From Afipia sp. (lineage in GTDB: Bacteria; Pseudomonadota; Alphaproteobacteria; Rhizobiales; Xanthobacteraceae): a stretch of 64,000 nucleotides of DNA. The notes beneath the pieces are model-generated. The model searched no databases. It saw only the letters and a program-made list of their open reading frames with translations, and was not told where the DNA came from. The stretch lies in assembly GCA_017474385.1 (NCBI GenBank), contig JAFVHU010000152.1, forward strand, positions 124,001 through 188,000, written 5' to 3'. Positions 1 to 64,000 of the stretch are shown here, in pieces; position 1 is the first letter of the stretch, and every line of letters starts with the position of its first letter. Position numbers and translations under genes: made by a program.

Positions 1-384
1 CTCCTGATACTGGACGGTAATCTTGTGTTCTATTCCCCCACCTCCGCCGCCTGCACCGCGGGGCGGTAAAAATCCTGAAAGCCCGGCAGGCCCGTCAAAA
101 TCCAGATCGGGTTGCGGCGGTCGCGGACTCAGTGATTTTATCGGAAGAATTCGAGGGGTATGAAGCTCGTCAAAGAGCGCAGGCCCCGGAGTCTTCAGGC
201 CCTGGCTGTCGAGAGGATCGAAATCCCGACTTCTTTCATAGTTCGGGCGCGGCGTGACGTAATCGTCTTGCAGATTTCGGAACGCAGACGGGTCGTAATC
301 GATACGATCTCGCGCGATGTCATTTATGATCTGCAAATATCCTGCGAAATGCCAAACTACTTCGGTTATGCCGCCGGGTACCAT
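1..384 (-). CDS. Unrecognised protein, N-terminal part (runs off left edge)
   Basis: An open frame of 128 codons begins with ATG at 384, behind an ACAGGAGG Shine-Dalgarno, and has no stop before base 1, so the 3' end lies outside the window. The visible part starts MVPGGITEVVWHFAGYL, has an acidic, proline-rich middle with several Arg-Asp pairs, and then a run of glycines near residues 112-118. No domain is recognised. It lies downstream of the repeat-protein gene on the same strand, but a terminator hairpin separates the two, so it is probably transcribed on its own or by read-through. The strong ribosome site and clean frame make it a likely real gene; its function is unknown. Confidence 0.6.
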   Translation of the reverse strand, partial: MVPGGITEVVWHFAGYLQIINDIARDRIDYDPSAFRNLQDDYVTPRPNYERSRDFDPLDSQGLKTPGPALFDELHTPRILPIKSLSPRPPQPDLDFDGPAGLSGFLPPRGAGGGGGGIEHKITVQYQE

Positions 385-473
385 GGGAGCCTCCTGTGTC
401 AGGCTCAAGCAAGCGACGATCCTGCGGGGCTAGCCGCGACAACTAATCGTTTCAATCGTGTGAACGTTCAAGC

Positions 474-505
474 AAAAAAACCCGCGCGGCGAATGCCGCG
501 CGGGG
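474..505 (-). terminator. Rho-independent terminator after the repeat-protein gene
   Basis: Read on the minus strand, a perfect GC-rich stem (CCCGCGCGGC paired with GCCGCGCGGG, loop ATTC) is followed by seven T residues. It sits 13 bases past the stop codon of the gene ending at 518. Stem plus T-run is the classic intrinsic terminator layout. Confidence 0.9.
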
Positions 506-517
506 GAACCTGTGAAA

Positions 518-1312
518 TCAACCCAGATTATGGGAGTCGGTCCAGTCATCACCGGCGATATTCGCCGTGACGCTGTTGAACTGAATGTTCGCACCCTGCG
601 TGATGGTCTGGTTGAAGGCATCCTGCGTCAGAGTGGCGTCAGCGCTTGCAATTGCACCGGTCGCACTGTTGCCGGCAACGTCGTCGATCTTGGAGTCCAT
701 CTTGACCTCGCCACCATCGATCTTGCCGTCCATCGAGAAGCCCCCGGCGCCACCCCTGAAGGACACCTTCGGATCGTACAGCGTGTCATTGTCCACCAGG
801 TTGTTGACCTGATCGAGATTGAACTGGTTACCATTGCCGTCGAGCTTCTGGTTCACCACGTCCGGCATGATCACCGAGCCCTTGACATCGCTCAGATCTG
901 ACAGATCGATAACCGGGCTGCTGAGGCCGTCCGCCTTGAGATCGAGATTGACCTTGACGTCAACGGCAACATTGACCTTGTTGTCGATGGTATTTTCGAC
1001 CCTGTTCTCGACCTTGTTGTCGACATTGTTGTCGGTCTTATTGCTCACCTTGTTGTCAAGATTATTGTCGACCTTGTTGTCGTTGCTGTTCTTGTTGTCA
1101 TTGCTGTTCTTGTTGTCATTGCTGTTCTTGTTGTCGCTATTGGAATCGAGCGACTGAACCGCAAACTGGGCTTGACCCTGGCCCTGGCCCTGGCCCTGGT
1201 CCTGAAGCTGACCCTGTCCCTGAAGCTGTGCCTGCAAATTGGCCTGCTTCTGATCCTGGTCTTGCTTCTGGTCTTGATTCGGATCTTTCCGCTTTGGATG
1301 CTGCTGACCCAT
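518..1312 (-). CDS. Low-complexity Asn/Asp/Gln repeat protein of unknown function
   Basis: 264 residues from ATG 1312, chosen because CAGGAG lies 6 bases upstream; an upstream in-frame start at 1339 has no such site. Residues 1-50 are basic, then Gln-rich with GQ repeats. Residues about 60-80 contain the hexapeptide NSNDNK in tandem, and residues about 80-115 repeat a DNKV/ENRV-like tetrad. The C-terminal 120 residues are less repetitive, Asp/Gly/Asn-rich and end in DDWTDSHNLG. There is no signal peptide, cysteine or membrane segment. The composition suggests an extended or disordered, perhaps exported, polymer-like protein, but no family is recognised. A strong terminator follows it. Confidence 0.75.
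   Translation of the reverse strand: MGQQHPKRKDPNQDQKQDQDQKQANLQAQLQGQGQLQDQGQGQGQGQAQFAVQSLDSNSDNKNSNDNKNSNDNKNSNDNKVDNNLDNKVSNKTDNNVDNKVENRVENTIDNKVNVAVDVKVNLDLKADGLSSPVIDLSDLSDVKGSVIMPDVVNQKLDGNGNQFNLDQVNNLVDNDTLYDPKVSFRGGAGGFSMDGKIDGGEVKMDSKIDDVAGNSATGAIASADATLTQDAFNQTITQGANIQFNSVTANIAGDDWTDSHNLG
1073..1136. repeat. 18-bp tandem repeat inside the repeat protein
   Basis: The 18-base unit CTTGTTGTCATTGCTGTT occurs at 1091-1108 and 1109-1126, with a one-mismatch copy at 1073-1090 and a partial copy from 1127. It encodes NSNDNK units. A second short repeat, CCCTGG four times at 1176-1199, encodes GQ pairs. Both keep the reading frame, so copy-number changes would alter protein length without a frameshift. 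Confidence 0.9.
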
Positions 1313-1794
1313 GACGAACTCCTGTAGGGTAAGGAGCATCGTCGTCGCCTTGAAAATCGCTGATCTTCTACGTCTGCGATCGTCAACGCACTACGATGCG
1401 ATTGATGTCGGTCTCCCGACTGCGATCCCCTCGCAATTATTTGCGAGACTCCGCATGATCAACGTTGCTTATGTAGAAGTCGGGGAATAGCCGCACATTC
1501 GAGCATTGCGCATCGTCTTAAGCATTAGACGAAAGCCATCATTCGATATGATTTTAGCGGCCCATACGCCATTTGGTCGAAGCAACAATCCTCCTTTCGG
1601 CTAGCCCGCATCATCCAAATGGGTAGTATTGCACGGCAGGATTGTTGCATTCGCGTTGCGCACGGCGACAGCGATCGAGACAAGCCTACGCGCACGGACG
1701 CTGGAACGCAGCGGCAAAGTGAGCAGCCCGGCAGTGTGTCCATCGAAAACAGCTTGTCCCCTCGCCTGTAACCGCGCGACGGCATCAAGCAGTA
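1313..1794. other. Intergenic region with a palindrome, no supported gene
   Basis: About 480 bases without a convincing gene; the short open frames here are rich in Arg, Ser and Cys and lack ribosome sites. The only structure noted is a perfect 7-bp inverted repeat, CTCGCAA-TTAT-TTGCGAG, at 1430-1447, about 118 bases upstream of the repeat-protein start. It could be an operator for that gene. Confidence 0.5.
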
Positions 1795-2364
1795 TCAGCG
1801 CGATGGTTTAGTCGAACTCAAATGACTTTCCAGGCGCGGCAGAAAATCCCAAATATCGCGATTGATGCGCGTCATATCCTTTGTCGCCTTCACCATGCCT
1901 TTCAGCCGCGCTTCATCCATCGGCTTCATTTCGCCGAACCGAAGACTTTCCTTTGTCTGCACGATCCGCATCGATTGCGTATGGGTTATCTGGCCGCTGG
2001 CGTCGACGATATACATGCAGTGATTGAATTCGTTACGAACGTGGGTCGACTCATTGAATCGCTCGATGATCTTGGAAAGCGCTTTCTCGAGATTCTGGTC
2101 CCGGATGGTGATCTTCGCCAGGCGCTGGATGAGATCGAGCCGCGCGCGTGTCGTGTTAAGCGTGGCAAAAGTCAGCGCCGCAGATGCCTTATCCGTTCGC
2201 AGAAGAAGCATGAGAACGTAAATGAACAGACTCTCGTTATTGGTCCAGCTTGAAACCAGGTTACCGATCAGCGCCAGAATGAGCGTGCGGCGATCGGCCG
2301 ACGCGGGCGCCGATGCCGCAAGCGCCTCAAAATCTGGCTTTGTCGGAAGCTGGCTGGACGTCAT
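1795..2364 (-). CDS. Conserved-looking hypothetical protein
   Basis: 189 residues from ATG 2364 (MTSSQLPTKPDFEAL); an AGGAG motif lies 11 bases upstream, and the longer reading from GTG 2376 would leave almost no spacer. The N-terminal 25 residues are Ala/Ser-rich, followed by a mainly helical protein with a hydrophobic stretch (SLFIYVLMLLL) near residues 45-55 and many charged residues after it. It has no signal peptide and no recognised domain. It is divergent from the next hypothetical gene at 2494, sharing a 129-base promoter region. Function unknown. Confidence 0.65.
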   Translation of the reverse strand: MTSSQLPTKPDFEALAASAPASADRRTLILALIGNLVSSWTNNESLFIYVLMLLLRTDKASAALTFATLNTTRARLDLIQRLAKITIRDQNLEKALSKIIERFNESTHVRNEFNHCMYIVDASGQITHTQSMRIVQTKESLRFGEMKPMDEARLKGMVKATKDMTRINRDIWDFLPRLESHLSSTKPSR

Positions 2365-2493
2365 GGAAAGGTCCACTCCTGACGGGTCTGGAGCACTGCG
2401 CGATTATTGATGTATGATCCAGCAGGTCCTTGAACAAAACAAGGGCGGCGTTGGCATTCTGACACTTTTTGGAGTCATGCGGAGAGCAGCGAC

Positions 2494-3036
2494 ATGTGGC
2501 GCTGGGCCCTTGATCTGTTCAAAGTTCGTAGAGCCCACAGGGCCGCAACCGCTGTGATCTCCCCCATGGTCGAAAAAAGCCGCGGGCGCCTCGGTGGCAT
2601 ATCCGACCTTACATGGTCGGATCCCTACATGGTCGGCTTCATGGTCATGTTGATTACCATCGCTGCCAGGATCGAAACCGGCAAAATTGAAGGTGAGGCT
2701 CTGTGTCGTGTACAGGCCAGATCTTGGGAAGACATCACCACAGTTCGATCCGGCTTAATCGGCGAAGAGGTCCTCTTGTTGAGCACGGCATGCAATCGAG
2801 AGTTCGAAACCGGCTGCCGGAATGCGCTCGCGTTCGGCTCAATGCTTGTCGGGAATTCGATCCTCTTTGCCGGCGTAGGTAAGAGATGGCAGGAGCGGCA
2901 TCGCGACCTTCAGGAAGCGGATTCGACAATCGCGGAGCGAGACGACGTATCAGCCGCATGGGAGCGCTTTTTTGATGCGCACGTCTCAATGCATGCCTAC
3001 GACATTATGGCAGAGCCCGGCGAGGCAGCCCTCTAA
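2494..3036 (+). CDS. Hypothetical protein
   Basis: 180 residues from ATG 2494, with GGAG 9 bases upstream. It begins MWRWALDLFKVRRAHRAAT and contains two moderately hydrophobic segments, around residues 48-60 (YMVGFMVMLITIAARIE) and 110-125. The C-terminal third is charged (WQERHRDLQEADSTIAERDD). No known motif is evident. A location near or in the membrane is possible but not shown. It stands alone on the plus strand. Confidence 0.6.
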   Translation: MWRWALDLFKVRRAHRAATAVISPMVEKSRGRLGGISDLTWSDPYMVGFMVMLITIAARIETGKIEGEALCRVQARSWEDITTVRSGLIGEEVLLLSTACNREFETGCRNALAFGSMLVGNSILFAGVGKRWQERHRDLQEADSTIAERDDVSAAWERFFDAHVSMHAYDIMAEPGEAAL

Positions 3037-3159
3037 AAGTTCCCTCGTGGAACCGGTGTACGGACACATTTGACGTGCAATCGGCTTTCAAATCCAAGTT
3101 TTGTGCGGCGCGACAAGCCTCCACATAAAAACGTTGCAGGATTGCAAAAAAGGAGGACT

Positions 3160-3213
3160 ATGCTGAGTATTAAAGGCAAATTGATCGGATCCGGCAGACA
3201 TCGCGTTTTTTGA
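3160..3213 (+). CDS. Candidate 17-residue leader ORF upstream of the LuxR-type regulator
   Basis: An AGGAGG ribosome site is followed three bases later by ATG and a short frame reading MLSIKGKLIGSGRHRVF, then TGA, 48 bases before the regulator start at 3262. The ribosome site is stronger than that of the regulator itself. It could be a leader peptide that couples or attenuates translation of the next gene, or a chance motif. There is no run of one regulatory amino acid. Confidence 0.35.
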   Translation: MLSIKGKLIGSGRHRVF

Positions 3214-3261
3214 CATGGAAAGCCACGTGCTACCGCCGAAGTAAAGAGTGGGGGGCGCATT

Positions 3262-4359
3262 ATGAGTATCAGCGGCTATTCATATTCAGTTTCATTCCGC
3301 AAACGACAGCAAGCTTGGGACGATTTGTCTGAACAATTTTCTCGTAGCGAATTTCAGGACAATCGCGCTGGCCAGAATGCGAGCCAGTCTCACAACTCCA
3401 ATGGCCATTCTCAGCAATTCACACTCAAGCAATCTCTCTTGAAACGATCGCTGCCGGGCAAAGCTCGCCTTTTCATGCGAGTTCCCGGTGATAACCATCA
3501 TGACTCTCACGCCGATCCACACTCTACGTGCCGGCACGAGACGAATTCACAAGATGCGCGCCCTCTTCCTCCGCCTCATCGCGCAGATCCCAAAGCCCAG
3601 ACCAAGCCCAATGAGATTACGCGTCTCAACGGTGCCAATGAAAAGGATCACAGGCCTCCTCCTGTGAAGAAGCCCGGGATCGTCGTGATCCATCAGCGCG
3701 CTTTTTTTCGCGACTGCTTCGTTCGTTGTCTTGAAATTTCCTACAGAAGCCACGGCATTTTCGCATTCACAAATATCTTCGAGTGGAGAAATTCGACCGA
3801 ACAGAATGCTCTGACTCCAGCGGTCATCGTATTTTTTGTCGATGGCAGCGGATCGTCCAGCGTTGCCGACCTTCAATTTCTTGAATCCAGCGCCGCCGAC
3901 GTTCCTGTCGTAATCATGTCCGACATCGACGACACGAACTATGTGATGCACGCGCTGAGAAATGGAGCACGCGGTTACATCCCCACAAGCTTGCCATTCA
4001 ATGTTGCCGTCGAAGCTGTGCGTCTGGTCGAAGCCGGCGGAACGTTTGTGCCCGTCAGCAGCCTCGAACTTGACCGCAACAAGCAGCCGGCAGCATCCAA
4101 AACAAACGAGCTTTTGACAGAACGGCAAATGATGGTCGTCGAAGCGCTCTGTCAGGGAATGGCCAACAAGCAGATAGCCTATGAACTTGGTATGAGCGAG
4201 CATACCGTTAAAGTTCATCTTCGCCACATCATGAGAAAGCTCAAGGTCAGAAACAGGACAGAAGTTGCCGTCCTAACCAAGGATTTCTTTGAAAAGACAA
4301 ACGAGCACGGATGGCTGGATTCAGCGACCGGCAGCCATAAGGATATCCAGTCTTCCTGA
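3262..4359 (+). CDS. LuxR/NarL-type transcriptional regulator with degenerate receiver
   Basis: 365 residues. Residues 1-130 are polar and probably disordered, rich in Gln, Ser, His and Pro. Residues about 135-265 resemble a response-regulator receiver (GIVVIHQRAFFRDCF ... VIVFFVDGSG ... PVVIMSD ... RGYIPTS). Residues about 285-345 form a LuxR helix-turn-helix (LTERQMMVVEALCQGMANKQ, ELGMSEHTVKVHLRHIMRKL). The acidic pair at the end of receiver strand 1 is replaced by His-Gln; an Asp is present at strand 3. Phosphorylation is therefore doubtful, and signalling may be phosphate-independent. No histidine kinase is adjacent. The true start could lie further inside, but the ATG at 3262 has a purine-rich GAGTGGGGGG upstream. 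Confidence 0.8.
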   Translation: MSISGYSYSVSFRKRQQAWDDLSEQFSRSEFQDNRAGQNASQSHNSNGHSQQFTLKQSLLKRSLPGKARLFMRVPGDNHHDSHADPHSTCRHETNSQDARPLPPPHRADPKAQTKPNEITRLNGANEKDHRPPPVKKPGIVVIHQRAFFRDCFVRCLEISYRSHGIFAFTNIFEWRNSTEQNALTPAVIVFFVDGSGSSSVADLQFLESSAADVPVVIMSDIDDTNYVMHALRNGARGYIPTSLPFNVAVEAVRLVEAGGTFVPVSSLELDRNKQPAASKTNELLTERQMMVVEALCQGMANKQIAYELGMSEHTVKVHLRHIMRKLKVRNRTEVAVLTKDFFEKTNEHGWLDSATGSHKDIQSS

Positions 4360-4886
4360 TTGCGTGTGAGACCGGCGCGAAAACTTCTAGCGATCAAAAC
4401 CGTCACAGCTTAAGGCGGACAAAGACGCAACAACTTCTGCCATTCGGAATGAAACAGATAATGGCGCTTTGTGCTGAATGACCTCCGGGCCTCCATAAAA
4501 TTCTTCGTCCGGCCTATATCGGGAAACATTCTCCCCCATCGGCAGCAAATCGTATTCAAGTACACCCGCCCGCATCGTCGTTACGATGGAACGTTTTCGC
4601 GACAATGTCGCCACGACGCTCGATAGATCCAATCTCACTTCCTCCCTGATGCAGCGCGCTGACATCAATCAAACGATTGTATCGCCGCCGCTCGCTCTGC
4701 TTACGCCAGGAACGTTCTTTCACAACCGACTACTTTTCGATTCGTTCATTCCATCAAGAGCAATGCCCTCAAGCGAGACTTTCCAAATGCATTTCGGCCG
4801 CTGTTATTCGATGGACTTTCGTCTCCCGAGTATGGAGAAAATCGCACGCGGCCTTCGCGAAGACGCAACTGACGAGCAATGCAACG
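4360..4886. other. Intergenic region upstream of the organosulfur cluster
   Basis: 527 bases between the LuxR-type gene and the monooxygenase start. It contains one weak minus-strand open frame (listed separately). It should hold the promoter for the plus-strand monooxygenase and importer genes, but no clear promoter or operator was identified by eye. Confidence 0.4.
4387..4665 (-). CDS. Weakly supported small hypothetical protein
   Basis: About 92 codons from ATG 4665, or 63 codons from an inner ATG at 4575. The C-terminal part (EYDLLPMGENVSRYRPDEEF) has a natural-looking composition, unlike most antisense frames here. There is no Shine-Dalgarno at either start and no recognised domain. It overlaps no well-supported gene, so it is kept as a low-confidence call. 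Confidence 0.3.
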   Translation of the reverse strand: MSARCIREEVRLDLSSVVATLSRKRSIVTTMRAGVLEYDLLPMGENVSRYRPDEEFYGGPEVIQHKAPLSVSFRMAEVVASLSALSCDGFDR

Positions 4887-5975
4887 ATGACGACAAAGAA
4901 CATCCGGTTCGGAGTTTGGGCGCCGGTTCATGGTCCGCGCGCGGCGCTGCAGGATCCTGCGGAGCCATTCGATGCGTCGTGGTCTCACAACAGGAAAGTC
5001 GTACTGGAGGCCGAAGCGCTAGGATACGATTCCACGCTGATTGCACAGCATACCGTCAACCCGCATCTCCCAGCGTCCGATCAGCTCGAGGCCTGGACAG
5101 CGTCAGCGGCGCTGGCCGCACTCACCAGCCGTATCGAAATCATCTCCGCCATCAAGCCTTACATCTATCATCCGATTTTTCTCGCGAAGATGGCCCTGCA
5201 AATCGAGAACATCAGCGAGGGCCGCTTCGCGCTCAATCTCGTCAACGCCTGGAACCGGCCGGAATTCGAGAAAGCCGGCATTAATTTCGCCGAGCATGAC
5301 GACAGATATGCCTACGGCCGGGAATGGATATCGGTTGTCTCGCGCCTTTTGCGCGGCGAGACGATCAGCCACACGGGCAACAATTTCAATATTTCTGATT
5401 ACGCGCTCACGCCGAAGGACCTCTATCGCGAACGACCGCGAATCTACGTGGGAGGCGAATCCGAACCGGCACGCGCACTTGTTGCAGACCACGGCGACGT
5501 CTGGTTCATCAATGGCCAGCCGCTTAATGACGTCCAGTCACTGATTTCGGATCTGCGCCAACGGCCGCGCCAGGGCGTGGCGTTGCGTTTTGGTCTGTCG
5601 GCTTTCGTGATCGCGCGGGATACCGAGACGGAGGCGCACGCTTATCATCGGCATCTGTCCGACCTCGCCGCGAAAGACTCCGATATCCGTGCCGTTCAGA
5701 AGGCGAATTCCGATCCCAAGGTTGTGATGCTGCAAACGATGGCGAAGTCGCCGCGCATTGGCAGCAACGGCGGCACCGCGGCCGGCCTCGTCGGCAGTTA
5801 CGATCAGGTGGCGGAGCGCATCCAGGCATTCCATGACGCGGGAATCGAGCTGTTCATGCTGCAATTCCAGCCGCTGCTGACGGAAATGCGAACCTTCGCC
5901 GCCGAAATATTTCCGAGGGTCCGGAAGATAACCCGCACGCCAGCACAGGCGAAATACTCCGAAGTAGTACGATAA
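4887..5975 (+). CDS. LLM-class FMNH2-dependent monooxygenase (SfnG/SsuD-like)
   Basis: 362 residues from ATG 4887 (MTTKNIRFGVWAPVHG). The bacterial luciferase-like TIM barrel is clear: the NRKVVLEAEALGYD segment near residue 35, GRFALNLVNAW near 115, an EHDDRYAYGREWI block, and a GGESEPAR phosphate-binding loop. These blocks match dimethylsulfone monooxygenase SfnG and alkanesulfonate monooxygenase SsuD, which release sulfite from organosulfur compounds using reduced FMN. The following importer is of the Ssu/Tau type, so a sulfonate or sulfone substrate is inferred. No NAD(P)H:FMN reductase (SsuE/SfnE) is adjacent, so reduced flavin must come from elsewhere. The frame stays open to 4677, but the upstream part does not look like this family. 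Confidence 0.85.
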   Translation: MTTKNIRFGVWAPVHGPRAALQDPAEPFDASWSHNRKVVLEAEALGYDSTLIAQHTVNPHLPASDQLEAWTASAALAALTSRIEIISAIKPYIYHPIFLAKMALQIENISEGRFALNLVNAWNRPEFEKAGINFAEHDDRYAYGREWISVVSRLLRGETISHTGNNFNISDYALTPKDLYRERPRIYVGGESEPARALVADHGDVWFINGQPLNDVQSLISDLRQRPRQGVALRFGLSAFVIARDTETEAHAYHRHLSDLAAKDSDIRAVQKANSDPKVVMLQTMAKSPRIGSNGGTAAGLVGSYDQVAERIQAFHDAGIELFMLQFQPLLTEMRTFAAEIFPRVRKITRTPAQAKYSEVVR

Positions 5976-6006
5976 GCAGGGCTTCGACGGGACATCCAGC
6001 GCGATC

Positions 6007-6879
6007 ATGAGTACAATTGAACAAACTTCTTTCCGGCCAGCAAAAGCTGGCGCCAGCGGCCACGCTATCTCGCGTTCCGCGCCTCGATCCGCGCCCGGCG
6101 CCAATTTCAGCCAGCGCAGTCTGCTTCTGATCTCCTGGATCGCACCCGTCGCGCTGATTATTGTTTGGGAATTGCTAGCGCAGGTCGGCTGGATGTCGCC
6201 GCAGGTCCTGCCGGCGCCCAGCAAGGTGCTGCGGACAGCATTCAAGCTGGCGGTTTCAGGCTCGTTGCTGAACGATCTCGGCGTCAGTCTTCTGCGCGCC
6301 GCTATCGGATTTACTATTGGCGGTAGCATCGCGTTCGCGCTTGGCATTCTTGTCGGCTTCTCGCGCTTTGCCGAGGCACTCATCGACCGCAGTGTACAGA
6401 TGATCCGCGCTATCCCGTTTCTGGCGCTGCTGCCGCTGGTCATCGTGTGGTTTGGTGTTGACGAGGGCGAGAAAATCTTTCTGGTGTCGCTCGGCGTCGC
6501 TTTTCCGATCTACATCAATACAACGCTGGGCATCCGCCAGGTTGATCCAAAGCTGCTCGAGCTCGGCCGCGTGCAGGGACTTGGTAAATGGCAGCTTGTC
6601 CGCCGCATCATTTTGCCCGGCGCGCTGCCATCAATTCTGACCGGCGTGCGCTATTCGCTGGCGACGGCATGGCTCGCGCTCGTGGTTGCGGAAACCATCG
6701 GCGCTCAATCCGGCATCGGCTTTCTCGCCATGGATGCTCGCGAGTTCCTGCGTACCGATGTGGTCGTTCTCACCATCGTCATCTACGCGCTGATCGGCGT
6801 CGCGGCCGATTCCGTCGCGCGGCTGCTGGAACGCAGAATGTTGGCCTGGCACCCGAACTTCGGCGGAAGCGCACGATGA
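6007..6879 (+). CDS. ssuC: ABC transporter permease, SsuC/TauC type
   Basis: 290 residues with about six membrane segments and the BPD_transp_1 coupling motif near residues 185-210 (LGRVQGLGKWQLVRRIILPG), which contacts the ATPase. The cytoplasmic N-terminus is about 45 residues long. It lies 31 bases after the monooxygenase, and its TGA overlaps the ATG of the ATPase gene by four bases, so the two are translationally coupled. By family it imports sulfonates, taurine, nitrate-like or thiamine-precursor-like solutes; the neighbouring monooxygenase favours an organosulfur substrate. Confidence 0.88.
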   Translation: MSTIEQTSFRPAKAGASGHAISRSAPRSAPGANFSQRSLLLISWIAPVALIIVWELLAQVGWMSPQVLPAPSKVLRTAFKLAVSGSLLNDLGVSLLRAAIGFTIGGSIAFALGILVGFSRFAEALIDRSVQMIRAIPFLALLPLVIVWFGVDEGEKIFLVSLGVAFPIYINTTLGIRQVDPKLLELGRVQGLGKWQLVRRIILPGALPSILTGVRYSLATAWLALVVAETIGAQSGIGFLAMDAREFLRTDVVVLTIVIYALIGVAADSVARLLERRMLAWHPNFGGSAR

Positions 6880-7592
6880 ACGCTCATGTCCCTCCTCTCT
6901 CACCGTCACCAGCGGTCACAGTGTCCGGCTTGCGGCGCTCCTACGGAGAGAGAACGGTTATCAGCGGACTTAACCTGCGTATCGAACGCGGCGAGTTCGT
7001 CGCACTTCTCGGGGAAAGCGGATGCGGAAAGACAACGCTTCTGCGCGCGCTGGCCGGGCTTGATCCCATTCAGGGCGGGCGCATCGATGCTCCGCGGCGG
7101 CCTGCTGTGGTCTTTCAGGAGCATCGGCTGCTGCCCTGGGATTCGCTTTGGCGGAACGTTTCTCTCGGCATGACCGGCCATGATCTGCGCGAGCGAGCGA
7201 CGGCAGCACTGACCGAAGTCGGCCTCGGCAACCGGCTCGACGATTGGCCGCGCAATCTGTCCGGCGGGCAGGCACAGCGCGTGGCTCTCGCAAGAGCGCT
7301 GGTTCAGGAGCCGGAACTGTTGCTGCTCGACGAACCTTTTGCCGCGCTCGATGCGCTGACCAGAATTCGCATGCACGCGCTGGTGAAAGAACTCGTGGCG
7401 CGCCATCAACCCGGCGTTCTGCTTGTCACCCATGACGTGGATGAAGCAATCGCCCTCGCCGATCGCATTCTTGTCATGCGCAGTGGCGCGATCGCATTCG
7501 AGCATGAAGCCGTGACGCCCATTGCCGCCGCGTCCATCCGCTCGCGGCTGCTTGAGGAACTCGGTGTCGCGGCCACCACTGAGGCCGCTTGA
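6876..7592 (+). CDS. ssuB: ABC transporter ATP-binding protein, SsuB type
   Basis: 238 residues from ATG 6876, overlapping the permease stop by ATGA. Walker A is GESGCGKTT, the signature is LSGGQAQRVALARAL, Walker B is LLLLDEPFAALD, and the H-loop is LLVTHDVDEA. It is the expected length for the SsuB/TauB family. It energises the SsuC-like permease from the cytoplasmic face. Confidence 0.9.
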   Translation: MNAHVPPLSPSPAVTVSGLRRSYGERTVISGLNLRIERGEFVALLGESGCGKTTLLRALAGLDPIQGGRIDAPRRPAVVFQEHRLLPWDSLWRNVSLGMTGHDLRERATAALTEVGLGNRLDDWPRNLSGGQAQRVALARALVQEPELLLLDEPFAALDALTRIRMHALVKELVARHQPGVLLVTHDVDEAIALADRILVMRSGAIAFEHEAVTPIAAASIRSRLLEELGVAATTEAA

Positions 7593-7624
7593 ACAGCATT
7601 CAATTTCAATAACGAGGAGTCCCC

Positions 7625-8635
7625 ATGTCCAATTCGTTCTTCCCGCAATCGCGCCGCCGCTTCCTGCATTCCTCGTTGGCGGGGATCGGTGCATTGGCCG
7701 GTATCGCCAGCACACAATCGGGCAACGCCCTCGCTGCGCCGACTGGCCGCAAGACCGACACCGTGCGCCTGACATGGGGCTACTTCGGGCTGACGCTGAT
7801 CGCCAAAGAACGCGGCGAGTTCGAGAAGCTCCTGGCGAAAGATGGCATCAAGGTCGAGTGGCTGGGCCCATTTCCAAACCACGCACCGACCCTGCAGGCG
7901 GTTACAGGCGGCAGCGCGGATTTCGGCTTCGGCGGCAGCACAACGCCGGCGCTGGCGGCTGTCATAGCCGGCTCCCCTCTCGTTTTCACGCAATTCGTGA
8001 TCTACGACCCGCGCACGACCGCGATCATCGCCAAGGACGGTTCCGGCATCAACAAGGTCGAGGATCTTGTCGGGAAGTCCGTGGCCGTGAACCGCTCCGG
8101 GCTCGGCGAATTCCTGCTGATTGCCGCGCTTGAGAAACACAAGATCGATCGTTCGGCAGTCAAGTTCGTTTATCTCAACCCGCCCGACGCCGCCCCTGCC
8201 CTTGCTTCAGGCAAGGTCGATGCCTGGTCGATGTGGAGCCCCGGTGTCGACATCGCGCGTCAGGAATACAAGGCCCACAACGTCTTCCTCGAAGGCAGGG
8301 ATCTCGATTTCCAGATCGACTTTTCGTCCTATCTGACATCGCGCAAATTTGCGACGGACAATCCCGACATTGTTCGCGCCGTGAATGCAGCATTCCAGGC
8401 AGAGGCGAAGTGGGTGAATCAGAACAGCAGCGAAACAGAACACATCGTTCAGAAGAGGACCAACTACAGCGATCAGGTTCGGGACGAATTCATCGCGCTG
8501 AAGCGCCAGTATCGTGTGCTTCCGGTCACGGACTCAAAGTTCATCGGTGAGCTTCAGCAGGCCGCGGACTGGCTCGTCGCCCGCAAGGTTCTGCCGGAGC
8601 CCGTCAAGGTGTCCGACCATCTGGCGAATCTCTAG
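7625..8635 (+). CDS. Periplasmic substrate-binding protein, SsuA/TauA-like, Tat signal
   Basis: 336 residues; the gene has AACGAGGAG upstream of ATG 7625. The N-terminus carries a Tat-type signal (SRRRFLHSSLAGIGALAGIA) with processing likely after the Ala-rich segment near residue 37. The mature part has the NMT1/SsuA-like fold, with typical segments VEWLGPFPNHAPTLQAVTGG and a GKVDAWSMWSPGVDIA hinge region. It ends the four-gene unit monooxygenase-permease-ATPase-binding protein. It should deliver an aliphatic sulfonate or related compound; the exact ligand cannot be read from sequence. Confidence 0.87.
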   Translation: MSNSFFPQSRRRFLHSSLAGIGALAGIASTQSGNALAAPTGRKTDTVRLTWGYFGLTLIAKERGEFEKLLAKDGIKVEWLGPFPNHAPTLQAVTGGSADFGFGGSTTPALAAVIAGSPLVFTQFVIYDPRTTAIIAKDGSGINKVEDLVGKSVAVNRSGLGEFLLIAALEKHKIDRSAVKFVYLNPPDAAPALASGKVDAWSMWSPGVDIARQEYKAHNVFLEGRDLDFQIDFSSYLTSRKFATDNPDIVRAVNAAFQAEAKWVNQNSSETEHIVQKRTNYSDQVRDEFIALKRQYRVLPVTDSKFIGELQQAADWLVARKVLPEPVKVSDHLANL

Positions 8636-8647
8636 CCAGACAGCGGT

Positions 8648-9742
8648 TTACCTACCTGATTTTGCGAAACGATCCGCCCGATCAAGCGCAGCCGTGAGGC
8701 TTTGCTCGGTCACGGTCCCGACAAACTGCCTGAGGTAAGGCGCTTCAGCGATGGAGCGCTGGGCGATCGTTCGGATACCGTCCTGCGTATCGCCGGCAAA
8801 CCCGAGATCTTTCAGGCTCGTCGGTAGGCCAACCGTCTTGAAGAACGCCACCATGTCGGCGAGAAACTCAGGCGATCTCTGCTCAAGACAGAGCTGCGTC
8901 AGAAGACCGAACGCCACCTGCTCGCCGTGCAGCGCGCCGTTGAGCGACGGAATCGCTGAAAAGCCGCGCGTCAGCGAATGAGCGATCGACAGACCGCCGC
9001 TTTCGAAACCTAATCCGCTGAGCAGAATTGTCGCCTCGACAATATTCTCAAACGCGGCGTCAGGCTCCTTCCGGTCGACTGCTGCGAGCGATCCAACCGC
9101 ATCCTTCCGGATTACCTGATAACACTGGTCGGCAATTGAAACTGCGAGCGCGGCAGGCCGAGCCTTGTAGAAATTCATGCCGCCGGAATTGAAACACTGC
9201 TCCGCCTCGAATTTCTTCGATAGCGCATCGCCGATACCGGCAACGAAAAAACGACGCGGTGCACGCGCGATGATCGACGTATCGACGACGACCGCATCAG
9301 GGTTGGTCGGCATCAGCCTGACTTCCTTCAGGACGTGATCGTCGGTGTAGATGATCGCAAGCCGGCTGGTTGGCGCGTCGTTCGAGGCGACCGTCGGCAC
9401 CACGATGATGCCTCCGCCCCGCTGGATGCGGACCCCCTTGGCGGTATCGATCGCCTTGCCGCCGCCGATAGCGACAACGACATCAGTCTTTGCAGTGTTG
9501 GCCTTGCCCACCATCGCGTCGATCTGGGTGGCGGAACATTCGCCTGAGAACTCGGCGAATTCCACGCTATCGGTACATGGCTGAAGCAGCGCTGTGAGTT
9601 GCTCGCGAAGGGCGCCCATCACCGCCACGTCTGCCACAATGAAAGGACGGCGGCCATAAAGCGGAACCAGCGCTGCAAGTTCGTTCAGAGCGCCGGGGCC
9701 CTGAACATACCGATGCGGACCGCCGAAGGCTCGAATGCTCAT
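8648..9742 (-). CDS. gldA: GldA-like iron/zinc-dependent alcohol dehydrogenase
   Basis: 364 residues, the normal length for glycerol dehydrogenase (365-370). The NAD-binding GGGKAIDTAKGV motif lies near residue 94. Metal ligands are seen in GIGDALSKKFEA (Asp), LSIAHSLTRGF (His) and GALHGEQVAFG (His). The family oxidises vicinal diols such as glycerol at C2 to ketones. Its start overlaps the stop of the upstream SDR by four bases, and it is the last gene of the minus-strand sugar/polyol cluster, so the natural substrate is probably a polyol or hydroxyketone from that pathway rather than free glycerol. Confidence 0.85.
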   Translation of the reverse strand: MSIRAFGGPHRYVQGPGALNELAALVPLYGRRPFIVADVAVMGALREQLTALLQPCTDSVEFAEFSGECSATQIDAMVGKANTAKTDVVVAIGGGKAIDTAKGVRIQRGGGIIVVPTVASNDAPTSRLAIIYTDDHVLKEVRLMPTNPDAVVVDTSIIARAPRRFFVAGIGDALSKKFEAEQCFNSGGMNFYKARPAALAVSIADQCYQVIRKDAVGSLAAVDRKEPDAAFENIVEATILLSGLGFESGGLSIAHSLTRGFSAIPSLNGALHGEQVAFGLLTQLCLEQRSPEFLADMVAFFKTVGLPTSLKDLGFAGDTQDGIRTIAQRSIAEAPYLRQFVGTVTEQSLTAALDRADRFAKSGR

Positions 9743-10515
9743 TGGTCACCCCAGAAGAAATCGCGCTTGCCGCCGTCCATGCAGATCAGCGCGCCATTGA
9801 TGAAAGCAGCCTGAGTGGAGCACAGAAATGCGATCAGCGAACCCACCTCCTCGGGCTGGCAGAAACGGCCAAGGGGATTCTGCCCGGCGATAATGGCGCG
9901 CTTCTCGGCGGAAAACCCGGCAATCAGCGCTGTCTCGACATAGCCTGGCGCAATAGCATTCACGGTAATCCCGGCACGGCCGACTTCCTTGGCCAGGGTC
10001 CGCGTAAAGCCAGTGACCCCCGCTTTGGCGGCGGAATAGTTGGTGACGCCCGGGCGTCCACCACCAGTGACGTTCATCGACGAGGTGTTCACGATCCGCC
10101 CAAAGCCGCGTTCGCGCATCAACGGGACGGCATACTTGCTGCACAGGAAGGTGCTACGCAGGTGCGTTCGGACAATGATATCCCAGTCGTCAAGGGACAT
10201 GTTCTCGGCAAGGCTTCCGAGATGACGGCCGCCCGCGCCGGCATTGTTCACCAGAATATCGAGTTGCCCGAGACCACGATGCGCTTCGCGCACGACCGCC
10301 TCCGCGCCAGCCTCTTCGGACACGTCGCCGATACAGGCGACGGCTTCGGTTCCGTTAGCGCGCAATTCAGCCACCGTCGCTTCGGCAGCTTCGCGGTCGA
10401 TATCGTTGATCGCGATCGAACACCCCTCTGCCGCCAGCGCAAGTGCTTCAGCCTTGCCGATGCCGCGCGCCGCGCCGGTGACCAGCGCAGCCTTACCCTT
10501 CAGTCCGAAATCCAT
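9739..10515 (-). CDS. Short-chain dehydrogenase/reductase (SDR, FabG-like)
   Basis: 258 residues with a complete classical SDR set: TGAARGIG cofactor loop near residue 14, Asp after strand 2 (INDID) favouring NAD(H), NNAGAGG, catalytic Ser in SSMN, YSAAK, and the PGYVET loop. It lies just downstream of the importer permease genes and overlaps gldA by four bases. It probably oxidises or reduces a sugar, polyol or ketose intermediate of the imported substrate. Confidence 0.88.
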   Translation of the reverse strand: MDFGLKGKAALVTGAARGIGKAEALALAAEGCSIAINDIDREAAEATVAELRANGTEAVACIGDVSEEAGAEAVVREAHRGLGQLDILVNNAGAGGRHLGSLAENMSLDDWDIIVRTHLRSTFLCSKYAVPLMRERGFGRIVNTSSMNVTGGGRPGVTNYSAAKAGVTGFTRTLAKEVGRAGITVNAIAPGYVETALIAGFSAEKRAIIAGQNPLGRFCQPEEVGSLIAFLCSTQAAFINGALICMDGGKRDFFWGDQ

Positions 10516-10517
10516 GA

Positions 10518-11354
10518 TTAGCCTTTTACTGCACCGGCACCGAGGCCTTGAATGAAGTACTGCGTCAATAGGGCAAACGCTGCGAACAAAGGCAGCGCGA
10601 TCAGCGTCGATCCCGCCATGATCTCACCCCAGCGCAGATCGAATGACCCGACCATCGAGGCAAGCCCCACCGGCAACGTCTTATTGGCATCGCTGCCGAT
10701 CATGATCAGCGCGAAGGTGTAATCAGTCCACGACAGCAGGAACGAGAAGATCGCAACGGTGATGAGTCCCGGCAGTGACAGTGGAAGAACCACGCGCAAA
10801 AACGCACCAAGCCGCGTGCAGCCATCAACCATCGCCGCCTCTTCCAGCTCGAACGGCATGCCCTTGAAGAAACCCCACAGGAACCAGACGCCGAGCGGCA
10901 ACGTCAACGTCAGGTGCGATGCGATCAGGCCTATCAACGTATCGCTGAGGCCGAGCCGCGCGAAGATCGTAAACATCGGGATCGCGATCAGAAGCGGCGG
11001 GAACATGTAGGCGTAGAGCATCGCGCCGACGATCAGCTTCTTGCCGCGGATACGCTGTCGCGTCACGGCGTAGGCGATCATGATCGAAAAAACCATCGTC
11101 ACAACGACCGTGACCACCGCGACGATCACGCTGTTCATGAAATGGGTCGGATAGTCGGTCAGTTCGAGCAGGTTGCGGTAGTATTCCAGCGTGAACGGAC
11201 CCGGCATCAGCGAAACGGTGCCGAGAAGGCTGGTCGGTTCACGCAGACTGGAGATGAACATCCAGTAGATCGGGAACGCCGAATAGATCGCGATGACGAT
11301 CGCGGCGCCATAGAGACTCAGCCGGGCGGGAAGCGATTTAACGGCAGCCATCAA
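10518..11354 (-). CDS. ABC sugar transporter permease, UgpE/MalG family
   Basis: 278 residues, six predicted membrane segments, with the EAA coupling loop EEAAMVDGCTRLGAFLRVVLPLS near residues 175-197. It overlaps the preceding permease gene by four bases, and the SDR begins two bases after its stop. It forms the channel with the MalF-type partner, powered by the MalK-type ATPase encoded upstream. Confidence 0.9.
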   Translation of the reverse strand: MMAAVKSLPARLSLYGAAIVIAIYSAFPIYWMFISSLREPTSLLGTVSLMPGPFTLEYYRNLLELTDYPTHFMNSVIVAVVTVVVTMVFSIMIAYAVTRQRIRGKKLIVGAMLYAYMFPPLLIAIPMFTIFARLGLSDTLIGLIASHLTLTLPLGVWFLWGFFKGMPFELEEAAMVDGCTRLGAFLRVVLPLSLPGLITVAIFSFLLSWTDYTFALIMIGSDANKTLPVGLASMVGSFDLRWGEIMAGSTLIALPLFAAFALLTQYFIQGLGAGAVKG

Positions 11355-12217
11355 TCGTCCTCCAGCGGGAAGATACGGAAGTAGAAAAACACGGCTACTG
11401 ACAGGATGGCGAATGAGATAGTGGCAATCGCGGCACCCCCGCCGATATCAAACAGGCTGAAAGCGTGGCGATAGGATAGAATGGCCAGATGCTCGGTTGA
11501 TCCAACCGGGCCGCCGCGAGTCAGAAGCCAGATCACGTCAAATTTGTTGAACATCCAGATCGCGCGCAGCAACACCACCACGGTCAGAATCGGCTTCAGC
11601 ATCGGCAATGTGATGTGGAAGAACCGCTGCACCGCCGTGGTGCCATCAACGCGCGCCGCCTCGTAAAGCGATGTGGGAACGGTCTGCAACGCCGCCAGAA
11701 AGCAGGTCGTGACGAAGGGTGTCCACATCCAGACGCTGACAAGAATAACGGACGTCATCGCCGCACCGGAACTCTCAAACCAGTTCACGGGCGGCAGCCC
11801 CATCGCCGCGATGGTCTTGGTAATAATGCCGATACTACCATCCACCATCCATTTGAATGTCAGGATGACGACCACGGTCGGCAGCAGATACGGAAGGATA
11901 GACAATCCGCGCACGAAATTACGGCCCGGGAATGTCTCGTTCAGGATCAGGGCGAAGCCGATGCCGAGCACCACCTGAAGCACGATCGACCCGAGGGAAT
12001 AAAGCACGCCGTTCCAGAGGGCGCGCCAGAACTCCGGCAACTTCAGAATTGCGATGTAGTTGTCGAAACCGACCCACTTGGCTTCACCTACGAACGAATC
12101 GAGCTTGTAGAAGCTCAGGCTGATCGCATACGCCACCGGCGCGACTATCAGAACGAGCGTCACGAGAAGTCCGATCACCAGGAAGGTGTATATCGTCGCC
12201 TTCGAACTCAAATTCAT
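11351..12217 (-). CDS. ABC sugar transporter permease, UgpA/MalF family
   Basis: 288 residues from ATG 12217 (MNLSSKATIYTFLVIG), preceded by GGAAAG. The frame extends to a GTG at 12265, but that would translate through a GC-rich hairpin in the spacer, so the inner ATG is preferred. Six membrane segments and the loop YEAARVDGTTAVQRFFHITL near residues 200-220 fit the family. It pairs with the MalG-type permease, whose start overlaps its stop. Confidence 0.88.
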   Translation of the reverse strand: MNLSSKATIYTFLVIGLLVTLVLIVAPVAYAISLSFYKLDSFVGEAKWVGFDNYIAILKLPEFWRALWNGVLYSLGSIVLQVVLGIGFALILNETFPGRNFVRGLSILPYLLPTVVVILTFKWMVDGSIGIITKTIAAMGLPPVNWFESSGAAMTSVILVSVWMWTPFVTTCFLAALQTVPTSLYEAARVDGTTAVQRFFHITLPMLKPILTVVVLLRAIWMFNKFDVIWLLTRGGPVGSTEHLAILSYRHAFSLFDIGGGAAIATISFAILSVAVFFYFRIFPLEDD

Positions 12218-12226
12218 CTTTCCGGG

Positions 12227-12257
12227 AAAAGCCCGGCCGGGAGCATCCGGCCGGGCA
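12227..12257 (-). terminator. Strong hairpin between binding-protein and permease genes
   Basis: A perfect 10-bp stem (GCCCGGCCGG / CCGGCCGGGC, six-base loop) followed by TTTT on the minus strand lies between the binding-protein stop (12275) and the permease start (12217). In ABC operons such hairpins act as leaky terminators or mRNA 3' stabilisers, giving more binding protein than membrane subunits. That role is inferred here. Confidence 0.75.
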
Positions 12258-12274
12258 GTTGACACTCGCGTTTC

Positions 12275-13600
12275 TTATGATGCCGTGAGCTTGCGCATCT
12301 TGTCGCCAGCCGCCTTGACGCAGTCGGCCGCCGGCATGTTTTTCAGAATGCGGTTCTGCAGCATCTCGGGGATCACAAAGCCTTCGAAAACCTTGCCCGG
12401 ACGCAGGTCGGGCGCAGGACCTTCGGTATCGACCGAGGTCAGGGTCATCGACTTGTCGACGATAAAGCCCTTCATGGTCTCGACCGCATCCTTGTGCTTC
12501 TCGATCAGCGGATGAGCGCGCCAGCGGGCGTCCTCGTAAACGTCGAGGCGCGGCGGCTGGAAATGCAGCGGCGCGGTGTGCAGGAAGTTGATGTACTGGT
12601 TCTCGGTGAACCATTTCATGAACTTCATCGACTCGCTGGAGTTCGGTGTCTTCAGCACTACCCAACCGTCATAGCCGTGATTCACCGCCTTCGCTTTCCC
12701 CGCGCTGTCCATGTAGGGCGTGATTCCATACTTGGTCGCAAGGGCCGGCGACGTCCGCTCTAACGCTTCAATGATGCGGCCCGCATAAGCGGTATGCCCA
12801 ACCTTGTCCGAGGAGAAGTTGGAGAGCACTTCACCGAAGCTCGCCTGGCTCGTGCCAGACGGCATGGTCTTGTAGAGGTCGGCGAAGAAATCGAGATAGG
12901 CCGCGACCTTCGGAGCGTTCGCGGCGTTGTCGATGGCGACATTCCACTTGTCGTCGAACAGCTTGATACCCTCGGCCCACATGAAGCCCGGTGACAACCA
13001 GTTGGTTGCTCCGTTGCTGCCGATCGGGAACAGCGAGCCGGAGCGGCCGTCTTCGTTCAGCGCCTGCGAGTTCTTGAGCATATCGGCCCAGGTCTTCGGA
13101 ACACTCAGACCCTTCTTTTCGTAGAGATCCTTGCGGTAGTAGATCCAGGCCAGATTGTAATCGTAGGGATACCAATAGGTTTCGCCCTTGATGGGAAAGA
13201 GGATCTTCGGGCCCCACTTGTGCTTGCTGGTCAGCTCGGTCAGCGGCATCAGGTGCCCTTCAGCCTGCAACAGCAGAACGTGACCGACGAAGGCGAATGT
13301 TGCGATGTCATAGGGCTGACCGCCGCGCAGGGACGTCGTCACCTTGGTAAAGGCATCGTCGAGCGGCACCGAGTCAACGATGACCTGCGTGCCCGTCATC
13401 CGTTCGTATTCGGCACAGGCGACCTTCAGCGCGCGAATGCTGTCGATCGACGTTTCGGTGTTGAGAAAGCGGAGCGTCTTCTTGCCCTGGCCCCAGACCG
13501 CCGGCGTGCCGAGCATGCCTGCGGCAAGACCTGCGCCGACCGCACCTGCGCCCTTGATGAGCGTACGGCGGTCGATATTCGATATCCCGTCCTTAGCCAT
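12275..13600 (-). CDS. Extracellular sugar-binding protein, UgpB/MalE family, Tat signal
   Basis: 441 residues with a Tat-type leader (DRRTLIKGAGAVGAGLAAGM) and probable cleavage near AVWGQG. The mature protein has the SBP family 1 layout: FLNTETSIDSIRALKVACAE at the start, an aromatic-rich YWYPYDYNLAWIYYRKDLY lobe near residue 140, and a GYDGWVVLKT hinge near residue 320. It captures the cluster's substrate in the periplasm and docks on the two permeases encoded next. The ligand is unknown; the adjacent enzymes suggest a sugar, polyol or glycerol derivative. Confidence 0.88.
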   Translation of the reverse strand: MAKDGISNIDRRTLIKGAGAVGAGLAAGMLGTPAVWGQGKKTLRFLNTETSIDSIRALKVACAEYERMTGTQVIVDSVPLDDAFTKVTTSLRGGQPYDIATFAFVGHVLLLQAEGHLMPLTELTSKHKWGPKILFPIKGETYWYPYDYNLAWIYYRKDLYEKKGLSVPKTWADMLKNSQALNEDGRSGSLFPIGSNGATNWLSPGFMWAEGIKLFDDKWNVAIDNAANAPKVAAYLDFFADLYKTMPSGTSQASFGEVLSNFSSDKVGHTAYAGRIIEALERTSPALATKYGITPYMDSAGKAKAVNHGYDGWVVLKTPNSSESMKFMKWFTENQYINFLHTAPLHFQPPRLDVYEDARWRAHPLIEKHKDAVETMKGFIVDKSMTLTSVDTEGPAPDLRPGKVFEGFVIPEMLQNRILKNMPAADCVKAAGDKMRKLTAS

Positions 13601-13658
13601 TTCCTTGCCTCCCTAGAAATTTCACTGTTGTGAATGTTTGTTCTGGTTTCTTGGTCGT

Positions 13659-14711
13659 CTAAAGTCGCTGCCCCGTTGATTTCGAGAACAGATGGAGCCG
13701 TCCGGCCTGAAGCCGGACGGGAATTCTCTGGCCGAATTTCCAGTTATCGACACGATCGGTGAGAATGCGCAGACGAACCCCGCTTACCTCACCGATGGTC
13801 AGTGTCTGCGCGCCAAGTTGCTCGATGACGCCGACCTCAAATGCGAGCGCATCGGGCCCCTCTCCGAGCGCGATATGCTCCGGCCGGATACCAAACACGA
13901 TATCTTCGTTGGCCGCTCGATACTGCTCAGGAAGGGCAATCCGCAGCGCGCCGCTTTCAAATACGCCGTTCGCAGCTCGCCCCTCGACCAGATTCATTTC
14001 CGGTGAACCGATAAAGCCAGCCACAAACAGATTGACGGGGCGATCGTAAACTTCAAGCGGTGCCCCCACCTGCTGCACATGACCGTCGCGCATGATGACG
14101 ATGCGATTGGCAAGCGTCATTGCCTCGACCTGATCATGGGTCACGTACACCATGCTGGTGCCGACTTCCTGATGCAGGCGGGCGATTTCTTCCCGCATCC
14201 GAACACGCAGTTTGGCGTCCAGATTCGACAGTGGCTCATCGAGCAAAAACACCTCGGGCTCACGCACCAAGGCACGGCCGAGCGCAACGCGCTGCATCTG
14301 GCCGCCCGAAAGCTGCTTCGGCTTGCGCTTCAGGTATTCATCGAGGCCGAGCATTTTCGCCGCGCGCTGAACCCGCATATCGATCTGCGCCGGGTCCATC
14401 TTCCGCATCCGCAGACCGAAGGCGAGGTTCTCGTAAATCGTCTTGTGCGGATAAAGCGCGTAATTCTGGAACACCATCGCGATGTTGCGATCTTTCGGCT
14501 CCAGCGCCGTGACGTCACGGTCACCGATGAAGATCTTGCCTGAGGTAATCTCCTCGAGACCCGCCATCATACGCAGGGTCGTCGATTTTCCGCAGCCTGA
14601 CGGCCCCAGGAACACCACGAATTCACCGTCGCGAATCGTCAGATCGACGCCGTGAACCGCGACAACCGGACCATATGCCTTGCGAACCTTTTCGAGCCTA
14701 ATCTCTGACAT
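13659..14711 (-). CDS. ABC sugar transporter ATPase, UgpC/MalK family
   Basis: 350 residues. Walker [10 protein letters not shown] near residue 37, signature LSGGQMQRVALGRALV near 134, Walker B VFLLDEPLSNLDAKL, H-loop YVTHDQVEA, then a C-terminal OB/TOBE regulatory domain (about residues 235-350) with the FGIRPEHI motif typical of MalK/UgpC. It starts three bases past the kinase stop. It supplies energy to the two permeases of this cluster. Confidence 0.92.
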   Translation of the reverse strand: MSEIRLEKVRKAYGPVVAVHGVDLTIRDGEFVVFLGPSGCGKSTTLRMMAGLEEITSGKIFIGDRDVTALEPKDRNIAMVFQNYALYPHKTIYENLAFGLRMRKMDPAQIDMRVQRAAKMLGLDEYLKRKPKQLSGGQMQRVALGRALVREPEVFLLDEPLSNLDAKLRVRMREEIARLHQEVGTSMVYVTHDQVEAMTLANRIVIMRDGHVQQVGAPLEVYDRPVNLFVAGFIGSPEMNLVEGRAANGVFESGALRIALPEQYRAANEDIVFGIRPEHIALGEGPDALAFEVGVIEQLGAQTLTIGEVSGVRLRILTDRVDNWKFGQRIPVRLQAGRLHLFSKSTGQRL

Positions 14712-14714
14712 AGA

Positions 14715-16241
14715 TCACTTGCTCTGGCCGGCCACGAAACCGTGGATGCGATGGTTGATCGGCGCGAGCGCCTTCTGGATATCGCGGTAAATCGGAAAAC
14801 CCTGATCGTAGACATCGGCTCGCGCCGGATCCGGCACCGCCCGCGATACGATTTGAACGACACCGGCGGCCGCGCGCTCATCCTTGAACACGCCAATGCC
14901 AACACCCGCCAGCAATGCCGCGCCATACGAGGCATCAGCAACGGCGGGAAGTTCGACCGTGATATTCAGCACGTCGGCGACGATCTGCCGCCACAAGGCG
15001 CTGCGCGCGCCGCCGCCCGTCAGGCGAGCCGTTGAGAAACCAAGCCCTTTGGACTTCATGACCTCAAGACAATCCCGCAAGGAATAGGCCACGCCCTCAT
15101 AAAGCGCGCGGACGAAGTGACCGCTGCCGTGATTGAAGCCCGCTCCGACAAAATCCGCCCGCAGCAATGGATCCCAATAAGGACTGCGCTCGCCATTGAG
15201 ATAAGGATGAAAGAACAAACCTTCCGAGCCGGGGCGCACCACAGCAGCTCGCGCATCCATGGCGTCGAACACGGCGCTGCCGTCCTCGCCCTGGCGGCGG
15301 AAGAACGTATCTCGCAGCCACTTGTGCGCGGACGCGCAGGAATTGGTGGCGGCGATGACGTACCAATGGTCCGGCACGACATGATAGTAGTTGATCAGCG
15401 AGAAATCCGGCCGCGCCTTCGGCGACAGCACGTTCACGGTCGCAGCCGTCGCGAGCTTCACGACGCCCATGCCCTCGCGAACCATGCCCGCGCCGAATGT
15501 TTCGGCAGCGGTGTCGGACGTACCGCAAACCACCTGCGTGCCCTCGGCCAAGCCCGTCGCCTGCGCGGCTTTCGCCGTCACCTTGCCGACGACGGCGCTC
15601 GGCTTGACGATCGGCGGTAATGTCGCCATCGGCCAGCCGATCATGTCGCACAACTCTTTTGACCACCCTGCTGTCTGCGCATCCAGCATCAGTGTGCCCA
15701 GCGCATCGATGGTGTCGGTCTCCCAGGTGCCGGTGAATTGCGCGCGCAGCCAGTCCTTGGCGACATAAAGCCGCCTCACGCGCGCGAACGCTTCCGGCTC
15801 ATGCGTGCGCAGCCACAGCATCTGCGGCAGCGTCCAGGTCGGATTGGCGCGGTTGGCCCCGATCTCCAGGATACGCGCGTCTGCCTTGTCGCGAAGCTGT
15901 TGCGTTTCATCGCGGCTGCGCTGATCGTTCCACAAGATCGCAGGACGGATTACGTGCCCGTCGGCATCCTCGAGCACCTGCGTATGGGCGCCGGCGGAGA
16001 ACGAAATCGCAGCAATATCGGATGCAGGACGGCCGGACGCCTTCAGTCCGCGGCGCAGTGCATCACAGGCCGCAAGCCACCAGTTGTCAGGATTTTGTTC
16101 GCTCCAGCCCGGATGCGGCGACGATGTCGCGACCGGCGCGGACGCCTCGCTGACCAGCGAACCATCACTTCTAATGATGCTGATCTTGAGCGAGCCTGCA
16201 CCGAGATCGATGCCGACGAGGAGAGGATCAGACACGGCCAT
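14715..16241 (-). CDS. FGGY-family carbohydrate kinase (xylulokinase-like)
   Basis: 508 residues from ATG 16241 (MAVSDPLLVGIDLGAGSLKI), with GGGAGGG upstream. The phosphate-1 motif GIDLGAGSLK near residue 9, GWSEQNPDNWW, the FSAGAHTQVLED segment, CGTSDTAAETFGAG, and the ATP-binding TGGGARSALWRQIVADVLN near residue 400 define the FGGY fold, closest in layout to xylulokinase. It phosphorylates a ketose or polyol. A TTG at 16283 overlaps the upstream gene's stop and could allow coupling, but the ATG with a ribosome site is the better start. Confidence 0.87.
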   Translation of the reverse strand: MAVSDPLLVGIDLGAGSLKISIIRSDGSLVSEASAPVATSSPHPGWSEQNPDNWWLAACDALRRGLKASGRPASDIAAISFSAGAHTQVLEDADGHVIRPAILWNDQRSRDETQQLRDKADARILEIGANRANPTWTLPQMLWLRTHEPEAFARVRRLYVAKDWLRAQFTGTWETDTIDALGTLMLDAQTAGWSKELCDMIGWPMATLPPIVKPSAVVGKVTAKAAQATGLAEGTQVVCGTSDTAAETFGAGMVREGMGVVKLATAATVNVLSPKARPDFSLINYYHVVPDHWYVIAATNSCASAHKWLRDTFFRRQGEDGSAVFDAMDARAAVVRPGSEGLFFHPYLNGERSPYWDPLLRADFVGAGFNHGSGHFVRALYEGVAYSLRDCLEVMKSKGLGFSTARLTGGGARSALWRQIVADVLNITVELPAVADASYGAALLAGVGIGVFKDERAAAGVVQIVSRAVPDPARADVYDQGFPIYRDIQKALAPINHRIHGFVAGQSK

Positions 16242-16279
16242 GCGCGCCCTCCCCGAATGCCGCGCCGCTGCGCGCCCTG

Positions 16280-17761
16280 TCAATCACGGCGAATGTCTTT
16301 CGCATTCGGCCCTGCGCGCAACCCGAGCTTACCGGGATTCAAGAGGTTGGCGGGGTCGAGAGCATCCTTGATCGTCTGGAGCACGTTGAGACCTGCGCCG
16401 AGTTCGCGCTGCATCCATGGATTTCTGAAGAGGCCAGCGCCGTGATGATGCGCGATCGAGCCACCATGATCGAGCGTCAGCTCCTGCACCGCATCCCAGA
16501 GCCTGGCGTGGATCGGCAGTGCCACGTCGTCCGCCATCGACGGCAGGCGGATCGTCATGTACTGGCAAGCGCCTTCCGGATAGACATGCGACCAGTGCGC
16601 GCCGAAGTGAATGCCCGGATAAATCTTGCGTACGGCATTGCCGATGGCTTCGTACAACGCGGGAATCGCCGACCAGTTGCCTGTCACCTCGATGGTGTCG
16701 TTGAAATAACCCGCATCGTGCCACTTCTGCGAGTAAGCGACGTAGCGGTTTTCCTTCCAGTGATGGAAAGGCGCATCAGGCCCGATTTCACCGCCGAGAT
16801 CCTTGGCAATCGCCAGCGCCATGTCCTGCTCGGCCGTGACCAGCGGCTCGCTGCCGCTGAACATCATCATGGCCAGATAGGGCTTGGTCTTGAACAATGC
16901 GATGTCCTTGGTGCGCTCATCGCTCTCGACCCGATCGTAAAGCCGCACGATGGCCGGACGCAGTTCTGCCTGCATGATGAGGCGCGCGCAGTCCCAGGCC
17001 GCTTGCTGCGTCGGAAATGCCAGCACAACGCCGCGCTCGATCTCGGGCTTTCTCCAGATTCGCAGCGTCGCTTCCGTAATAACGCCGAATGCGCCTTCAC
17101 TGCCGATCATCAGATCGCGAATTGACGGACCGACCGAGCGCCGCGCGACAGGACGTACTTCAAGCGGCGTACCATCCGGCAACACAGCCTTCAAACCGAC
17201 GACAATGTCCTCGATCTTTCCGTAACGGCTGCTGGCCTGTCCGCCGCCACGGCACGCGAGCCAGCCACCGACGGTGGAAATCTCGATCGACTGCGGCAAG
17301 TGACCGGATGTATATCCAGCTTCATTGAGCTGGCGCTCGAAATTAGCCCCGTTCATGCCGGCTTGCACGGTCACGACTGCATCGGTCGGATTGATCGAAA
17401 TGATTTTGTCGAGTCGGCGCGTATCCAGCATGATTTCGCCGCCGAGCGGAATGGCACCGCCTAGAACGCCGGAGCCATTGCCATAAGGAATGATCGGAAC
17501 GTTGCGCGCCTTCGCAAGCTGAACGGTGCGAATGATCTCATCCTCGTTCGCTGGACGCACAACGAGACGCGGCACCGCACCCGCAAGTGCGCCAGCGCGC
17601 TCGCGGAAAACCGCGAACGGCAGACGGTCGCGCGCATAACCGAGACGCTGATCGAATGATGCGAGAACATTGGCGTTGCCGACGATTGCGCCGAAAGCAG
17701 AGACGAGGCTTTCATCGACACGATCGGTTTCGCGCACGGCGGCGATGGTGGTTGCAGTCAT
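16280..17761 (-). CDS. FAD-linked oxidase, alkyl-DHAP synthase/GlcD-like
   Basis: 493 residues. The FAD_binding_4 (PCMH) domain is at about residues 55-230, with IPYGNGSGVLGGAIP and EISTVGGWLACRGGGQ. The C-terminal cap carries HHHGAGLFRNPWMQRELG. Both blocks resemble alkyldihydroxyacetonephosphate synthase more than D-lactate dehydrogenase. Bacterial members are usually flavin dehydrogenases of hydroxy acids or sugar acids; ether lipid synthesis is unlikely in this setting. It is the first enzyme gene after the LacI-type operator and is followed by the kinase. Confidence 0.82.
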   Translation of the reverse strand: MTATTIAAVRETDRVDESLVSAFGAIVGNANVLASFDQRLGYARDRLPFAVFRERAGALAGAVPRLVVRPANEDEIIRTVQLAKARNVPIIPYGNGSGVLGGAIPLGGEIMLDTRRLDKIISINPTDAVVTVQAGMNGANFERQLNEAGYTSGHLPQSIEISTVGGWLACRGGGQASSRYGKIEDIVVGLKAVLPDGTPLEVRPVARRSVGPSIRDLMIGSEGAFGVITEATLRIWRKPEIERGVVLAFPTQQAAWDCARLIMQAELRPAIVRLYDRVESDERTKDIALFKTKPYLAMMMFSGSEPLVTAEQDMALAIAKDLGGEIGPDAPFHHWKENRYVAYSQKWHDAGYFNDTIEVTGNWSAIPALYEAIGNAVRKIYPGIHFGAHWSHVYPEGACQYMTIRLPSMADDVALPIHARLWDAVQELTLDHGGSIAHHHGAGLFRNPWMQRELGAGLNVLQTIKDALDPANLLNPGKLGLRAGPNAKDIRRD

Positions 17762-17850
17762 GATAGCCCCTTTTCAGAGGCCAAATTCGCCACGCTCACC
17801 CGGCGCACTCCCCTGATCGCATTACATTTTCTGGTGATTGAACAAATGCT

Positions 17851-17870
17851 TTGCACAATCGTTTGTTCAA
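17851..17870. promoter_or_regulatory. LacI-family operator
   Basis: A 20-bp near-palindrome, TTGCACAATCGTTTGTTCAA, matches its own reverse complement at 16 of 20 positions and is centred on CG, the hallmark of LacI/GalR operators. A further TTGAACAAA half-site lies at 17838-17846. It sits about 90 bases upstream of the FAD oxidase and just downstream of the LacI-type gene, the right place to repress the catabolic operon. Confidence 0.7.
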
Positions 17871-17906
17871 ACGTCGTACAAACTGCCCCTGCGGTCAAGT
17901 TAAAAT

Positions 17907-18908
17907 TTAGCGCGGGGCTGGGCCTGTGGAAGCGCGGATGACAAGACCGTCTGGCGCCAATGGCGCGACAGGTTGCGGCGTACCGCCGTTCAAAAGATCG
18001 ATCAGAAGATCGGAAGCAATTTCGCCCATCAGTTCCGTGGGCATCTTCACTGATGTCAGTTGCGGATAGAGCATTGTCGCAACCGGTGCATCGTGCAGAC
18101 CTATCACCGATACGTCGCGCGGAATTTGCAAACCCGCTTCGTGCAACACAGCCATCGCACCCGCCGCGGTGACCAGCGTGGCACCAAGAACAGCCGTCGG
18201 CTTCAGCGCAAGAAGACTGCGCATCGCATCCGCCCCGCCCTCCGCGGTATATCCAGCAACAGCGACCAGTTTCGGATCGAACGGAATACCGTGCCGCTTC
18301 AATCCGTCGCGATAGCCGGCCAAACGTTCGCCGGCGTTAAATCCGCCGGGGCGGCCCGCAAGATGCGCGATCCGCGTGTGCCCCATCTGCGCCAGATGAT
18401 CGACGGCAATCGCCGCAGCGGCGCGGCTGTCCAGCACGACACAATAAGGACTACCCGACAGTTGGCGGTTGAGCAGCACGAACGGCGTATGAGTGGATTC
18501 AAGTTCTTCGCGCAGCAAGTTGTCGTCATCGAGGCTCGCGACGAGCAGCCCATCGGCGCGATTGCCGTGAGATAGGCGGTGATAGACGGCATCGGTCGCG
18601 CCCGACTCCCGATGAGCGATTAGTAACGAGTAGCCATGCCGCGCCGAAGATTTTTCGGCGCCGCGAATGGCGGACGCAAACACTGGATTGTCGAGTTGCG
18701 GAACGATCAGGCCGAGCGTCCGGCTGCGCGACGTCCGCAAACCCTGCGCGAGTGTATTTGGCGAGTAATCCAGGCTACGCGCGCTTTCGAGAATCCGTTC
18801 GCGTGTCTCCGGGCGAATGCGCTGGCTCTCCTCACCGCGCAGCACCCGCGAAGCGGTGGAGACGTCCACCCCCGCCATACGCGCAACATCGGCTAATCTC
18901 GGCCTCAT
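17907..18908 (-). CDS. LacI-family transcriptional regulator
   Basis: 333 residues from ATG 18908 (MRPRLADVARMAGVDVSTAS); other in-frame starts lie at 18920 and 18983, but the family normally begins only a few residues before the helix-turn-helix. Helix-turn-helix residues 4-25, hinge helix SPNTLAQGLRT near residue 50, then a periplasmic-binding-like effector domain (LGLIVPQLDNPVFASAIRGA). It reads in the same direction as, and immediately ahead of, the polyol cluster and presumably represses it until the substrate or an intermediate binds. Confidence 0.88.
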   Translation of the reverse strand: MRPRLADVARMAGVDVSTASRVLRGEESQRIRPETRERILESARSLDYSPNTLAQGLRTSRSRTLGLIVPQLDNPVFASAIRGAEKSSARHGYSLLIAHRESGATDAVYHRLSHGNRADGLLVASLDDDNLLREELESTHTPFVLLNRQLSGSPYCVVLDSRAAAAIAVDHLAQMGHTRIAHLAGRPGGFNAGERLAGYRDGLKRHGIPFDPKLVAVAGYTAEGGADAMRSLLALKPTAVLGATLVTAAGAMAVLHEAGLQIPRDVSVIGLHDAPVATMLYPQLTSVKMPTELMGEIASDLLIDLLNGGTPQPVAPLAPDGLVIRASTGPAPR

Positions 18909-19071
18909 CGATTCCAGCATCCCAAGCGGCGTCCAGCGCGGCAAGCGTAGACTTCGAGGCTTGATAAAACAAGCAATCGCCAAGCCGACGGACTCGACGC
19001 AATCCCGCCGTCAACGTACAAGGTTTGCGCGGTCAAACTCGGATAGGCTGGGTTAGGGCCCGGATGTAGCC

Positions 19072-19476
19072 ATGAACGTCACCATCTATCACAATCCGGA
19101 CTGCGGAACGTCCCGCAACACGCTTGCAATGATCCGGCAAAGCGGTGCCGAACCCACGGTCATCGAATATCTGAAGCAACCGCCCGACCGCGCGGGGCTG
19201 ATCGAACTGATTGCAGCGATGGGAGTTTCGGTGCGCTCGCTTCTACGCGAGAAGGGAACACCTTATACCGAACTTGGGCTTGGAGATCCGAAATGGACAG
19301 ATAACGAACTGATCGATCTGATGCTCGCACACCCAATTCTGATCAATCGGCCGATTGTCGTGACGCCCAAGGGCGTCAAGCTGTGCCGGCCATCGGAGGC
19401 GGTGCTTGAGATTCTGCCAAATCCGCACATCGGCAGATTCGTCAAGGAAGACGGCGAAGTCATCAACGCGATCTGA
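19072..19476 (+). CDS. arsC: Arsenate reductase, ArsC glutaredoxin-linked type
   Basis: 134 residues, thioredoxin fold. The catalytic cysteine is in YHNPDCGTSRNT (Cys12), and later arginines are present in the INRPIVV and KLCRPSE motifs, as in plasmid R773 ArsC. It reduces arsenate to arsenite using glutathione and glutaredoxin. No arsR, arsB or acr3 is adjacent. Its position convergent with the phosphate uptake locus is notable, since arsenate enters through phosphate transporters. Confidence 0.88.
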   Translation: MNVTIYHNPDCGTSRNTLAMIRQSGAEPTVIEYLKQPPDRAGLIELIAAMGVSVRSLLREKGTPYTELGLGDPKWTDNELIDLMLAHPILINRPIVVTPKGVKLCRPSEAVLEILPNPHIGRFVKEDGEVINAI

Positions 19477-19551
19477 CGACTCGTCTGCCTCACCATCGGC
19501 GCGGGTATCAACACCCGCATATCCGAGGGAGAGAGTCCGGCAGCTTGTGGT

Positions 19552-20262
19552 TCAGTTCTGTGAATCAGCCTTGGCGAAACGATCGTCGAGGGCGTAGCCC
19601 GCGCCGCGCACCGTACGGATGGGATCCGACTCACGTCCAAGATTCAACAGCTTCCTTAACCGGCCGATATGCACGTCCACCGTGCGCTCGTCGATATAGA
19701 TGTCACGGCCCCACACGCCATCGAGCAGTTGCTCGCGGCTGAACACACGCCCCGGATGTTCCAGGAAGAACTCCAGCAGCCGGTATTCGGTCGGACCCAG
19801 GTCGATCGGGCGGCCGGAACGGGCGACGCGCCGCCGGTCCCGGTCAAGTTCAATGTCGCCGAAGGCGAGAACCGTCGCGAGACGCTCGGGACTCGCGCGC
19901 CGCAGCAAGCCTTTCACGCGCGCCAGCAGTTCCGGCACGGAGAAGGGCTTGACGATATAGTCGTCCGCTCCGGTCGCTAGTCCCCTCACCCTTTCGCTTT
20001 CCTCGCCGCGCGCAGTCAGCATGATGATCGGGATCTGCTTGGTCTCGGGTCGTGCGCGCAGCCGGCGGCAAAGCTCGATTCCGGACAGACCGGGAAGCAT
20101 CCAGTCGAGCACGATGAGATCGGGAACATGCTCCTTGAGCCGCGTATCTGCATCGTCGCCACGGGCAACCGTCTCGACGTCGTAGCCCTCGGCATCCAGG
20201 TTGTAGCGAAGCAGCGTGGTCAACGCCTCTTCGTCCTCGACCACAAGAATTCGGGCGCTCAT
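19552..20262 (-). CDS. phoB: Phosphate regulon response regulator PhoB
   Basis: 236 residues, OmpR/PhoB type. The receiver has the DEE acidic cluster, phospho-acceptor Asp in LIVLDWMLPGLSG, and the conserved Thr and Lys (MLTARGEE, DDYIVKPFS). The winged helix spans about residues 130-228, with RRVARSGRPIDLGPTEYRLL and RTVDVHIGRLRKLL. It follows phoU by 27 bases and is the last gene of the pst-pho unit. The sensor kinase gene phoR is not in the window. Confidence 0.95.
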   Translation of the reverse strand: MSARILVVEDEEALTTLLRYNLDAEGYDVETVARGDDADTRLKEHVPDLIVLDWMLPGLSGIELCRRLRARPETKQIPIIMLTARGEESERVRGLATGADDYIVKPFSVPELLARVKGLLRRASPERLATVLAFGDIELDRDRRRVARSGRPIDLGPTEYRLLEFFLEHPGRVFSREQLLDGVWGRDIYIDERTVDVHIGRLRKLLNLGRESDPIRTVRGAGYALDDRFAKADSQN

Positions 20263-20289
20263 TTCCAGTCCTTTAGTTCGTCGTACAAA

Positions 20290-21006
20290 TTAACTGCCTG
20301 ACGCGGCCGTTGCAAAGTTCGTCATGTCGCCCTTCGGGCGCTGATCGAGCATCTGCTGGCCTTCGATCATGTAGAAAACCGTCTCGGCGATATTGGTCGC
20401 ATGATCGCCGATACGCTCAATATTCTTGGCGCAGAACATCAGATGGATACAGAAACCGATATTGCGCGGGTCTTCCATCATATAAGTCAGAAGCTCGCGG
20501 AACAGAGAGGTGCAGATCGCATCGACCTCTTCGTCACCCTTCCAGACCGTCATCGCGGCCGGCAGATCGTGTGCCGCGTAGGCATCGAGCACCGACTTAA
20601 CCTGCGACTGCACCAGGTCGGTCATGTGTTCCAGGCCACGGATCAGCTTCAGCGGATGGAAATCGCTGTCGAGCGCTGCGACGCGCTTGCCGATATTCTT
20701 GGACAGGTCGCCGATGCGCTCCAGATCGGTCGCAACGCGCATCGAACTGACGATCTCGCGCAGGTCGACCGCCATCGGCTGACGGCGAGCGATTGTAAGT
20801 ACCGCACGTTCTTCAATCAGATGTTGCAGCTTGTCGATCTCGAGATCGGCGGCGACAACGCGCTTGCCCAGCGCGACATCGCGCCGGATCAATGCGTCGA
20901 CGGAATCGACGATCTGCCGTTCGGCCAGGCCGCCCATCTCGGCGACGAGCCGGTTGAGCTCCTGGAGGTCTTCATCGAACGCCTTGGCGGTATGATCTGA
21001 ACCCAT
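20290..21006 (-). CDS. phoU: Phosphate signalling protein PhoU
   Basis: 238 residues with two PhoU helical repeats (about residues 20-110 and 120-215), each with the metal-binding ERIGDLSKNI or ERIGDHATNI motif. PhoU links the PstSCAB transporter to the PhoR kinase and keeps the regulon off when phosphate is plentiful. It lies 25 bases after pstB. Confidence 0.95.
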   Translation of the reverse strand: MGSDHTAKAFDEDLQELNRLVAEMGGLAERQIVDSVDALIRRDVALGKRVVAADLEIDKLQHLIEERAVLTIARRQPMAVDLREIVSSMRVATDLERIGDLSKNIGKRVAALDSDFHPLKLIRGLEHMTDLVQSQVKSVLDAYAAHDLPAAMTVWKGDEEVDAICTSLFRELLTYMMEDPRNIGFCIHLMFCAKNIERIGDHATNIAETVFYMIEGQQMLDQRPKGDMTNFATAASGS

Positions 21007-21031
21007 GGTATGTCTCTCCCGCGAATGCGCG

Positions 21032-21856
21032 TCAGCCGAAGCGGCCGGTGATGTAATCTTGCGTGCGCCGATCGGTTGGCAAAGTGAAGATCTTGTTGGT
21101 GTCGTCGAACTCGATCAGCTCGCCGAGATACATGAACGCTGTCTTGTCGGACACACGCGCCGCCTGCTGCATATTATGCGTCACGATGGCGATCGTGTAG
21201 TCTTCCTTGAGTTCCTGGATCAGTTCTTCGACCTTTGCGGTCGAGATCGGATCGAGCGCCGAGCATGGCTCGTCGAACAGGATAACCTCGGGACGAACCG
21301 CCACAGTGCGTGCGATGCACAATCGCTGCTGCTGGCCACCGGACAAACTGAGACCACTGGCGTTCAGCTTGTCCTTGACCTCGTTCCAGAGCGCGCCGCC
21401 CTTCAGCGCGGCCTCGACGCGGCCGTCCATTTCCGACTTTGAGATCTTTTCATAGAGCCGGATGCCGAACGCGATGTTCTCGTAGATGGTCATCGGGAAC
21501 GGCGTCGGCTTCTGGAACACCATGCCAATCCGCGCGCGAAGCAGATTGAGATCGAGCTTCTGATCAAGAATGTTGGTCGTGTCCAGCATGAGCTGGCCCA
21601 CGGCCTTCTGACCTGGATAGAGGTCGTACATGCGGTTGAAGATGCGCAGCAACGTCGATTTGCCACAACCCGACGGACCGATGAAAGCGGTCACGCGGTT
21701 CTCGCCCAGCACCAGGTTGATGTTCTTCAGGGCATGGTGCTCGCCATAGTAGAAATTCAGGTCGCGTGCGGTCACCTTGGGCCGCGCATCAGGTTGTCCG
21801 ACGATCGAAGGGACATGTCCGGTGGGCATGCTAACAGAGACTGAAAGATCGTTCAT
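21032..21856 (-). CDS. pstB: Phosphate ABC transporter ATPase PstB
   Basis: 274 residues. Walker [18 protein letters not shown], signature [16 protein letters not shown], Walker [16 protein letters not shown]-loop [12 protein letters not shown]. The EENRVT-like [10 protein letters not shown] entry and the RIFNRM motif are typical of PstB. It overlaps the pstA stop by four bases. Confidence 0.96.
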
Positions 21857-22698
21857 TTCGATGTCCTCTCGGCGCCAAGAATGCGCGCGCCAATGTTAAG
21901 GGCAAGTACGGTCAAGGTGATAAGCAAAGCCCCGGTCCATGCGAGCTGTTTCCAGTAGTCGTAGGGGCTTTGGACGAAGTTGTTGATGGTCACCGGCAGG
22001 TTCGCCATCGTCTTGGTCAGATCGAGACTGAAGAACTGGTTGCTCAGCGCGGTGAACAGGAGCGGCGCGGTTTCGCCGGCGACGCGTGCGGTCGCCAGCA
22101 GCACACCCGTGATGAGGCCGGAACGGGCGGCACGATAGGCGATACGCTTGATAACGAGTGAGCGTGGCAGGCCGAGGGCAGACGCCGCTTCACGCAGCGG
22201 ATTGGGTACCAGGCCCAGCATGTCTTCGGTGGTGCGCACCACGACCGGGATCACGATCACGGCAAGCGCCAGCGTGCCGGCCAGCGCCGAGAAGCCGCCC
22301 ATCGGTACAACGACCGCACCATACACGAACAAACCAATGATGATCGACGGCGCGCTCAGCAGGATGTCGTTGATGAAGCGGATCACCGACGTCAGGCGAT
22401 CGTGCTTGCCGTACTCGGCGAGATAGGTGCCGGCGAACAATCCGATCGGCGCGCCGATGCCAACACCGAGCACCGTCATGATGATCGAGCCGACGATGGC
22501 GTTCAGCAATCCGCCGTCGGTGGATCCGGGCGGCGGCGTGCTCTCGGTGAAGACACCGAGATGCAGACCTGCAAAGCCGTTGTAGAACAGTGTGAACAGG
22601 ATCAGCGCGAGCCAGGTCACGCCGAAAACAGCTGCGCCAAGGCACAGGAACCGGATAACGATGTCCCAGCGGCGGCGAGAGGTATAGATCGGGTTCAT
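21853..22698 (-). CDS. pstA: Phosphate ABC transporter permease PstA
   Basis: 281 residues from ATG 22698 ([12 protein letters not shown]), with GGGGAA upstream; a TTG at 22725 is less likely. Six membrane segments, with the coupling loop [20 protein letters not shown] near residues 190-210 and the PGSTDGG motif in the large periplasmic loop. It partners PstC. Confidence 0.95.
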
Positions 22699-22702
22699 GA
22701 CT

Positions 22703-23722
22703 TTAGTTCCCCGCCTTCTTTTCAAGACGCATCAGCATCAGCCGCGCCGCGGCCAGCACGAAGAACGTCAGCACGAAGAGCAACAGGCCGAGCAGAATAA
22801 GACCCGACTGATGCAGACCGTCGCTTTCGGCAAATTCGCTGGCGATGGCCGCTGAAATTGTCGTGCCCGGAGCAAAGACCGATGAGGATATCCGGAACGA
22901 GTTTCCGATGATGAAGGTCACCGCCATCGTCTCGCCGAGCGCGCGGCCAAGTGCCAGCATGATGCCGCCGATCACGCCGACCTTGGTGTAGGGAATGACG
23001 ACGTTGCGGACGACTTCCCATGTGGTGCAACCGACGCCGTAGGCCGCCTCCTTCAGAACGGGCGGCACCGTCTTGAACACGTCGACGGAAATCGCGGTGA
23101 TGAAGGGAAGCACCATGATCGCCAGAATTAGCGCGGCATTGAAGAGGCTGAGATAGGACGGCGGGCCCGCGAAAATCGTACCGAGGACAGGCACACCGTC
23201 AAACATCCGGATCATGAAGGGCTGGAATGAGTTCGCCAGGAACGGGCCAAGTACGAAGAAACCCCACATGCCGTAAATGATCGACGGAATGCCTGCGAGC
23301 AGTTCGACGGCAATACCGATCGGACGGCGCAGCCACTGCGGGCAAAGCTCGGTTAAGAAGATCGCGATGCCGATACCGACAGGGATCGCAATAGCCATTG
23401 CGATAAGGGATGTGACGAGCGTGCCGTAGATCGGGCCAAGCGCGCCCAGAACCGGAGGATCCGCGGACGGCGCCCAGCGCTGCGTCCAGAGGAATGCAAA
23501 TCCGTATTCTTTCATCGCCGGCCAAGCGCCCGCGATCAGGGAAAGAATGATACCGCCAAGAATAAGAAGTACAGCAAGAGCACAGGCCCGGGTGGTCCAA
23601 TAGAAGGCCTTGTCGCCGAGCTTGAATGCGCTCAATGCCTTTGCGCGATCGTAAGGCCCGGCTGCTGCTTCCATCGAAGTGCTCTGAACGGCCATGTCTG
23701 CCACGCTAGTCCCCTGTCCCAT
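22703..23722 (-). CDS. pstC: Phosphate ABC transporter permease PstC
   Basis: Up to 339 residues, six membrane segments, with the coupling loop [20 protein letters not shown] near residues 230-250 and [18 protein letters not shown]. The ATG at 23722 has no clear ribosome site; a GTG at 23704, six bases after AGGGGA, or an ATG at 23695 may be the real start. It is separated from pstS by a hairpin and followed by pstA with a four-base gap. Confidence 0.93.
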
Positions 23723-23780
23723 TCACATCATGCGTCTGCCGGCCGCACACTTCGTTGCGCCAGCGGTCGTCCAAGAAAAC

Positions 23781-23804
23781 GGAGGAGAGGTTGACCTCTC
23801 CTCC
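23781..23804 (-). terminator. Hairpin between pstS and pstC
   Basis: A perfect 10-bp stem (GGAGGAGAGG / CCTCTCCTCC, four-base loop) followed by GTTTTC on the minus strand, 11 bases after the pstS stop. It is placed to act as a partial terminator or a stabiliser of pstS mRNA, favouring binding protein over membrane subunits. Confidence 0.8.
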
Positions 23805-23814
23805 GAAACACTCG

Positions 23815-24828
23815 TTAGCTCTTGATGTCAACCGACCAGGTCTTTTCGATCAGCTTGACCACCGGCTCAGGCATCGGGATGTAGTCGAGCTCTTCAGCCA
23901 TCTTGTCGCCCTTCTCGAACGACCATTTGAAGAACTTGATCGCTTCCGCAGACGCAGCCTTGTCGACCGGAGTCTTGTGCATGAGGATGAAGGTCGCGGC
24001 AGTGATCGGCCACGAAGCTTCGCCCGGCTGGTCGGTCAGGATCACGTAGTAGCCCGGAGCCTTTGCCCAATCGGCATTGGATGCCGCTGCCTGGAACGCA
24101 CCAACGGTCGGCTGCACGGTCTTGCCGGCCTTGTTGATCATCGCGGCATAGGTCAGCTTGTTCTGCTTGGCATAGGCATACTCGACATAACCGCTCTAGT
24201 ACTTGGTCTGGCCGACGTTGCCGGCCACGCCTTCGTTGCCCTTGGCGCCGACGCCGGTGGGCCACTCAACAGCGGTTCCCTGACCAACCTTGGCCTTCCA
24301 CTCGGTGCTGGCCTTCGACAGGTAGTCGGTGAAGTTGAAGGTCGTTCCCGAACCATCCGAACGGCGCACCACGGTGATGGCGTCGGTCGGCAGGGTGAGC
24401 TTCGGGTTCAGCTTGGCGATCGCGGGGTCGTTCCACTTGGTGACCTTGCCGAGATAGATATCGCCCAGCAGTTCGCCGGAGAGCACCAGCTCGCCCGACT
24501 TGATGCCTTCGAGGTTCACGACAGGCACGATCGCGCCCATCACCATCGGCCACTGAATAAGACCATCCTTCTCGAGCTGTTCGGCCTTGAGGGGCGCGTC
24601 GGTCGCGCCGAAAGTCACGGTCTTGGCCTGAATCTGCTTGATGCCGGCGCCCGAACCGATCGACTGGTAGTTCAGACCGTTGCCGGTCTCTTTCTTGTAA
24701 GCGTCAGCCCACTTCGAATAGACGGGGAACGGGAACGTCGCACCCGCGCCGGTGATGTCGGCAGCAAAGGCCGAGGTCGATGCGGCAACAAGGCCGGCAG
24801 CGACGATCGCTTTTTTAATGAAATTCAC
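23815..24828 (-). pseudogene. pstS: Phosphate-binding protein PstS, interrupted by an in-frame TAG
   Basis: The reading frame from GTG 24828 ([18 protein letters not shown], with GGAGAG upstream) to 23815 would give a normal-sized PstS of about 337 residues with a Sec signal ending near AFAA. The phosphate-site segments [16 protein letters not shown] and [20 protein letters not shown] are intact. Codon 211 is TAG (24196-24198), between VGQTKY and SGYVEYAYAKQ, and the frame is undamaged on both sides. One base change (TCG to TAG) would explain it. It may be a recent nonsense mutation, a sequencing error or a suppressed stop. As written, the product would lose the C-terminal third and could not bind phosphate normally. 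Confidence 0.85.
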
Positions 24829-25234
24829 TGGGTCTCTCCATCGTGTGAGCGAAGCGCCTGACCATTCGAGATCGTTATCGCGCTTCGAGGCCGCCTTCTT
24901 AGAAGGCTGAGCCTGCACTTTTTATGAAATCCACATGACAGCGGTGTGACATCATTTAGCGCTGGGTAATACACGATCAAGATATTGATTTGTCGAATGA
25001 AATTCAAAAAAATACCTGTTGTGGGATGACGATGAGCGCTTAATATTTAGCGGCTTGCCTCTGGAAGCCGCCGAGTGTGACAGCGCCTGGCTGCGGCTGG
25101 CAGCCCTGTACCTGCCGCGCCAATCTCCGCACAACAATGAAAGGTCCGATGTCCTGCCCACATGTGCCGGCAAGGGAACCGTCCTGCCGGCCCACGGGCC
25201 GTCGCGACCCCCCGAGCTACCCGGACACAGGCCT
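24829..25234. other. Intergenic region between pstS and the cytochrome c gene
   Basis: About 400 bases. The pstS leader and Pho box occupy the left part. The rest, about 24960-25234, is the 3' flank of the cytochrome gene and holds no supported open frame or clear terminator. Confidence 0.5.
24919..24951 (-). promoter_or_regulatory. Pho box upstream of pstS
   Basis: Three direct repeats at 11-base spacing on the minus strand: TGTCACACCGC (24941-24951), TGTCATGTGGA (24930-24940) and TTTCATAAAAA (24919-24929). This matches the PhoB-binding pattern of TGTCA repeats followed by an AT-rich segment. It lies about 90 bases upstream of the pstS start, so PhoB is expected to activate pstSCAB-phoU-phoB under phosphate limitation. 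Confidence 0.85.
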
Positions 25235-25657
25235 TTATTTCACGCTCGCCTGCCTGACACCGGGTGGAACGGCCTCTGCTTTCTTACCCTTGGAATCGAA
25301 CTGCTTGAGATAGGCGACGACATCGTCAATCTGCTTTGGATCTTTCAGGCCCGGAAAAATCATCTTGGTGCCGGGGATCTTGGCTTTCGGATCCTTGATG
25401 TAGTCGCGGAAGGTCGCTTCATCCCAAGTGAGGCCGGAGTTCTTGTTCGCCGGGGAGTAGTTGAAACCCTCAATCGTCCCGGCCTTGCGCCCGAACAATC
25501 CGTTTAGCACCGGACCGACCGCGTTCTTCGCACTCTCACCGGTCTGGTGACACGCCCTGCACTGAGCAAAAACCTTCTCCCCTGCGGCGGCATCCTGGGC
25601 GGTGGCAGGAACAGTCGAGAGAAGCCCCGCTCCGACGACGAGAACGAAAATGCGCAT
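25235..25657 (-). CDS. Class I cytochrome c (cytochrome c2-like)
   Basis: 140 residues with a Sec signal peptide (MRIFVLVVGAGLLSTVPATAQ) and one haem-binding motif CRACH near residue 33. The methionine ligand is probably Met in GTKMIFPGL near residue 98, and the protein ends with the DDVVAYLKQF helix. It is a soluble periplasmic electron carrier of the mitochondrial cytochrome c/c2 type that could deliver electrons to an aa3 oxidase such as the one encoded nearby. The C-terminal 20 residues are a Lys/Pro-rich tail. Confidence 0.9.
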   Translation of the reverse strand: MRIFVLVVGAGLLSTVPATAQDAAAGEKVFAQCRACHQTGESAKNAVGPVLNGLFGRKAGTIEGFNYSPANKNSGLTWDEATFRDYIKDPKAKIPGTKMIFPGLKDPKQIDDVVAYLKQFDSKGKKAEAVPPGVRQASVK

Positions 25658-25729
25658 GCGACCACTCCATGTCCGACAAACAGAACGGCTGAGAAAACCA
25701 AAATCTGAAACGAGCGCGCTGTTGGCAGG

Positions 25730-26023
25730 TTAGCCCAGCGAATTGATGATTTCCCGGTAAGCTGCTTCGGGGAACGCCTTCAACGTCCGCGTCCTGATAT
25801 TCCCCATCATTCCAAGCTGCAGATTGAAGCGCGCAGCAACCGCATCGTCTGGGGCTTCGTAAACCGCGACGATGTCATAGTCGCCCATGGTCAGGAAAAA
25901 CAATTTAAAATCACCATCCATATCCTTGAGAGCTTTCTTCGCCGCATCCAAGCGACGTGGCGATTCCGTCACGTTTTGGATGCCTTTTTCGGTCCAGTTT
26001 GCCAGCATGATATACGTTGTCAT
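25730..26023 (-). CDS. GYD domain-containing protein
   Basis: 97 residues from ATG 26023 (MTTYIMLANWTEKGIQN), with GGAGGA upstream; the frame runs open to 26104 without a ribosome site. The MGDYDIVAVYEAPDD block near residue 50 carries the G-D-Y/F-D signature that names the family. These are small alpha/beta proteins of unknown biochemical role. It is monocistronic as far as can be seen. Confidence 0.85.
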   Translation of the reverse strand: MTTYIMLANWTEKGIQNVTESPRRLDAAKKALKDMDGDFKLFFLTMGDYDIVAVYEAPDDAVAARFNLQLGMMGNIRTRTLKAFPEAAYREIINSLG

Positions 26024-26167
26024 GGCAGTCCTCCGTGCGTACGAGGCCCCCCAGCGCATGATCCGCCGAAGTGTGAGCGGTTTGGCGATAAGATCATGCG
26101 CCAAACTAATAATTTAGAGCGCGATCGGGCGCAAAACCGGTCTCCACTTTTGCTGATCGCGCTCGTT

Positions 26168-26548
26168 CTAGGCTCCTGATTTGAAGAACAAGACCCGGGT
26201 CAACAGCGTGTAGTCCGACTCCAGAACCATGATGGCCACGAACACCAGCAGCACCAGCGGCGGCAGCAGGATGGCATAACTCAGCGCCAGACGCTCCCAG
26301 GCCATATGCATGAAGACGGCAACGATCAAACCTGCCTTCAGAATCATGAACAGCAGGATCAGCGACCAACGGAGATATCCGTGAACGCCGAAGTAATCGA
26401 CGAGATACGAACAGGCGCTCAGGACAAACAGCCATGCCCAGACCACAAGATACAGCTTGATCGGATGCTGCTGTCCTTCGGCATGCGCCGCAGCCGGCGC
26501 TGCGGCAGGTGCCGCATGAGAAACTCCGTTCATCGTGACTTCAGCCAT
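26168..26548 (-). CDS. Cytochrome c oxidase subunit IV-like protein
   Basis: 126 residues with an Ala/His-rich N-terminal tail and three membrane helices (about residues 30-50, 60-80 and 92-112), including HMAWERLALSYAILLPPLVL. This is the CyoD/CtaF-type small subunit layout of bacterial haem-copper oxidases. It begins eight bases after the second subunit III gene and is the last gene of the oxidase operon. Confidence 0.82.
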   Translation of the reverse strand: MAEVTMNGVSHAAPAAAPAAAHAEGQQHPIKLYLVVWAWLFVLSACSYLVDYFGVHGYLRWSLILLFMILKAGLIVAVFMHMAWERLALSYAILLPPLVLLVFVAIMVLESDYTLLTRVLFFKSGA

Positions 26549-26556
26549 GCGTCACC

Positions 26557-27279
26557 TCACCACAGATAGAAGAAGGCAAAGATGAAAACCCACACCAGAT
26601 CGACGAAATGCCAATAGAGCCCGGTGATTTCGACGATTTCGTAATGTCCCTTCCGGCTTGTGAAAAAGCCGCGCCGCTCGGTGTCGAAATCCCCGCGCCA
26701 GACTTTTCGCGCGATGATGATCAGGAAGATCACGCCGATGGTGACGTGCGTTCCGTGGAAACCCGTAATCATGAAGAAGGATGAGCCGAACTGCGCCGCG
26801 CCCCACGGATTTTCCCATGGCCGAACGCCCTCCATGATTAGCTTGGTCCACTCAAAAGCCTGCATGCCGACGAATGTCGCGCCGAATGCAGCCGTCACCA
26901 GCATCAGGATCGCGGTCTTGCGGCGATCGCGGCGATAACCGTAGTTGACGGCCATGGCCATGGTCCCGCTGCTGCTGATCAGCACGAAGGTCATGATGGC
27001 GATCAGGATCAGCGGCATATGGTGTCCGGCAATTTCGAGCGCGAACACTTCACTGGGGTTCGGCCAAGGCACCGTCGTCGACATGCGCGCCGTCATGTAA
27101 GACAGCAGGAAGCAGCCGAAAATGAAGGTGTCGCTGAGGAGGAAGATCCACATCATGGCCTTGCCCCACGAGACATTCTTGAACGCCCGCTGATCTGACG
27201 ACCAGTCGTCCGTAATGCCTCGCCAGCCCTTGGCTCGCGTGTGGGATTGTCCGGCGTTTGTCAGCACAGTCTCTGCCAT
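26557..27279 (-). CDS. coxP: Haem-copper oxidase subunit III (CoxP-like)
   Basis: 240 residues from ATG 27279 (MAETVLTNAGQSHTRAKGW); the frame is open further upstream but there overlaps the preceding gene. Membrane helices and the motifs SDTFIFGCFLLSYMTARM, TKLIMEGVRPWENPWGAAQFGSS (split across helices) and TGFHGTHVTIGVIFLI are those of subunit III. In Bradyrhizobium japonicum coxMNOP, coxO and coxP both encode subunit III-like proteins, and the order here is the same. Confidence 0.87.
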   Translation of the reverse strand: MAETVLTNAGQSHTRAKGWRGITDDWSSDQRAFKNVSWGKAMMWIFLLSDTFIFGCFLLSYMTARMSTTVPWPNPSEVFALEIAGHHMPLILIAIMTFVLISSSGTMAMAVNYGYRRDRRKTAILMLVTAAFGATFVGMQAFEWTKLIMEGVRPWENPWGAAQFGSSFFMITGFHGTHVTIGVIFLIIIARKVWRGDFDTERRGFFTSRKGHYEIVEITGLYWHFVDLVWVFIFAFFYLW

Positions 27280-27293
27280 CCGTCCCAATCTCC

Positions 27294-27998
27294 CTAGGTC
27301 AGCAACTGGCGGCAGATGGCGGCGAAATCGTCCGCCCAGCCCGTCAGCAACGCAAGCAGGATCAGCCAAACCAGAAGCAGGAAGTGCCAGTACATGGTGC
27401 ACAGTTCGACGCTCAGCCGCAGCCGCGGGACCTCGACGCCGCGCCACGCCTTGACGATGGTCCTGCTCAGCGCCGCGAGGCCGCCCAGCACATGCAGCCC
27501 ATGAACCGCAGTGATGAGATAGAAAAAGGCATTGGCCGGGTTGGCCGCGAGAAAATAGCCGGCGGCGTTGAGCTGCTGCCATGCCAGCAACTGGCCAATC
27601 ACGAAAACGACAGCCGAGACGCCGCCTGCGAGCAGGCCAATCAGCACATTATCGCTATCGTTCCGGCGCACCGCGATCTGCGCCCACTGCAACGCCGCGC
27701 TGCTCACGATCAAAACGCCGGTGTTGAACCACAGCAGCTTCGGCACGGGCAGCGCGCGCCAGTCGATCAGTTCCATGCGCATCGAGTAGGCGCTGATGAA
27801 AAGCGCAAACAACGAGCCGACGACAGCGAGAAACACACCCAATCCAATTTTCGCCGGCGGCAGCAACGAAGCACCCCCGCCGGGGAAATCGCCGAGCGAT
27901 CCTTCCTCCAGCCAGGGTTTTGCTGCCAGCCGTTGCTGCGACAGCCACCATCCCGCAATGGCCGCCAGTCCAGCCATGAACAGGACGATCGCGGTCAT
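27294..27998 (-). CDS. coxO: Haem-copper oxidase subunit III-like (CoxO-like)
   Basis: 234 residues, with seven or so membrane helices and the subunit III markers FYLITAVHGLHVLGGLAAL and CTMYWHFLLLVWLILLALL. It is more divergent than the following CoxP-like protein. Its start overlaps the coxN stop by four bases. The pair may act as a split or duplicated third subunit. Confidence 0.83.
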   Translation of the reverse strand: MTAIVLFMAGLAAIAGWWLSQQRLAAKPWLEEGSLGDFPGGGASLLPPAKIGLGVFLAVVGSLFALFISAYSMRMELIDWRALPVPKLLWFNTGVLIVSSAALQWAQIAVRRNDSDNVLIGLLAGGVSAVVFVIGQLLAWQQLNAAGYFLAANPANAFFYLITAVHGLHVLGGLAALSRTIVKAWRGVEVPRLRLSVELCTMYWHFLLLVWLILLALLTGWADDFAAICRQLLT

Positions 27999-29770
27999 GC
28001 GTGAGCTCCGTGCCCTGTCAATCTGGACGGAGGCTCATTCTGCGGGATGAAATCCTGTGCGGCGCCGGGCACGCTGTAATCGTAAGCCCAGCGATAGACG
28101 ACAGGGAGTTCCTTGCCCCAGTTGCCATGCGCCGGCGGAGTTTCAGGCGTTTGCCACTCCAGCGTGGTCGCTCTCCAGGGATTGCCGCCAGCCTCTTTTC
28201 CTTTGCGCAGGCTCCAGAACAGATTGAACACGAACACCAGTTGAGCGAAGCCGACTATCAAGGCCGCCACGCTCATGAACGCGTTCAGGTCGTGCGCAGA
28301 TGCCGGGACGAAGGCCGTTTCGCCGATGTCGTGATAGCGGCGCGGCATGCCCAGCAGGCCGAGATAGTGCATGGGGAAGAAAATCGCGTAAGCTCCGAGG
28401 AACGTGACCCAGAAGTGAAACTTGCCCATGCCATCATTGAGCATCCGTCCGGTGACTTTCGGATACCAATGATAGATCGCGCCAAACACGACCATGATCG
28501 GCGCCACGCCCATCACCATGTGAAAATGGGCGACGACGAACATCGTGTCGGATAGCGGAACGTCCACGACAACATTGCCAAGGAACAGCCCGGTCAGCCC
28601 GCCGTTGACGAAGGTGATGATGAACGCGAGTGCGAACAGCATCGGCACGGTCAGGTGGATATCGCCACGCCAAAGGGTCAGAACCCAGTTGTAGACCTTG
28701 ATGGCTGTGGGAATAGCGATGATCAGCGTCGTCGTCGCGAAGAAGAACCCAAACTTCGGATTCATGCCGCTGACATACATGTGGTGCGCCCACACCACGA
28801 AGCTCAGCGCGCCAATTCCGACGATCGCCCATACCATCATACGATAGCCGAAGATGTTCTTTCGCGCATGCGTGCTGATGAGATCAGAGACGATGCCGAA
28901 CGCCGGCAGCGCCACGATGTAGACCTCGGGATGGCCGAAGAACCAGAACAGATGCTGGAACAACAGCGGGCTGCCGCCACCGTACTTCGTTTGCTGGCCC
29001 ATCTCCACGAGTATGGGCATGAAGAAACTGGTCCCGAGAAGCCGGTCGAGAAGCATCATCACTGAGGCGACGAACAAGGCCGGGAACGCGAGCAGCGCCA
29101 TGACGGTCGCGGTGAAAATGCCCCACACCGTCAGCGGCATCCGCATCAGCGTCATGCCGCGCGTGCGGGCCTGCAGCACCGTCACCACATAATTCAGGCC
29201 GCCCATGGTGAAGCCGATGATGAACAGGATCAGCGACAGCAGCATCATGATGATGCCCGCCTCCTGCCCTGGCGTGCCGGAGAGAACTGCCTGCGGCGGA
29301 TAAAGCGTCCATCCGGCGCCGGTCGGCCCACCCGGCACGAAGAAGGTCGCCACCAGCACCAGCACGGCAAGCAGGTAGATCCAGTAGCTCAGCATGTTCG
29401 CGTACGGGAACACCATGTCGCGCGCGCCGACCATCAGCGGGATGAGATAGTTTCCGAAACCTCCGAGAAACAGCGCGGTGAGAAGATAGATCACCATGAT
29501 CATGCCGTGCATGGTGATGAACTGGAGATACTGACTCGAATCGATAAACGAGAACGTGCCGGGGAATCCCAGTTGCAGCCGCATCAGCCATGAGAGCACC
29601 AGCGCGACCATTCCGATCGCCATCGCCGTGAGCGAATACTGGATCGCGATGACCTTGGCATCCTGGGAGAAGACGTATTTCGTCCACCAGCTATGCGGAT
29701 GATAGAGATCGACCTCTCCCACCTCAGCCGGCGGGATACGTGCAATGACGTCAGACGGGACATCAACCAT
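27995..29770 (-). CDS. coxN: Haem-copper oxidase subunit I (CoxN-like)
   Basis: 591 residues from ATG 29770 (MVDVPSDVIARIPPAEVGEV), with GGAGGA upstream. Twelve membrane helices. Haem a and CuB ligands are visible in MHGMIMVIYLLTALF (low-spin haem His), FWFFGHPEVYIVALPAFGIV (CuB His with cross-linked Tyr), VWAHHMYVSGM (CuB His pair), and VVAHFHMVMGVAPI (haem a3 and haem a His). The GHPEVY motif and K-pathway residues suggest an A-type oxidase that reduces O2 and pumps protons. Confidence 0.94.
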   Translation of the reverse strand: MVDVPSDVIARIPPAEVGEVDLYHPHSWWTKYVFSQDAKVIAIQYSLTAMAIGMVALVLSWLMRLQLGFPGTFSFIDSSQYLQFITMHGMIMVIYLLTALFLGGFGNYLIPLMVGARDMVFPYANMLSYWIYLLAVLVLVATFFVPGGPTGAGWTLYPPQAVLSGTPGQEAGIIMMLLSLILFIIGFTMGGLNYVVTVLQARTRGMTLMRMPLTVWGIFTATVMALLAFPALFVASVMMLLDRLLGTSFFMPILVEMGQQTKYGGGSPLLFQHLFWFFGHPEVYIVALPAFGIVSDLISTHARKNIFGYRMMVWAIVGIGALSFVVWAHHMYVSGMNPKFGFFFATTTLIIAIPTAIKVYNWVLTLWRGDIHLTVPMLFALAFIITFVNGGLTGLFLGNVVVDVPLSDTMFVVAHFHMVMGVAPIMVVFGAIYHWYPKVTGRMLNDGMGKFHFWVTFLGAYAIFFPMHYLGLLGMPRRYHDIGETAFVPASAHDLNAFMSVAALIVGFAQLVFVFNLFWSLRKGKEAGGNPWRATTLEWQTPETPPAHGNWGKELPVVYRWAYDYSVPGAAQDFIPQNEPPSRLTGHGAHA

Positions 29771-29846
29771 CGAGAATGTCCTCCTTGGTCTTCCTATTGA
29801 GCGAAGAGTTTGCCCCACGATGGGCAGCGCCTCTTCGTCGGTATTT

Positions 29847-30680
29847 TCATTCGCCGCTTGTCTTGTAAGTCGCTTTCATAATGTTGTGCTGACCGGACAG
29901 TTCCGCGAACGTCTGCTGCTGCTCCAGCCACGCGCGATAGTCTTTCTCTTCCTGAACGATGACCTTGCCTCGCATCTGCGAGTGCGCAAGACCGCAAAGC
30001 TCCGCGCAGAGAACCTCGAAGGTTCCTATGCGCGTAGGCGTAAACCAGAAATATGTGACGGAGCCCGGCACCATATCCATCTTGGCGCGAAACTCAGGTA
30101 CATAGAAATTGTGCAGAACATCGATCGATCTCAGCAGCACTTTGACCGGCTTGCCGATCGGCAGGTGCAGGTCGCCATTTTCGATCACGATGTCGTCCTG
30201 TCCGGCGGAATCCTTGGGATTCAAACCCAGAGGATTTTCGGCGCTGACGTTGCGGGCGTCGGTCGTACCGAGCCGGCCATCCTTTCCCGGGAGACGGTAG
30301 CTCCACCGCCACTGCTGGCCCATGACCTCGATTTCTGTGGCGTTAGCCGGCACGGTGACAAACTGGTGCCAGACAACCAGACCGGGCGCGAGCATGGCGC
30401 CGACACCGATCGCGGTCCCTATGGTGAGCCACCATTCGAGCTTCTTGTTTTCAGGCTCGTAGGCCGCCCGCCTTCCCTCCTTGTGATGAAAGCGGAAGAC
30501 GCAATAGGCCATGAATGCCACGACCGCGAAGAACACCGCTCCGGTGATCCAGAACGTCATCGTGATCGTGTCGTCGATGTAGCTCCAGTTTGAAGCAATC
30601 GGCGTCCACCACCACGGACTCCAGAGGTGGAACAGCACGGAAGCGACCGCGACCAAAAGCAGTATGAGTGCTACAGCCAT
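29847..30680 (-). CDS. coxM: Cytochrome c oxidase subunit II (CoxM-like)
   Basis: 277 residues from ATG 30680 (MAVALILLLVAVASVLF). Two N-terminal membrane helices are followed by a periplasmic cupredoxin domain. The CuA site CAELCGLAHSQMRG is near residue 235, and GQQWRWSYRLPG carries the aromatic electron-entry region. The CuA site means electrons come from cytochrome c, not quinol. No cytochrome c domain is fused. It is the first gene of the oxidase operon. Confidence 0.93.
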   Translation of the reverse strand: MAVALILLLVAVASVLFHLWSPWWWTPIASNWSYIDDTITMTFWITGAVFFAVVAFMAYCVFRFHHKEGRRAAYEPENKKLEWWLTIGTAIGVGAMLAPGLVVWHQFVTVPANATEIEVMGQQWRWSYRLPGKDGRLGTTDARNVSAENPLGLNPKDSAGQDDIVIENGDLHLPIGKPVKVLLRSIDVLHNFYVPEFRAKMDMVPGSVTYFWFTPTRIGTFEVLCAELCGLAHSQMRGKVIVQEEKDYRAWLEQQQTFAELSGQHNIMKATYKTSGE

Positions 30681-31276
30681 CCCTTGTTCATCCTTGCCTC
30701 TCGAGGCTACGGACAAGACTTAAAGGGCACGGCTTATGTCGACATGGATGGCGCGACTCAAGATAGCCATCGCAATGCTGGCCGCCTTGCCCCCTTAACC
30801 GGTCGCAACATCGAATCCGACGTAAGCAATTCAAGAGCAGCGCAAACCGGTCGGGTTCAATTCAGCGAAGATGTTGCGATCGCTGGTGTCATTGAACTAT
30901 GGGCATTACCACTACAAGATGTTCCTCGGCAGGCTTGATTGTCAATAGACCGGGTTATGCGAATGGCTGATGCTTGTTGAGCGATATGCCATCGCGCGCG
31001 ATGCCGCACTGCAATCTGGAACACCAAGCACGCGCAGCATCGTCCGCGCTTTCCGGGCAGAGATTTTGCGAATGCACAAGAGAACGAACAGCACGTGCTA
31101 TTCTTCTCTGATTGCGCTATATTCGTTCCACAGGTCGCGACCCGCTTTTGCCCGGCAAAGCTCCTTCGTGAACTTGGCCGTCTTATCTGGTCGCCATTTC
31201 TGCGCACGAAGGCGATTGAACGTCGCTTAAAAAGACGCCCAATCTCGCCGGTGCGAACGCATGGGAGATTGTGACC
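30681..31276. other. Intergenic region between coxM and the DUF2189 gene
   Basis: About 600 bases between two divergent genes, so it should carry both promoters. Open frames here (for example 30970-31230 plus, and a minus frame reaching into the DUF2189 gene) lack ribosome sites and have shadow-like composition. No clear FNR/FixK-type box was found: a TTGATTGTCAA at 30934-30944 has the wrong half-site spacing. Confidence 0.45.
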
Positions 31277-32188
31277 ATGGCTACACCGTATTCCGACAAC
31301 ATTCCGCAGGTCGTACCAGACGCGTCTTATAGCGCCGCCGTTCCTGTCGTTCGCAACATCGGGACCTCCGATCTGCGTGAGGCCTTGCGGCTGGGCTGGG
31401 AGGACTTCAAGGCGATTCCAAGCCACGCGATTATCCTGTGCGTCATCTATCCGGTGCTCGGACTTGTGATTGCGAGAACGGTGCTGGGCCATTCGGTATT
31501 GCCGCTCCTGTTTCCGCTGGCGGCGGGCTTCGCATTGATTGGTCCTTTTGCGGCACTTGGTCTCTATGAACTCAGCCGCCGCCGCGAGCGCGGGGAAGAG
31601 CCTTCTGCGTGGGACGCTTTTGCCGTGCTGAGATCGCCGTCCTTCGGAGCCATGCTCGGACTTGGTGTGATCCTGCTTATTCTTTTCGTTGTCTGGGTCA
31701 CCACCGCGGATTCCATTTACGTTGCCATCTTCGGCAATACCCCTGCTGCAAGCATTCCCGATTTCGCTTCACGCATTTTCACGACCAAGGAGGGGCTGCA
31801 ACTGATGATCGTGGGGTGCAGTGTTGGCTTCCTGTTCGCTGTCATCGCCTTGTGCATCAGTGTCGTGGCGTTTCCGCTGATGCTCGACCGGCATGCGAAT
31901 ACGATCGATGCAATCCGGACTTCGCTGCGGGTTGTGGCGAAGAATCCCGTTGCCATGGCGACATGGGGTCTGATTGTTGCCGCGCTGCTGGTGATCGGTT
32001 CGATTCCGCTGTTCCTCGGTCTCGCCGTCGTTCTGCCAGTACTCGGTCATGCCACCTGGCATCTCTATCGCAAGGTGCTGGAGCCGGATCCGAATCCCTA
32101 TCAGGAACCACCCCACCCGCCGAAAGGACGGCGCTATGCGGCAGACTTTCCGGCCTCTCTGTTCCCGTGGGGGCGCGACAAGCCGTAG
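31277..32188 (+). CDS. DUF2189 multi-pass membrane protein
   Basis: 303 residues from ATG 31277, with GGGAGA 8 bases upstream (a GTG lies two codons earlier). Six or so membrane helices; the DUF2189 layout includes LREALRLGWEDFKAIPSHAI at the start, ALGLYELSRRRERGEEPSAW between helices, and LPVLGHATWHLYRKVLEPDP near the C-terminus. The family's role is unknown, though members often lie near oxidase genes, as here. Confidence 0.85.
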   Translation: MATPYSDNIPQVVPDASYSAAVPVVRNIGTSDLREALRLGWEDFKAIPSHAIILCVIYPVLGLVIARTVLGHSVLPLLFPLAAGFALIGPFAALGLYELSRRRERGEEPSAWDAFAVLRSPSFGAMLGLGVILLILFVVWVTTADSIYVAIFGNTPAASIPDFASRIFTTKEGLQLMIVGCSVGFLFAVIALCISVVAFPLMLDRHANTIDAIRTSLRVVAKNPVAMATWGLIVAALLVIGSIPLFLGLAVVLPVLGHATWHLYRKVLEPDPNPYQEPPHPPKGRRYAADFPASLFPWGRDKP

Positions 32189-32251
32189 AACTAACGTCCG
32201 AAGCGAATCCGCTGCGACGCCCATGGTCGGCAGCGGAAACGCTTGGGACCG

Positions 32252-33955
32252 CTACACGCCGAGTGCTCGCCCATCGCTCCGCGGATCGTGCGCTCCCGTG
32301 ATGCTTCCGTCGGCATTGATACGAATTGCGCCGGGATGTCCCGCAAGCGGGCTTTGAGCCGGAATCGGACTCATTTCGTGGCCGCGTTCCGCGAGTTTCT
32401 TGAACACCTCTTCGCCCGCGTCCTTCTCCAGTTTCAGGCTGTCGCGTGAATCGGAGAATGTCTTCCCGAGCAGGAAGCGAGGCCGCGAAAGCGCCGTGAG
32501 CGGATCCATGTTGTAGTCGATGAGCCTTGTGAGCACGGCCGCGAGCGTTTGCGGCTGGCCGTCGGCACCCTGCGTTCCATATAGAAGATGAGGCCGTCCC
32601 TGCTTGAGATACATGCCCGGATTAAGCGTGTGGAACGGGCGCTTGCCAGGCTTGAGACAGTTGGGACTCGCGGGATCGAGATTGAATGAGGCACCGCGGT
32701 TGTGCCACAGGATGCCGGTATCGCCCGCGATCATGCCGCTGCCCCAGTCGAAATAGACGGTCTGAAGCATGCTGACGCAGTTGCCGTTCTGGTCGGTCGC
32801 GGCGATGTAAACCGTGTCGCCTTTCTTGAACACGTGCGGCCAGGGCAGCGCCTTTTCCATACTGATGGCTTTGGCGTGTGCGTCGAGGCTATCTTTTGAA
32901 AGCAGCCGATTGACGGGAACGTCGGTGAATTCAGGATCGGCAATATACCGATTGCGGTCGATGAAGGCATACTTCACGGCTTCGACCATCAGATGATAAT
33001 GATCCGCGCTGCCTTCCGGATATTTTGCAAGGTCGAAGCGATCGAGGATGCCCATGATCTCAAGGGTGGTGATGCCTTGCGTTGGCGGGCGAAGCCCGAT
33101 CAGTTCGCCATCGCGGTAGCCGACACGCAGGGGCGCCTCGTCGCGGGCACGGCAGCGGGCGAGATCTTCCGCCGTCAACGGCGACCCAATTTTCTTCAGC
33201 CCGGCAGCGATGCGTTCCGCGAGCTTGCCTTCGTAGAAATCACGCCCGCCATTCGCCGCCAGCATTTCAAGCGACCCGGCAAGCTCCGGCTGCATCAGCG
33301 TCTCGCCGATTTCCGGCATCCGCCCGGTGGGCATAAAGATACGCTGAACATCCGGCCAGTCTTTTAGATTCTTCGTTTCGAATTCCTGCCAAAATCGCTG
33401 CGAAGGCGTAACCGGAAATCCCTTGCGGGCATACTCAATCGAGCGTTCGAACAGCGAAGCCCAGCTCAGCTTGCCGCCCCAGGACTTGCGGCTGAAATCG
33501 AAAGCCTGATCCCAGGTATCCACAGTAGCGGCAGCGGTCAGCGCCGATCCTGGCCCCCGTACCGGAACGCTGCCGCTGTAGTTCGGGGGATTGGCGGCCG
33601 CCTGACCGACGCCTGATAACGTCCGCACGTTACCCTTGCGATCGCTCATGATCATAAAGGCGTCGCCGCCAAGTCCGGTGAAGTGCGGATAGGTCACGCA
33701 GAGCGTGGCGCCGATGGCGATAGCCGCCTCGATGGCGTTGCCTCCCTTTCGCAACACCTCCAGGCCCGCCTGAGTGGCGAGTTCGTGCGGACTCGTGACC
33801 ATGCCTTTGGTCGATTGTGCCAGAGCACCGGTATTGGATAACGCGTGAACCGGACCCGGCATCGCAGCCGCGACGGCGGCAAAGGCCGATGTAACAAGCA
33901 ACTCACGCCGTGAGATATTCCCGCTGCGTCGATCGAAGAGCCCAACGTTGGTCAT
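32252..33955 (-). CDS. Gamma-glutamyltransferase-family Ntn hydrolase (copy 1)
   Basis: 567 residues with a Tat-like leader (SRRELLVTSAFAAVAAAMPG). GGT features are GMVTSPHELATQAGLEVLRK at the N-terminus, GLGGDAFMIM, and the autoprocessing site with the candidate nucleophile Thr in GDTVYIAATDQNGN near residue 380. FDWGSGMIAGDTGILWHNRG and YGTQGADGQPQT follow. The family self-cleaves and hydrolyses or transfers gamma-glutamyl or related amides. The residue just before the conserved Asp differs from the TTHYSVVD pattern of classical GGT, as in GGT-like acylases, so the substrate may not be glutathione. It ends the operon with the carbamate kinase and AllFG homologues. Confidence 0.85.
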   Translation of the reverse strand: MTNVGLFDRRSGNISRRELLVTSAFAAVAAAMPGPVHALSNTGALAQSTKGMVTSPHELATQAGLEVLRKGGNAIEAAIAIGATLCVTYPHFTGLGGDAFMIMSDRKGNVRTLSGVGQAAANPPNYSGSVPVRGPGSALTAAATVDTWDQAFDFSRKSWGGKLSWASLFERSIEYARKGFPVTPSQRFWQEFETKNLKDWPDVQRIFMPTGRMPEIGETLMQPELAGSLEMLAANGGRDFYEGKLAERIAAGLKKIGSPLTAEDLARCRARDEAPLRVGYRDGELIGLRPPTQGITTLEIMGILDRFDLAKYPEGSADHYHLMVEAVKYAFIDRNRYIADPEFTDVPVNRLLSKDSLDAHAKAISMEKALPWPHVFKKGDTVYIAATDQNGNCVSMLQTVYFDWGSGMIAGDTGILWHNRGASFNLDPASPNCLKPGKRPFHTLNPGMYLKQGRPHLLYGTQGADGQPQTLAAVLTRLIDYNMDPLTALSRPRFLLGKTFSDSRDSLKLEKDAGEEVFKKLAERGHEMSPIPAQSPLAGHPGAIRINADGSITGAHDPRSDGRALGV

Positions 33956-34078
33956 GATGTTCCTTTCCCTTTATCGCCGACACGCAAGATCGTCTGCGCG
34001 ATCATTAAATCCGCGTGCGAGCGATGCTTGCTTAATCTCCTGGTTGACTGCGCTTATTTCCCGTGGCGCGAAACCGCG

Positions 34079-35044
34079 TCACGCATTCCGTACGATGTGT
34101 GTTCCGGTCTCGCCGCGAAGCGCGGGCATCGCATGATCGAGATGACTGATGATCGCGCGCTTGCCGCCGCCTTCGATAAAGCGGATCGCCGCATCGATCT
34201 TCGGTCCCATGCTTCCGGGCGGAAAATGTCCCTCCCGGTGATAGGCCTTGATTTCGTCGAGCGTCACCTCCGCAAGCTCCTTCTGGTTGGGCTTGCCGAA
34301 ATTGATCGCGACACGCGGCACCGCCGTCAGGATCAGCAGCTCGTCGATATCGAGCACGTTGGCGATGTGTGCTGACGTCAGATCCTTGTCGATGACCGCA
34401 GGTACACCGGTGCGCACGCCCTTCGCATCGCGGATCACCGGCATGCCGCCCCCGCCGCCGGCAATGACGATGGTCCCGCGCTTGACCAGTGCATCGACCA
34501 GCGAGATATCGCAGACATGCTTTGGTTTCGGCGACGGCACGACATGACGCCAACCGCGGCCTGAATCCTCGCGCATCGCCCAGTTGAGTTCCTTGCTGAT
34601 GTTCTTGGCTTCCTCTTCCGTGAAGAAGGGCCCGACAAACTTGGTCGGGTTGCGGAAGGCAGGATCGTCGGCATCGACTTCCACCTGGGTCAGAAGACTC
34701 GCGACGTGCCGTTGATTGCCCTGCTCCCGCAACGCGTTCTCGATCGCCTGCATCAGGAGATAGCCGATCCCGCCTTGGCTGTGGGCCACGCAGATGTCCA
34801 TCGACATCGGCGGAATGCGGCTCATGGTCAGCATCTGGCGCATCATGATCTTGCCGACGACGGGACCATTGCCGTGTGTGATCACCAGTTCATTATCGAT
34901 CTGGGCCAGCGGCAACAGCGCTTCCGCAGTCTGCTGAGCGACCGATTTTTGTTCTTCGGAGGTACCGCTGATGTCTTCCGGATGAACCGCGTTGCCGCCG
35001 ATCGCAATCACGAGGCGACGCGGAACTTCATTAAGTGTTCGCAT
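34079..35044 (-). CDS. arcC: Carbamate kinase
   Basis: 321 residues of the amino-acid kinase fold: RLVIAIGGNAVHPEDISGTS at the N-terminus, VITHGNGPVVGKIMMRQ, VIAGGGGGMPV near residue 215, VIDKDLTSAHIANVLDIDEL, and PGSMGPKIDAAIRFIEGGG near the C-terminus. It converts carbamoyl phosphate plus ADP to ATP, CO2 and ammonia. Its start overlaps the AllF-like gene's stop by 14 bases. In E. coli the equivalent AllK works with the oxamate carbamoyltransferase AllFGH. Confidence 0.93.
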   Translation of the reverse strand: MRTLNEVPRRLVIAIGGNAVHPEDISGTSEEQKSVAQQTAEALLPLAQIDNELVITHGNGPVVGKIMMRQMLTMSRIPPMSMDICVAHSQGGIGYLLMQAIENALREQGNQRHVASLLTQVEVDADDPAFRNPTKFVGPFFTEEEAKNISKELNWAMREDSGRGWRHVVPSPKPKHVCDISLVDALVKRGTIVIAGGGGGMPVIRDAKGVRTGVPAVIDKDLTSAHIANVLDIDELLILTAVPRVAINFGKPNQKELAEVTLDEIKAYHREGHFPPGSMGPKIDAAIRFIEGGGKRAIISHLDHAMPALRGETGTHIVRNA

Positions 35045-36563
35045 AACGGTTTACCTTCATGTCAGTGGTCGCGAGAGCAAGCACGAGTTCGCAGGCCTGC
35101 GCATTCGACGGCGCGACCATAACGCCGGCCTCTTCCAGACGCCGGACCTGTGCGGAGCGCACCTGCCGATCGAGTTCAGTGCCGGTCACCGAAGCGACAA
35201 TGATCGGCGCATTGTCAGCGCGATCTGCCACGATCTCCGCCAGGTGTGCGGCGGGATCGGCATGCGCGCCGTAGCCGATCACGAGATCGACGAGAATGAC
35301 CGCAACCTCGGGATCGACCAGTGCCGCGCGCAAGGCGTCGTCACGCACCGACGGATCGATCATGGGATGTGGCCGGCCCTGGGTATATTCGTCGGCTCCA
35401 AGATCGATGATCCGATCCAGGCCCGCGCTCTCCGGCGCATCGAGATAGGGAACGTTGGGAATCGCCGCGTTCGACGTCACCTGGCGTCCGCCTGCTCCAA
35501 GGATCACCTGCGCCTCGGCACAGAGCGTTCCTCCGGCAAACAGACCCTCGATCCGGCGCTCACCTCTGCGCCGGGGCAGGCGCGTGGCCAGCTTCGTGAC
35601 GTTGAAGTTGCCGCCGATGGTCCGGCCTCCGAGCGCGAGTTCGGCAGCATCCTTGAGCGTACGCGCGAAATTCGCATTCGGCGGAAGCTCAGCAGAAGCT
35701 GCGCCGATGAAGCACACCGTGTAGGGCTTCGGACTTCTGGCGATGCGTGCGATCACAACCTTCGCAACATCCGGATGCGGCGGCTTGGAAATCAGCACCA
35801 CGCGATCCGTCTCCGGATCGGCATCCAGCGCGTCCATCGCCATCAACGTCGTAATGCCGCCGATTTCCTTTTTCAGGTCACGGCCGCCCACGCCGATCGC
35901 ATGCGAGATGCCTTCGCCTGCTTCGGAGATCAGACACGAGACTTCCTGCGTCCCAGTTCCGGACGCGCCGATGATTCCGATCTTGCCGCGCTTCAACTTG
36001 TTGGCGAATGCCAGAGGCGCACCGCCGATGACGGCCGTGCCGCAGTCCGGCCCCATCATCAGCAGACCCAACTCGCGCGCATGCTGCTTCAGCGACAGTT
36101 CGTCTGTGATCGAGACGTTGTCGCTGAACATCAGCACGTGAAGTCCGCGGTTAAGCGCCTTGCGCGCTTCCGCCGCGGCGAATTCGCCGGGAACGGATAT
36201 CAGGGCCAGATTGGCGTCCGGCGTGGCCTTGACCGCTGCACCAATGCTGCGCGGCCGCCATGCAACCTCTCCCGAACTCTGGGTCTTCGGTTTGTCGAGC
36301 GCCTTGAGTGCATCGCCAAGCGCGTCCCGTGCGGCCTGTTCGCTCTCCGCCTTGACCGCAAGGATAAGATCGTTGCCTTGCGCAGCAACATCCCCGTCAA
36401 GAAGCCCTGCGTTGCGCATGATGGCGACGTTGGACGGCGTTCCCATCATCAGCGCGGCTTCGAGAATGCCGGGTGCCGACGCGATCTCACGCGACAGCCG
36501 CATCAGCGCGACGGAATCCAGATAGAAACCTTTTCGAATCTCATTCAGAACGAACGCGCTCAT
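35031..36563 (-). CDS. allF: FdrA/AllF-like subunit of oxamate carbamoyltransferase
   Basis: 510 residues. The succinyl-CoA-synthetase-like domains of FdrA are plain: VMRNAGLL-type N-terminus with ALMMGTPSNVAIM, ANLALISVPGEFAAAEA, GLLMMGPDCGTAVIGGAPLA, IGASGTGTQEVSCLI, GVGGRDLKKEIGGITTLMAM, and VDLVIGYGAHADPAAHL. E. coli AllF has a further C-terminal segment of about 50 residues; here the protein ends before it, and a similar segment is a separate gene at 37821-38018. It overlaps the AllG-like gene by four bases. With AllG and AllH it should transfer a carbamoyl group between an oxalurate-type donor and phosphate. Confidence 0.88.
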   Translation of the reverse strand: MSAFVLNEIRKGFYLDSVALMRLSREIASAPGILEAALMMGTPSNVAIMRNAGLLDGDVAAQGNDLILAVKAESEQAARDALGDALKALDKPKTQSSGEVAWRPRSIGAAVKATPDANLALISVPGEFAAAEARKALNRGLHVLMFSDNVSITDELSLKQHARELGLLMMGPDCGTAVIGGAPLAFANKLKRGKIGIIGASGTGTQEVSCLISEAGEGISHAIGVGGRDLKKEIGGITTLMAMDALDADPETDRVVLISKPPHPDVAKVVIARIARSPKPYTVCFIGAASAELPPNANFARTLKDAAELALGGRTIGGNFNVTKLATRLPRRRGERRIEGLFAGGTLCAEAQVILGAGGRQVTSNAAIPNVPYLDAPESAGLDRIIDLGADEYTQGRPHPMIDPSVRDDALRAALVDPEVAVILVDLVIGYGAHADPAAHLAEIVADRADNAPIIVASVTGTELDRQVRSAQVRRLEEAGVMVAPSNAQACELVLALATTDMKVNRYANT

Positions 36564-37810
36564 GATACCCCCAGATCTTTCGCAATGGCACGGACGGCTT
36601 GCTGGAAGCAGGCCATCGGCGCCTTCACCACGCCGGCACCCACCTGCCCGATCCCGGGCTCACGATGCGCGATCCCGGTATTGATGACGGGCGCCAGTCC
36701 GGTTTCGACCACCAGCCGCACATCGATTCCCGTCGGAACGCCGGCGAAGTCGAGTGCTGCGATCGTCCATTCAGGATTCTGGCCCGCGGTGATTTCACCC
36801 ATCGCCCGGGTAAAATTTCCCGCTGACGACGGCGCGCCCGCGCCGATGAATCCGGCGACTGCGGGCGACGCAGCCATGGCGAAACCACCAAGGCCGATAG
36901 TCTCAACAATGGCGGAGTCACCCATGTCGGGGTTGGCGTCCTTTTCGGAATAGCCCGCGAAATAAAGCCCCTCCGGCATTTCGACCGGCGCGGTGAACCA
37001 CTGGTCGCCGAGACCGCTGACCCGCACGCCGAAGTCGGTGCCGTTGCGGCACATGGCGGTGACGATGGTCGAACCGCGAATGCCCTTCGCCGGATCGGTC
37101 ATCGCTTTGCCCATCGCCATCGCGATGTTGAGAAAGAACTGATCGTTCTGCGCAATGAAGGCGATGCAATCGGCGAGAACTTCGTTGTCGGTCGAGGTTC
37201 GCGCCAGCGACGGCCCCACCTCTCTCAGAAAAACGCTTGAGCAGGCAAGATTGCGCTGATGCATCTCGTCGCCCATCGAGAGACCGCGCGCGATGATCGA
37301 CTTGAGCTCGATGCCGCCGCGCGCCCGGATCGCCTTGGCGAGGACCGGTCCAAACACGTCACGCAGCCAGGCCAGACGCGCCAGCACGCTCGCGTCATTC
37401 CCGCCGAAACGCATCACCTTCCCGAGCCCCTCGTTGATCGCGCAATAGGCGCGGTTCGAGAACCGGGTGTTCTCGACGACGAAGAGCGGCATCGAGACAG
37501 TCGTCATGCCGGTCATCGGACCGACTGCGCCGAAATGATGGTTCGGATGAAATTCGATACCGCCGCTCGCGGCCAATTCGGTGGCGGCATCGAGATCCGG
37601 CGCCCAGCCTTCAAAGACGATCGCGCCGGCGACCGCGCCGCGCATCGGACCGCACATCTTGTCCCAGGTGATCGGTGGCCCGGCGTGGAGGACCATCCGG
37701 TCCTTCAATCCCTTCAACACCTCACGCGCCGGAACGATGTCGATCAGCTTCGGCTCGCCTTCCAGAATGCGCGCCAGCGCCTGCTTGTTTGCTTCCTCGA
37801 TCAATTTCAT
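36560..37810 (-). CDS. allG: YlbE/AllG-like (DUF1116) subunit of oxamate carbamoyltransferase
   Basis: 416 residues from ATG 37810 (MKLIEEANKQALARILEG), with GGAGG six bases upstream. Family blocks are VLHAGPPITWDKMCGPMRGA, ATELAASGGIEFHPNHHFGA, GLSMGDEMHQRNLACSSVFL, and RVSGLGDQWFTAPVE. E. coli YlbE has about 50 extra N-terminal residues; here that portion is missing and its equivalent is the small gene just upstream. It overlaps allF by four bases. Confidence 0.88.
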   Translation of the reverse strand: MKLIEEANKQALARILEGEPKLIDIVPAREVLKGLKDRMVLHAGPPITWDKMCGPMRGAVAGAIVFEGWAPDLDAATELAASGGIEFHPNHHFGAVGPMTGMTTVSMPLFVVENTRFSNRAYCAINEGLGKVMRFGGNDASVLARLAWLRDVFGPVLAKAIRARGGIELKSIIARGLSMGDEMHQRNLACSSVFLREVGPSLARTSTDNEVLADCIAFIAQNDQFFLNIAMAMGKAMTDPAKGIRGSTIVTAMCRNGTDFGVRVSGLGDQWFTAPVEMPEGLYFAGYSEKDANPDMGDSAIVETIGLGGFAMAASPAVAGFIGAGAPSSAGNFTRAMGEITAGQNPEWTIAALDFAGVPTGIDVRLVVETGLAPVINTGIAHREPGIGQVGAGVVKAPMACFQQAVRAIAKDLGVS

Positions 37811-37820
37811 GAACGCCTCC

Positions 37821-38018
37821 TCATACACCGAGCTTCGCAAGCAGCGCAGCCATCGCAGGATCACCACCAGCCGGCGGCGACCAGTCGACATGGACGACCT
37901 CGATGTCGCAGTCGCGCAGATCCTTCACGAAGCCTTCAAGTCCGACGTTCACGACTTTCACGTCGCTCGTCAGCAGGGCCTGGTACGGCATATTTTTCTC
38001 GATTGCCACGAACGTCAT
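37821..38018 (-). CDS. Free-standing FdrA/YlbE accessory domain (65 aa)
   Basis: 65 residues, MTFVAIEKNMPYQALLTSDV then KVVNVGLEGFVKDLRDCDIE and VVHVDWSPPAGGDPAMAALL. From memory of E. coli, the same VINxGLxxF ... xWSPxAGG pattern forms the C-terminal end of FdrA and the N-terminal end of YlbE. Here it is its own gene with GGAGGA directly before ATG 38018; since that spacer is very short, GTG 38009 may be the true start. It ends ten bases before allG, in the same direction. It leads the operon and lies just downstream of a palindromic operator. Confidence 0.75.
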   Translation of the reverse strand: MTFVAIEKNMPYQALLTSDVKVVNVGLEGFVKDLRDCDIEVVHVDWSPPAGGDPAMAALLAKLGV

Positions 38019-38048
38019 TCCTCCACTTTTTATCGACGCTTCGAGATT

Positions 38049-38066
38049 AGTAAGAAAATTCTTACT
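38049..38066. promoter_or_regulatory. Palindromic operator, site 1 (allGFK operon)
   Basis: AGTAAGAAAATTCTTACT: perfect 8-bp arms around a two-base centre, 31 bases upstream of the small-domain gene. The same palindrome recurs at 39878 and 41074, with a weaker relative at 44468, so it is probably the binding site of one regulator, most simply the TetR protein at 41206-41955. Confidence 0.75.
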
Positions 38067-38262
38067 TTGTCAATTGCCGATGCAGACCCGCCGAATGGAT
38101 ACGATGAAAAATCATGACGTGAATGAAAGACCGCAGCAGCGAATGCGCGGCACGCCGCTTGCCGCGGCTGATAAGTGCTGAACAGAATCAAGACACCCCG
38201 CGATCGGCGAATGAGGCTAGGTCTCAGCCACCAATCCGCGACGTCACGCTGCAAAGTCCCAG

Positions 38263-39855
38263 CTATCGCGCAGCGACCACGCCATCGCTGCGAGGATCGC
38301 TTGCGCCTTCGAGCAATCCGTCCGGATGCCAGACGATTGCGCCCGCGTGTCCCATGAATTCCTCGAACGGCCCAACAACCTGTACATCGTGCCCGAGACG
38401 GCGCATGGCCTCGATCGTTCCGGGATCGAATCGGGATTCGATTTTGAGGTTGTTGTTTTCCTCACCCCACGTCCGGCCCAACAGCCAGCGCGGAGCAGTG
38501 ACCGTCGACTGGAGGTCTTGGCCATGCAGCGCATAACGCGAGAAAATTGCAGCCTGCGTTTGAGGTTGCCCTTCACCGCCCATCGTGCCGTAGGACATCA
38601 GGCGGCCGTCGCTCAACTCCGCCATGGCAGGCTGGATGGTATGAAATGGAAGTCGCGACGGTTTCAGCGAGTTTGCATCGCCCTCGGCAAGGCTGAAGCT
38701 TGTTCCGCGATTTTGCCAGGTCACGCCGGTTTGCGGAAGAACGACACCCGAACCGAACTCCCAATAGATGCTCTGAATGAAGCTGACGTTGAGACCGCTG
38801 CGATCGGTTGCGGCGAGCCAAACCGTGTCGCCATGCTTTGACGGGTCTGGCCACGGCGCAGCACGCTCGGTCGCAACAGTTTTGTCGAGAGCAGCAAGCG
38901 ATTCCCCCGTCAGGAAGTCGGCCGCAGCGCGCTCCATGTAGTCGGGATCCGTCACATGCCGATTGCGGACACGGAATGCGGCTTTGGTGCACTCAACCAG
39001 CCGGTGAAGATGATCGATGCCATCTGCCTCGTTGGCAATGCGCCGCGCGTAAAGTCCGAGGATCAAGAGCGACGCAAGACCCTGCGTCGGTGGCGGCATA
39101 TTGAAGACCTTGTTGCCAGCCACATCGAGAGACAACGGGGTTACCAGTGTGGCCTGATGACGCTCAAGGTCGGCCAGACGAAGCGGGCTGCCGGCCTTTT
39201 CAAGATCCGCAGCAATCGATCGGGCGAGATCACCGCGATAGAAATCCGACAGGCCTGCTTGCGACAAGCGCGCGAGGGTATCGGCGACGCGAGGCTGCCG
39301 CAGCTTTGAACCGACAGCGAGCGGAGCGCCGTTCGGCAAATAAACATCGGCGAAGCCCGGAACATCCTGCAACTCCGGATGCTTCTTCTTTATGTTTTCG
39401 TGGAGTGTTTGCGGAACCGGCACCCCTTCCCATGCATAGCGGATCGCGTCCTGCAGAAGACGCGACATCGGCAACCGGCCGCCATGCTGCCGGCGGCTGA
39501 GATTTTGCGCCTTCTCCCAGCCGTCGACGGTGCCTGCAACAGTCAGCGCCGCCAGCGGACCGCGCCCGGGAATGGCCGCGCACCCGCGCTCCCGATACCA
39601 GTTGCGATCGGCAGCCATCGCGGAGCGTCCGCATGCCTGAATTCCGATCGGCGCCGATCCCGGCTTGCCGATAAGCCAGAAACTATCACCGCCGAGACCG
39701 TTCATGTGCGGATAGACGACGGCGATTGCCGCAGCCGAGGCAATCATTGCTTCAATCGCATTGCCGCCGTCGGACAGAACGGAAAGACCAGCCTGGGCCG
39801 CGAGGTGATGCGGCGCCGTAACCATGCCTCGGTAGCTTCTCTTCGTCTGCAACAT
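38263..39855 (-). CDS. Gamma-glutamyltransferase-family Ntn hydrolase (copy 2)
   Basis: 530 residues, without an obvious signal peptide (MLQTKRSYRGMVTAPHHLAA). GLGGDSFWLIGKPGSA, GDTVWLAATDRSGLN (candidate nucleophile Thr near residue 345), WEFGSGVVLPQTGVTWQNRG and YGTMGGEGQPQTQAA mark the family. It is clearly a paralogue of copy 1, but cytoplasmic in appearance, suggesting the two act on either side of the membrane or on different intermediates. It has its own upstream operator and stands between the allGFK operon and the AllH-like gene. Confidence 0.85.
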   Translation of the reverse strand: MLQTKRSYRGMVTAPHHLAAQAGLSVLSDGGNAIEAMIASAAAIAVVYPHMNGLGGDSFWLIGKPGSAPIGIQACGRSAMAADRNWYRERGCAAIPGRGPLAALTVAGTVDGWEKAQNLSRRQHGGRLPMSRLLQDAIRYAWEGVPVPQTLHENIKKKHPELQDVPGFADVYLPNGAPLAVGSKLRQPRVADTLARLSQAGLSDFYRGDLARSIAADLEKAGSPLRLADLERHQATLVTPLSLDVAGNKVFNMPPPTQGLASLLILGLYARRIANEADGIDHLHRLVECTKAAFRVRNRHVTDPDYMERAAADFLTGESLAALDKTVATERAAPWPDPSKHGDTVWLAATDRSGLNVSFIQSIYWEFGSGVVLPQTGVTWQNRGTSFSLAEGDANSLKPSRLPFHTIQPAMAELSDGRLMSYGTMGGEGQPQTQAAIFSRYALHGQDLQSTVTAPRWLLGRTWGEENNNLKIESRFDPGTIEAMRRLGHDVQVVGPFEEFMGHAGAIVWHPDGLLEGASDPRSDGVVAAR

Positions 39856-39877
39856 CAGAACGCTCCGCAGAAAAATA

Positions 39878-39895
39878 AGTAATAATATTTTTACT
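39878..39895. promoter_or_regulatory. Palindromic operator, site 2 (second GGT gene)
   Basis: AGTAATAATATTTTTACT inside the longer ATAAGTAA-N8-TTACTTAT inverted repeat (39875-39898), 23 bases upstream of the gene starting at 39855. It matches sites 1 and 3 in arms and spacing. Confidence 0.75.
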
Positions 39896-40062
39896 TATAT
39901 ATCGTCAAGGGCCTTTTGGAGTGAGCGAACCCGCCCCCCAGATGCGCGAACGCTTCATGCGGCATCAAAAGGCATCGACTGTGAACCCGCAGAGAAAGAA
40001 CTGCTCCGGGGGTGCGCCCGGAGCAGCCAAGTTGGGAGAAAGTCTGTTGGAATGTGGTGGTG

Positions 40063-41034
40063 TTAAATGCTGCGGAGAACTCGATGCCGCTCTTCATCAC
40101 AGGCGAAATAGCGATCGACCGCCCGCATCGCGATCAGGGCACCGGCAAAGCCGTCCCTGCCCGAACTGTGACCGATCGCCGATACGGCAACCAAAGCCTG
40201 ATTCACGCGATTTACGTCGCCCCTTATCGTGACCTGAATTGCAGCATGCATTGCGGCGGCCCCGTAGCCCAGCGCAGCTGTTCGCAGATGTATCCCGCTG
40301 ATGTCGTTGGTGCGATCAAGGTGATTGCGGCAGGCACTCCACAGCAACTCCCGCACATTCGGCAAATCGAGTTCCGCCAGCGCAATGAGCGCGCCTCCGA
40401 GTAAGTCGTCACCGGACGGCGTCAAGCCCGGCCCCAGACCAATCAGTGTTACAAGTTCTGCGCTGTCCGCCGGCGACGGAGCGCGTCCACTGAGTGCGTC
40501 AGTGATGACGCGATCAAGAGCATCAATTCCCGTCGCGGCGGCAGCAACAAGTGGCGAGGGCTTCACAGGGCGCTGCGCGCAACCCACTGCCGCCAATCCC
40601 TCCTCCGCCGCACCCACATGAAAAGATTCATCAACGGCGCCGAGCCCAAGCCGCAACCCTGCATGCGTCCAGCTTGCTGGCGGTTCCGGCCTCCAAATGA
40701 ACGCATCGCCCAACGTCGCGAACGGCCTGCTATCGATACGGAGAGCTGAACCGGTCACCGCGACTCCGCCACCTATCGCTGGCCAGCGAAGCGGCCGCCG
40801 CTCGCACAAGACATGCAGCGGACCAGAGCCAAGATGTGGGAGACCAACACAGATCCACTGGCCGCCAAGCACGGCATAAAACGAACTCTCGAAAACAGCG
40901 ACAACCTGCCCCTCGCTCTCGCTCAGAAGAGTCTTCTCGGCGAGCAGACCAAGCTCGAAAACGGCCAGCAACGGCCGGACTCCGGCTCGCCCCGACCGTG
41001 ACACCGAAGTTTCTATTCGATCCGCTATTGCCAT
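40063..41034 (-). CDS. allH: YlbF/AllH-like (DUF2877) subunit of oxamate carbamoyltransferase
   Basis: 323 residues. The diagnostic DUF2877 block, IGLGPGLTPSGDDLLGGALI, is at about residues 195-215, with HLGSGPLHVL and SGIHLRTAALGYGAAAMHAA elsewhere. In E. coli this protein (AllH) is needed with AllF and AllG for oxamate transcarbamylase activity. Here it is transcribed separately, preceded by its own copy of the shared operator. Confidence 0.83.
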   Translation of the reverse strand: MAIADRIETSVSRSGRAGVRPLLAVFELGLLAEKTLLSESEGQVVAVFESSFYAVLGGQWICVGLPHLGSGPLHVLCERRPLRWPAIGGGVAVTGSALRIDSRPFATLGDAFIWRPEPPASWTHAGLRLGLGAVDESFHVGAAEEGLAAVGCAQRPVKPSPLVAAAATGIDALDRVITDALSGRAPSPADSAELVTLIGLGPGLTPSGDDLLGGALIALAELDLPNVRELLWSACRNHLDRTNDISGIHLRTAALGYGAAAMHAAIQVTIRGDVNRVNQALVAVSAIGHSSGRDGFAGALIAMRAVDRYFACDEERHRVLRSI

Positions 41035-41073
41035 ATCCGACTCTCAGGCGACCCGCGCCTCGAAAAGCAGATA

Positions 41074-41091
41074 AGTAATAATATTCTTACT
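41074..41091. promoter_or_regulatory. Palindromic operator, site 3 (allH)
   Basis: AGTAATAATATTCTTACT within ATAAGTAA-N8-TTACTTAT (41071-41094), about 40 bases upstream of the allH start at 41034. It is near-identical to site 2 and shares both arms with site 1. Confidence 0.78.
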
Positions 41092-41205
41092 TATTGATGT
41101 CAAATGGCAAAGCGCGCCGCGTGCGGACGCCCGATAGCATCAAAGGCATGATCGGGAATGGAATCGCTGACGCACGCCCCGCGGAAGCGTGCCAATAAGA
41201 CGAGG

Positions 41206-41955
41206 TTAAACGAGGTTGGACGCTTTTCCCTGCACGGGCGAAAGTTTCGGTGAAGGCACCTTCTTCCCGTCCTTGCGCGACGCATCGGGAACCGTCAGCC
41301 ACGCCATGATGACATCGTGCGCGTGCCTGCGGCGGTCTTCAAGCCAGTTCGGATCGCCCAGATCCTTGTCGAACATCAGCGACAGCGTGTGCCGGTTCGA
41401 CACATGGAAATAACTGAACGCCGTAATCGTCACGTAGAGCTGGATCGGGTCCACCCCGCCGCGGAAAATTGCGGCCGCCACGCCGCGCCGCAGAATGTTC
41501 TCGATGTTGGATACAAGCGGCATCGTCAGCGCGGCGATCTTGCGGGATTTGCGAAGATATTTTCCGCGCTGCAGATTCTCCGTGTTGATCATCGCGATGT
41601 AATCTTGGTGATTCTGGAAGAACGTGAACGTAAAATCGACCAGTTCACGCAGAGCCCCCGCGGGATCGAGGCTGTCGAGATTAAGCTGCTGCTCGGCGGC
41701 ACGGATATCCGTATAGACGTGTTCCAGAGCAGCCAGATACAGCCCGTCCTTGTCGCCGAAGTAATGATACAGCAGGCGCATGTTGGCCTTCGCGCGATGC
41801 GCAATCGCGTCGACGCGCGCCCCGCCAAGTCCGTTCCGACAGAACTCATAAGTCGCAGCTTGCAGAATCGATTCCTTGGTGAGGGCGGAATCCCGTTTGC
41901 GCTTGCCGCCGGCGGCTTTCTTACGTGCGGGCTTCTTTGCTGACGTCTCATTCAT
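41206..41955 (-). CDS. TetR-family transcriptional regulator
   Basis: 249 residues. The Lys/Arg-rich tail (MNETSAKKPARKKAAGGKRK) precedes a TetR DNA-binding domain at residues 25-75 (SILQAATYEFCRNGLGGARV ... MRLLYHYFGDKDGLYLAAL). The C-terminal ligand and dimer domain is about 165 residues. It lies centrally among the genes that carry the shared palindrome and is the only regulator encoded there, so it is the best candidate to bind those sites. The inducer is unknown. Confidence 0.87.
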   Translation of the reverse strand: MNETSAKKPARKKAAGGKRKRDSALTKESILQAATYEFCRNGLGGARVDAIAHRAKANMRLLYHYFGDKDGLYLAALEHVYTDIRAAEQQLNLDSLDPAGALRELVDFTFTFFQNHQDYIAMINTENLQRGKYLRKSRKIAALTMPLVSNIENILRRGVAAAIFRGGVDPIQLYVTITAFSYFHVSNRHTLSLMFDKDLGDPNWLEDRRRHAHDVIMAWLTVPDASRKDGKKVPSPKLSPVQGKASNLV

Positions 41956-42151
41956 TCGTGCACCTGGTCAACACCATTGAAAGCATTTGGTGACTTTAAC
42001 ATAGTTGCCGTTACCGGCGGGGTCATTCGACCTCTGAAACTGCATTCTGCAGGCAATACTGGTCCTAGCTACCACATCGCCGCGACAGCAATCAAATGAC
42101 GAGATCGGCCGTCCGCACCGGATGGGCGGCCTATTGGCCGGTGCACTTGCT

Positions 42152-43357
42152 TCAACGCGCATCGGAGATCGTCGCGCCGTTGCGGGCGACCAGCCGGCCG
42201 GCTTTATAGACGTCGCGGGGTTTGGGCCGCGCGATAACCGCCTCCTGAACATGCTGCGCATCGATTACGAGAAAATCCGCAGGTCCGCCTTCCGCAAGAC
42301 CATACCCCTCAATATTGAGGGCTCGCGCCGCCTGTGACGTCACCATGTCGAATGCAAGCGTGAGTTCCGCGTCGGTATTGAAGCCCGAGCAATATCCCAC
42401 GATCATCGCCCGTTCGAGCAGATCGCCGTCGCCATAAGGCCACCAGGAATCGCGAATGTTGTCGTTGCCCGCGAAAACATTCACGCCGGCTTCGTGAAGC
42501 AACAGGACCGGCGGAAAGGCATGGGCGCCGGGGGCATTCGTCAGAATCGAAACCCCCGCCTCCGCGAGCTGATTTGCCGTCCGCTGCGCGACATCACGTG
42601 GAACCTGACCCAGCGCATAGGCGTGACTGATCGTCACCCTGCCGCCAAGCCCGACCGCCTTCGTGCGCCGCGCGATCTCCTCGATTTCGAACACACCGAG
42701 CAGATCGCCGTCGTGCAGATGGATGTCGATGCCGACGCCATGACGCTCCGCGACGTCGAAGATAGCATCGAGATGTCCCGCGATATCCCCGTCGTAGCCA
42801 GCCGGATCGAGACCTCCGACAAGATCGGCCCCGTTGCGGACGGCCTCGTTGAGCAATTCGCGCGTGCCGGGCGCGGTCACGATGCCGCTTTGCGGAAAGG
42901 CGACAATCTGGATCGACACCTTGTTCCGATGTGCGTCACGCGCCGCCGCCACCTGTTCAAGGTTACGCAATCCGATCTGTGGATCGATATCGACGTGGCT
43001 GCGCATGTGGGTCGTTCCTTGCGAAACGCACAGTTCGATCAGGCCGGCGGCGCGTACGGGAATCGGCTTCGCCTTGGCAAGTGCCTGTTTCTCAAACTCG
43101 ACCCGTTCGCGGACGTTGAAGCCTGCGGTGCACAGCCGATGCGGCTTCCATTCGTCGCCGATGAAACCCTTGTCGAGATGGATATGGCCGTCCACCAGAC
43201 CCGGCAGCACGAGGCGATGTTTGAGATCGGAACTTTCACGTGCCGCAATGCGCAGACCGGCTGCGATAGCGGAAATGCGCCCGTTCTTCACGGCGATATC
43301 GACCGTTCGCCCATCGGACAGTCGTGCATTTTGAAACAGCGTGTCGATATCGGTCAA
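42152..43357 (-). CDS. CodA-like metal-dependent amidohydrolase/deaminase
   Basis: 401 residues of the amidohydrolase fold. Metal and catalytic residues are seen in VDGHIHLDKGF near residue 57, MRSHVDIDPQIG, IDIHLHDGDLLGVFEIEE, TISHAYALGQV, and AGNDNIRDSWWPYGDGD (the Asp of the GxDNxxD type). These match cytosine deaminase CodA and related N-substituted amidine or amide hydrolases. In this locus it probably opens or deaminates a cyclic ureide or pyrimidine-like ring. The gene follows the deacetylase-like gene on the same strand. Confidence 0.85.
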   Translation of the reverse strand: MTDIDTLFQNARLSDGRTVDIAVKNGRISAIAAGLRIAARESSDLKHRLVLPGLVDGHIHLDKGFIGDEWKPHRLCTAGFNVRERVEFEKQALAKAKPIPVRAAGLIELCVSQGTTHMRSHVDIDPQIGLRNLEQVAAARDAHRNKVSIQIVAFPQSGIVTAPGTRELLNEAVRNGADLVGGLDPAGYDGDIAGHLDAIFDVAERHGVGIDIHLHDGDLLGVFEIEEIARRTKAVGLGGRVTISHAYALGQVPRDVAQRTANQLAEAGVSILTNAPGAHAFPPVLLLHEAGVNVFAGNDNIRDSWWPYGDGDLLERAMIVGYCSGFNTDAELTLAFDMVTSQAARALNIEGYGLAEGGPADFLVIDAQHVQEAVIARPKPRDVYKAGRLVARNGATISDAR

Positions 43358-43420
43358 TTGAAGTCCCCAAATCTGTAAGCAAGCGAATGCGTCGTCAGTC
43401 GGCCGCGCGACAGCGCTGTG

Positions 43421-44416
43421 TCATGACTGGATGATTCCTTCCGGGAGTGTCCGACAATAATCGGCGATACCTCCAGCCGTGGTGATCCAGATGTCGCTGC
43501 GCTTCGCGACGATGGTTTGCAGCGCACGCCGCAGCGGCCGCAGACGATGCGGCTGGCCCACCAGATAAGGATGCAGCGCGATGCCCATCACGAGCGATTG
43601 CTTCGTCGATTGCTCCAGCATTTCCTCGAAGTTGTCGACGATCATTTGTGCAAACTGCTCGCCCGAATCCTTCCGGCCGACGATGGAAGGAATGTCGTTC
43701 AACTCCTGCGGATACGGCACCGATAGAATTTTCCCGCCATTGCGGGTTGAAAACCAGATCGGCTGATCGTCCATGCACCAGTCGAGCAGATAGCCGTAAC
43801 CGGCCTCGGCCAACAAATCCGGCGTGAGGTGGGATTGCGAAATCCACGGTCCGAGCCAACCTGCCGGCTGGCGCCCCTCAGCGTCAGAGATCACCGCAGT
43901 GCACTCGGCGATCAGTTGCCGCTCTTCCGCTTCGAGCAATATTCCCTGCCGCTCGGAATTTGTCCGCCCATGACCGACCACCTCGGATCCGCGCTTCCGA
44001 AAAGCATCCATCACTTCCGGGCAGTAGTGGTAGATGCTGCTGTTCGCGAGCACTGACACGGGCAGCGACAACTCGTCGAAAAGATCGATCAGCCGCCAGA
44101 CACCAACCCGATTGCCGTAGTCGCGCCAGGCATAATTCAGAACATCCGGATGCGGCCCTCCGGGACACAGCTCGGCTCCCAGCCCGTCGCCGAATGTAAA
44201 ATGCTCAAGATTCAGGCCGATATAGACCGCGAGGCGCTTGCCGTCCGGCCAGTTGAAATCGGGCCGGTTGACGATCGCGCTGTAGCCATATCGCCCGTGC
44301 GAAGGAACCTCGAAGACCTTGCCGGCGCGCGAACGCAATTGATTTTTCGGACTGCTCGAAGCATCGGCAACTGCCCCAGATATGGGCACATTCTGCTCCT
44401 CAGTCGGCTTGGACAT
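43421..44416 (-). CDS. PuuE-like polysaccharide-deacetylase-fold hydrolase
   Basis: 331 residues from ATG 44416 (MSKPTEEQNVPISGAV), with AAGGAG nine bases upstream. The NodB/deacetylase fold is recognised by WPDGKRLAVYIGLNLEHF, DYGNRVGVWRLIDLFDEL, EVVGHGRTNSERQGIL, GWLGPWISQSHLTPDLLAEA and MGIALHPYLVGQPHRLRPLR. These resemble metal-independent allantoinase PuuE rather than peptidoglycan deacetylases. It probably hydrolyses a cyclic amide or ureide. It is divergent from the importer gene at 44578. Confidence 0.83.
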   Translation of the reverse strand: MSKPTEEQNVPISGAVADASSSPKNQLRSRAGKVFEVPSHGRYGYSAIVNRPDFNWPDGKRLAVYIGLNLEHFTFGDGLGAELCPGGPHPDVLNYAWRDYGNRVGVWRLIDLFDELSLPVSVLANSSIYHYCPEVMDAFRKRGSEVVGHGRTNSERQGILLEAEERQLIAECTAVISDAEGRQPAGWLGPWISQSHLTPDLLAEAGYGYLLDWCMDDQPIWFSTRNGGKILSVPYPQELNDIPSIVGRKDSGEQFAQMIVDNFEEMLEQSTKQSLVMGIALHPYLVGQPHRLRPLRRALQTIVAKRSDIWITTAGGIADYCRTLPEGIIQS

Positions 44417-44467
44417 TTTTGAAAACTCCTTCAAAGTGATTATGGCCGCTTGACATTCCGACTATAG

Positions 44468-44485
44468 TTGAAGAAAGTTTTTACT
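44468..44485. promoter_or_regulatory. Weaker copy of the shared operator, site 4
   Basis: TTGAAGAAAGTTTTTACT keeps the right arm TTTTTACT and the inner AAGAA of the left arm of sites 1-3. It lies between the PuuE-like gene (start 44416) and the importer binding protein (start 44578), so it could serve both. Confidence 0.5.
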
Positions 44486-44577
44486 TCCGTCAAGTTCGCG
44501 AAACGATGAGCGGCGGAAATGCTGGCGAGTTTGTTCTCGATACGGAGAGCGACCGCCTTATCGGGAGGAATAACAGA

Positions 44578-45786
44578 ATGCGCTACAATTCGACATCATC
44601 GAACCGTGCCTTTTCTCGTCCTTCGTTCCTGCAAGGCGTGATGGGCGCGGCCTTCGCGGCAACACTGGCCGTTTCACCGGCTCACGCCGCCGACCCTATC
44701 AAGATTGGTCTCGTCACTGCCCTTTCCGGTCAATCGGCACGCGCTGGGGAAGCTCTGACTCGCGGAGCCACCATCGCCATCGAAGAGATCAACGCCAAGG
44801 GCGGCGTTCTCGGCCGGCCACTTGAACTCGTGCGCCGCGATGACGAAAGCAATCCGGCGAAAGGACTCATCGCCGCACGCGAGTTGATCCAGCGTGAGAA
44901 GGTTTCAGCCCTGCTCGGCGGCCTCGACACGCCGGTTGCTCTCGCGATCGTGCCGTTCGTCAACAACGCCAAGATGCCATTCGTCGTGCCATGGGCTGCT
45001 GGCACCAACATCACGCAGAACGGCGCCGCCGACAACTATGTGTTCCGTGTCTCCGCGATGGATGATGAAGTCGACAAGGCCATCGTCCAGTTCGCCCGCA
45101 AGACCTACGACACCAAAAAGCCCGGCCTGATCCTGGTCAACAATCCGTGGGGCGAGTCGAACGAGCATGGCCTCAAGGCAGCCATGAAAGCATCTGGCAC
45201 TGAGCCCGCCGGCATCGAGAAGTTCGAAGGCAACGACGTCGATGTCGTGCCGCAGCTTTCGCGCTTGAAGCAGGCAGGCGCCGATACGTTGTTCCTGGTC
45301 GGTAACGTCGGCCCCGCTTCGCAGGTGGTGAAGTCGCTCGACCGGATGGGATGGGCTCCGCCGATCGTCTCGCATTGGGGTCCCGCCGGCGGGCGCTTCA
45401 CCGAACTTGCAGGCCCGAATGCCAAGAACGTGATTTTCGTTCAGACCTACAGCTTCTTCGGCGACCTCTCGCCCGTCGGCAAGAAAGTCATCGCGGCACT
45501 GCAGGCGAAGTATCCGGACATCAAGGGTCCGGCTGACATCACACCCGCCGTCGGCGTTGCCAACGCCTACGACTCGGTCCTCGTCATTGCGAAAGCAATC
45601 GAGAAGGCCGGCAAGGCAGAGCCGGTCGCAATTCGCGACGGCCTCTATGCAATCGACCGTGTCGACGGCCTGATCAAGACCTATGACAAGCCGTTCACGA
45701 AGACGAAGCACGATGCGCTCACGGAGAACGACTACATCTGGACGCGCTTCGAGGACAACCACATCCTGCCGTTCGTGAAGAAGTAA
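44578..45786 (+). CDS. Branched-chain-type ABC substrate-binding protein
   Basis: 402 residues from ATG 44578, with GGGAGG nine bases upstream; the frame is open from 44506 but lacks a second site. A signal peptide ends near SPAHAAD. The mature protein begins DPIKIGLVTALSGQSARAGE and has the Peripla_BP_6 layout (RRDDESNPAKGLIAARELIQ, GGLDTPVALAIVPF, VNNPWGESNEHGLKAA). Such proteins bind amino acids, amides, urea or aromatic acids. Its neighbours suggest an amide or ureide ligand. Confidence 0.87.
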   Translation: MRYNSTSSNRAFSRPSFLQGVMGAAFAATLAVSPAHAADPIKIGLVTALSGQSARAGEALTRGATIAIEEINAKGGVLGRPLELVRRDDESNPAKGLIAARELIQREKVSALLGGLDTPVALAIVPFVNNAKMPFVVPWAAGTNITQNGAADNYVFRVSAMDDEVDKAIVQFARKTYDTKKPGLILVNNPWGESNEHGLKAAMKASGTEPAGIEKFEGNDVDVVPQLSRLKQAGADTLFLVGNVGPASQVVKSLDRMGWAPPIVSHWGPAGGRFTELAGPNAKNVIFVQTYSFFGDLSPVGKKVIAALQAKYPDIKGPADITPAVGVANAYDSVLVIAKAIEKAGKAEPVAIRDGLYAIDRVDGLIKTYDKPFTKTKHDALTENDYIWTRFEDNHILPFVKK

Positions 45787-45822
45787 ACCGGCTCGTTAGC
45801 CGACAACCAAGGCGGTCAGCAC

Positions 45823-46698
45823 ATGTCACTTCTTCCTGCGATCATCACAGGACTGGCGCTCGGCAGCATGTACGGGCTGCTCGCGCTTGGCTTTCACGTT
45901 ACTTACGCCGTATCCGGCACGGTGAACTTCTCCCAGGGCAGCTCGATGACCCTGGGAGCCGTTGCCGGATACTTTTTCCTGGTTCTGTGGGGCTGGCCGG
46001 GTGCTCTCGGCATTCCGGCTGTCCTCGCGATCTGCGCCCTGTATGGCCTCATCATCGAACGCTATGCCGTGCGTCCGTTCGTGCAGCGCGGATCGGACAA
46101 CTGGCTGATGGCGACCGTCGCCGTCGGCATCATCGTCGATAACCTGATGCTGTTTGTGTTCGGCAAGGAGCCCCGCGGCTTTCCCTCGATACTCGCGGTG
46201 AAGCCTATCCAGATCGTCGAAGGAGCGGGCGTCTATCCGCTTCAGCTTCTGATCCCGGTCATCGGCCTCCTGCTGGCAACGGCGCTTCATCTTTTCACCC
46301 GCCGGACGCGCCACGGCGTCGCCATGCTCGCCGTCGTGCAAAATCCGGGAGCAGCGCGCCTGATGGGCATCGATGTCGGCCGCGCCATCGCTGCAAGCTA
46401 CGCGGCGTCAGCGGTTCTCGCCGGGATCGCCGCGCTCTTGATCGCACCGCTGTTCAACGTCTCTTCAGAAATGGGCACGCTGTTCGGCATCAAGGCATTT
46501 GCCGCCGCGATCATCGGAGGCCTCGGCAGCGCATGGGGCGTGATGCTGGCCGGACTTTGTCTCGGTCTCATCGAGGTGTTCGCCACCAGCTATCTCGGCT
46601 CGGTTTACACACAGATCATCACATTCGCTTCCGTCATCGTGATTCTCGTCGTTCTGCCTCACGGGCTGCTCGGCCGCGCTGGAGTGAAAAAGGTATGA
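45823..46698 (+). CDS. livH: Branched-chain-type ABC permease LivH
   Basis: 291 residues with about eight membrane helices. The start ITGLALGSMYGLLALGFHVT, the NFSQGSSMTLGAVAGY segment, and the GLGSAWGVMLAGLCLGLIEV block near the C-terminus are typical of LivH. It is 36 bases downstream of the binding-protein gene and overlaps the next gene by ATGA. Confidence 0.92.
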   Translation: MSLLPAIITGLALGSMYGLLALGFHVTYAVSGTVNFSQGSSMTLGAVAGYFFLVLWGWPGALGIPAVLAICALYGLIIERYAVRPFVQRGSDNWLMATVAVGIIVDNLMLFVFGKEPRGFPSILAVKPIQIVEGAGVYPLQLLIPVIGLLLATALHLFTRRTRHGVAMLAVVQNPGAARLMGIDVGRAIAASYAASAVLAGIAALLIAPLFNVSSEMGTLFGIKAFAAAIIGGLGSAWGVMLAGLCLGLIEVFATSYLGSVYTQIITFASVIVILVVLPHGLLGRAGVKKV

Positions 46699-49241
46699 CT
46701 TCCCGCACGTCTCTTCTCATCGGCGTCGCCGCACTTGCGATCGCCCTTAGCTATACCGCGGTCGCCGACAGCTACGCGGTGTTTCTCATCGCTACGATCT
46801 CACTGACCGCGATAGCCTGCATCGGCCTGAATGTCCTGCTCGGACTGGCGGGCCAGATCTCGCTGGGACACATCGGCTTCATGGCAATCGGCGCCTACAC
46901 GACGGTGCTTCTGATGGAAAAGGCCGGCTGGCCTTATCTGGCAGCTACAGGCGCGGGTATCGTCCTCGTCAGCATCATCGGTGGTCTTCTTGCCATGCCG
47001 GCGCTGCGCGTCCGGGGCCCGTACCTGGCCATGGTCACGATTGCGTTCGGTTTCATCGTCGAACACGGCACCATCGAATGGCGCGATCTCACCGGCGGCG
47101 GCAACGGCCTCGTCTTGACCGTTCCGCCGAGCATTTTCGGCATGCCCTTGTCGGAACGCGGCCTCGCCATCGCCAGCGTCGCCTTGATGTTTGCCGGCGT
47201 CATCCTGTTCGACCGGCTGAAGCGCAGCGGCTGGGGCTATGCCATGCGTGCCGCTCGCGACTCCGAAGTTGCAACACGCTCGGTCGGCATCGACCTCGTC
47301 CGCGTGCGCACCATGGCTTTTGTCATTTCCGCGGCAGCCATGGCGCTGGCAGGATCATTGTTCGCTCCGCTTCAGGGCTATATCAGCCCTAGCTCGTTCC
47401 CTTTCCTGCAATCGATCTTGTTGCTGTTCGGCGTCATGATCGGCGGAGCTGGATCGGCTCTCGGCCCGGTCATCGGTGCAGTGCTTGTCGTACTGCTGCC
47501 CGAACTTCTATCGGATCTGGCGGAATACCGTCTGCTCGCGTTTGGGCTTTTGCTGTTCGCCGTTCTACGTGTTGCTCCGAACGGGGTTGCGGGCCTGGTC
47601 GGACAACTCGTTGCAAGGTTCATTCCGGCGTCGCAGCGACAATCCCGTGCGGAAGGTGTGGCCATGATCGGCGACCCCGGTGCCGGGCTTCGTGTGGAAA
47701 ACAAAAACGCTCCCCCGCTCAACGTGACGGATCTGTCGATCGCGTTCGGCGGTGTCCGCGCGGTGCAGAACGTGTCGTTTACCGCTCAGCCCGGTCACGT
47801 CACGAGCGTGATCGGTCCCAACGGCGCTGGCAAGACGAGCGCGCTCAACCTGCTTTGCGGGTTCTATCGGCCAACTACGGGTACGGTGAAACTCGGTGAT
47901 CGTGACCTGACCGGCCTGCCCTCGCACACCCTCGCCCGCGCCGGCGTGGCGCGGACATTTCAGACCACGCAGCTGTTCGGTTCGCTCACCATCATCGAGA
48001 ACACGCTGCTCGCCGAAACCGCCGGCAAGCTCGGCGGCATCGTCTCACCGCTGCGCAATCCGGACACGGAGCGTTTCGCGCGATCGCTGCTGCGGTTCGC
48101 AGGTGTCGATGGCGACCTCGACCGGCCGGCGGAATCACTGCCGCATGGCGAGAAGCGTCTGGTCGAAATCGCGCGCGCATTGGCGTTGCGGCCGAAAGTT
48201 CTGCTTCTTGACGAGCCTGCCGCCGGCCTGTCGAAAGGCGACAAGCACCGCCTGACCACGCTGCTGCGCCGCATCGCAGATCTCGGTGTCGCCGTGATCA
48301 TTGTCGAGCACGATATGCCGATGATCATGTCGTTGAGCGATCACATCGTGGTGCTCGATGGCGGCAAACGCATCGCCATCGGCGAGCCCGCGGCCATCCG
48401 GAACGATCCTCTGGTCCGGAAAGCCTATCTCGGCGATGCCACGGCGAGCGAGCAGCACCACCGTCCCGCACGTCAGACCGGGCAAGAGACTGTGCTGGAT
48501 ATCAAGAAGCTCGATGCGTTCTACGGCCTGTCGCAGGCGCTCGAAAACATCAACGTGGTTGTCGGCAACGGCGAAGCCATCGCGGTGCTTGGTGCAAACG
48601 GCGCCGGCAAAACCACACTGATGCGCTCGATCGCGGGACTGGAGCCGCCGCGTGCAACCGGCGAGATTTCGCTCTCCGGCAAACGTATCGACAATCTGCC
48701 TGCGCATGCACGAGCCCGTATCGGTGTTGTGCTGGTGCCGGAAGGACGGCAGGTATTCCCGGAACTCACCGTCCGGCAGAACCTGCAGCTTGGAGCCTAT
48801 GCCCGCACAGGTATTGATCTCGATGCCGAAGTCGAAGCCATGCTGACCCGCTTCCCACGCCTGAACCAGCGCATCGATCACCGCGCCGGTCTTCTCTCCG
48901 GTGGTGAACAGCAAATGCTGGCCGTCGCCCGCGGCCTGCTGACGTCCCCGAAGGTGCTGATGCTGGATGAACCCTCGCTCGGTCTCGCGCCGCTTGTGGT
49001 CGATGAGCTCTTTGCGTCGTTCGAACGCCTCCGCGTTGAAGGCATGACGCTGATTGTCGTCGACCAGATGGCCGGACAGGCTCTTGCGCTGGCTGACAGG
49101 GCCTATCTCCTGGAGACGGGCGCCGTTGTGAAAAGCGGCACGGCGGAAACCATCGCAGAGGACCCCTCGCTGGAAGCTGCCTATCTGGGAGGGGAGGCTA
49201 AGACCAGCGGCGCTGATCAAAGGATCGTGGTCGGGGCTTGA
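46695..49241 (+). CDS. LivM-LivG-LivF triple fusion ABC transporter protein
   Basis: 848 residues in one uninterrupted frame from ATG 46695. Residues 1-310 are a LivM permease (GLNVLLGLAGQISLGHIGFM, LRVRGPYLAMVTIAFG). Residues about 345-580 are a LivG-type ATPase (Walker A GPNGAGKTSALNLL, signature LPHGEKRLVEIARAL, Walker B VLLLDEPAAGLSKGD, H-loop VEHDM). Residues about 600-830 are a LivF-type ATPase (GANGAGKTTLMRSI, LSGGEQQMLAVARGL, MLDEPSLGLAPL, switch VVDQM). The linkers are roughly 30 and 20 residues. LivM-LivG fusions are known; all three in one chain is unusual. With LivH and the binding protein it completes the importer. Confidence 0.9.
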   Translation: MTSRTSLLIGVAALAIALSYTAVADSYAVFLIATISLTAIACIGLNVLLGLAGQISLGHIGFMAIGAYTTVLLMEKAGWPYLAATGAGIVLVSIIGGLLAMPALRVRGPYLAMVTIAFGFIVEHGTIEWRDLTGGGNGLVLTVPPSIFGMPLSERGLAIASVALMFAGVILFDRLKRSGWGYAMRAARDSEVATRSVGIDLVRVRTMAFVISAAAMALAGSLFAPLQGYISPSSFPFLQSILLLFGVMIGGAGSALGPVIGAVLVVLLPELLSDLAEYRLLAFGLLLFAVLRVAPNGVAGLVGQLVARFIPASQRQSRAEGVAMIGDPGAGLRVENKNAPPLNVTDLSIAFGGVRAVQNVSFTAQPGHVTSVIGPNGAGKTSALNLLCGFYRPTTGTVKLGDRDLTGLPSHTLARAGVARTFQTTQLFGSLTIIENTLLAETAGKLGGIVSPLRNPDTERFARSLLRFAGVDGDLDRPAESLPHGEKRLVEIARALALRPKVLLLDEPAAGLSKGDKHRLTTLLRRIADLGVAVIIVEHDMPMIMSLSDHIVVLDGGKRIAIGEPAAIRNDPLVRKAYLGDATASEQHHRPARQTGQETVLDIKKLDAFYGLSQALENINVVVGNGEAIAVLGANGAGKTTLMRSIAGLEPPRATGEISLSGKRIDNLPAHARARIGVVLVPEGRQVFPELTVRQNLQLGAYARTGIDLDAEVEAMLTRFPRLNQRIDHRAGLLSGGEQQMLAVARGLLTSPKVLMLDEPSLGLAPLVVDELFASFERLRVEGMTLIVVDQMAGQALALADRAYLLETGAVVKSGTAETIAEDPSLEAAYLGGEAKTSGADQRIVVGA

Positions 49242-49246
49242 TGATC

Positions 49247-49286
49247 GGCGAAGCTGGTGCGCCCAATAAAGTGCACCAGCTTCCGC
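49247..49286 (+). terminator. Hairpin after the importer operon
   Basis: AAGCTGGTGC (49251-49260) pairs perfectly with GCACCAGCTT (49273-49282), and the stem extends further with a bulge. It lies ten bases after the stop of the fusion gene. There is no T-run, so it may be a weak terminator or an mRNA 3' stabiliser. Confidence 0.55.
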
Positions 49287-49305
49287 CACCTTCAAGCGAA
49301 GCTGG

Positions 49306-50823
49306 TCAACATATGCGGTCGGAGAAATCCACCATGAACCGCGACAGGGCGCTCACCGTCCGCGCGACGGCCTGGATATCCCCAGCCGGGGCGCCGCGAA
49401 AGCCTTCGAAAAGTCGCGCGACTTTTGTCGAAGCAATCGCCTCCTGCGCTGATTTTTCATCGATCGGCGCCAGACGAATTGCGACATCCTTATAGAGTTC
49501 GACCTGAACTCCCCCCGCGCCCACGACAATCAACGGGCCAAAATCCGCATCCACACGCGCTCCGACGAATATTTCACCGAGCGAGGAGATTTTACTTTGA
49601 ACAAGAAAGCCGAGAAAACGATGATCTGGATTTCTGGCGACCGACTGAACCATTGTTTCAGCAGCGCGCCGCACGTCCGCCCCTGAGGCAAGCCCCACCT
49701 TCACTGGCCCCGCATCGGACTTGTGAACCATGTTTTCGACCAGCCCCTTCACAACGACGGGAAAGCCGATTTCTTCCGCCGCGGAAACCGCTTCCTCCAC
49801 GGACGTGCAGAACGTTTCGCGAGGACCGGCTACGCCGTAACTTTTGAGAACGTCGCGCGCCTCATGCTCGGCTGCCATCCGATGCGACGGGACATTATCA
49901 AGGCCAAGTCGCGCCGGCGACGCTTCCTCGGTCGAAGCTGCCGTCGATGACTGGGCCGATCCGACAGACCACTTCATATAATGTGAGATCGCCGAGAGGC
50001 CGACACGCGTGCCGCGAAGGTATGGAATTTTTGCCGCGTCGGCGACGTCCTGCGGCGCGGGATGGGGCTGATCCGAGACATTCGACAACGCAACCAGCGG
50101 CTTCTTCGCTAACGCCGCGCCGCTTGCGACCGCCTCAAGCAACTTCGAATAGCGGGTGGCTTGCTGGATACCAAGCTTGTTCGGCGCGTCCTGGATCAGC
50201 ACCATCATCCCGACATCCGGCTGGGACGCAATCGCCTCCGCGCAACCTTGAGCAACCTTGGGGTCATAGAGACCTGCCCAGGTCAGATCCAACGGATTCG
50301 AAAGATGCGCGAACGGCGGGAGCAATTGCTTGACTGTCGGCTTTGCTGAGCTCAACGGAGCGAATGTCACGCCGAGATCTTCGGCCGCATCGAGCACAAG
50401 AGCGATTTCGCCGCCAGAGAGCGACAGACCGCCAAGCTGGCGCTGCGCCGGACAAATGGGCATCTTCGATGCGAGCAACGCGGTTTCGACCAGTTCATCC
50501 AGCGAATGAACCTGGATCGCGCCGGTCGCCAACAACGCTGCATCGCAGGCCTCGTCGCTTCCGGCGATAGCGCCGGTATGAGCCATCACCGCAGCCTTTC
50601 CGGATTGCGAGCGGCCGCTCTTGAGGACGATCACCGGCTTGTCGGCTGCACGCGCACGGCGAAGCGCCTGCATGAATGCAGCGGGTTTCTTGATCTGTTC
50701 CGCGAACACCAGAATTGTATTGACGCTCGGATCATCCACGACGGCATCGATGTAGTCCGACGCCGATGTGACGGCCTCGTTGCCCGTTGTGATGAGGTAA
50801 CTGTAGCCAATTCCCGCGCCGAA
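49306..50823 (-). pseudogene. ADP-forming acyl-CoA/acetate-CoA ligase, 5'-truncated
   Basis: The frame runs from just after a TAA near 50824 to 49306 (about 505 codons). It holds the middle ligase domain (SGRSQSGKAAVMAHTGAIAG with the phosphohistidine region) and the C-terminal ATP-grasp (ARDVLKSYGVAGPRE, GFPVVVKGL, HKSDAGPVKVGL). The N-terminal CoA-binding Rossmann domain, about 220 residues, is absent: the sequence enters at FGAGIGYSYLITTGNEAVTS, mid-family, directly at a junction with an adk fragment. The longest start-codon frame begins at 50739. A functional enzyme is unlikely unless the missing domain is supplied in trans. Confidence 0.8.
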
Positions 50824-51144
<321 letters not shown>

Positions 51145-51423
51145 TCAGGCGATCGCAAATTGCGTGGCGGGAGCCGGCCGCAGCACGAAGGTGAGCATCG
51201 CCCCGGCGGCAAGCCACAACGCAGTCACGAGAACCATGCTCGCCACCGGCGCACCCGTCGCGGTGTTAATCGAAGCGACGATCGACGGCGTGACGAACGG
51301 CCCCAGGTTGCCCATCCGTTTCATCGGCGCACTATCTATGACCTCCCGCTGGCCTTCATCTTCGATGGCGGCGGTCACCAGCGCGATCCTGCCGCGAACC
51401 GAGAAAAGTTCTTCGATTCTCAT
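51145..51423 (-). pseudogene. SDR/MFS gene-fragment chimera
   Basis: From ATG 51423, behind GGGAGGGG, the frame reads MRIEELFSVRGRIALVTAA, an SDR N-terminus cut just at the cofactor loop. It then reads EGQREVIDSAPMKRMG, which resembles the distal part of an SDR, and ends GNLGPFVTPSIVASINTATG and MVLVTALWLAAGAMLTFVLR, which resembles the last helices of an MFS transporter. No single family fits all 92 residues, so this is most simply read as joined remnants left by deletions. The expressed product, if any, would be a small membrane peptide. Confidence 0.6.
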
Positions 51424-51649
51424 TGGCCCCTCCCAATTACCGAACGCTTGACGCGTTTTCATAAAATGGCGACGGCGGCGCACAACGCCGCGAAGCCAAT
51501 GCTTCCGCGGATCGTTGCCGAACCTGATGAGAACCGGCACCTGCTCCTGACGCCAGCATATGCAAGGTGCGCGGTTCGGGGGAAGGTTCCGTCAGACCAT
51601 CTAGCGGGTTACTTGCGGACAGACGACCGCGGCGGGACAGCGATGACGT

Positions 51650-52651
51650 CTAGGATTTACGCCGGGTCGGCGTGTGAGCAGGTCTTTGGTTACCGGAGAA
51701 CCAGCTCTTGGACTTTACGAACTCGCTCTCAAGAAACCGTCTGACCTCCCGAGTCAGTTTTCTGAGATCGCTTTCAGGGCGGCGAAGCAACCACACGTTC
51801 AAAAAAGCTGTCTCATTCGGGAGCACGCGTACAAGCCGTTCGGCTTGCGCAAATGGCACAGCGAGAAGTGCAAGGCCGAGGCCCTCCGCGGCTGCGGCGA
51901 AGTGACTTGCAACCGGCAAGATGCGCAGGGCATTTCGCACCTCCGTCGCGGCAAAGAACTGCGTGGCCAATTGCATTTGGCCGGCGCGCTCGCTTCGAAA
52001 GCCGGCAAAATCCTCTGTGAGCCCGATAATGTCGTGGTCCTTGAGTTGAGCCAGGGACCGCGGTGCAGGATGCGCCGCCAGGTATTCCTCCGACGCGAAT
52101 ATACCGAACGCAACGGTTGCTACCCGCTTTCCGATCAGTTCGCTCTCGCCGGGGTCACCCATTCTGATGACGAAATCGAGATCGCTCGTCGCCAGGGGTT
52201 GCTGATGCATCGTCGATGTGATTTCGAGACGCAGACGGCTGTTCAGGCCGCGGAGCTGTTTGACGCGCGGCAGAAGCCAGTGCTTTGTCATTCCTTCCGT
52301 CGCGGATATCTTGACGACGGACGATCTTTGGCCGACCCGCGAACGCAGCTCGCGATTGAACAAGTCAAACGCCGACAGAATATCTCCGGCGGAGCGCCGA
52401 AGATCTTCGCCTTCCGGCGTGAGCTTTACTCCCGATGAGGCCCGGAAGAACAACGGAGCTCCAACGTACCGTTCGAGCTCTTTCAACCGCCGGCTCAGCG
52501 TCGGCTGGCTCATCCCAAGTTCGTTGGCGGCGCGATTGACGCTCCCCGTTCGGGCCACGACCAGGAATAGACGGTACAGGTCCCAGTTTGCTTCGGTCAC
52601 ATCTGCATTCCGCGCTGCCTGGGAAGGGATGGTAATCGGACGGGCATGCAA
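51650..52651 (-). CDS. LysR-family transcriptional regulator
   Basis: 333 residues. The N-terminal helix-turn-helix is at about residues 25-80 (LFLVVARTGSVNRAANELGM and SQPTLSRRLKELERYVGAPL). The LysR substrate-binding domain follows from about residue 110. The last 20 residues are basic. It sits two bases downstream of the acyl-CoA synthetase stop, on the same strand, so it may be co-transcribed with it and could control the acyl-CoA genes to its right. Confidence 0.87.
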   Translation of the reverse strand: MHARPITIPSQAARNADVTEANWDLYRLFLVVARTGSVNRAANELGMSQPTLSRRLKELERYVGAPLFFRASSGVKLTPEGEDLRRSAGDILSAFDLFNRELRSRVGQRSSVVKISATEGMTKHWLLPRVKQLRGLNSRLRLEITSTMHQQPLATSDLDFVIRMGDPGESELIGKRVATVAFGIFASEEYLAAHPAPRSLAQLKDHDIIGLTEDFAGFRSERAGQMQLATQFFAATEVRNALRILPVASHFAAAAEGLGLALLAVPFAQAERLVRVLPNETAFLNVWLLRRPESDLRKLTREVRRFLESEFVKSKSWFSGNQRPAHTPTRRKS

Positions 52652-52653
52652 GA

Positions 52654-54228
52654 TTAGTTTACACGTCTGTCCCGCCCCTGCCAGTACCGTTCACGAAGCT
52701 TGCGCTTCAATATCTTTCCTGAGGGATTTCTCGGCATCTCCGACAAGAACTCGATCGACTTCGGAATCTTGTAACCCGCCAGGCGCTCACGCGCGTATCG
52801 CAGAATACTGTCTGCGTCCGGAGTAGCATTCTGCATCGGGACCACAAGCGCCTTGACGGCCTCGCCCCACCGCTCATCCGGCACCCCGATGACCGCGATA
52901 TCGGCAATATCGGGATGGCCGAACAACACGCTCTCGATTTCCGCGGGATAGATGTTCTCTCCGCCAGAGACGATCATGTCCTTGATGCGATCGTGGATAT
53001 AAAGATACCCGTTTTCGTCGAGATACCCGGCATCGCCGGTATGGAGCCATTCCCCCTTGAGGGTCTTGGCGGTGTCGTCCTGACGATTCCAGTATCCAAT
53101 CATGTTCTTTGTTGTCCGGCAGACGACCTCTCCCACCTCGCGCGGGGGCAACGGCGTCCCCAAAGCATCCACAATTCGCAATTCAACACCGTCGATGGGC
53201 CGGCCGCACGATTTCATGACTTCGCTGTCGATACGGGAATGGTCTTCCGGCAAAAGCGCGGTCAGGACTCCCGTCGTTTCTGTAAGGCCGTAGACCTGGA
53301 CGAATTCAGTTCGCTTGAACACGCGAAGCGCGCTTTTCAACAGATCGATGGGAATCGGCGAAGCGCCGTAGATCACGCGCTTTAGCGAGTACGTATCGAC
53401 CTGATCGACATTCTTTTCCGACAGCAGGGCCAATATCATCGCGGGCACAAAGAACGACGCCGTGACACGGTCACGTTGAATGGATTCCAAGACCTGAGAC
53501 GGAACAAACTCGCGGAGGACGATAATCTTCATTCCGGCGAGCAACCCCAAGATGCCTGTCCCGGCGCCCGCGATATGAAACAGCGGCATTGTAATCAGCA
53601 GCGTGTCGTCGCGCGTCCAGTGACCCCAAAAGTCAAACACGTTAGGCGACGTCAGGGAAAAATTTCGGTGGGTGAGTTGAACTCCCTTGGGATGACCGGT
53701 CGTCCCGCTGGTGTACATCTGAATGGAGACATCATCAGGCTGCGAAATGACGCCGGTATCACGCGAACTCTGCGCGTCGCGCCATGCCGTGTAAGATGCA
53801 TCAAGAACAATCACCTTTCGGATCGTGACGAGTTGATCGCGAATCTTGGCGAGCGTTTCCAGAAACGCTTCACCGATAAACAGAACTTCCGCTCTGGCAT
53901 CATTGATCACAAACGTGATCTCCGGCGCGGCAAGCCGCGCATTGATCGGCACGAGCACCATATTCGCCTTGGCGGCCCCCAAGAAAACCGAAAAGAATGT
54001 GTCGCTGTTCTTGTCGAGAATCGCAATGCGGCCCTCCGGTTTGACGCCCGCAGCGATCAGGCCATTTGCAACCTGGTTTGAAGCAGCGTCGAGACCACCG
54101 TAGGTGGTCTCCCTGCCTTCAAAATTCAGGGCGACCGCATCCGGGGTCAGAGCTGCATGATATCGCGGAATGTCGGCGAGTGTCTCGATTGGCGCAACAG
54201 TGCGAGCCAAGGCTATCGAATTGGTCAT
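52654..54228 (-). CDS. AMP-forming acyl-CoA synthetase (FadD/CaiC-like)
   Basis: 524 residues from ATG 54228 (MTNSIALARTVAPIETLADI), with AAGGGGGA ten bases upstream; ATG 54255 is an alternative. The ANL core is complete: IQMYTSGTTGHPKGVQLTHR (P-loop) near residue 165, VYGLTETTGV near 310, GEWLHTGDAGYLDENGYLYI near 395, and the catalytic Lys in NPSGKILKRKLRE near the C-terminus. It activates a carboxylic acid with ATP and CoA; substrate class is not determined. The adjacent hydratases and dehydrogenase suggest beta-oxidation-like breakdown. Confidence 0.9.
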   Translation of the reverse strand: MTNSIALARTVAPIETLADIPRYHAALTPDAVALNFEGRETTYGGLDAASNQVANGLIAAGVKPEGRIAILDKNSDTFFSVFLGAAKANMVLVPINARLAAPEITFVINDARAEVLFIGEAFLETLAKIRDQLVTIRKVIVLDASYTAWRDAQSSRDTGVISQPDDVSIQMYTSGTTGHPKGVQLTHRNFSLTSPNVFDFWGHWTRDDTLLITMPLFHIAGAGTGILGLLAGMKIIVLREFVPSQVLESIQRDRVTASFFVPAMILALLSEKNVDQVDTYSLKRVIYGASPIPIDLLKSALRVFKRTEFVQVYGLTETTGVLTALLPEDHSRIDSEVMKSCGRPIDGVELRIVDALGTPLPPREVGEVVCRTTKNMIGYWNRQDDTAKTLKGEWLHTGDAGYLDENGYLYIHDRIKDMIVSGGENIYPAEIESVLFGHPDIADIAVIGVPDERWGEAVKALVVPMQNATPDADSILRYARERLAGYKIPKSIEFLSEMPRNPSGKILKRKLRERYWQGRDRRVN

Positions 54229-54452
54229 GAGCGATGTTTCCCCCTTGGGCTTCATTGGATCCAAGCCCTTGGGAAGGCAGGCTGAACGCGCCAGGCCTCA
54301 AGAGGTAGGGAGAATTTGGCGACTGGCTATTCAGCCATGAATGACGAAATCGCTATTCATTCCTGTCGATGGGCTCAAAATATCCGCCATGGCGATCATT
54401 CCAGCAGCAACGACAATGACGATCGTAATCACAAAGAAAGGTTCTGATTATT

Positions 54453-54911
54453 ATGACGGAGATCACGCTCGCCAACGTAAAGGACTTCGTTGGGCAGAGC
54501 CTTGGAGCATCGGACTGGATCGATGTTCATCAACCCAGAATCGATCAATTCGCTGAATGCATTGGCGATCGGCAGTGGATCCATGTCGATATTGAACGCG
54601 CCAGGCGCGAGAGTCCGTTCGGCGGCACGATCGCCCACGGATATCTCAGTCTCTCGCTGGTCGCCGCGCTGGCAATGAAGCTGGGGCTTGCCCCCACAGA
54701 TGCCTCTGCGGTTATCAACTATGGGCTGGATAAAGTGAGGTTCATTACGCCGGTAAAGGCAGGCGAGCGAGTTCGCCTGCAATTGGCTCTGGTCGGCATC
54801 GAACCGAAAGAGAACGGGAAATTTCTGATTAAGAGCAAAGCGACGCTGGAGATCGAAAACAATCAGTCGCCGACTCTGGTGGCGGAGAGTCTCGCCCTCA
54901 TCATACCGTAG
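54453..54911 (+). CDS. MaoC-family (R)-specific enoyl-CoA hydratase
   Basis: 152 residues, hot-dog fold. The hydratase-2 motif is seen in DQFAECIGDRQWIHVDIERA with the Asp, then FGGTIAHGYLSLSLVAAL carrying the catalytic His. It hydrates trans-2-enoyl-CoA to (R)-3-hydroxyacyl-CoA. It is divergent from the acyl-CoA synthetase. Confidence 0.88.
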   Translation: MTEITLANVKDFVGQSLGASDWIDVHQPRIDQFAECIGDRQWIHVDIERARRESPFGGTIAHGYLSLSLVAALAMKLGLAPTDASAVINYGLDKVRFITPVKAGERVRLQLALVGIEPKENGKFLIKSKATLEIENNQSPTLVAESLALIIP

Positions 54912-54947
54912 CCACTCATGTGACTACGCGGTCTGCATACTGGAAAT

Positions 54948-54967
54948 CCGGCCCGTTTCCGGGCCGG
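54948..54967. terminator. Bidirectional terminator between maoC-like gene and SDR
   Basis: CCGGCCCG-TTTC-CGGGCCGG, a perfect 8-bp stem with GAAAT on the left and GTTTC on the right, between two convergent genes (stops at 54911 and 54979). The flanking A and T residues allow use from either strand. Confidence 0.8.
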
Positions 54968-54978
54968 GTTTCTACAGG

Positions 54979-55770
54979 TCAGGACGACGACAGCACGGCC
55001 GTTAGACCGCCATCGATAGCTAGGATCTGACCGGTGATGTGTTTGCCGGCATCGCTGGCGAACAGCAGCGCGGCACCCTTGAGATCGTCATCGTCGCCAA
55101 GGCGGCGAAGCGGCACACCTTCGGTCAACTTGTCGACCCCAACTGATGCGATCACTCCCTTCGTCATTTTCGACGGGAAGAATCCGGGCGCAAGCGCGTT
55201 GGCCGTGATGCCATGGCGCCCCCAACTGCCCGCAAGGGCGCGGGTGAAGTTCACGACCGCACCTTTGCTGGTGTTGTAGGCGATCGTTTGCATCTCACCG
55301 CTGCTGCCGAACAGGCCGGCAACCGATGCAAGATTGATGATCCGCCCATACTTGTTAGGGATCATCGATTTCTTGCCGATCTGCTGGCTGAGCACGAACA
55401 ACGCGCGGATATTGAGGTTCATAAGCTTGTCCCATGCTTCGATGGGATGATCTTCCGTCAGCGCCCCCCAGGTCGCACCGGCGTTGTTCACAAGAATGTC
55501 GACCTTGCCGAGCTTGGCAATCGCTCCGTCCGCAAGCCGCTTGATATCTTCGTCCTTGGAATTATCGGCCGCGATCCAGTCCGCCTCAATGCCGAGCTTG
55601 GCGAGATGCTTCTGAGCCTCTTCCAGATCGCCGGCCTTGCGCGACGACAGGACGATTTTTGCCCCCTGCTCGCCGAGCGCTTCGGCGATCTGAAGTCCCA
55701 GCCCGCGCGAGCCTCCTGTGATGAGTGCGGTTTTGCCGGTCAGATCGAATGCCTTCTTGATGCTTCCCAT
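54979..55770 (-). CDS. Short-chain dehydrogenase (FabG-like)
   Basis: 263 residues. TGGSRGLG cofactor loop near residue 18, SSRK after strand 2 (suggesting NADP), NNAGATWG, the catalytic NLAS segment with the YNTSK active-site motif, and APGFFPSKM. It probably acts on a hydroxyacyl-CoA or ketoacyl-CoA of the neighbouring pathway. It follows the enoyl-CoA hydratase gene by 50 bases on the same strand. Confidence 0.88.
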   Translation of the reverse strand: MGSIKKAFDLTGKTALITGGSRGLGLQIAEALGEQGAKIVLSSRKAGDLEEAQKHLAKLGIEADWIAADNSKDEDIKRLADGAIAKLGKVDILVNNAGATWGALTEDHPIEAWDKLMNLNIRALFVLSQQIGKKSMIPNKYGRIINLASVAGLFGSSGEMQTIAYNTSKGAVVNFTRALAGSWGRHGITANALAPGFFPSKMTKGVIASVGVDKLTEGVPLRRLGDDDDLKGAALLFASDAGKHITGQILAIDGGLTAVLSSS

Positions 55771-55820
55771 GTCGCTTGTCGTCCCTCTGGTTGATTGAAT
55801 GGCTGTCGTTTCGGATGCGG

Positions 55821-56618
55821 CTATTTTCCGCGGAACACCGCCGCGCGGCGTTCGACGAAGGATTGAATGCCCTCCTTGAAGTCCTGGCTGTTGAACACGC
55901 GATCCCTGATCTGCGGAATGTAATCGATCGCAGCCCGCTCGCCGCTCTCGATGAACTTCAAGGCGGCTTCTTTCGTGACCTGAATGCCGATCGGCGCATT
56001 CTTGGCAATGGTCTGCGCAATCTCCATCGCGCGCTGGATCTGCTGGCCGGGGCTCACCACCTCCTGGACCAGACCGATCTTGTAGGCCCGCTCGGCCGAG
56101 AACTCATCGCAAAGGAAGAGATGATACATCGCGTCGCCCCAGCCGGCGCGCGTCAGAAAACGGAAATGCGCGCCGCCCAGCGGGGCGATGCCGCGTTTCG
56201 ATTCCATCTGGCAGAAACGGCTATCGCTGGCTGCGATGACGATGTCACCGGCAAGCATCATTTCGATGCCGATGGTGAAGCAGATACCTTGAACCGCCGT
56301 GACGACCGGTTTTCGGCAGCGCTTCTGAAGCGCGAAAGTATCGACGTTTCCTTCTTTCAGCTTAAGCGCGTCCTTATCCGCCGTCGGTCCGAAGAACTTC
56401 GGCATATCGAGACCGGCGGTGAAGTCGCTTCCCTCCGCGCAGACCACGCCGACCCAATAGTCGTCGGTATTGTGCAGGAGAGTCAGGGCGTCGGACATCT
56501 GGTGCATCATCTGCGGGCTGAAGGAATTTTTCTTGGCCGCATTGTCGATGATGATCTTCAGCACATGACCGTGTACTTCGGTCCGAACCTGCCCCACAGC
56601 AGCCTTTGTCTCACTCAC
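55821..56618 (-). CDS. Enoyl-CoA hydratase/isomerase (crotonase family)
   Basis: 265 residues from GTG 56618, chosen because GGAGG lies seven bases upstream; the frame is open to 56807. Crotonase features: the oxyanion-hole segment FTAGLDMPKFF near residue 65 and VQGICFTIGIEMMLAGDIVI near 110. The glutamates typical of hydratase catalysis are not placed as in rat crotonase (region SKRGIAPLGGAHFRF), so isomerase or hydrolase activity is possible. It is the first gene of a two-gene unit with the SDR. Confidence 0.85.
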   Translation of the reverse strand: MSETKAAVGQVRTEVHGHVLKIIIDNAAKKNSFSPQMMHQMSDALTLLHNTDDYWVGVVCAEGSDFTAGLDMPKFFGPTADKDALKLKEGNVDTFALQKRCRKPVVTAVQGICFTIGIEMMLAGDIVIAASDSRFCQMESKRGIAPLGGAHFRFLTRAGWGDAMYHLFLCDEFSAERAYKIGLVQEVVSPGQQIQRAMEIAQTIAKNAPIGIQVTKEAALKFIESGERAAIDYIPQIRDRVFNSQDFKEGIQSFVERRAAVFRGK

Positions 56619-56928
56619 GTTGTTTCCTCCAGAGTTTTCTTGAATCGAGTTGCCTGACATTAAAATCGACGATCCGCCATGACGCCGATGCGCAGTTGCG
56701 GATAAAGCCGGAATGGCGAGAATGAAACCGGATGGTTTTCCGAATCCATCCAGGCTTCCTGCAATACCCGTTGCCATCCGATCAGGGCGTCGGGCGCGCT
56801 TGGCCATGATCAGAGCGCCGATGCCGCATCCACGCTACCAAATTTGTGGATGATCGCTATTCATCAATGAATTGGCGGAAGCACCCATGTCGCGCCTCAC
56901 GGTTGAATAGCGCCGGTTCAAGATTTTT
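56619..56928. other. Intergenic region between crotonase gene and binding-protein remnant
   Basis: About 310 bases. The left part is the promoter region of the crotonase gene; the open frame continuing upstream from it has a shadow-like Arg/Gly composition. No operator or terminator was recognised. Confidence 0.4.
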
Positions 56929-57468
56929 TCCGGCGCCGACGTGATGTTTACCTTCGGCACGCCGAAATTTGTGGCGCAAAGCATCAAGAAGATCGCCGAG
57001 CTGGGCTGGAAGCCCATGCACTTCATACCCAACGTTGCCTCGTCCGTCGGAACGGTCATCGTGCCCGCAGGCGTTGAGAATGCACAAGGCGTGCTGTCAG
57101 GAACCTTCATCAAGGACGCGTCGGATCCGCAGTGGGATAACGACAAGGGCATGAAGGCCTACACATCGTTTCTCGCGAAGTATATGCCGGACGCCAACAA
57201 GGCCGACAGCCTTATGATCCATGGCTACATGGGCGCCCAGTTGATGGTTCAGGTGCTCAAGCAGAGCGGCGACAATCTCACCCGCGAGAACATCATGAAG
57301 CAGGCTGCAAGCATCAAGAACTTCGAGTCCGACGTTCTGATTCCCGGCATCCTGGCCAATACCGGCGAGAAGGACTTTTCACCGCTCGAAGACATGCAGA
57401 TGATGCGGTTCAAGGGCAGCCGGTGGGAGCCCTTTGGTGTCGTCATCAAGGGCCGCAGCGACGGCTAG
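56929..57468 (+). pseudogene. Branched-chain-type binding protein, C-terminal remnant
   Basis: The frame enters at FSGADVMFTFGTPKFVAQSI, in the middle of the Peripla_BP_6 fold, and runs to a normal C-terminus (FSPLEDMQMMRFKGSRWEPF). The signal peptide and about 220 residues of the first lobe are missing, and an in-frame stop lies 20 bases before the homology starts. GTG 56941 or ATG 56944 could start a cytoplasmic fragment of about 175 residues, but no ribosome site is seen. No other importer genes are adjacent. Confidence 0.82.
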
Positions 57469-57552
57469 CCGCAGGTACATTGCTCTGTGACTTGGTTCAC
57501 ATACCGCGGCCGGGATTAGGACTAATGAATGCCTCCTTCAAAGGAGGCAGTC

Positions 57553-57807
57553 ATGCAAACCCCGATCGGACAATTTACCCAATCCGGGTTGGGCAGCCGA
57601 CGAAACTGGACGCTGTGCTGGAGATGGTCTGTTTCGATCCTGGCAGTGGAGTTTGCGCTCGTCATGGCCTTGATCGGGTTCGCTGTAAGCTCCCGGCCGG
57701 CCTCGCCGGTGAAGTCATCCTCGCAGGTCGAACAGGCGCAGCCAAACCCGGCCCACAACCGCAGAGCATGTCCGCTGGTCAACGTCCAAAAAACACGAAG
57801 TCTTTAG
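57553..57807 (+). CDS. Small single-helix membrane protein
   Basis: 84 residues from ATG 57553, which has a perfect AAAGGAGG site six bases upstream. Residues about 25-50 form one hydrophobic helix (SILAVEFALVMALIGFAVSS); the rest is polar with many Gln, Ser and Pro. No family is recognised. The strong ribosome site argues that it is translated. Confidence 0.55.
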   Translation: MQTPIGQFTQSGLGSRRNWTLCWRWSVSILAVEFALVMALIGFAVSSRPASPVKSSSQVEQAQPNPAHNRRACPLVNVQKTRSL

Positions 57808-57881
57808 CGGCTAATCGGCTGATCGATTCGGCATCATCGGGCGACGCCAGCGTGTCTCTGACCAGAGAATCATGAGCGCGA

Positions 57882-58601
57882 TTAATCCTGCGAGCGCTCC
57901 GCCATCCCCTTCAACGAATCCACATCGATGACGGTGATCGATCCGCGTTGAAGACGGACTAGCTTCCGGTCAGCCCACTCCTGCAGTTGCTTGTTGACGC
58001 TCTCGCGCGACAGGCCAAGCATCTCGCCAATTTCCTGCTGCGTAATGGTGATTTTGTTATCCAGTGCGGCGCCCGGTCGATCGATCAGACGGATGAGTGC
58101 CTTGGCAAGCTTGCCCGACAGGTCAGGAAATATAACCTGCTCCACATGATCGCTGATCCAACGCAATCGGACGCAAAGCAGTTCTATCAGTTTTGTTGCC
58201 AGCACCGGTTGGCTGGCCAACAAAGATAAAAAGTCCCTTCGATCAATGACAAACAGCTCGCTGTCCGAATTTGCGATGGCGTCGGCGGTTCTGGCGAGGC
58301 CATCGAGAACCGCGATCTCACCGAACATCTCTCCCGCGTCGACCATATTGAAAATGGCGCCTCGGCCATCGGCGGATGAGACGCCGATCTTCACCGTGCC
58401 GCTGATAATGAAGAACAGGCTTTGGCCCGGATCCCCTTTCGCGAAAATCGTTGCGCCGCGTTTATAGGTTCTCTTTTTCGCGTAGTGGCACAACTGATCT
58501 AACGCATCAGCTCCGAGATCGCGAAACAGAGGATGATTGCGCAAGACATTCGTCTTGTCGCCAGCAGATCGGGCTAAGGTCGGCTTGTCGTCCTGGAGCA
58601 T
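57882..58601 (-). CDS. Crp/Fnr-family transcriptional regulator
   Basis: 239 residues. The cyclic-nucleotide-binding domain is at about residues 25-140, with GQSLFFIISGTVKIG and the phosphate-binding-cassette-like FGEIAVLDGLARTADAIA. The winged helix is at about 165-235, with ITQQEIGEMLGLSRESVNKQ. There is no cysteine cluster of the FNR type. The pocket keeps Gly-Glu and Arg-Thr (GEIAVLDGLARTA), compatible with cAMP or cGMP. It is divergent from a cyclase gene, 282 bases away. Confidence 0.88.
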   Translation of the reverse strand: MLQDDKPTLARSAGDKTNVLRNHPLFRDLGADALDQLCHYAKKRTYKRGATIFAKGDPGQSLFFIISGTVKIGVSSADGRGAIFNMVDAGEMFGEIAVLDGLARTADAIANSDSELFVIDRRDFLSLLASQPVLATKLIELLCVRLRWISDHVEQVIFPDLSGKLAKALIRLIDRPGAALDNKITITQQEIGEMLGLSRESVNKQLQEWADRKLVRLQRGSITVIDVDSLKGMAERSQD

Positions 58602-58883
58602 CGATATATGGCCCGATTGCGAAATAGCTAAACTTGTTCATGTTCGGCGATCCTCACGATACGCCGGGAACAAAACAATACAAACTTCTTGAAATTTCAA
58701 TGAAATGCAGCTTTGGGGCGGCGGAGCCCATAATGCATCTGCGGCATCCCTTTGGCTTGCAGCCATTTTTTAGGCGTCTGACCTCGCCCCGGAGGCGAGT
58801 CCGTCTTGCTATTGCCAAAGGAACCCTTAAACCTAGCCGGGGCTAGAAACTGCGGGGCTGCCATAAGCATAAGGTAGCGTGGC
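58602..58883. promoter_or_regulatory. Divergent promoter region of crp-like and cyclase genes
   Basis: 282 bases. The exact palindrome TTGAAATTTCAA lies at 58689-58700, and a CTCGCC/GGCGAG hairpin at about 58782-58799. No Crp-consensus TGTGA-N6-TCACA was seen. Either element could be regulatory, but this is not established. Confidence 0.35.
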
Positions 58884-61800
58884 TTGGTCGGCAGCATAGA
58901 TCATCGCTGTAGCTACTGCGGTTTCCTTTTGGAACCGACAGCCAGATTTTGCGGTGGCTGTGGGCGCCCAAAGGCCCGCTCCACCGAGACGGCGTCGCAG
59001 GCGCTTTCCTTTCTGCAATCGAACATCCCCGCTGACCTTGCCGAGCGCATTTTGCGTTCCGGCGGCGCAATGCTCGGCGAGCGCAAACACGTCACGGTCG
59101 TTTTTGCGGATGTCCGCGATTCGACAGCCCTGATCGATCAACTCGATCCGGAGGAAGTGCTCCAGGTTCTTGGTCCTGTCCTCAAAAGTCTGATGGATGC
59201 AGTCCATCATCACGATGGCTTCGTGAACCAGACCCTCGGCGACGGGATTATGGCGCTGTTCGGAGCCCCTATCGCGCGGGAGGATCATGCGGTCCAGGCG
59301 TGCAGCGCAGCGCTTGCGATGCGAACCGCCGTCGGCGAACTCAACCAAAGGACCGGACGGGATATTGCCATCCGCATCGGCATGAATTCCGGCGAGGTCG
59401 TGATCCATTCGATCGGCAACAATCTCGCGATGAACTACGACGCCGTCGGCAAGAGCGTCCATCTGGCCGCACGAATGGAGGAACTCGCCGCACCAGGCAA
59501 GATCCTGCTGACCGCAGCAACACATGATCTTGCGAAAGGGTTTGTGACGGTCGAGCCACGGGGATTTGTGGAGGTGAAAGGCGTCTCGGAAGCGATTGAA
59601 GTTTTCGAGTTAACGGCAATACGGATGAGAACGCGATGGCAGGTCCGGTCCGCGCGAGGCCTCAGCGTCCTCGTTGACCGCCAGAACGAACTGCGCAGCC
59701 TGCGAAGCGCCCTCGAGCGCGCCGCAGCAGGAAATGGACAGTCGCTGAGCATTGTCGGCGCAGCAGGGCTGGGAAAATCCCGGCTGATACACGATTTCAT
59801 CCGGAATCTCTCCGACGAATGGACCGTGCTTGAGACCGCCTGCCCCTCGCAACGAACGAGTTCGAGCTACTACCCCATCGGCATCCTGATCAGAGCCATG
59901 TTCGGGGTTGGCGTTGATGACAATCCCGAGACTGTCATTGCCCGCGTCAAGGAAGGGATCGACCGGCTGGACAGCAATCTGTCGGTTTTCTTGCCGCCAA
60001 TTCTCTCGCTGCTGGATCTTAACGCTGAGGACCAGGAGTGGAAAAAGCTGGAGCCATCGGAGCGACGGCTTAAAACCATGGAAGCCGTCAGATCGCTGGT
60101 TTTCCACTACGCTCAGTCAAATCCCTCGGTGATCCTGGTCGAGGACCTTCACTGGGCCGATGCCGAGACGAAGCTCATCCTGCAAAATCTGGCCGGCGCG
60201 CTGGAAGGCACGCGGACCGTTCTCATCGGAACGCAACGTCCCGAGGGCGGGCCACTGGATCCCGGCACAATTGGTATCGATTTGTCGCCGCTTGATGATG
60301 CGACGTCGCACCAGTTGATGGACTGGCTCATGGGCGACGACAGCAGCCTCATTCCGTTAAAGCGGAAAATGTTGGCGCAGTCGCAAGGCAATCCCTTATT
60401 TATGGAAGAACTGGTCCAGACCCTCAAGGAAACGGGGTATCTTAAGGGACAGCCGGGAAACTATCTCGCCGCTAAACGAACCGGCCGGGTTGAAATTCCG
60501 CAAACCATTCATTCAGTGCTTGCGGCGCGCATCGATCTCCTCGATGGATTTCCAAAGTCCCTGCTTCAGACGTCGGCCGTTATCGGCACGGAGATTTCTG
60601 TCGCCCTGCTCTCGGAAATGCTGGACGTGACTCCTGCGGAAATTTCCGGCGAGCTTCGAACGTTGGAAGCTGCCGATTTTCTCCGGAAAATCAGAAGCAC
60701 CACATCGGCCGACTATTCCTTCAAGCATGAGCTCACGCGTGAAGTTGTCTACGGCACCATGCTGCTCGGCCTTCGGCGCTCGCTTCATGCCAAAGCCGTC
60801 GACATTATCGAGTCGCGCTTTCCCGATCGCCTTGACGAGTACATTGATCGGCTCGCCGACCACGCGTTCAAGGCAGAACTATGGGAAAAGGCCGTCCCCT
60901 ACCAGTTGCGCAGTTGTCGGCGCGCCGTAAAGCGCGGAGCCAATCAGGACGCAATCAACATCTTCGAGCGTGGCCTGGAAACCCTGTCACATCTGCCAGC
61001 CTCTCCCGCCAAGATCAAAACCGAGATTGATTTCCGCCTGACGCTGGTGATTGCGCTCGAACCGCTCGGCAAACATCGCCGGATAGCGGAGGTCCTGCGC
61101 GAAGCAAGTCGTCTGGCCGACGCTTCCGGAGACCCTCTACGCACAGCCGCGGTCAATTGTCAGCTTGCTGTGGCGCTTTGGAGGCTTGGAGAGCATGCTC
61201 CCGCGATGGCCGCGGCCGAAACCGCAAGCCGCATCGCGGATAAAATCGGCGATCCATCTCTCCAGTTCGCAGCACTCCTCATTGTGGGCATCGTCCACCA
61301 CGAGCTCGGCAATTTCGCAACCTCGATCGATATGCACGAAAAGTGCATTGCGATTGAAACACCGGAGCTTGACCAGAAGCGAGCCGGCTGGGCTGCCTAT
61401 CCCAGCGTTCTTTTGCGAACCTTCATGGCAGATTCGCTGACCGAACTCGGCGAACTCGACCGCGCGGAAACGGTGGCTGAGGACGCCAGCAGACGCGCTG
61501 AAATTCTGGATCACGCTTACTCGCGCGCGAATATCAATCATGTGCTTGGTCGTCTGCGGACCGCCCAGGGGCGGCATGCCGAAGCGCTCCCTCTTTTGCG
61601 CGAAAGCTGGCAGACCTGTCTGGATCTCGAAATGGTCCAGATGTATCCCGTCTTCGCAGCCCGCATGGGTGAAGCCCATCTCGCGACCGGCGACGTCGAG
61701 ACTGCCCTCGACATCCTGTCGGTGCCTGAGCGGCTCGACGTACCGCTGGCGGAGCATTCGTTCGGTTGGCGCTATCTTTTCCTTGCTCAAGGCAGGGCCC

Positions 61801-62084
61801 TGCTCGCGGCTGGCCGTCTTGCCGAAGCGCATGCGGCAGGTGAGCGTGCGCTGGCGCTCGCCGAACAGCGCGGGGAGCCGCCACAGCAGGCCTATGCGAC
61901 GCATTTGCTCGGTGAAGTCGCGCGTGCCAGTAACCCGGAGGATCACGTCGCAGCCAATGCCTATTTCAAACTCGCATTGGGGTTTGCAGAGAAGTGCGGC
62001 ATGCAGGCTCTGGTGGCAGCCTGTCGTCGCGCGACGGAGAACTCCGAAAATCGAAACAGAGAGCCCAGCGTCGCGGGCAGATAA
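58884..62084 (+). CDS. Class III nucleotide cyclase fused to AAA ATPase and TPR domains
   Basis: 1066 residues, apparently from TTG 58884 with AAGG upstream. A zinc ribbon comes first (CSYCGFLLEPTARFCGGCGR, residues 9-28). The cyclase domain is at about residues 70-250, with metal aspartates in VVFADVRDST and GDGIMALFGAP. A STAND-like ATPase follows at about 265-600 (Walker A VGAAGLGKSRLI, Walker B VILVEDLHWAD), then TPR-like helical repeats to about residue 1050. In SVHLAARMEE a His stands where canonical cyclases have the transition-state Asn (VNLAAR), so activity needs testing; this variant is seen in related rhizobial proteins as far as memory serves. The likely role is signal-controlled cAMP synthesis, possibly for the divergent Crp-like protein. 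Confidence 0.85.
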   Translation: MVGSIDHRCSYCGFLLEPTARFCGGCGRPKARSTETASQALSFLQSNIPADLAERILRSGGAMLGERKHVTVVFADVRDSTALIDQLDPEEVLQVLGPVLKSLMDAVHHHDGFVNQTLGDGIMALFGAPIAREDHAVQACSAALAMRTAVGELNQRTGRDIAIRIGMNSGEVVIHSIGNNLAMNYDAVGKSVHLAARMEELAAPGKILLTAATHDLAKGFVTVEPRGFVEVKGVSEAIEVFELTAIRMRTRWQVRSARGLSVLVDRQNELRSLRSALERAAAGNGQSLSIVGAAGLGKSRLIHDFIRNLSDEWTVLETACPSQRTSSSYYPIGILIRAMFGVGVDDNPETVIARVKEGIDRLDSNLSVFLPPILSLLDLNAEDQEWKKLEPSERRLKTMEAVRSLVFHYAQSNPSVILVEDLHWADAETKLILQNLAGALEGTRTVLIGTQRPEGGPLDPGTIGIDLSPLDDATSHQLMDWLMGDDSSLIPLKRKMLAQSQGNPLFMEELVQTLKETGYLKGQPGNYLAAKRTGRVEIPQTIHSVLAARIDLLDGFPKSLLQTSAVIGTEISVALLSEMLDVTPAEISGELRTLEAADFLRKIRSTTSADYSFKHELTREVVYGTMLLGLRRSLHAKAVDIIESRFPDRLDEYIDRLADHAFKAELWEKAVPYQLRSCRRAVKRGANQDAINIFERGLETLSHLPASPAKIKTEIDFRLTLVIALEPLGKHRRIAEVLREASRLADASGDPLRTAAVNCQLAVALWRLGEHAPAMAAAETASRIADKIGDPSLQFAALLIVGIVHHELGNFATSIDMHEKCIAIETPELDQKRAGWAAYPSVLLRTFMADSLTELGELDRAETVAEDASRRAEILDHAYSRANINHVLGRLRTAQGRHAEALPLLRESWQTCLDLEMVQMYPVFAARMGEAHLATGDVETALDILSVPERLDVPLAEHSFGWRYLFLAQGRALLAAGRLAEAHAAGERALALAEQRGEPPQQAYATHLLGEVARASNPEDHVAANAYFKLALGFAEKCGMQALVAACRRATENSENRNREPSVAGR

Positions 62085-62111
62085 ATTTCGCTAACGACCA
62101 GCCAATCGGCC

Positions 62112-63587
62112 TTACCTTGCCAGCGCACGAACGGCTTCAATCCCGGGCAGAAAGAAATAGGCGCCACCGCGCACCCGGACAAACGGACGCGGCCTGTCGA
62201 TATGGTGGTTCGTTGGCCGGTCCTGAATAGTGGCTACATCTCCAGCGCAACTGAAATGTCCGAGCGGGTCTGTCCCGGAATAAAGACCGCCGAAATGTGT
62301 GTTGTTCAGCCAGGAGTGCTGGATCATCTCGAATTGCCCGGCGATGTCCGCGTTGAGAGCGATGAATGAAATTCCTCGCGTCGCTTGCTTACCGCCTGCA
62401 TTTTCCTTCGCGGTGTCGAACCTTTCTCCATAAGGCCTGCCGCGCCTGATAATGCGATGCATTTTTGAAAGACGCAGAGCTGTGTCGGCATCCGGCCCGA
62501 CAGTATCTCGCGGATTCGCGCGGCGGATGTGAGCACCGATCGGGCAAGCCATCCCGAAACGGTCCTCGAAATAATAGAGAAAGTCGTTGCGCGGAGCCGC
62601 GCCAGGCGGCCGTTCTATCGGAACCAGAGGATCGCCTTGGCGCGTTCGCCCGACAAGCTGCGACGCAATCTTTTCCTGCGCGGGCTCATCGGCGCGACCA
62701 TAGACACGCTCAGCCGTCTTCGCAACAAATTCATTGAAGGCAGGTACATCCTGTTCCAGTTGCCGGAACACGAGGTATGTCCCATTGCGCCGGATGTCTT
62801 GTGGCTCTGCGCTCCCATCATTCCGCTCAGGATAGACATCCGAGATGCTGGTACGACGCTCGTTCTTGTAACCGAGCACAAACTCACCGGGCTTGACGAG
62901 AAGAATCCGCTTTTCATCCGAGGTCAGTTTCTTGTTGTGATCGGCATCGCTACTGCGCTTCCTGCCGTTTCCGTTTGCCTTGGGCGACCCCTCAATCAAA
63001 GGCTGAGAAATTCCGTCGGTAAATCCAAAGTGCTCTTTGCGATCGTCATAGATCCGGCCGTCGACAATAAGCGGTTCGCCGTTCTGCCGCACTGCTGGCG
63101 TAGCCGCTCCGGCCATTGCGTCGATTTCGGCAGCGATGAACGAGAGCAGCTTCGTTTTGTCGGGAGCGTAAAGTAGCAGCATTCCGTCAATGTCGCGGCT
63201 CTCTTTCCAGCCACCCCACTCCCAGACCTCGGGCGAGCTTTCACCAACATCTCCGAGAACATTCGATCGGCGCGGAAACTTCGTTTCCGCTGTCGGCTTC
63301 GGGGCCATTCCTTCGAGAAATTCGAGAGAGAAACTGTTCAGCACTCCATCGCTGACGCGGAGATACTGCAGGCCATGCGCCGTAAGTGCCAGATTGATCG
63401 CATGTTGATCGCTGTGGGCCGTCGCGCACGTCAGCCGATCGGACAACCGCCTCAGCCACTTCCTTGCGGCGTCGACCTCGCCGGGTACGAAGTGCCAGAA
63501 GACGTAAGCGGAAAATGGCAATTTCGGATATCCGCTCAGCACCAGCCTCTGAACGTCATCCCATTCAACCTTTTCCATGGCATTCAT
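62112..63587 (-). CDS. DyP-type haem peroxidase
   Basis: 491 residues with the Dyp_perox signature FGFTDGISQPLIEG near residue 190 (GxxDG, catalytic Asp), the proximal haem His in LRLSKMHRIIRRGRPYGERF near 395, and the distal Arg in CPIGAHIRRANPRDT near 365. There is no Tat signal, so it is probably cytoplasmic or partner-exported. It uses H2O2 to oxidise dyes, phenols or other substrates. It starts five bases after the stop of the next gene, so they form a unit. Confidence 0.9.
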   Translation of the reverse strand: MNAMEKVEWDDVQRLVLSGYPKLPFSAYVFWHFVPGEVDAARKWLRRLSDRLTCATAHSDQHAINLALTAHGLQYLRVSDGVLNSFSLEFLEGMAPKPTAETKFPRRSNVLGDVGESSPEVWEWGGWKESRDIDGMLLLYAPDKTKLLSFIAAEIDAMAGAATPAVRQNGEPLIVDGRIYDDRKEHFGFTDGISQPLIEGSPKANGNGRKRSSDADHNKKLTSDEKRILLVKPGEFVLGYKNERRTSISDVYPERNDGSAEPQDIRRNGTYLVFRQLEQDVPAFNEFVAKTAERVYGRADEPAQEKIASQLVGRTRQGDPLVPIERPPGAAPRNDFLYYFEDRFGMACPIGAHIRRANPRDTVGPDADTALRLSKMHRIIRRGRPYGERFDTAKENAGGKQATRGISFIALNADIAGQFEMIQHSWLNNTHFGGLYSGTDPLGHFSCAGDVATIQDRPTNHHIDRPRPFVRVRGGAYFFLPGIEAVRALAR

Positions 63588-63592
63588 CCATA

Positions 63593-64000
63593 TCAGAGGC
63601 TTCGAAATATCGTGTCGATCTCGCCATAGTTCCGCGGCTTGAACAGCGACTGTCTCAGCTCGGTACTGGCGTTGATATTGATGACGCTGAGCGTGGGATA
63701 TGCGCCGTACCAGACGATCGTCTCAACCTGGCTTTGGCGCACGTAGGCCTTGAAAGGCTGTTCGGCCTGCGCGCCTTTCCAGAAAAGGAATTTCGACGCA
63801 GGAAATCCGTAGGATTTTCCATCGGCCGTAACGAACGTGTTCGACCAGATGGCATTCAGGCCCTTCACAGCCGCCAGATCGATGAACTCGTTGAGATAGC
63901 TTTCCCAGGCGCCGCCATAGTTATCGAGGAACAGGAGCCGCTTCCCGCCATCGATCATCACCCACCGCGCCGACAGGATCGTCGGTATGCCGCCAAGTTG
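63593..64000 (-). CDS. Conserved protein upstream of the DyP peroxidase, C-terminal part
   Basis: The frame enters from beyond the right edge (QLGGIPTILSARWVMIDGGK) and ends at 63593, giving 135 visible codons. Blocks include LLFLDNYGGAWESYLNEFID and KAYVRQSQVETIVWYGAYPT, with many Trp and Tyr. No name can be given with certainty; from memory, similar proteins accompany DyP peroxidases. It ends five bases before the peroxidase start, so the two are almost certainly co-transcribed. Confidence 0.7.
   Translation of the reverse strand, partial: QLGGIPTILSARWVMIDGGKRLLFLDNYGGAWESYLNEFIDLAAVKGLNAIWSNTFVTADGKSYGFPASKFLFWKGAQAEQPFKAYVRQSQVETIVWYGAYPTLSVININASTELRQSLFKPRNYGEIDTIFRSL

Follow-up and report, generated by a model that had tools for sequence, protein, structure and literature searches.

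A predicted TetR-controlled island in Afipia joins AllFGH-type carbamoyltransferase genes to an HpxW-like amidohydrolase gene

Introduction

Which compound is broken down, and by what route, by a gene island that encodes homologues of AllF, AllG and AllH, a carbamate kinase, two GGT-family proteins, two further hydrolases, a TetR-family regulator and a Liv-type importer? The question is raised by a stretch of 64,000 nucleotides from Afipia sp. (contig JAFVHU010000152.1; here, the window), for which a preliminary description had proposed an undescribed route acting on a gamma-glutamyl, cyclic ureide or carbamoyl compound. AllFGH were assigned to genes only in 2024, and E. coli allFGH with allK are reported to encode oxamic transcarbamylase and a catabolic carbamate kinase (PMC11326118).

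The explanation that we consider likely for the whole set, covering tail, front end and regulation, is that the island scavenges nitrogen from oxalurate and is repressed by TetR; with it, this soil bacterium probably imports some urea-containing breakdown product, which it turns into oxalate, ammonia and ATP. Judged by their sequences, the enzymes are known ones joined in an unusual combination.

Results and discussion

Gene content of the island

All the genes of the preliminary description were recovered as open frames where it had placed them, and a Pfam/NCBIfam profile scan gave their families (Table 1). The catabolic genes and tetR lie on a single strand (-), and the importer genes, which span 44506-49241 (+) and encode a binding protein, LivH and LivM-G-F, diverge from them across a gap of 71 bp; the LivM-G-F frame probably starts, in fact, where livH ends, near 46.69 kb. 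AllF, AllG, AllH and the carbamate kinase, already recognised as a set, all score above their family cut-offs, although the conservation of AllH is weak. The lack of allantoate and ureidoglycolate enzymes, also remarked on before, held for the 20 proteins scanned (27995-54264; 0 of 20), and no amidase-family protein occurs among the 20 proteins scanned in and beside the island. An Rfam scan of 31-51 kb gave no match at the gathering score; promoter-like sites number 6 in the region, against 3.7 (sd 1.8) in shuffles, and terminator-like sites, one of them 3' of allH, are not above shuffles (11 against 11.6).

Table 1. Coordinates of genes and predicted sites in the window.
Feature	Position	Strand	Evidence
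Second GGT-family hydrolase, probably exported, putative accessory	32252..33955	-	PF01019, TIGR00066; twin-arginine-like leader by eye
Catabolic carbamate kinase, overlaps allF	34079..35044	-	TIGR00746 373.6 vs 358.25; YahI 44%, AllK 39%
AllF (FdrA) subunit, overlaps allG	35031..36563	-	NF004760 496.3 vs 433; E. coli AllF 43%, YahF 41%
AllG (DUF1116) subunit, start corrected	36560..37810	-	PF06545 306.2 bits vs cut-off 27; E. coli AllG 50%, YahG 48%
65-aa protein, free-standing AllF C-terminal / YahG N-terminal domain	37821..38018	-	E. coli AllF 507-554 44%; YahG 3-43 39%
Operator 3 (predicted), upstream of small gene and allG	38049..38066		AGTAAGAAAATTCTTACT
HpxW-like putative oxamate amidohydrolase (GGT family)	38263..39855	-	PF01019; PDB 5hft best match; no leader by eye
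Operator 2 (predicted), 23-40 bp before hpxW-like gene	39878..39895		AGTAATAATATTTTTACT
Terminator-like hairpin 3' of allH	39999..40028	-	12-pair stem, T-rich tail
AllH (DUF2877), putative oxamate carbamoyltransferase subunit	40063..41034	-	PF11392 68.6 vs 25; E. coli AllH 29% over 171 aa
Operator 1 (predicted), 40-57 bp before allH	41074..41091		AGTAATAATATTCTTACT
TetR-family regulator	41206..41955	-	PF00440, PF17938
AtzC/YahJ-type amidohydrolase	42152..43357	-	NF004636 546.9 vs 408; PDB 6nbo E 4.5e-86
PuuE-like hydrolase, probable ring-opening amidase	43421..44434	-	TIGR03212 122.3 bits; PDB 1z7a, 3cl6 (PuuE) best matches
Weak operator-like site, divergent promoter PuuE-like/importer	44465..44488		matrix score only 2.9
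Liv-type ABC importer, periplasmic binding protein	44506..45786	+	PF13458 210.6 bits
LivH-type permease	45823..46698	+	PF02653
LivM-LivG-LivF, one polypeptide (permease and two ATPases)	46533..49241	+	PF02653 at 83-345, two PF00005 stretches, single frame

A putative carbamoyltransferase with a free-standing module

The allG gene had been identified correctly, its start had not: the 443-aa frame reads back into a separate 65-aa gene, overlooked there, and the start was therefore moved to 37810, which leaves 416 aa. The 65-aa protein corresponds to an extra C-terminal domain of AllF that in E. coli forms part of AllF or YahG and is encoded here by a free gene; it also matches residues 426-473 of 3dmy_A (E 1e-6). 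Among 80 AllG loci, 71 have a match to it, in 69 of these 71 at most about 160 bp from allG. Within this sample 42 loci span at least 20 kb, many others end at contig ends, some represent one genome twice (e.g. L080 and L104), and genes were called by our own codon-usage script; probabilities calculated over the 80 loci for co-occurrence and operators ignore kinship.

Together with the 65-aa protein, a fourth module split off from the others, AllF, AllG and AllH are predicted by analogy to catalyse oxalurate + Pi <-> oxamate + carbamoyl phosphate, and the carbamate kinase would convert carbamoyl phosphate + ADP to ATP + CO2 + NH3; we infer these steps, like the rest of the tail, from homologues studied elsewhere. 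If this is true, the island is evidence for a fourth part of the carbamoyltransferase, which E. coli has in fused form and Afipia as a free protein, and a reconstitution of the enzyme should contain it.

An HpxW-like protein would complete the tail

Both GGT-family hydrolases of the preliminary description belong to PF01019 as claimed, but GGT identity did not stand for the protein at 38263-39855. Its best match is PDB entry 5hft, which we take to be the HpxW oxamate amidohydrolase, although the record itself is named gamma-glutamyltranspeptidase; hpxW is frequently misannotated as ggt. Identity is 46.7% to the large chain (5hft_A, E 2.2e-84, 287 bits) and 62.7% to the small chain (5hft_B, E 9.3e-77, 262 bits), and T344 aligns to residue 1 of 5hft_B, so that a Thr occupies the same cleavage site. 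As the protein also scores below the cut-off of the gamma-glutamyltransferase model TIGR00066 (300.2 vs 357.85), gamma-glutamyl chemistry was rejected for it. The HpxW of Klebsiella is reported to convert oxamate to oxalate and ammonium (PMC5270733). Since 5hft is the best match and the gene has an operator in common with allH and the allG operon (see below), the protein would most simply convert oxamate to oxalate + NH3, and the earlier argument for novelty, that the GGT genes imply new gamma-glutamyl chemistry, falls away.

With an HpxW-like protein, AllFGH and carbamate kinase would form a complete route, oxalurate -> oxamate -> oxalate + 2 NH3 + CO2 + ATP. As the HpxW-like protein would take the next known step, the tail of the supposedly undescribed route appears to combine known reactions in a new way; the other part of that claim survives for the front end, which may act on cyclic ureide or carbamoyl-type substrates. 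The pairing, if real, yields ATP, two ammonia and oxalate per oxalurate, and the oxalate would pass to an oxalyl-CoA decarboxylase, a match to which scores above cut-off elsewhere in the same genome.

Closeness to HpxW is not specific to the island gene, since a paralogue in the same genome (G000:C133) scores slightly higher against 5hft (304 and 271 bits). A second HpxW-like copy adjoins a gene for an oxalate/formate antiporter (above cut-off). HpxW-like proteins are common in the family (141 of 242 genomes at E <= 1e-150), and an HpxW-like gene of at least 45% identity lies in 36 of the 80 AllG loci.

Three shared operators mark a predicted TetR regulon

Operators 1-3 are near-identical palindromes of the pattern AGTAA-N8-TTACT, where none was expected in the window, and they precede exactly allH, hpxW and the small-allG operon. 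A search of the whole assembly (4,476,985 bases) with at most one mismatch returned only these three; it used the tighter pattern AGTAANNANATTNTTACT, so that sites with a different middle would be missed. Relatives whose gene order differs also have like sites before allH, hpxW and the allG-operon genes. A TetR homologue is present in 29 of the 80 AllG loci, all of which (29/29) have an operator-like site above the score threshold of 12 that we set, compared to 5 of the 51 other loci. The matrix derives from 24 exact sites in these 80 loci; they are counted among the 54 operator-like positions found there, where 50 shuffles gave 3.28 on average. The sites of Bradyrhizobium (14 loci with TetR), L027 excepted, deviate from the core pattern and lie outside the training set; in L105, an incomplete contig outside the 80, TetR is present and no site exceeds the threshold.

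The AtzC-like and PuuE-like genes have no strong operator, only the weak site in the divergent promoter. Its sequence, TGAAGAAANTTTTTACTT, recurs in 24 of 123 loci (some of them one genome twice). These 24 are from Afipia and Bradyrhizobium, and in every one with a readable gap the sequence occupies the equivalent divergent position.

The shared operators thus very probably mark a TetR regulon of allH, hpxW and small-allG-F-K, which bears out what had been a guess in the preliminary description. TetR would repress allH, hpxW and the small-allG-allF-allK operon through the three operators, and perhaps also the divergent promoter of the importer, PuuE-like and AtzC-like genes through the weaker fourth site, and a pathway intermediate would release it. 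If so, this operator-defined regulon is a cheap reporter for the natural inducer, and hence for the substrate.

A proposed front end

The protein at 42152-43357 had been labelled CodA-like. Of the PDB entries, 6nbo, which bears the name N-isopropylammelide isopropylaminohydrolase (AtzC), in fact matches it better than does the cytosine deaminase 1k6w (E 1.4e-35), and it misses the cut-offs of three NCBIfam cytosine deaminase models (195, 151 and 143.9 vs 438, 483 and 403), so that this identity was rejected; NF004636, the cut-off of which it passes, names no substrate. It shares 35% identity over 348 aa with E. coli YahJ, the only one of the E. coli amidohydrolases in the comparison to align along most of its length (CodA and SsnA were outside the comparison).

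This likeness lends some weight to a reading in which the AllFGH-type enzyme uses another N-carbamoyl compound, as YahEFG may, and the HpxW-like protein the matching amide, oxalurate and oxamate not being the natural pair. AllG and AllF stand almost equally close to their All and Yah counterparts in E. coli, the carbamate kinase is nearer to YahI than to AllK, and in eight genomes of genus g31 that have no AllG match at E <= 1e-150 an HpxW-like gene adjoins an AtzC-like one, so that this pair may serve another job. We nevertheless hold it to be unlikely: distant AllGFKH + HpxW units adjoin allantoate-amidohydrolase-like genes (the one tested meets the NF006775 cut-off), and the reaction reported for Klebsiella HpxW is that on oxamate.

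On the favoured reading, a ureide would enter through the Liv-type importer, and the two hydrolases, PuuE-like and AtzC-like, would make oxalurate of it by ring opening and the removal of an amine or imine group. The set is conserved beyond this strain, on which the preliminary description had made its proposal depend, in Afipia, in Bradyrhizobium and partly in further Alphaproteobacteria. Close orthologues of AllG (at least 84%) and PuuE (at least 80%) occur in the same 10 of 242 family genomes, and 8 of these have both within 7 kb of a single contig; these identity thresholds were chosen after seeing gaps in the match lists. Two of the ten (G160 and G149) have no HpxW orthologue of at least 82%, the identity below which the family-wide HpxW search is too unspecific for co-occurrence, and in G149 the AtzC match lies on a different contig; G009 has orthologues of AllG, AtzC and HpxW and none of PuuE. 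A relative of the importer binding protein (at least 50% identity) is found in 25 of the 80 AllG loci. An AtzC-like gene is present in 32, of which 8, lacking AllF as well as the small gene, may represent another system, and allantoate-route genes, that is relatives of allantoate amidohydrolase and/or class-V aminotransferase, are present in 19; the two never share a locus. These allantoate-route neighbours of the module are a likely way to oxalurate, and the mutual exclusion suggests that the importer genes, with those for the PuuE-like and AtzC-like proteins, supply oxalurate as a different front end. If one tail is indeed served by two front ends, which were not seen together, the substrate question for AtzC/YahJ and for E. 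coli yahEFGHIJ becomes testable.

What the front end acts on can be named only tentatively. It is a rather doubtful proposal that it forms an undescribed route from chemically oxidised purines to oxalurate, which harvests nitrogen and ATP from photo-oxidised urate and guanine and replaces the allantoate route of the relatives. Equally doubtful, as part of it, is that for instance the AtzC-like enzyme might hydrolyse the imine of a damaged-guanine product of the guanidinohydantoin or iminoparabanate type and the PuuE-like enzyme open the ring of parabanate or a related hydantoin. Neighbours of PuuE homologues of 60-70% identity in loci without AllG (L091-L097) gave no hint of a substrate.

Alternatively, the island could belong to an ordinary allantoin pathway with unlinked middle genes, the PuuE-like protein being the allantoinase and AllC with ureidoglycine aminotransferase or ureidoglycolate dehydrogenase lying elsewhere. 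The PuuE-like fold family does include allantoinase, relatives have linked AllC-like and aminotransferase genes, the assembly is only 84% complete, and the AllG-bearing genomes G007, G009 and G012 contain class-V aminotransferases of 24-33% identity (partial alignments). The relatives' class-V aminotransferase may be a ureidoglycine-glyoxylate aminotransferase; it scores below the cut-offs of the NCBIfam models that match it best. Against this pathway, which seems to us distinctly improbable, the PuuE-like protein scores far under the TIGR03212 cut-off of 424.6, so that PuuE allantoinase was rejected as its identity despite its relation to 3cl6; the aminotransferase of L034 has no match in the Afipia genome; and AtzC-type and AllC-type front ends shared none of the 80 loci. 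OHCU decarboxylase was not found in this genome (a whole urate route was rejected for it on this ground, at 84% completeness) or in G007, G009 and G012, but external allantoin would not need one.

The second GGT-family protein

The protein at 32252-33955 passes TIGR00066 (382 vs 357.85). Like the HpxW-like protein, however, it has the 5hft-like motifs NRG.SF (here NRGASF) and PFHT in place of the QMDDF and PLSS of 2e0w, which we take to be E. coli GGT and these residues to be gamma-glutamate-binding; its relatives at 60% identity or more are present in only 3 of the 80 AllG loci. That two GGT-family enzymes cleave a gamma-glutamyl amide or similar compound and the rest follows, as first proposed, is therefore very hard to credit, the Tat-like leader and TIGR00066 score of this one protein notwithstanding, given that the other fails that model and aligns best to 5hft.

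Comparison with known systems

E. coli allFGH with allK has all four families in common with the island, which differs in having no allBCDE-type genes, a different importer, a TetR in place of AllR/AllS, an AllF whose C-terminal piece is encoded separately before allG, and a linked gene whose HpxW-like product could consume oxamate, reported as a dead-end metabolite of E. coli (PMC3364942). Nearly the same make-up is seen in E. coli yahEFGHIJ (DUF2877, AllF-like, AllG-like, carbamate kinase and YahJ amidohydrolase in one row), but there the small domain is fused to YahG, and HpxW, PuuE-like, TetR and Liv genes are not annotated within 14 kb. The yah genes are absent from the titles and abstracts of the literature searched, and no function for them was found there. 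Vander Wauven in 1986 reportedly described an oxalurate catabolic pathway of Streptococcus (Enterococcus) faecalis and its controls, a likeness by title.

Klebsiella hpxWXYZ, the oxalurate/oxamate part of urate degradation, shares the HpxW-like oxamate amidohydrolase; there, oxalurate is reported to be split by the amidohydrolase HpxY (PMC12625717), a step that would yield no carbamoyl phosphate, whereas AllFGH in the island would save ATP. A cluster joining allFGH to hpxW was not found in the titles and abstract openings of the literature searched. Comammox and archaeal ammonia oxidisers are reported to have allFGHK with biuH (PMC12625717) and, like the island, have no upstream purine genes; their allFGHK is linked to biuret/triuret genes and BMP nucleoside-type importers, that of the island to HpxW, AtzC, PuuE and Liv genes.

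The island and its component genes

By sequence, the island is a set of known enzymes in a new combination, with a putative front end. All genes named in the preliminary description are present in the window, and the observation is thus confirmed, apart from a 65-aa gene that its list missed; its interpretation, an undescribed ATP-yielding route for a gamma-glutamyl, cyclic ureide or carbamoyl compound, is supported only in part. The window lies within contig C71 of an assembly of 4,476,985 bases in 162 contigs, estimated to be 84% complete, and its AllG is 96% identical to AllG of Afipia massiliensis and A. birgiae, which makes an Afipia-like representative of the Bradyrhizobiaceae the likely source.

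Features of the island (window positions)
Feature	Position	Strand	Remark
PuuE-like, AtzC-like, tetR, allH, hpxW-like, small gene, allG, allF, allK (carbamate kinase), second GGT-family gene	44.4 kb to 32.3 kb	minus	in this order
18-bp candidate operator AGTAATAATATTCTTACT	41074		just before allH
18-bp candidate operator AGTAATAATATTTTTACT	39878		just before hpxW
18-bp candidate operator AGTAAGAAAATTCTTACT	38049		just before small-allG-allF-allK
HpxW-like GGT-family gene	38263-39855	minus
Small gene	37821-38018	minus	65-aa frame between allG and next candidate operator
Second GGT-family gene	32252-33955	minus
Liv-type importer	from 44506	plus	divergent from minus-strand genes
LivM-LivG-LivF fusion	46533-49241
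ADP-forming acyl-CoA ligase, LysR regulator, AMP-binding ligase	49306-54264	minus	beyond importer

The AllG frame of 443 aa exceeds the gene by 27 residues, and upstream of allG lies the small gene. Its product is 44% identical to E. coli AllF residues 507-554 (over 48 aa) and 39% identical to YahG residues 3-43 (over 41 aa), and also matches chain 3dmy_A (FdrA) at 426-473; no Pfam model matches it at E 0.01. A homologous stretch occurs in 71 of the 80 AllG loci of the main comparison set, in 69 of these at most about 160 bp ahead of allG (the exceptions are L035 and L057). The domain thus closes E. coli AllF, opens YahG or stands free, in each case directly preceding the AllG part; we read it as a putative fourth module of the carbamoyltransferase. 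An excerpt of PMC11326118 describes the E. coli enzyme as three genes; in that All set the small domain is fused to AllF, whereas in the island it is a separate gene.

In the importer, a single polypeptide combines the LivM permease with the ATPases LivG and LivF; several relatives (L021, L022, L104-L107) have this fusion too, about 830-860 aa long, and it is thus probably no assembly error. No close copies of the ligase and regulator genes beyond the importer flank the island across the 80 loci; there are just relatives of the AMP-binding ligase at 26-35%.

Candidate TetR operators and the HpxW-like gene

The island carries clear candidate operators. Allowing at most one mismatch, shuffling gives an expectation of none in the window, and a search of the whole assembly finds only the three island sites, compared with a single match for the reversed pattern used as control. 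Relatives have similar sites ahead of the corresponding genes, including relatives with another gene order. A matrix built from 24 exact sites scores 54 positions above the threshold of 12 across the 80 loci (training sites counted); 50 local shuffles give a mean of 3.28 and a maximum of 7. Each of the 29 loci that encode a TetR homologue holds a candidate operator, compared with 5 of the 51 that do not (L032, L040, and the cut contigs L005, L006 and L018); in L105, a cut contig not among the 80, TetR is present and a candidate operator is absent. A weaker sequence, TGAAGAAANTTTTTACTT, occurs in 24 of 123 loci; in every case where the gene calls allow the gap to be read, it lies in the divergent promoter of PuuE/importer or AtzC/importer. 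L036 has a full site at the TetR/importer spot. That the hpxW-like gene and the AllFGH genes share a candidate operator is the best sequence evidence for its acting in the AllFGH route.

The best PDB match of this gene's product is 5hft (46.7% identity in the large chain, 62.7% or 116/185 in the small), with Thr344 aligned to the first residue of the 5hft small chain. We take 5hft to be Klebsiella HpxW; its PDB record is named gamma-glutamyltranspeptidase. Judged by this alignment, the gene is HpxW-like. HpxW is described as converting oxamate to oxalate and ammonium (excerpt of PMC5270733), and hpxW as frequently misannotated as ggt (excerpt of PMC3560190). A paralogue in the same genome (contig C133) is slightly nearer to 5hft, at 304 + 271 bits against 287 + 262 for the island protein, so that the label suits the subfamily, not the island gene alone. 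This paralogue (54%; L115:8015-11043) lies directly behind an oxalate/formate antiporter gene that exceeds the TIGR04259 cut-off; L118 holds a pair from the same two clusters.

The second GGT-family protein scores above the cut-off for gamma-glutamyltransferase and, judged by eye, carries a Tat-like leader; it is found at 60% identity or more in only 3 of the 80 loci, and its gene is taken as accessory.

Two proposed front ends

In 19 of the 80 loci the module is accompanied by a relative, at 40% or more, of the M20 enzyme of comparison locus L034, of its class-V aminotransferase, or of both; the M20 enzyme exceeds the NF006775 allantoate amidohydrolase cut-off. Here the route would run from allantoate through ureidoglycine to oxalurate, which fits the gene content; B. 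subtilis has a characterised enzyme of the ureidoglycine-glyoxylate aminotransferase type, PucG (excerpt of PMC10163214). In 32 loci the module is accompanied by an AtzC-like gene, 22 of them also having a Liv importer gene (at least 50%) and eight lacking AllF and the small gene. Not one of the 80 loci has both AtzC-like and M20/aminotransferase genes; the chance of this is about 1e-5 assuming independent loci, which these are not. We read the fact that the two kinds never share a locus as evidence that the AtzC/PuuE genes, too, would provide oxalurate as substrate, but from a different precursor. Hydantoin-type compounds would fit, being suited by ring-opening plus amine or imine removal, and oxidised purines are a fair guess and no more.

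The L034 aminotransferase has no match in the island's own genome (assembly 84% complete) and weak partial matches in the family genomes G007, G009 and G012; OHCU decarboxylase was not found in any of these four, and oxalyl-CoA decarboxylase is over cut-off in the own genome.

The closest model-organism set found in this analysis is E. coli yahEFGHIJ, for which a literature search on these genes found no described function. It shares with the island DUF2877, AllF-like, AllG-like, carbamate kinase and the amidohydrolase YahJ, the last being 35% identical to the AtzC-like protein.

Conservation and co-occurrence

Among the 80 loci, AllF is found in 70, AllH in 60, AllK in 58, HpxW-like (at least 45%) in 36, AtzC-like (30%) in 32, TetR (40%) in 29 and PuuE-like (60%) in 19; absences are partly due to cut contigs, as only 42 loci reach 20 kb. 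Bradyrhizobium retains the gene set in a different order. Among 242 sampled family genomes, PuuE (at least 80%) and AllG (at least 84%) orthologues occur in the same ten, from four genera, and within 7 kb on one contig in eight of these. AtzC (at least 74%) occurs in those ten, in G149 on a different contig, and in G009; HpxW (at least 82%) occurs in eight of the ten and in G009, a close orthologue being absent from the other two. Within the home genus, PuuE and AllG occur together in 6 of the 22 genomes sampled, and the trait is thus patchy.

Some findings count against the reading given above. HpxW-like proteins are common in the family (141 of the 242 genomes), and, as noted, two of the ten genomes lack a close HpxW orthologue. 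In eight genomes of genus g31, an HpxW-like gene adjoins an AtzC-like one and AllG has no match at E <= 1e-150, so the two may serve a separate function together. In the g31 loci L109 and L110 the adjacent pair, likewise lacking an AllG match at that threshold, lies next to an acyl-CoA-ligase-like gene, possibly as a separate two-enzyme route. In eight other loci (L063, L067, L069, L071, L075-L077, L079; six labelled Nitrospinota or Nitrospinae) an AllG-like gene lies directly behind an AtzC-like gene, and neither AllF nor the small domain was found; AllG may work alone there.

Bradyrhizobium loci L009-L017, L019, L023 and others have a second AllF/AllG pair behind allHGFK (e.g. L009:14033-18161), sharing about 41% and 50% with the window's pair. 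Next after it in L009 comes a gene for a BMP/PnrA-type binding protein (PF02608), an arrangement that closely resembles the allFGHK and nucleoside importer genes of ammonia oxidisers (excerpt of PMC12625717). In locus L102 (G085:C51:98000-117999) about 9.5 kb separates two different AllG genes, and between them lies a gene of cluster c64, the same cluster as the L115 antiporter.
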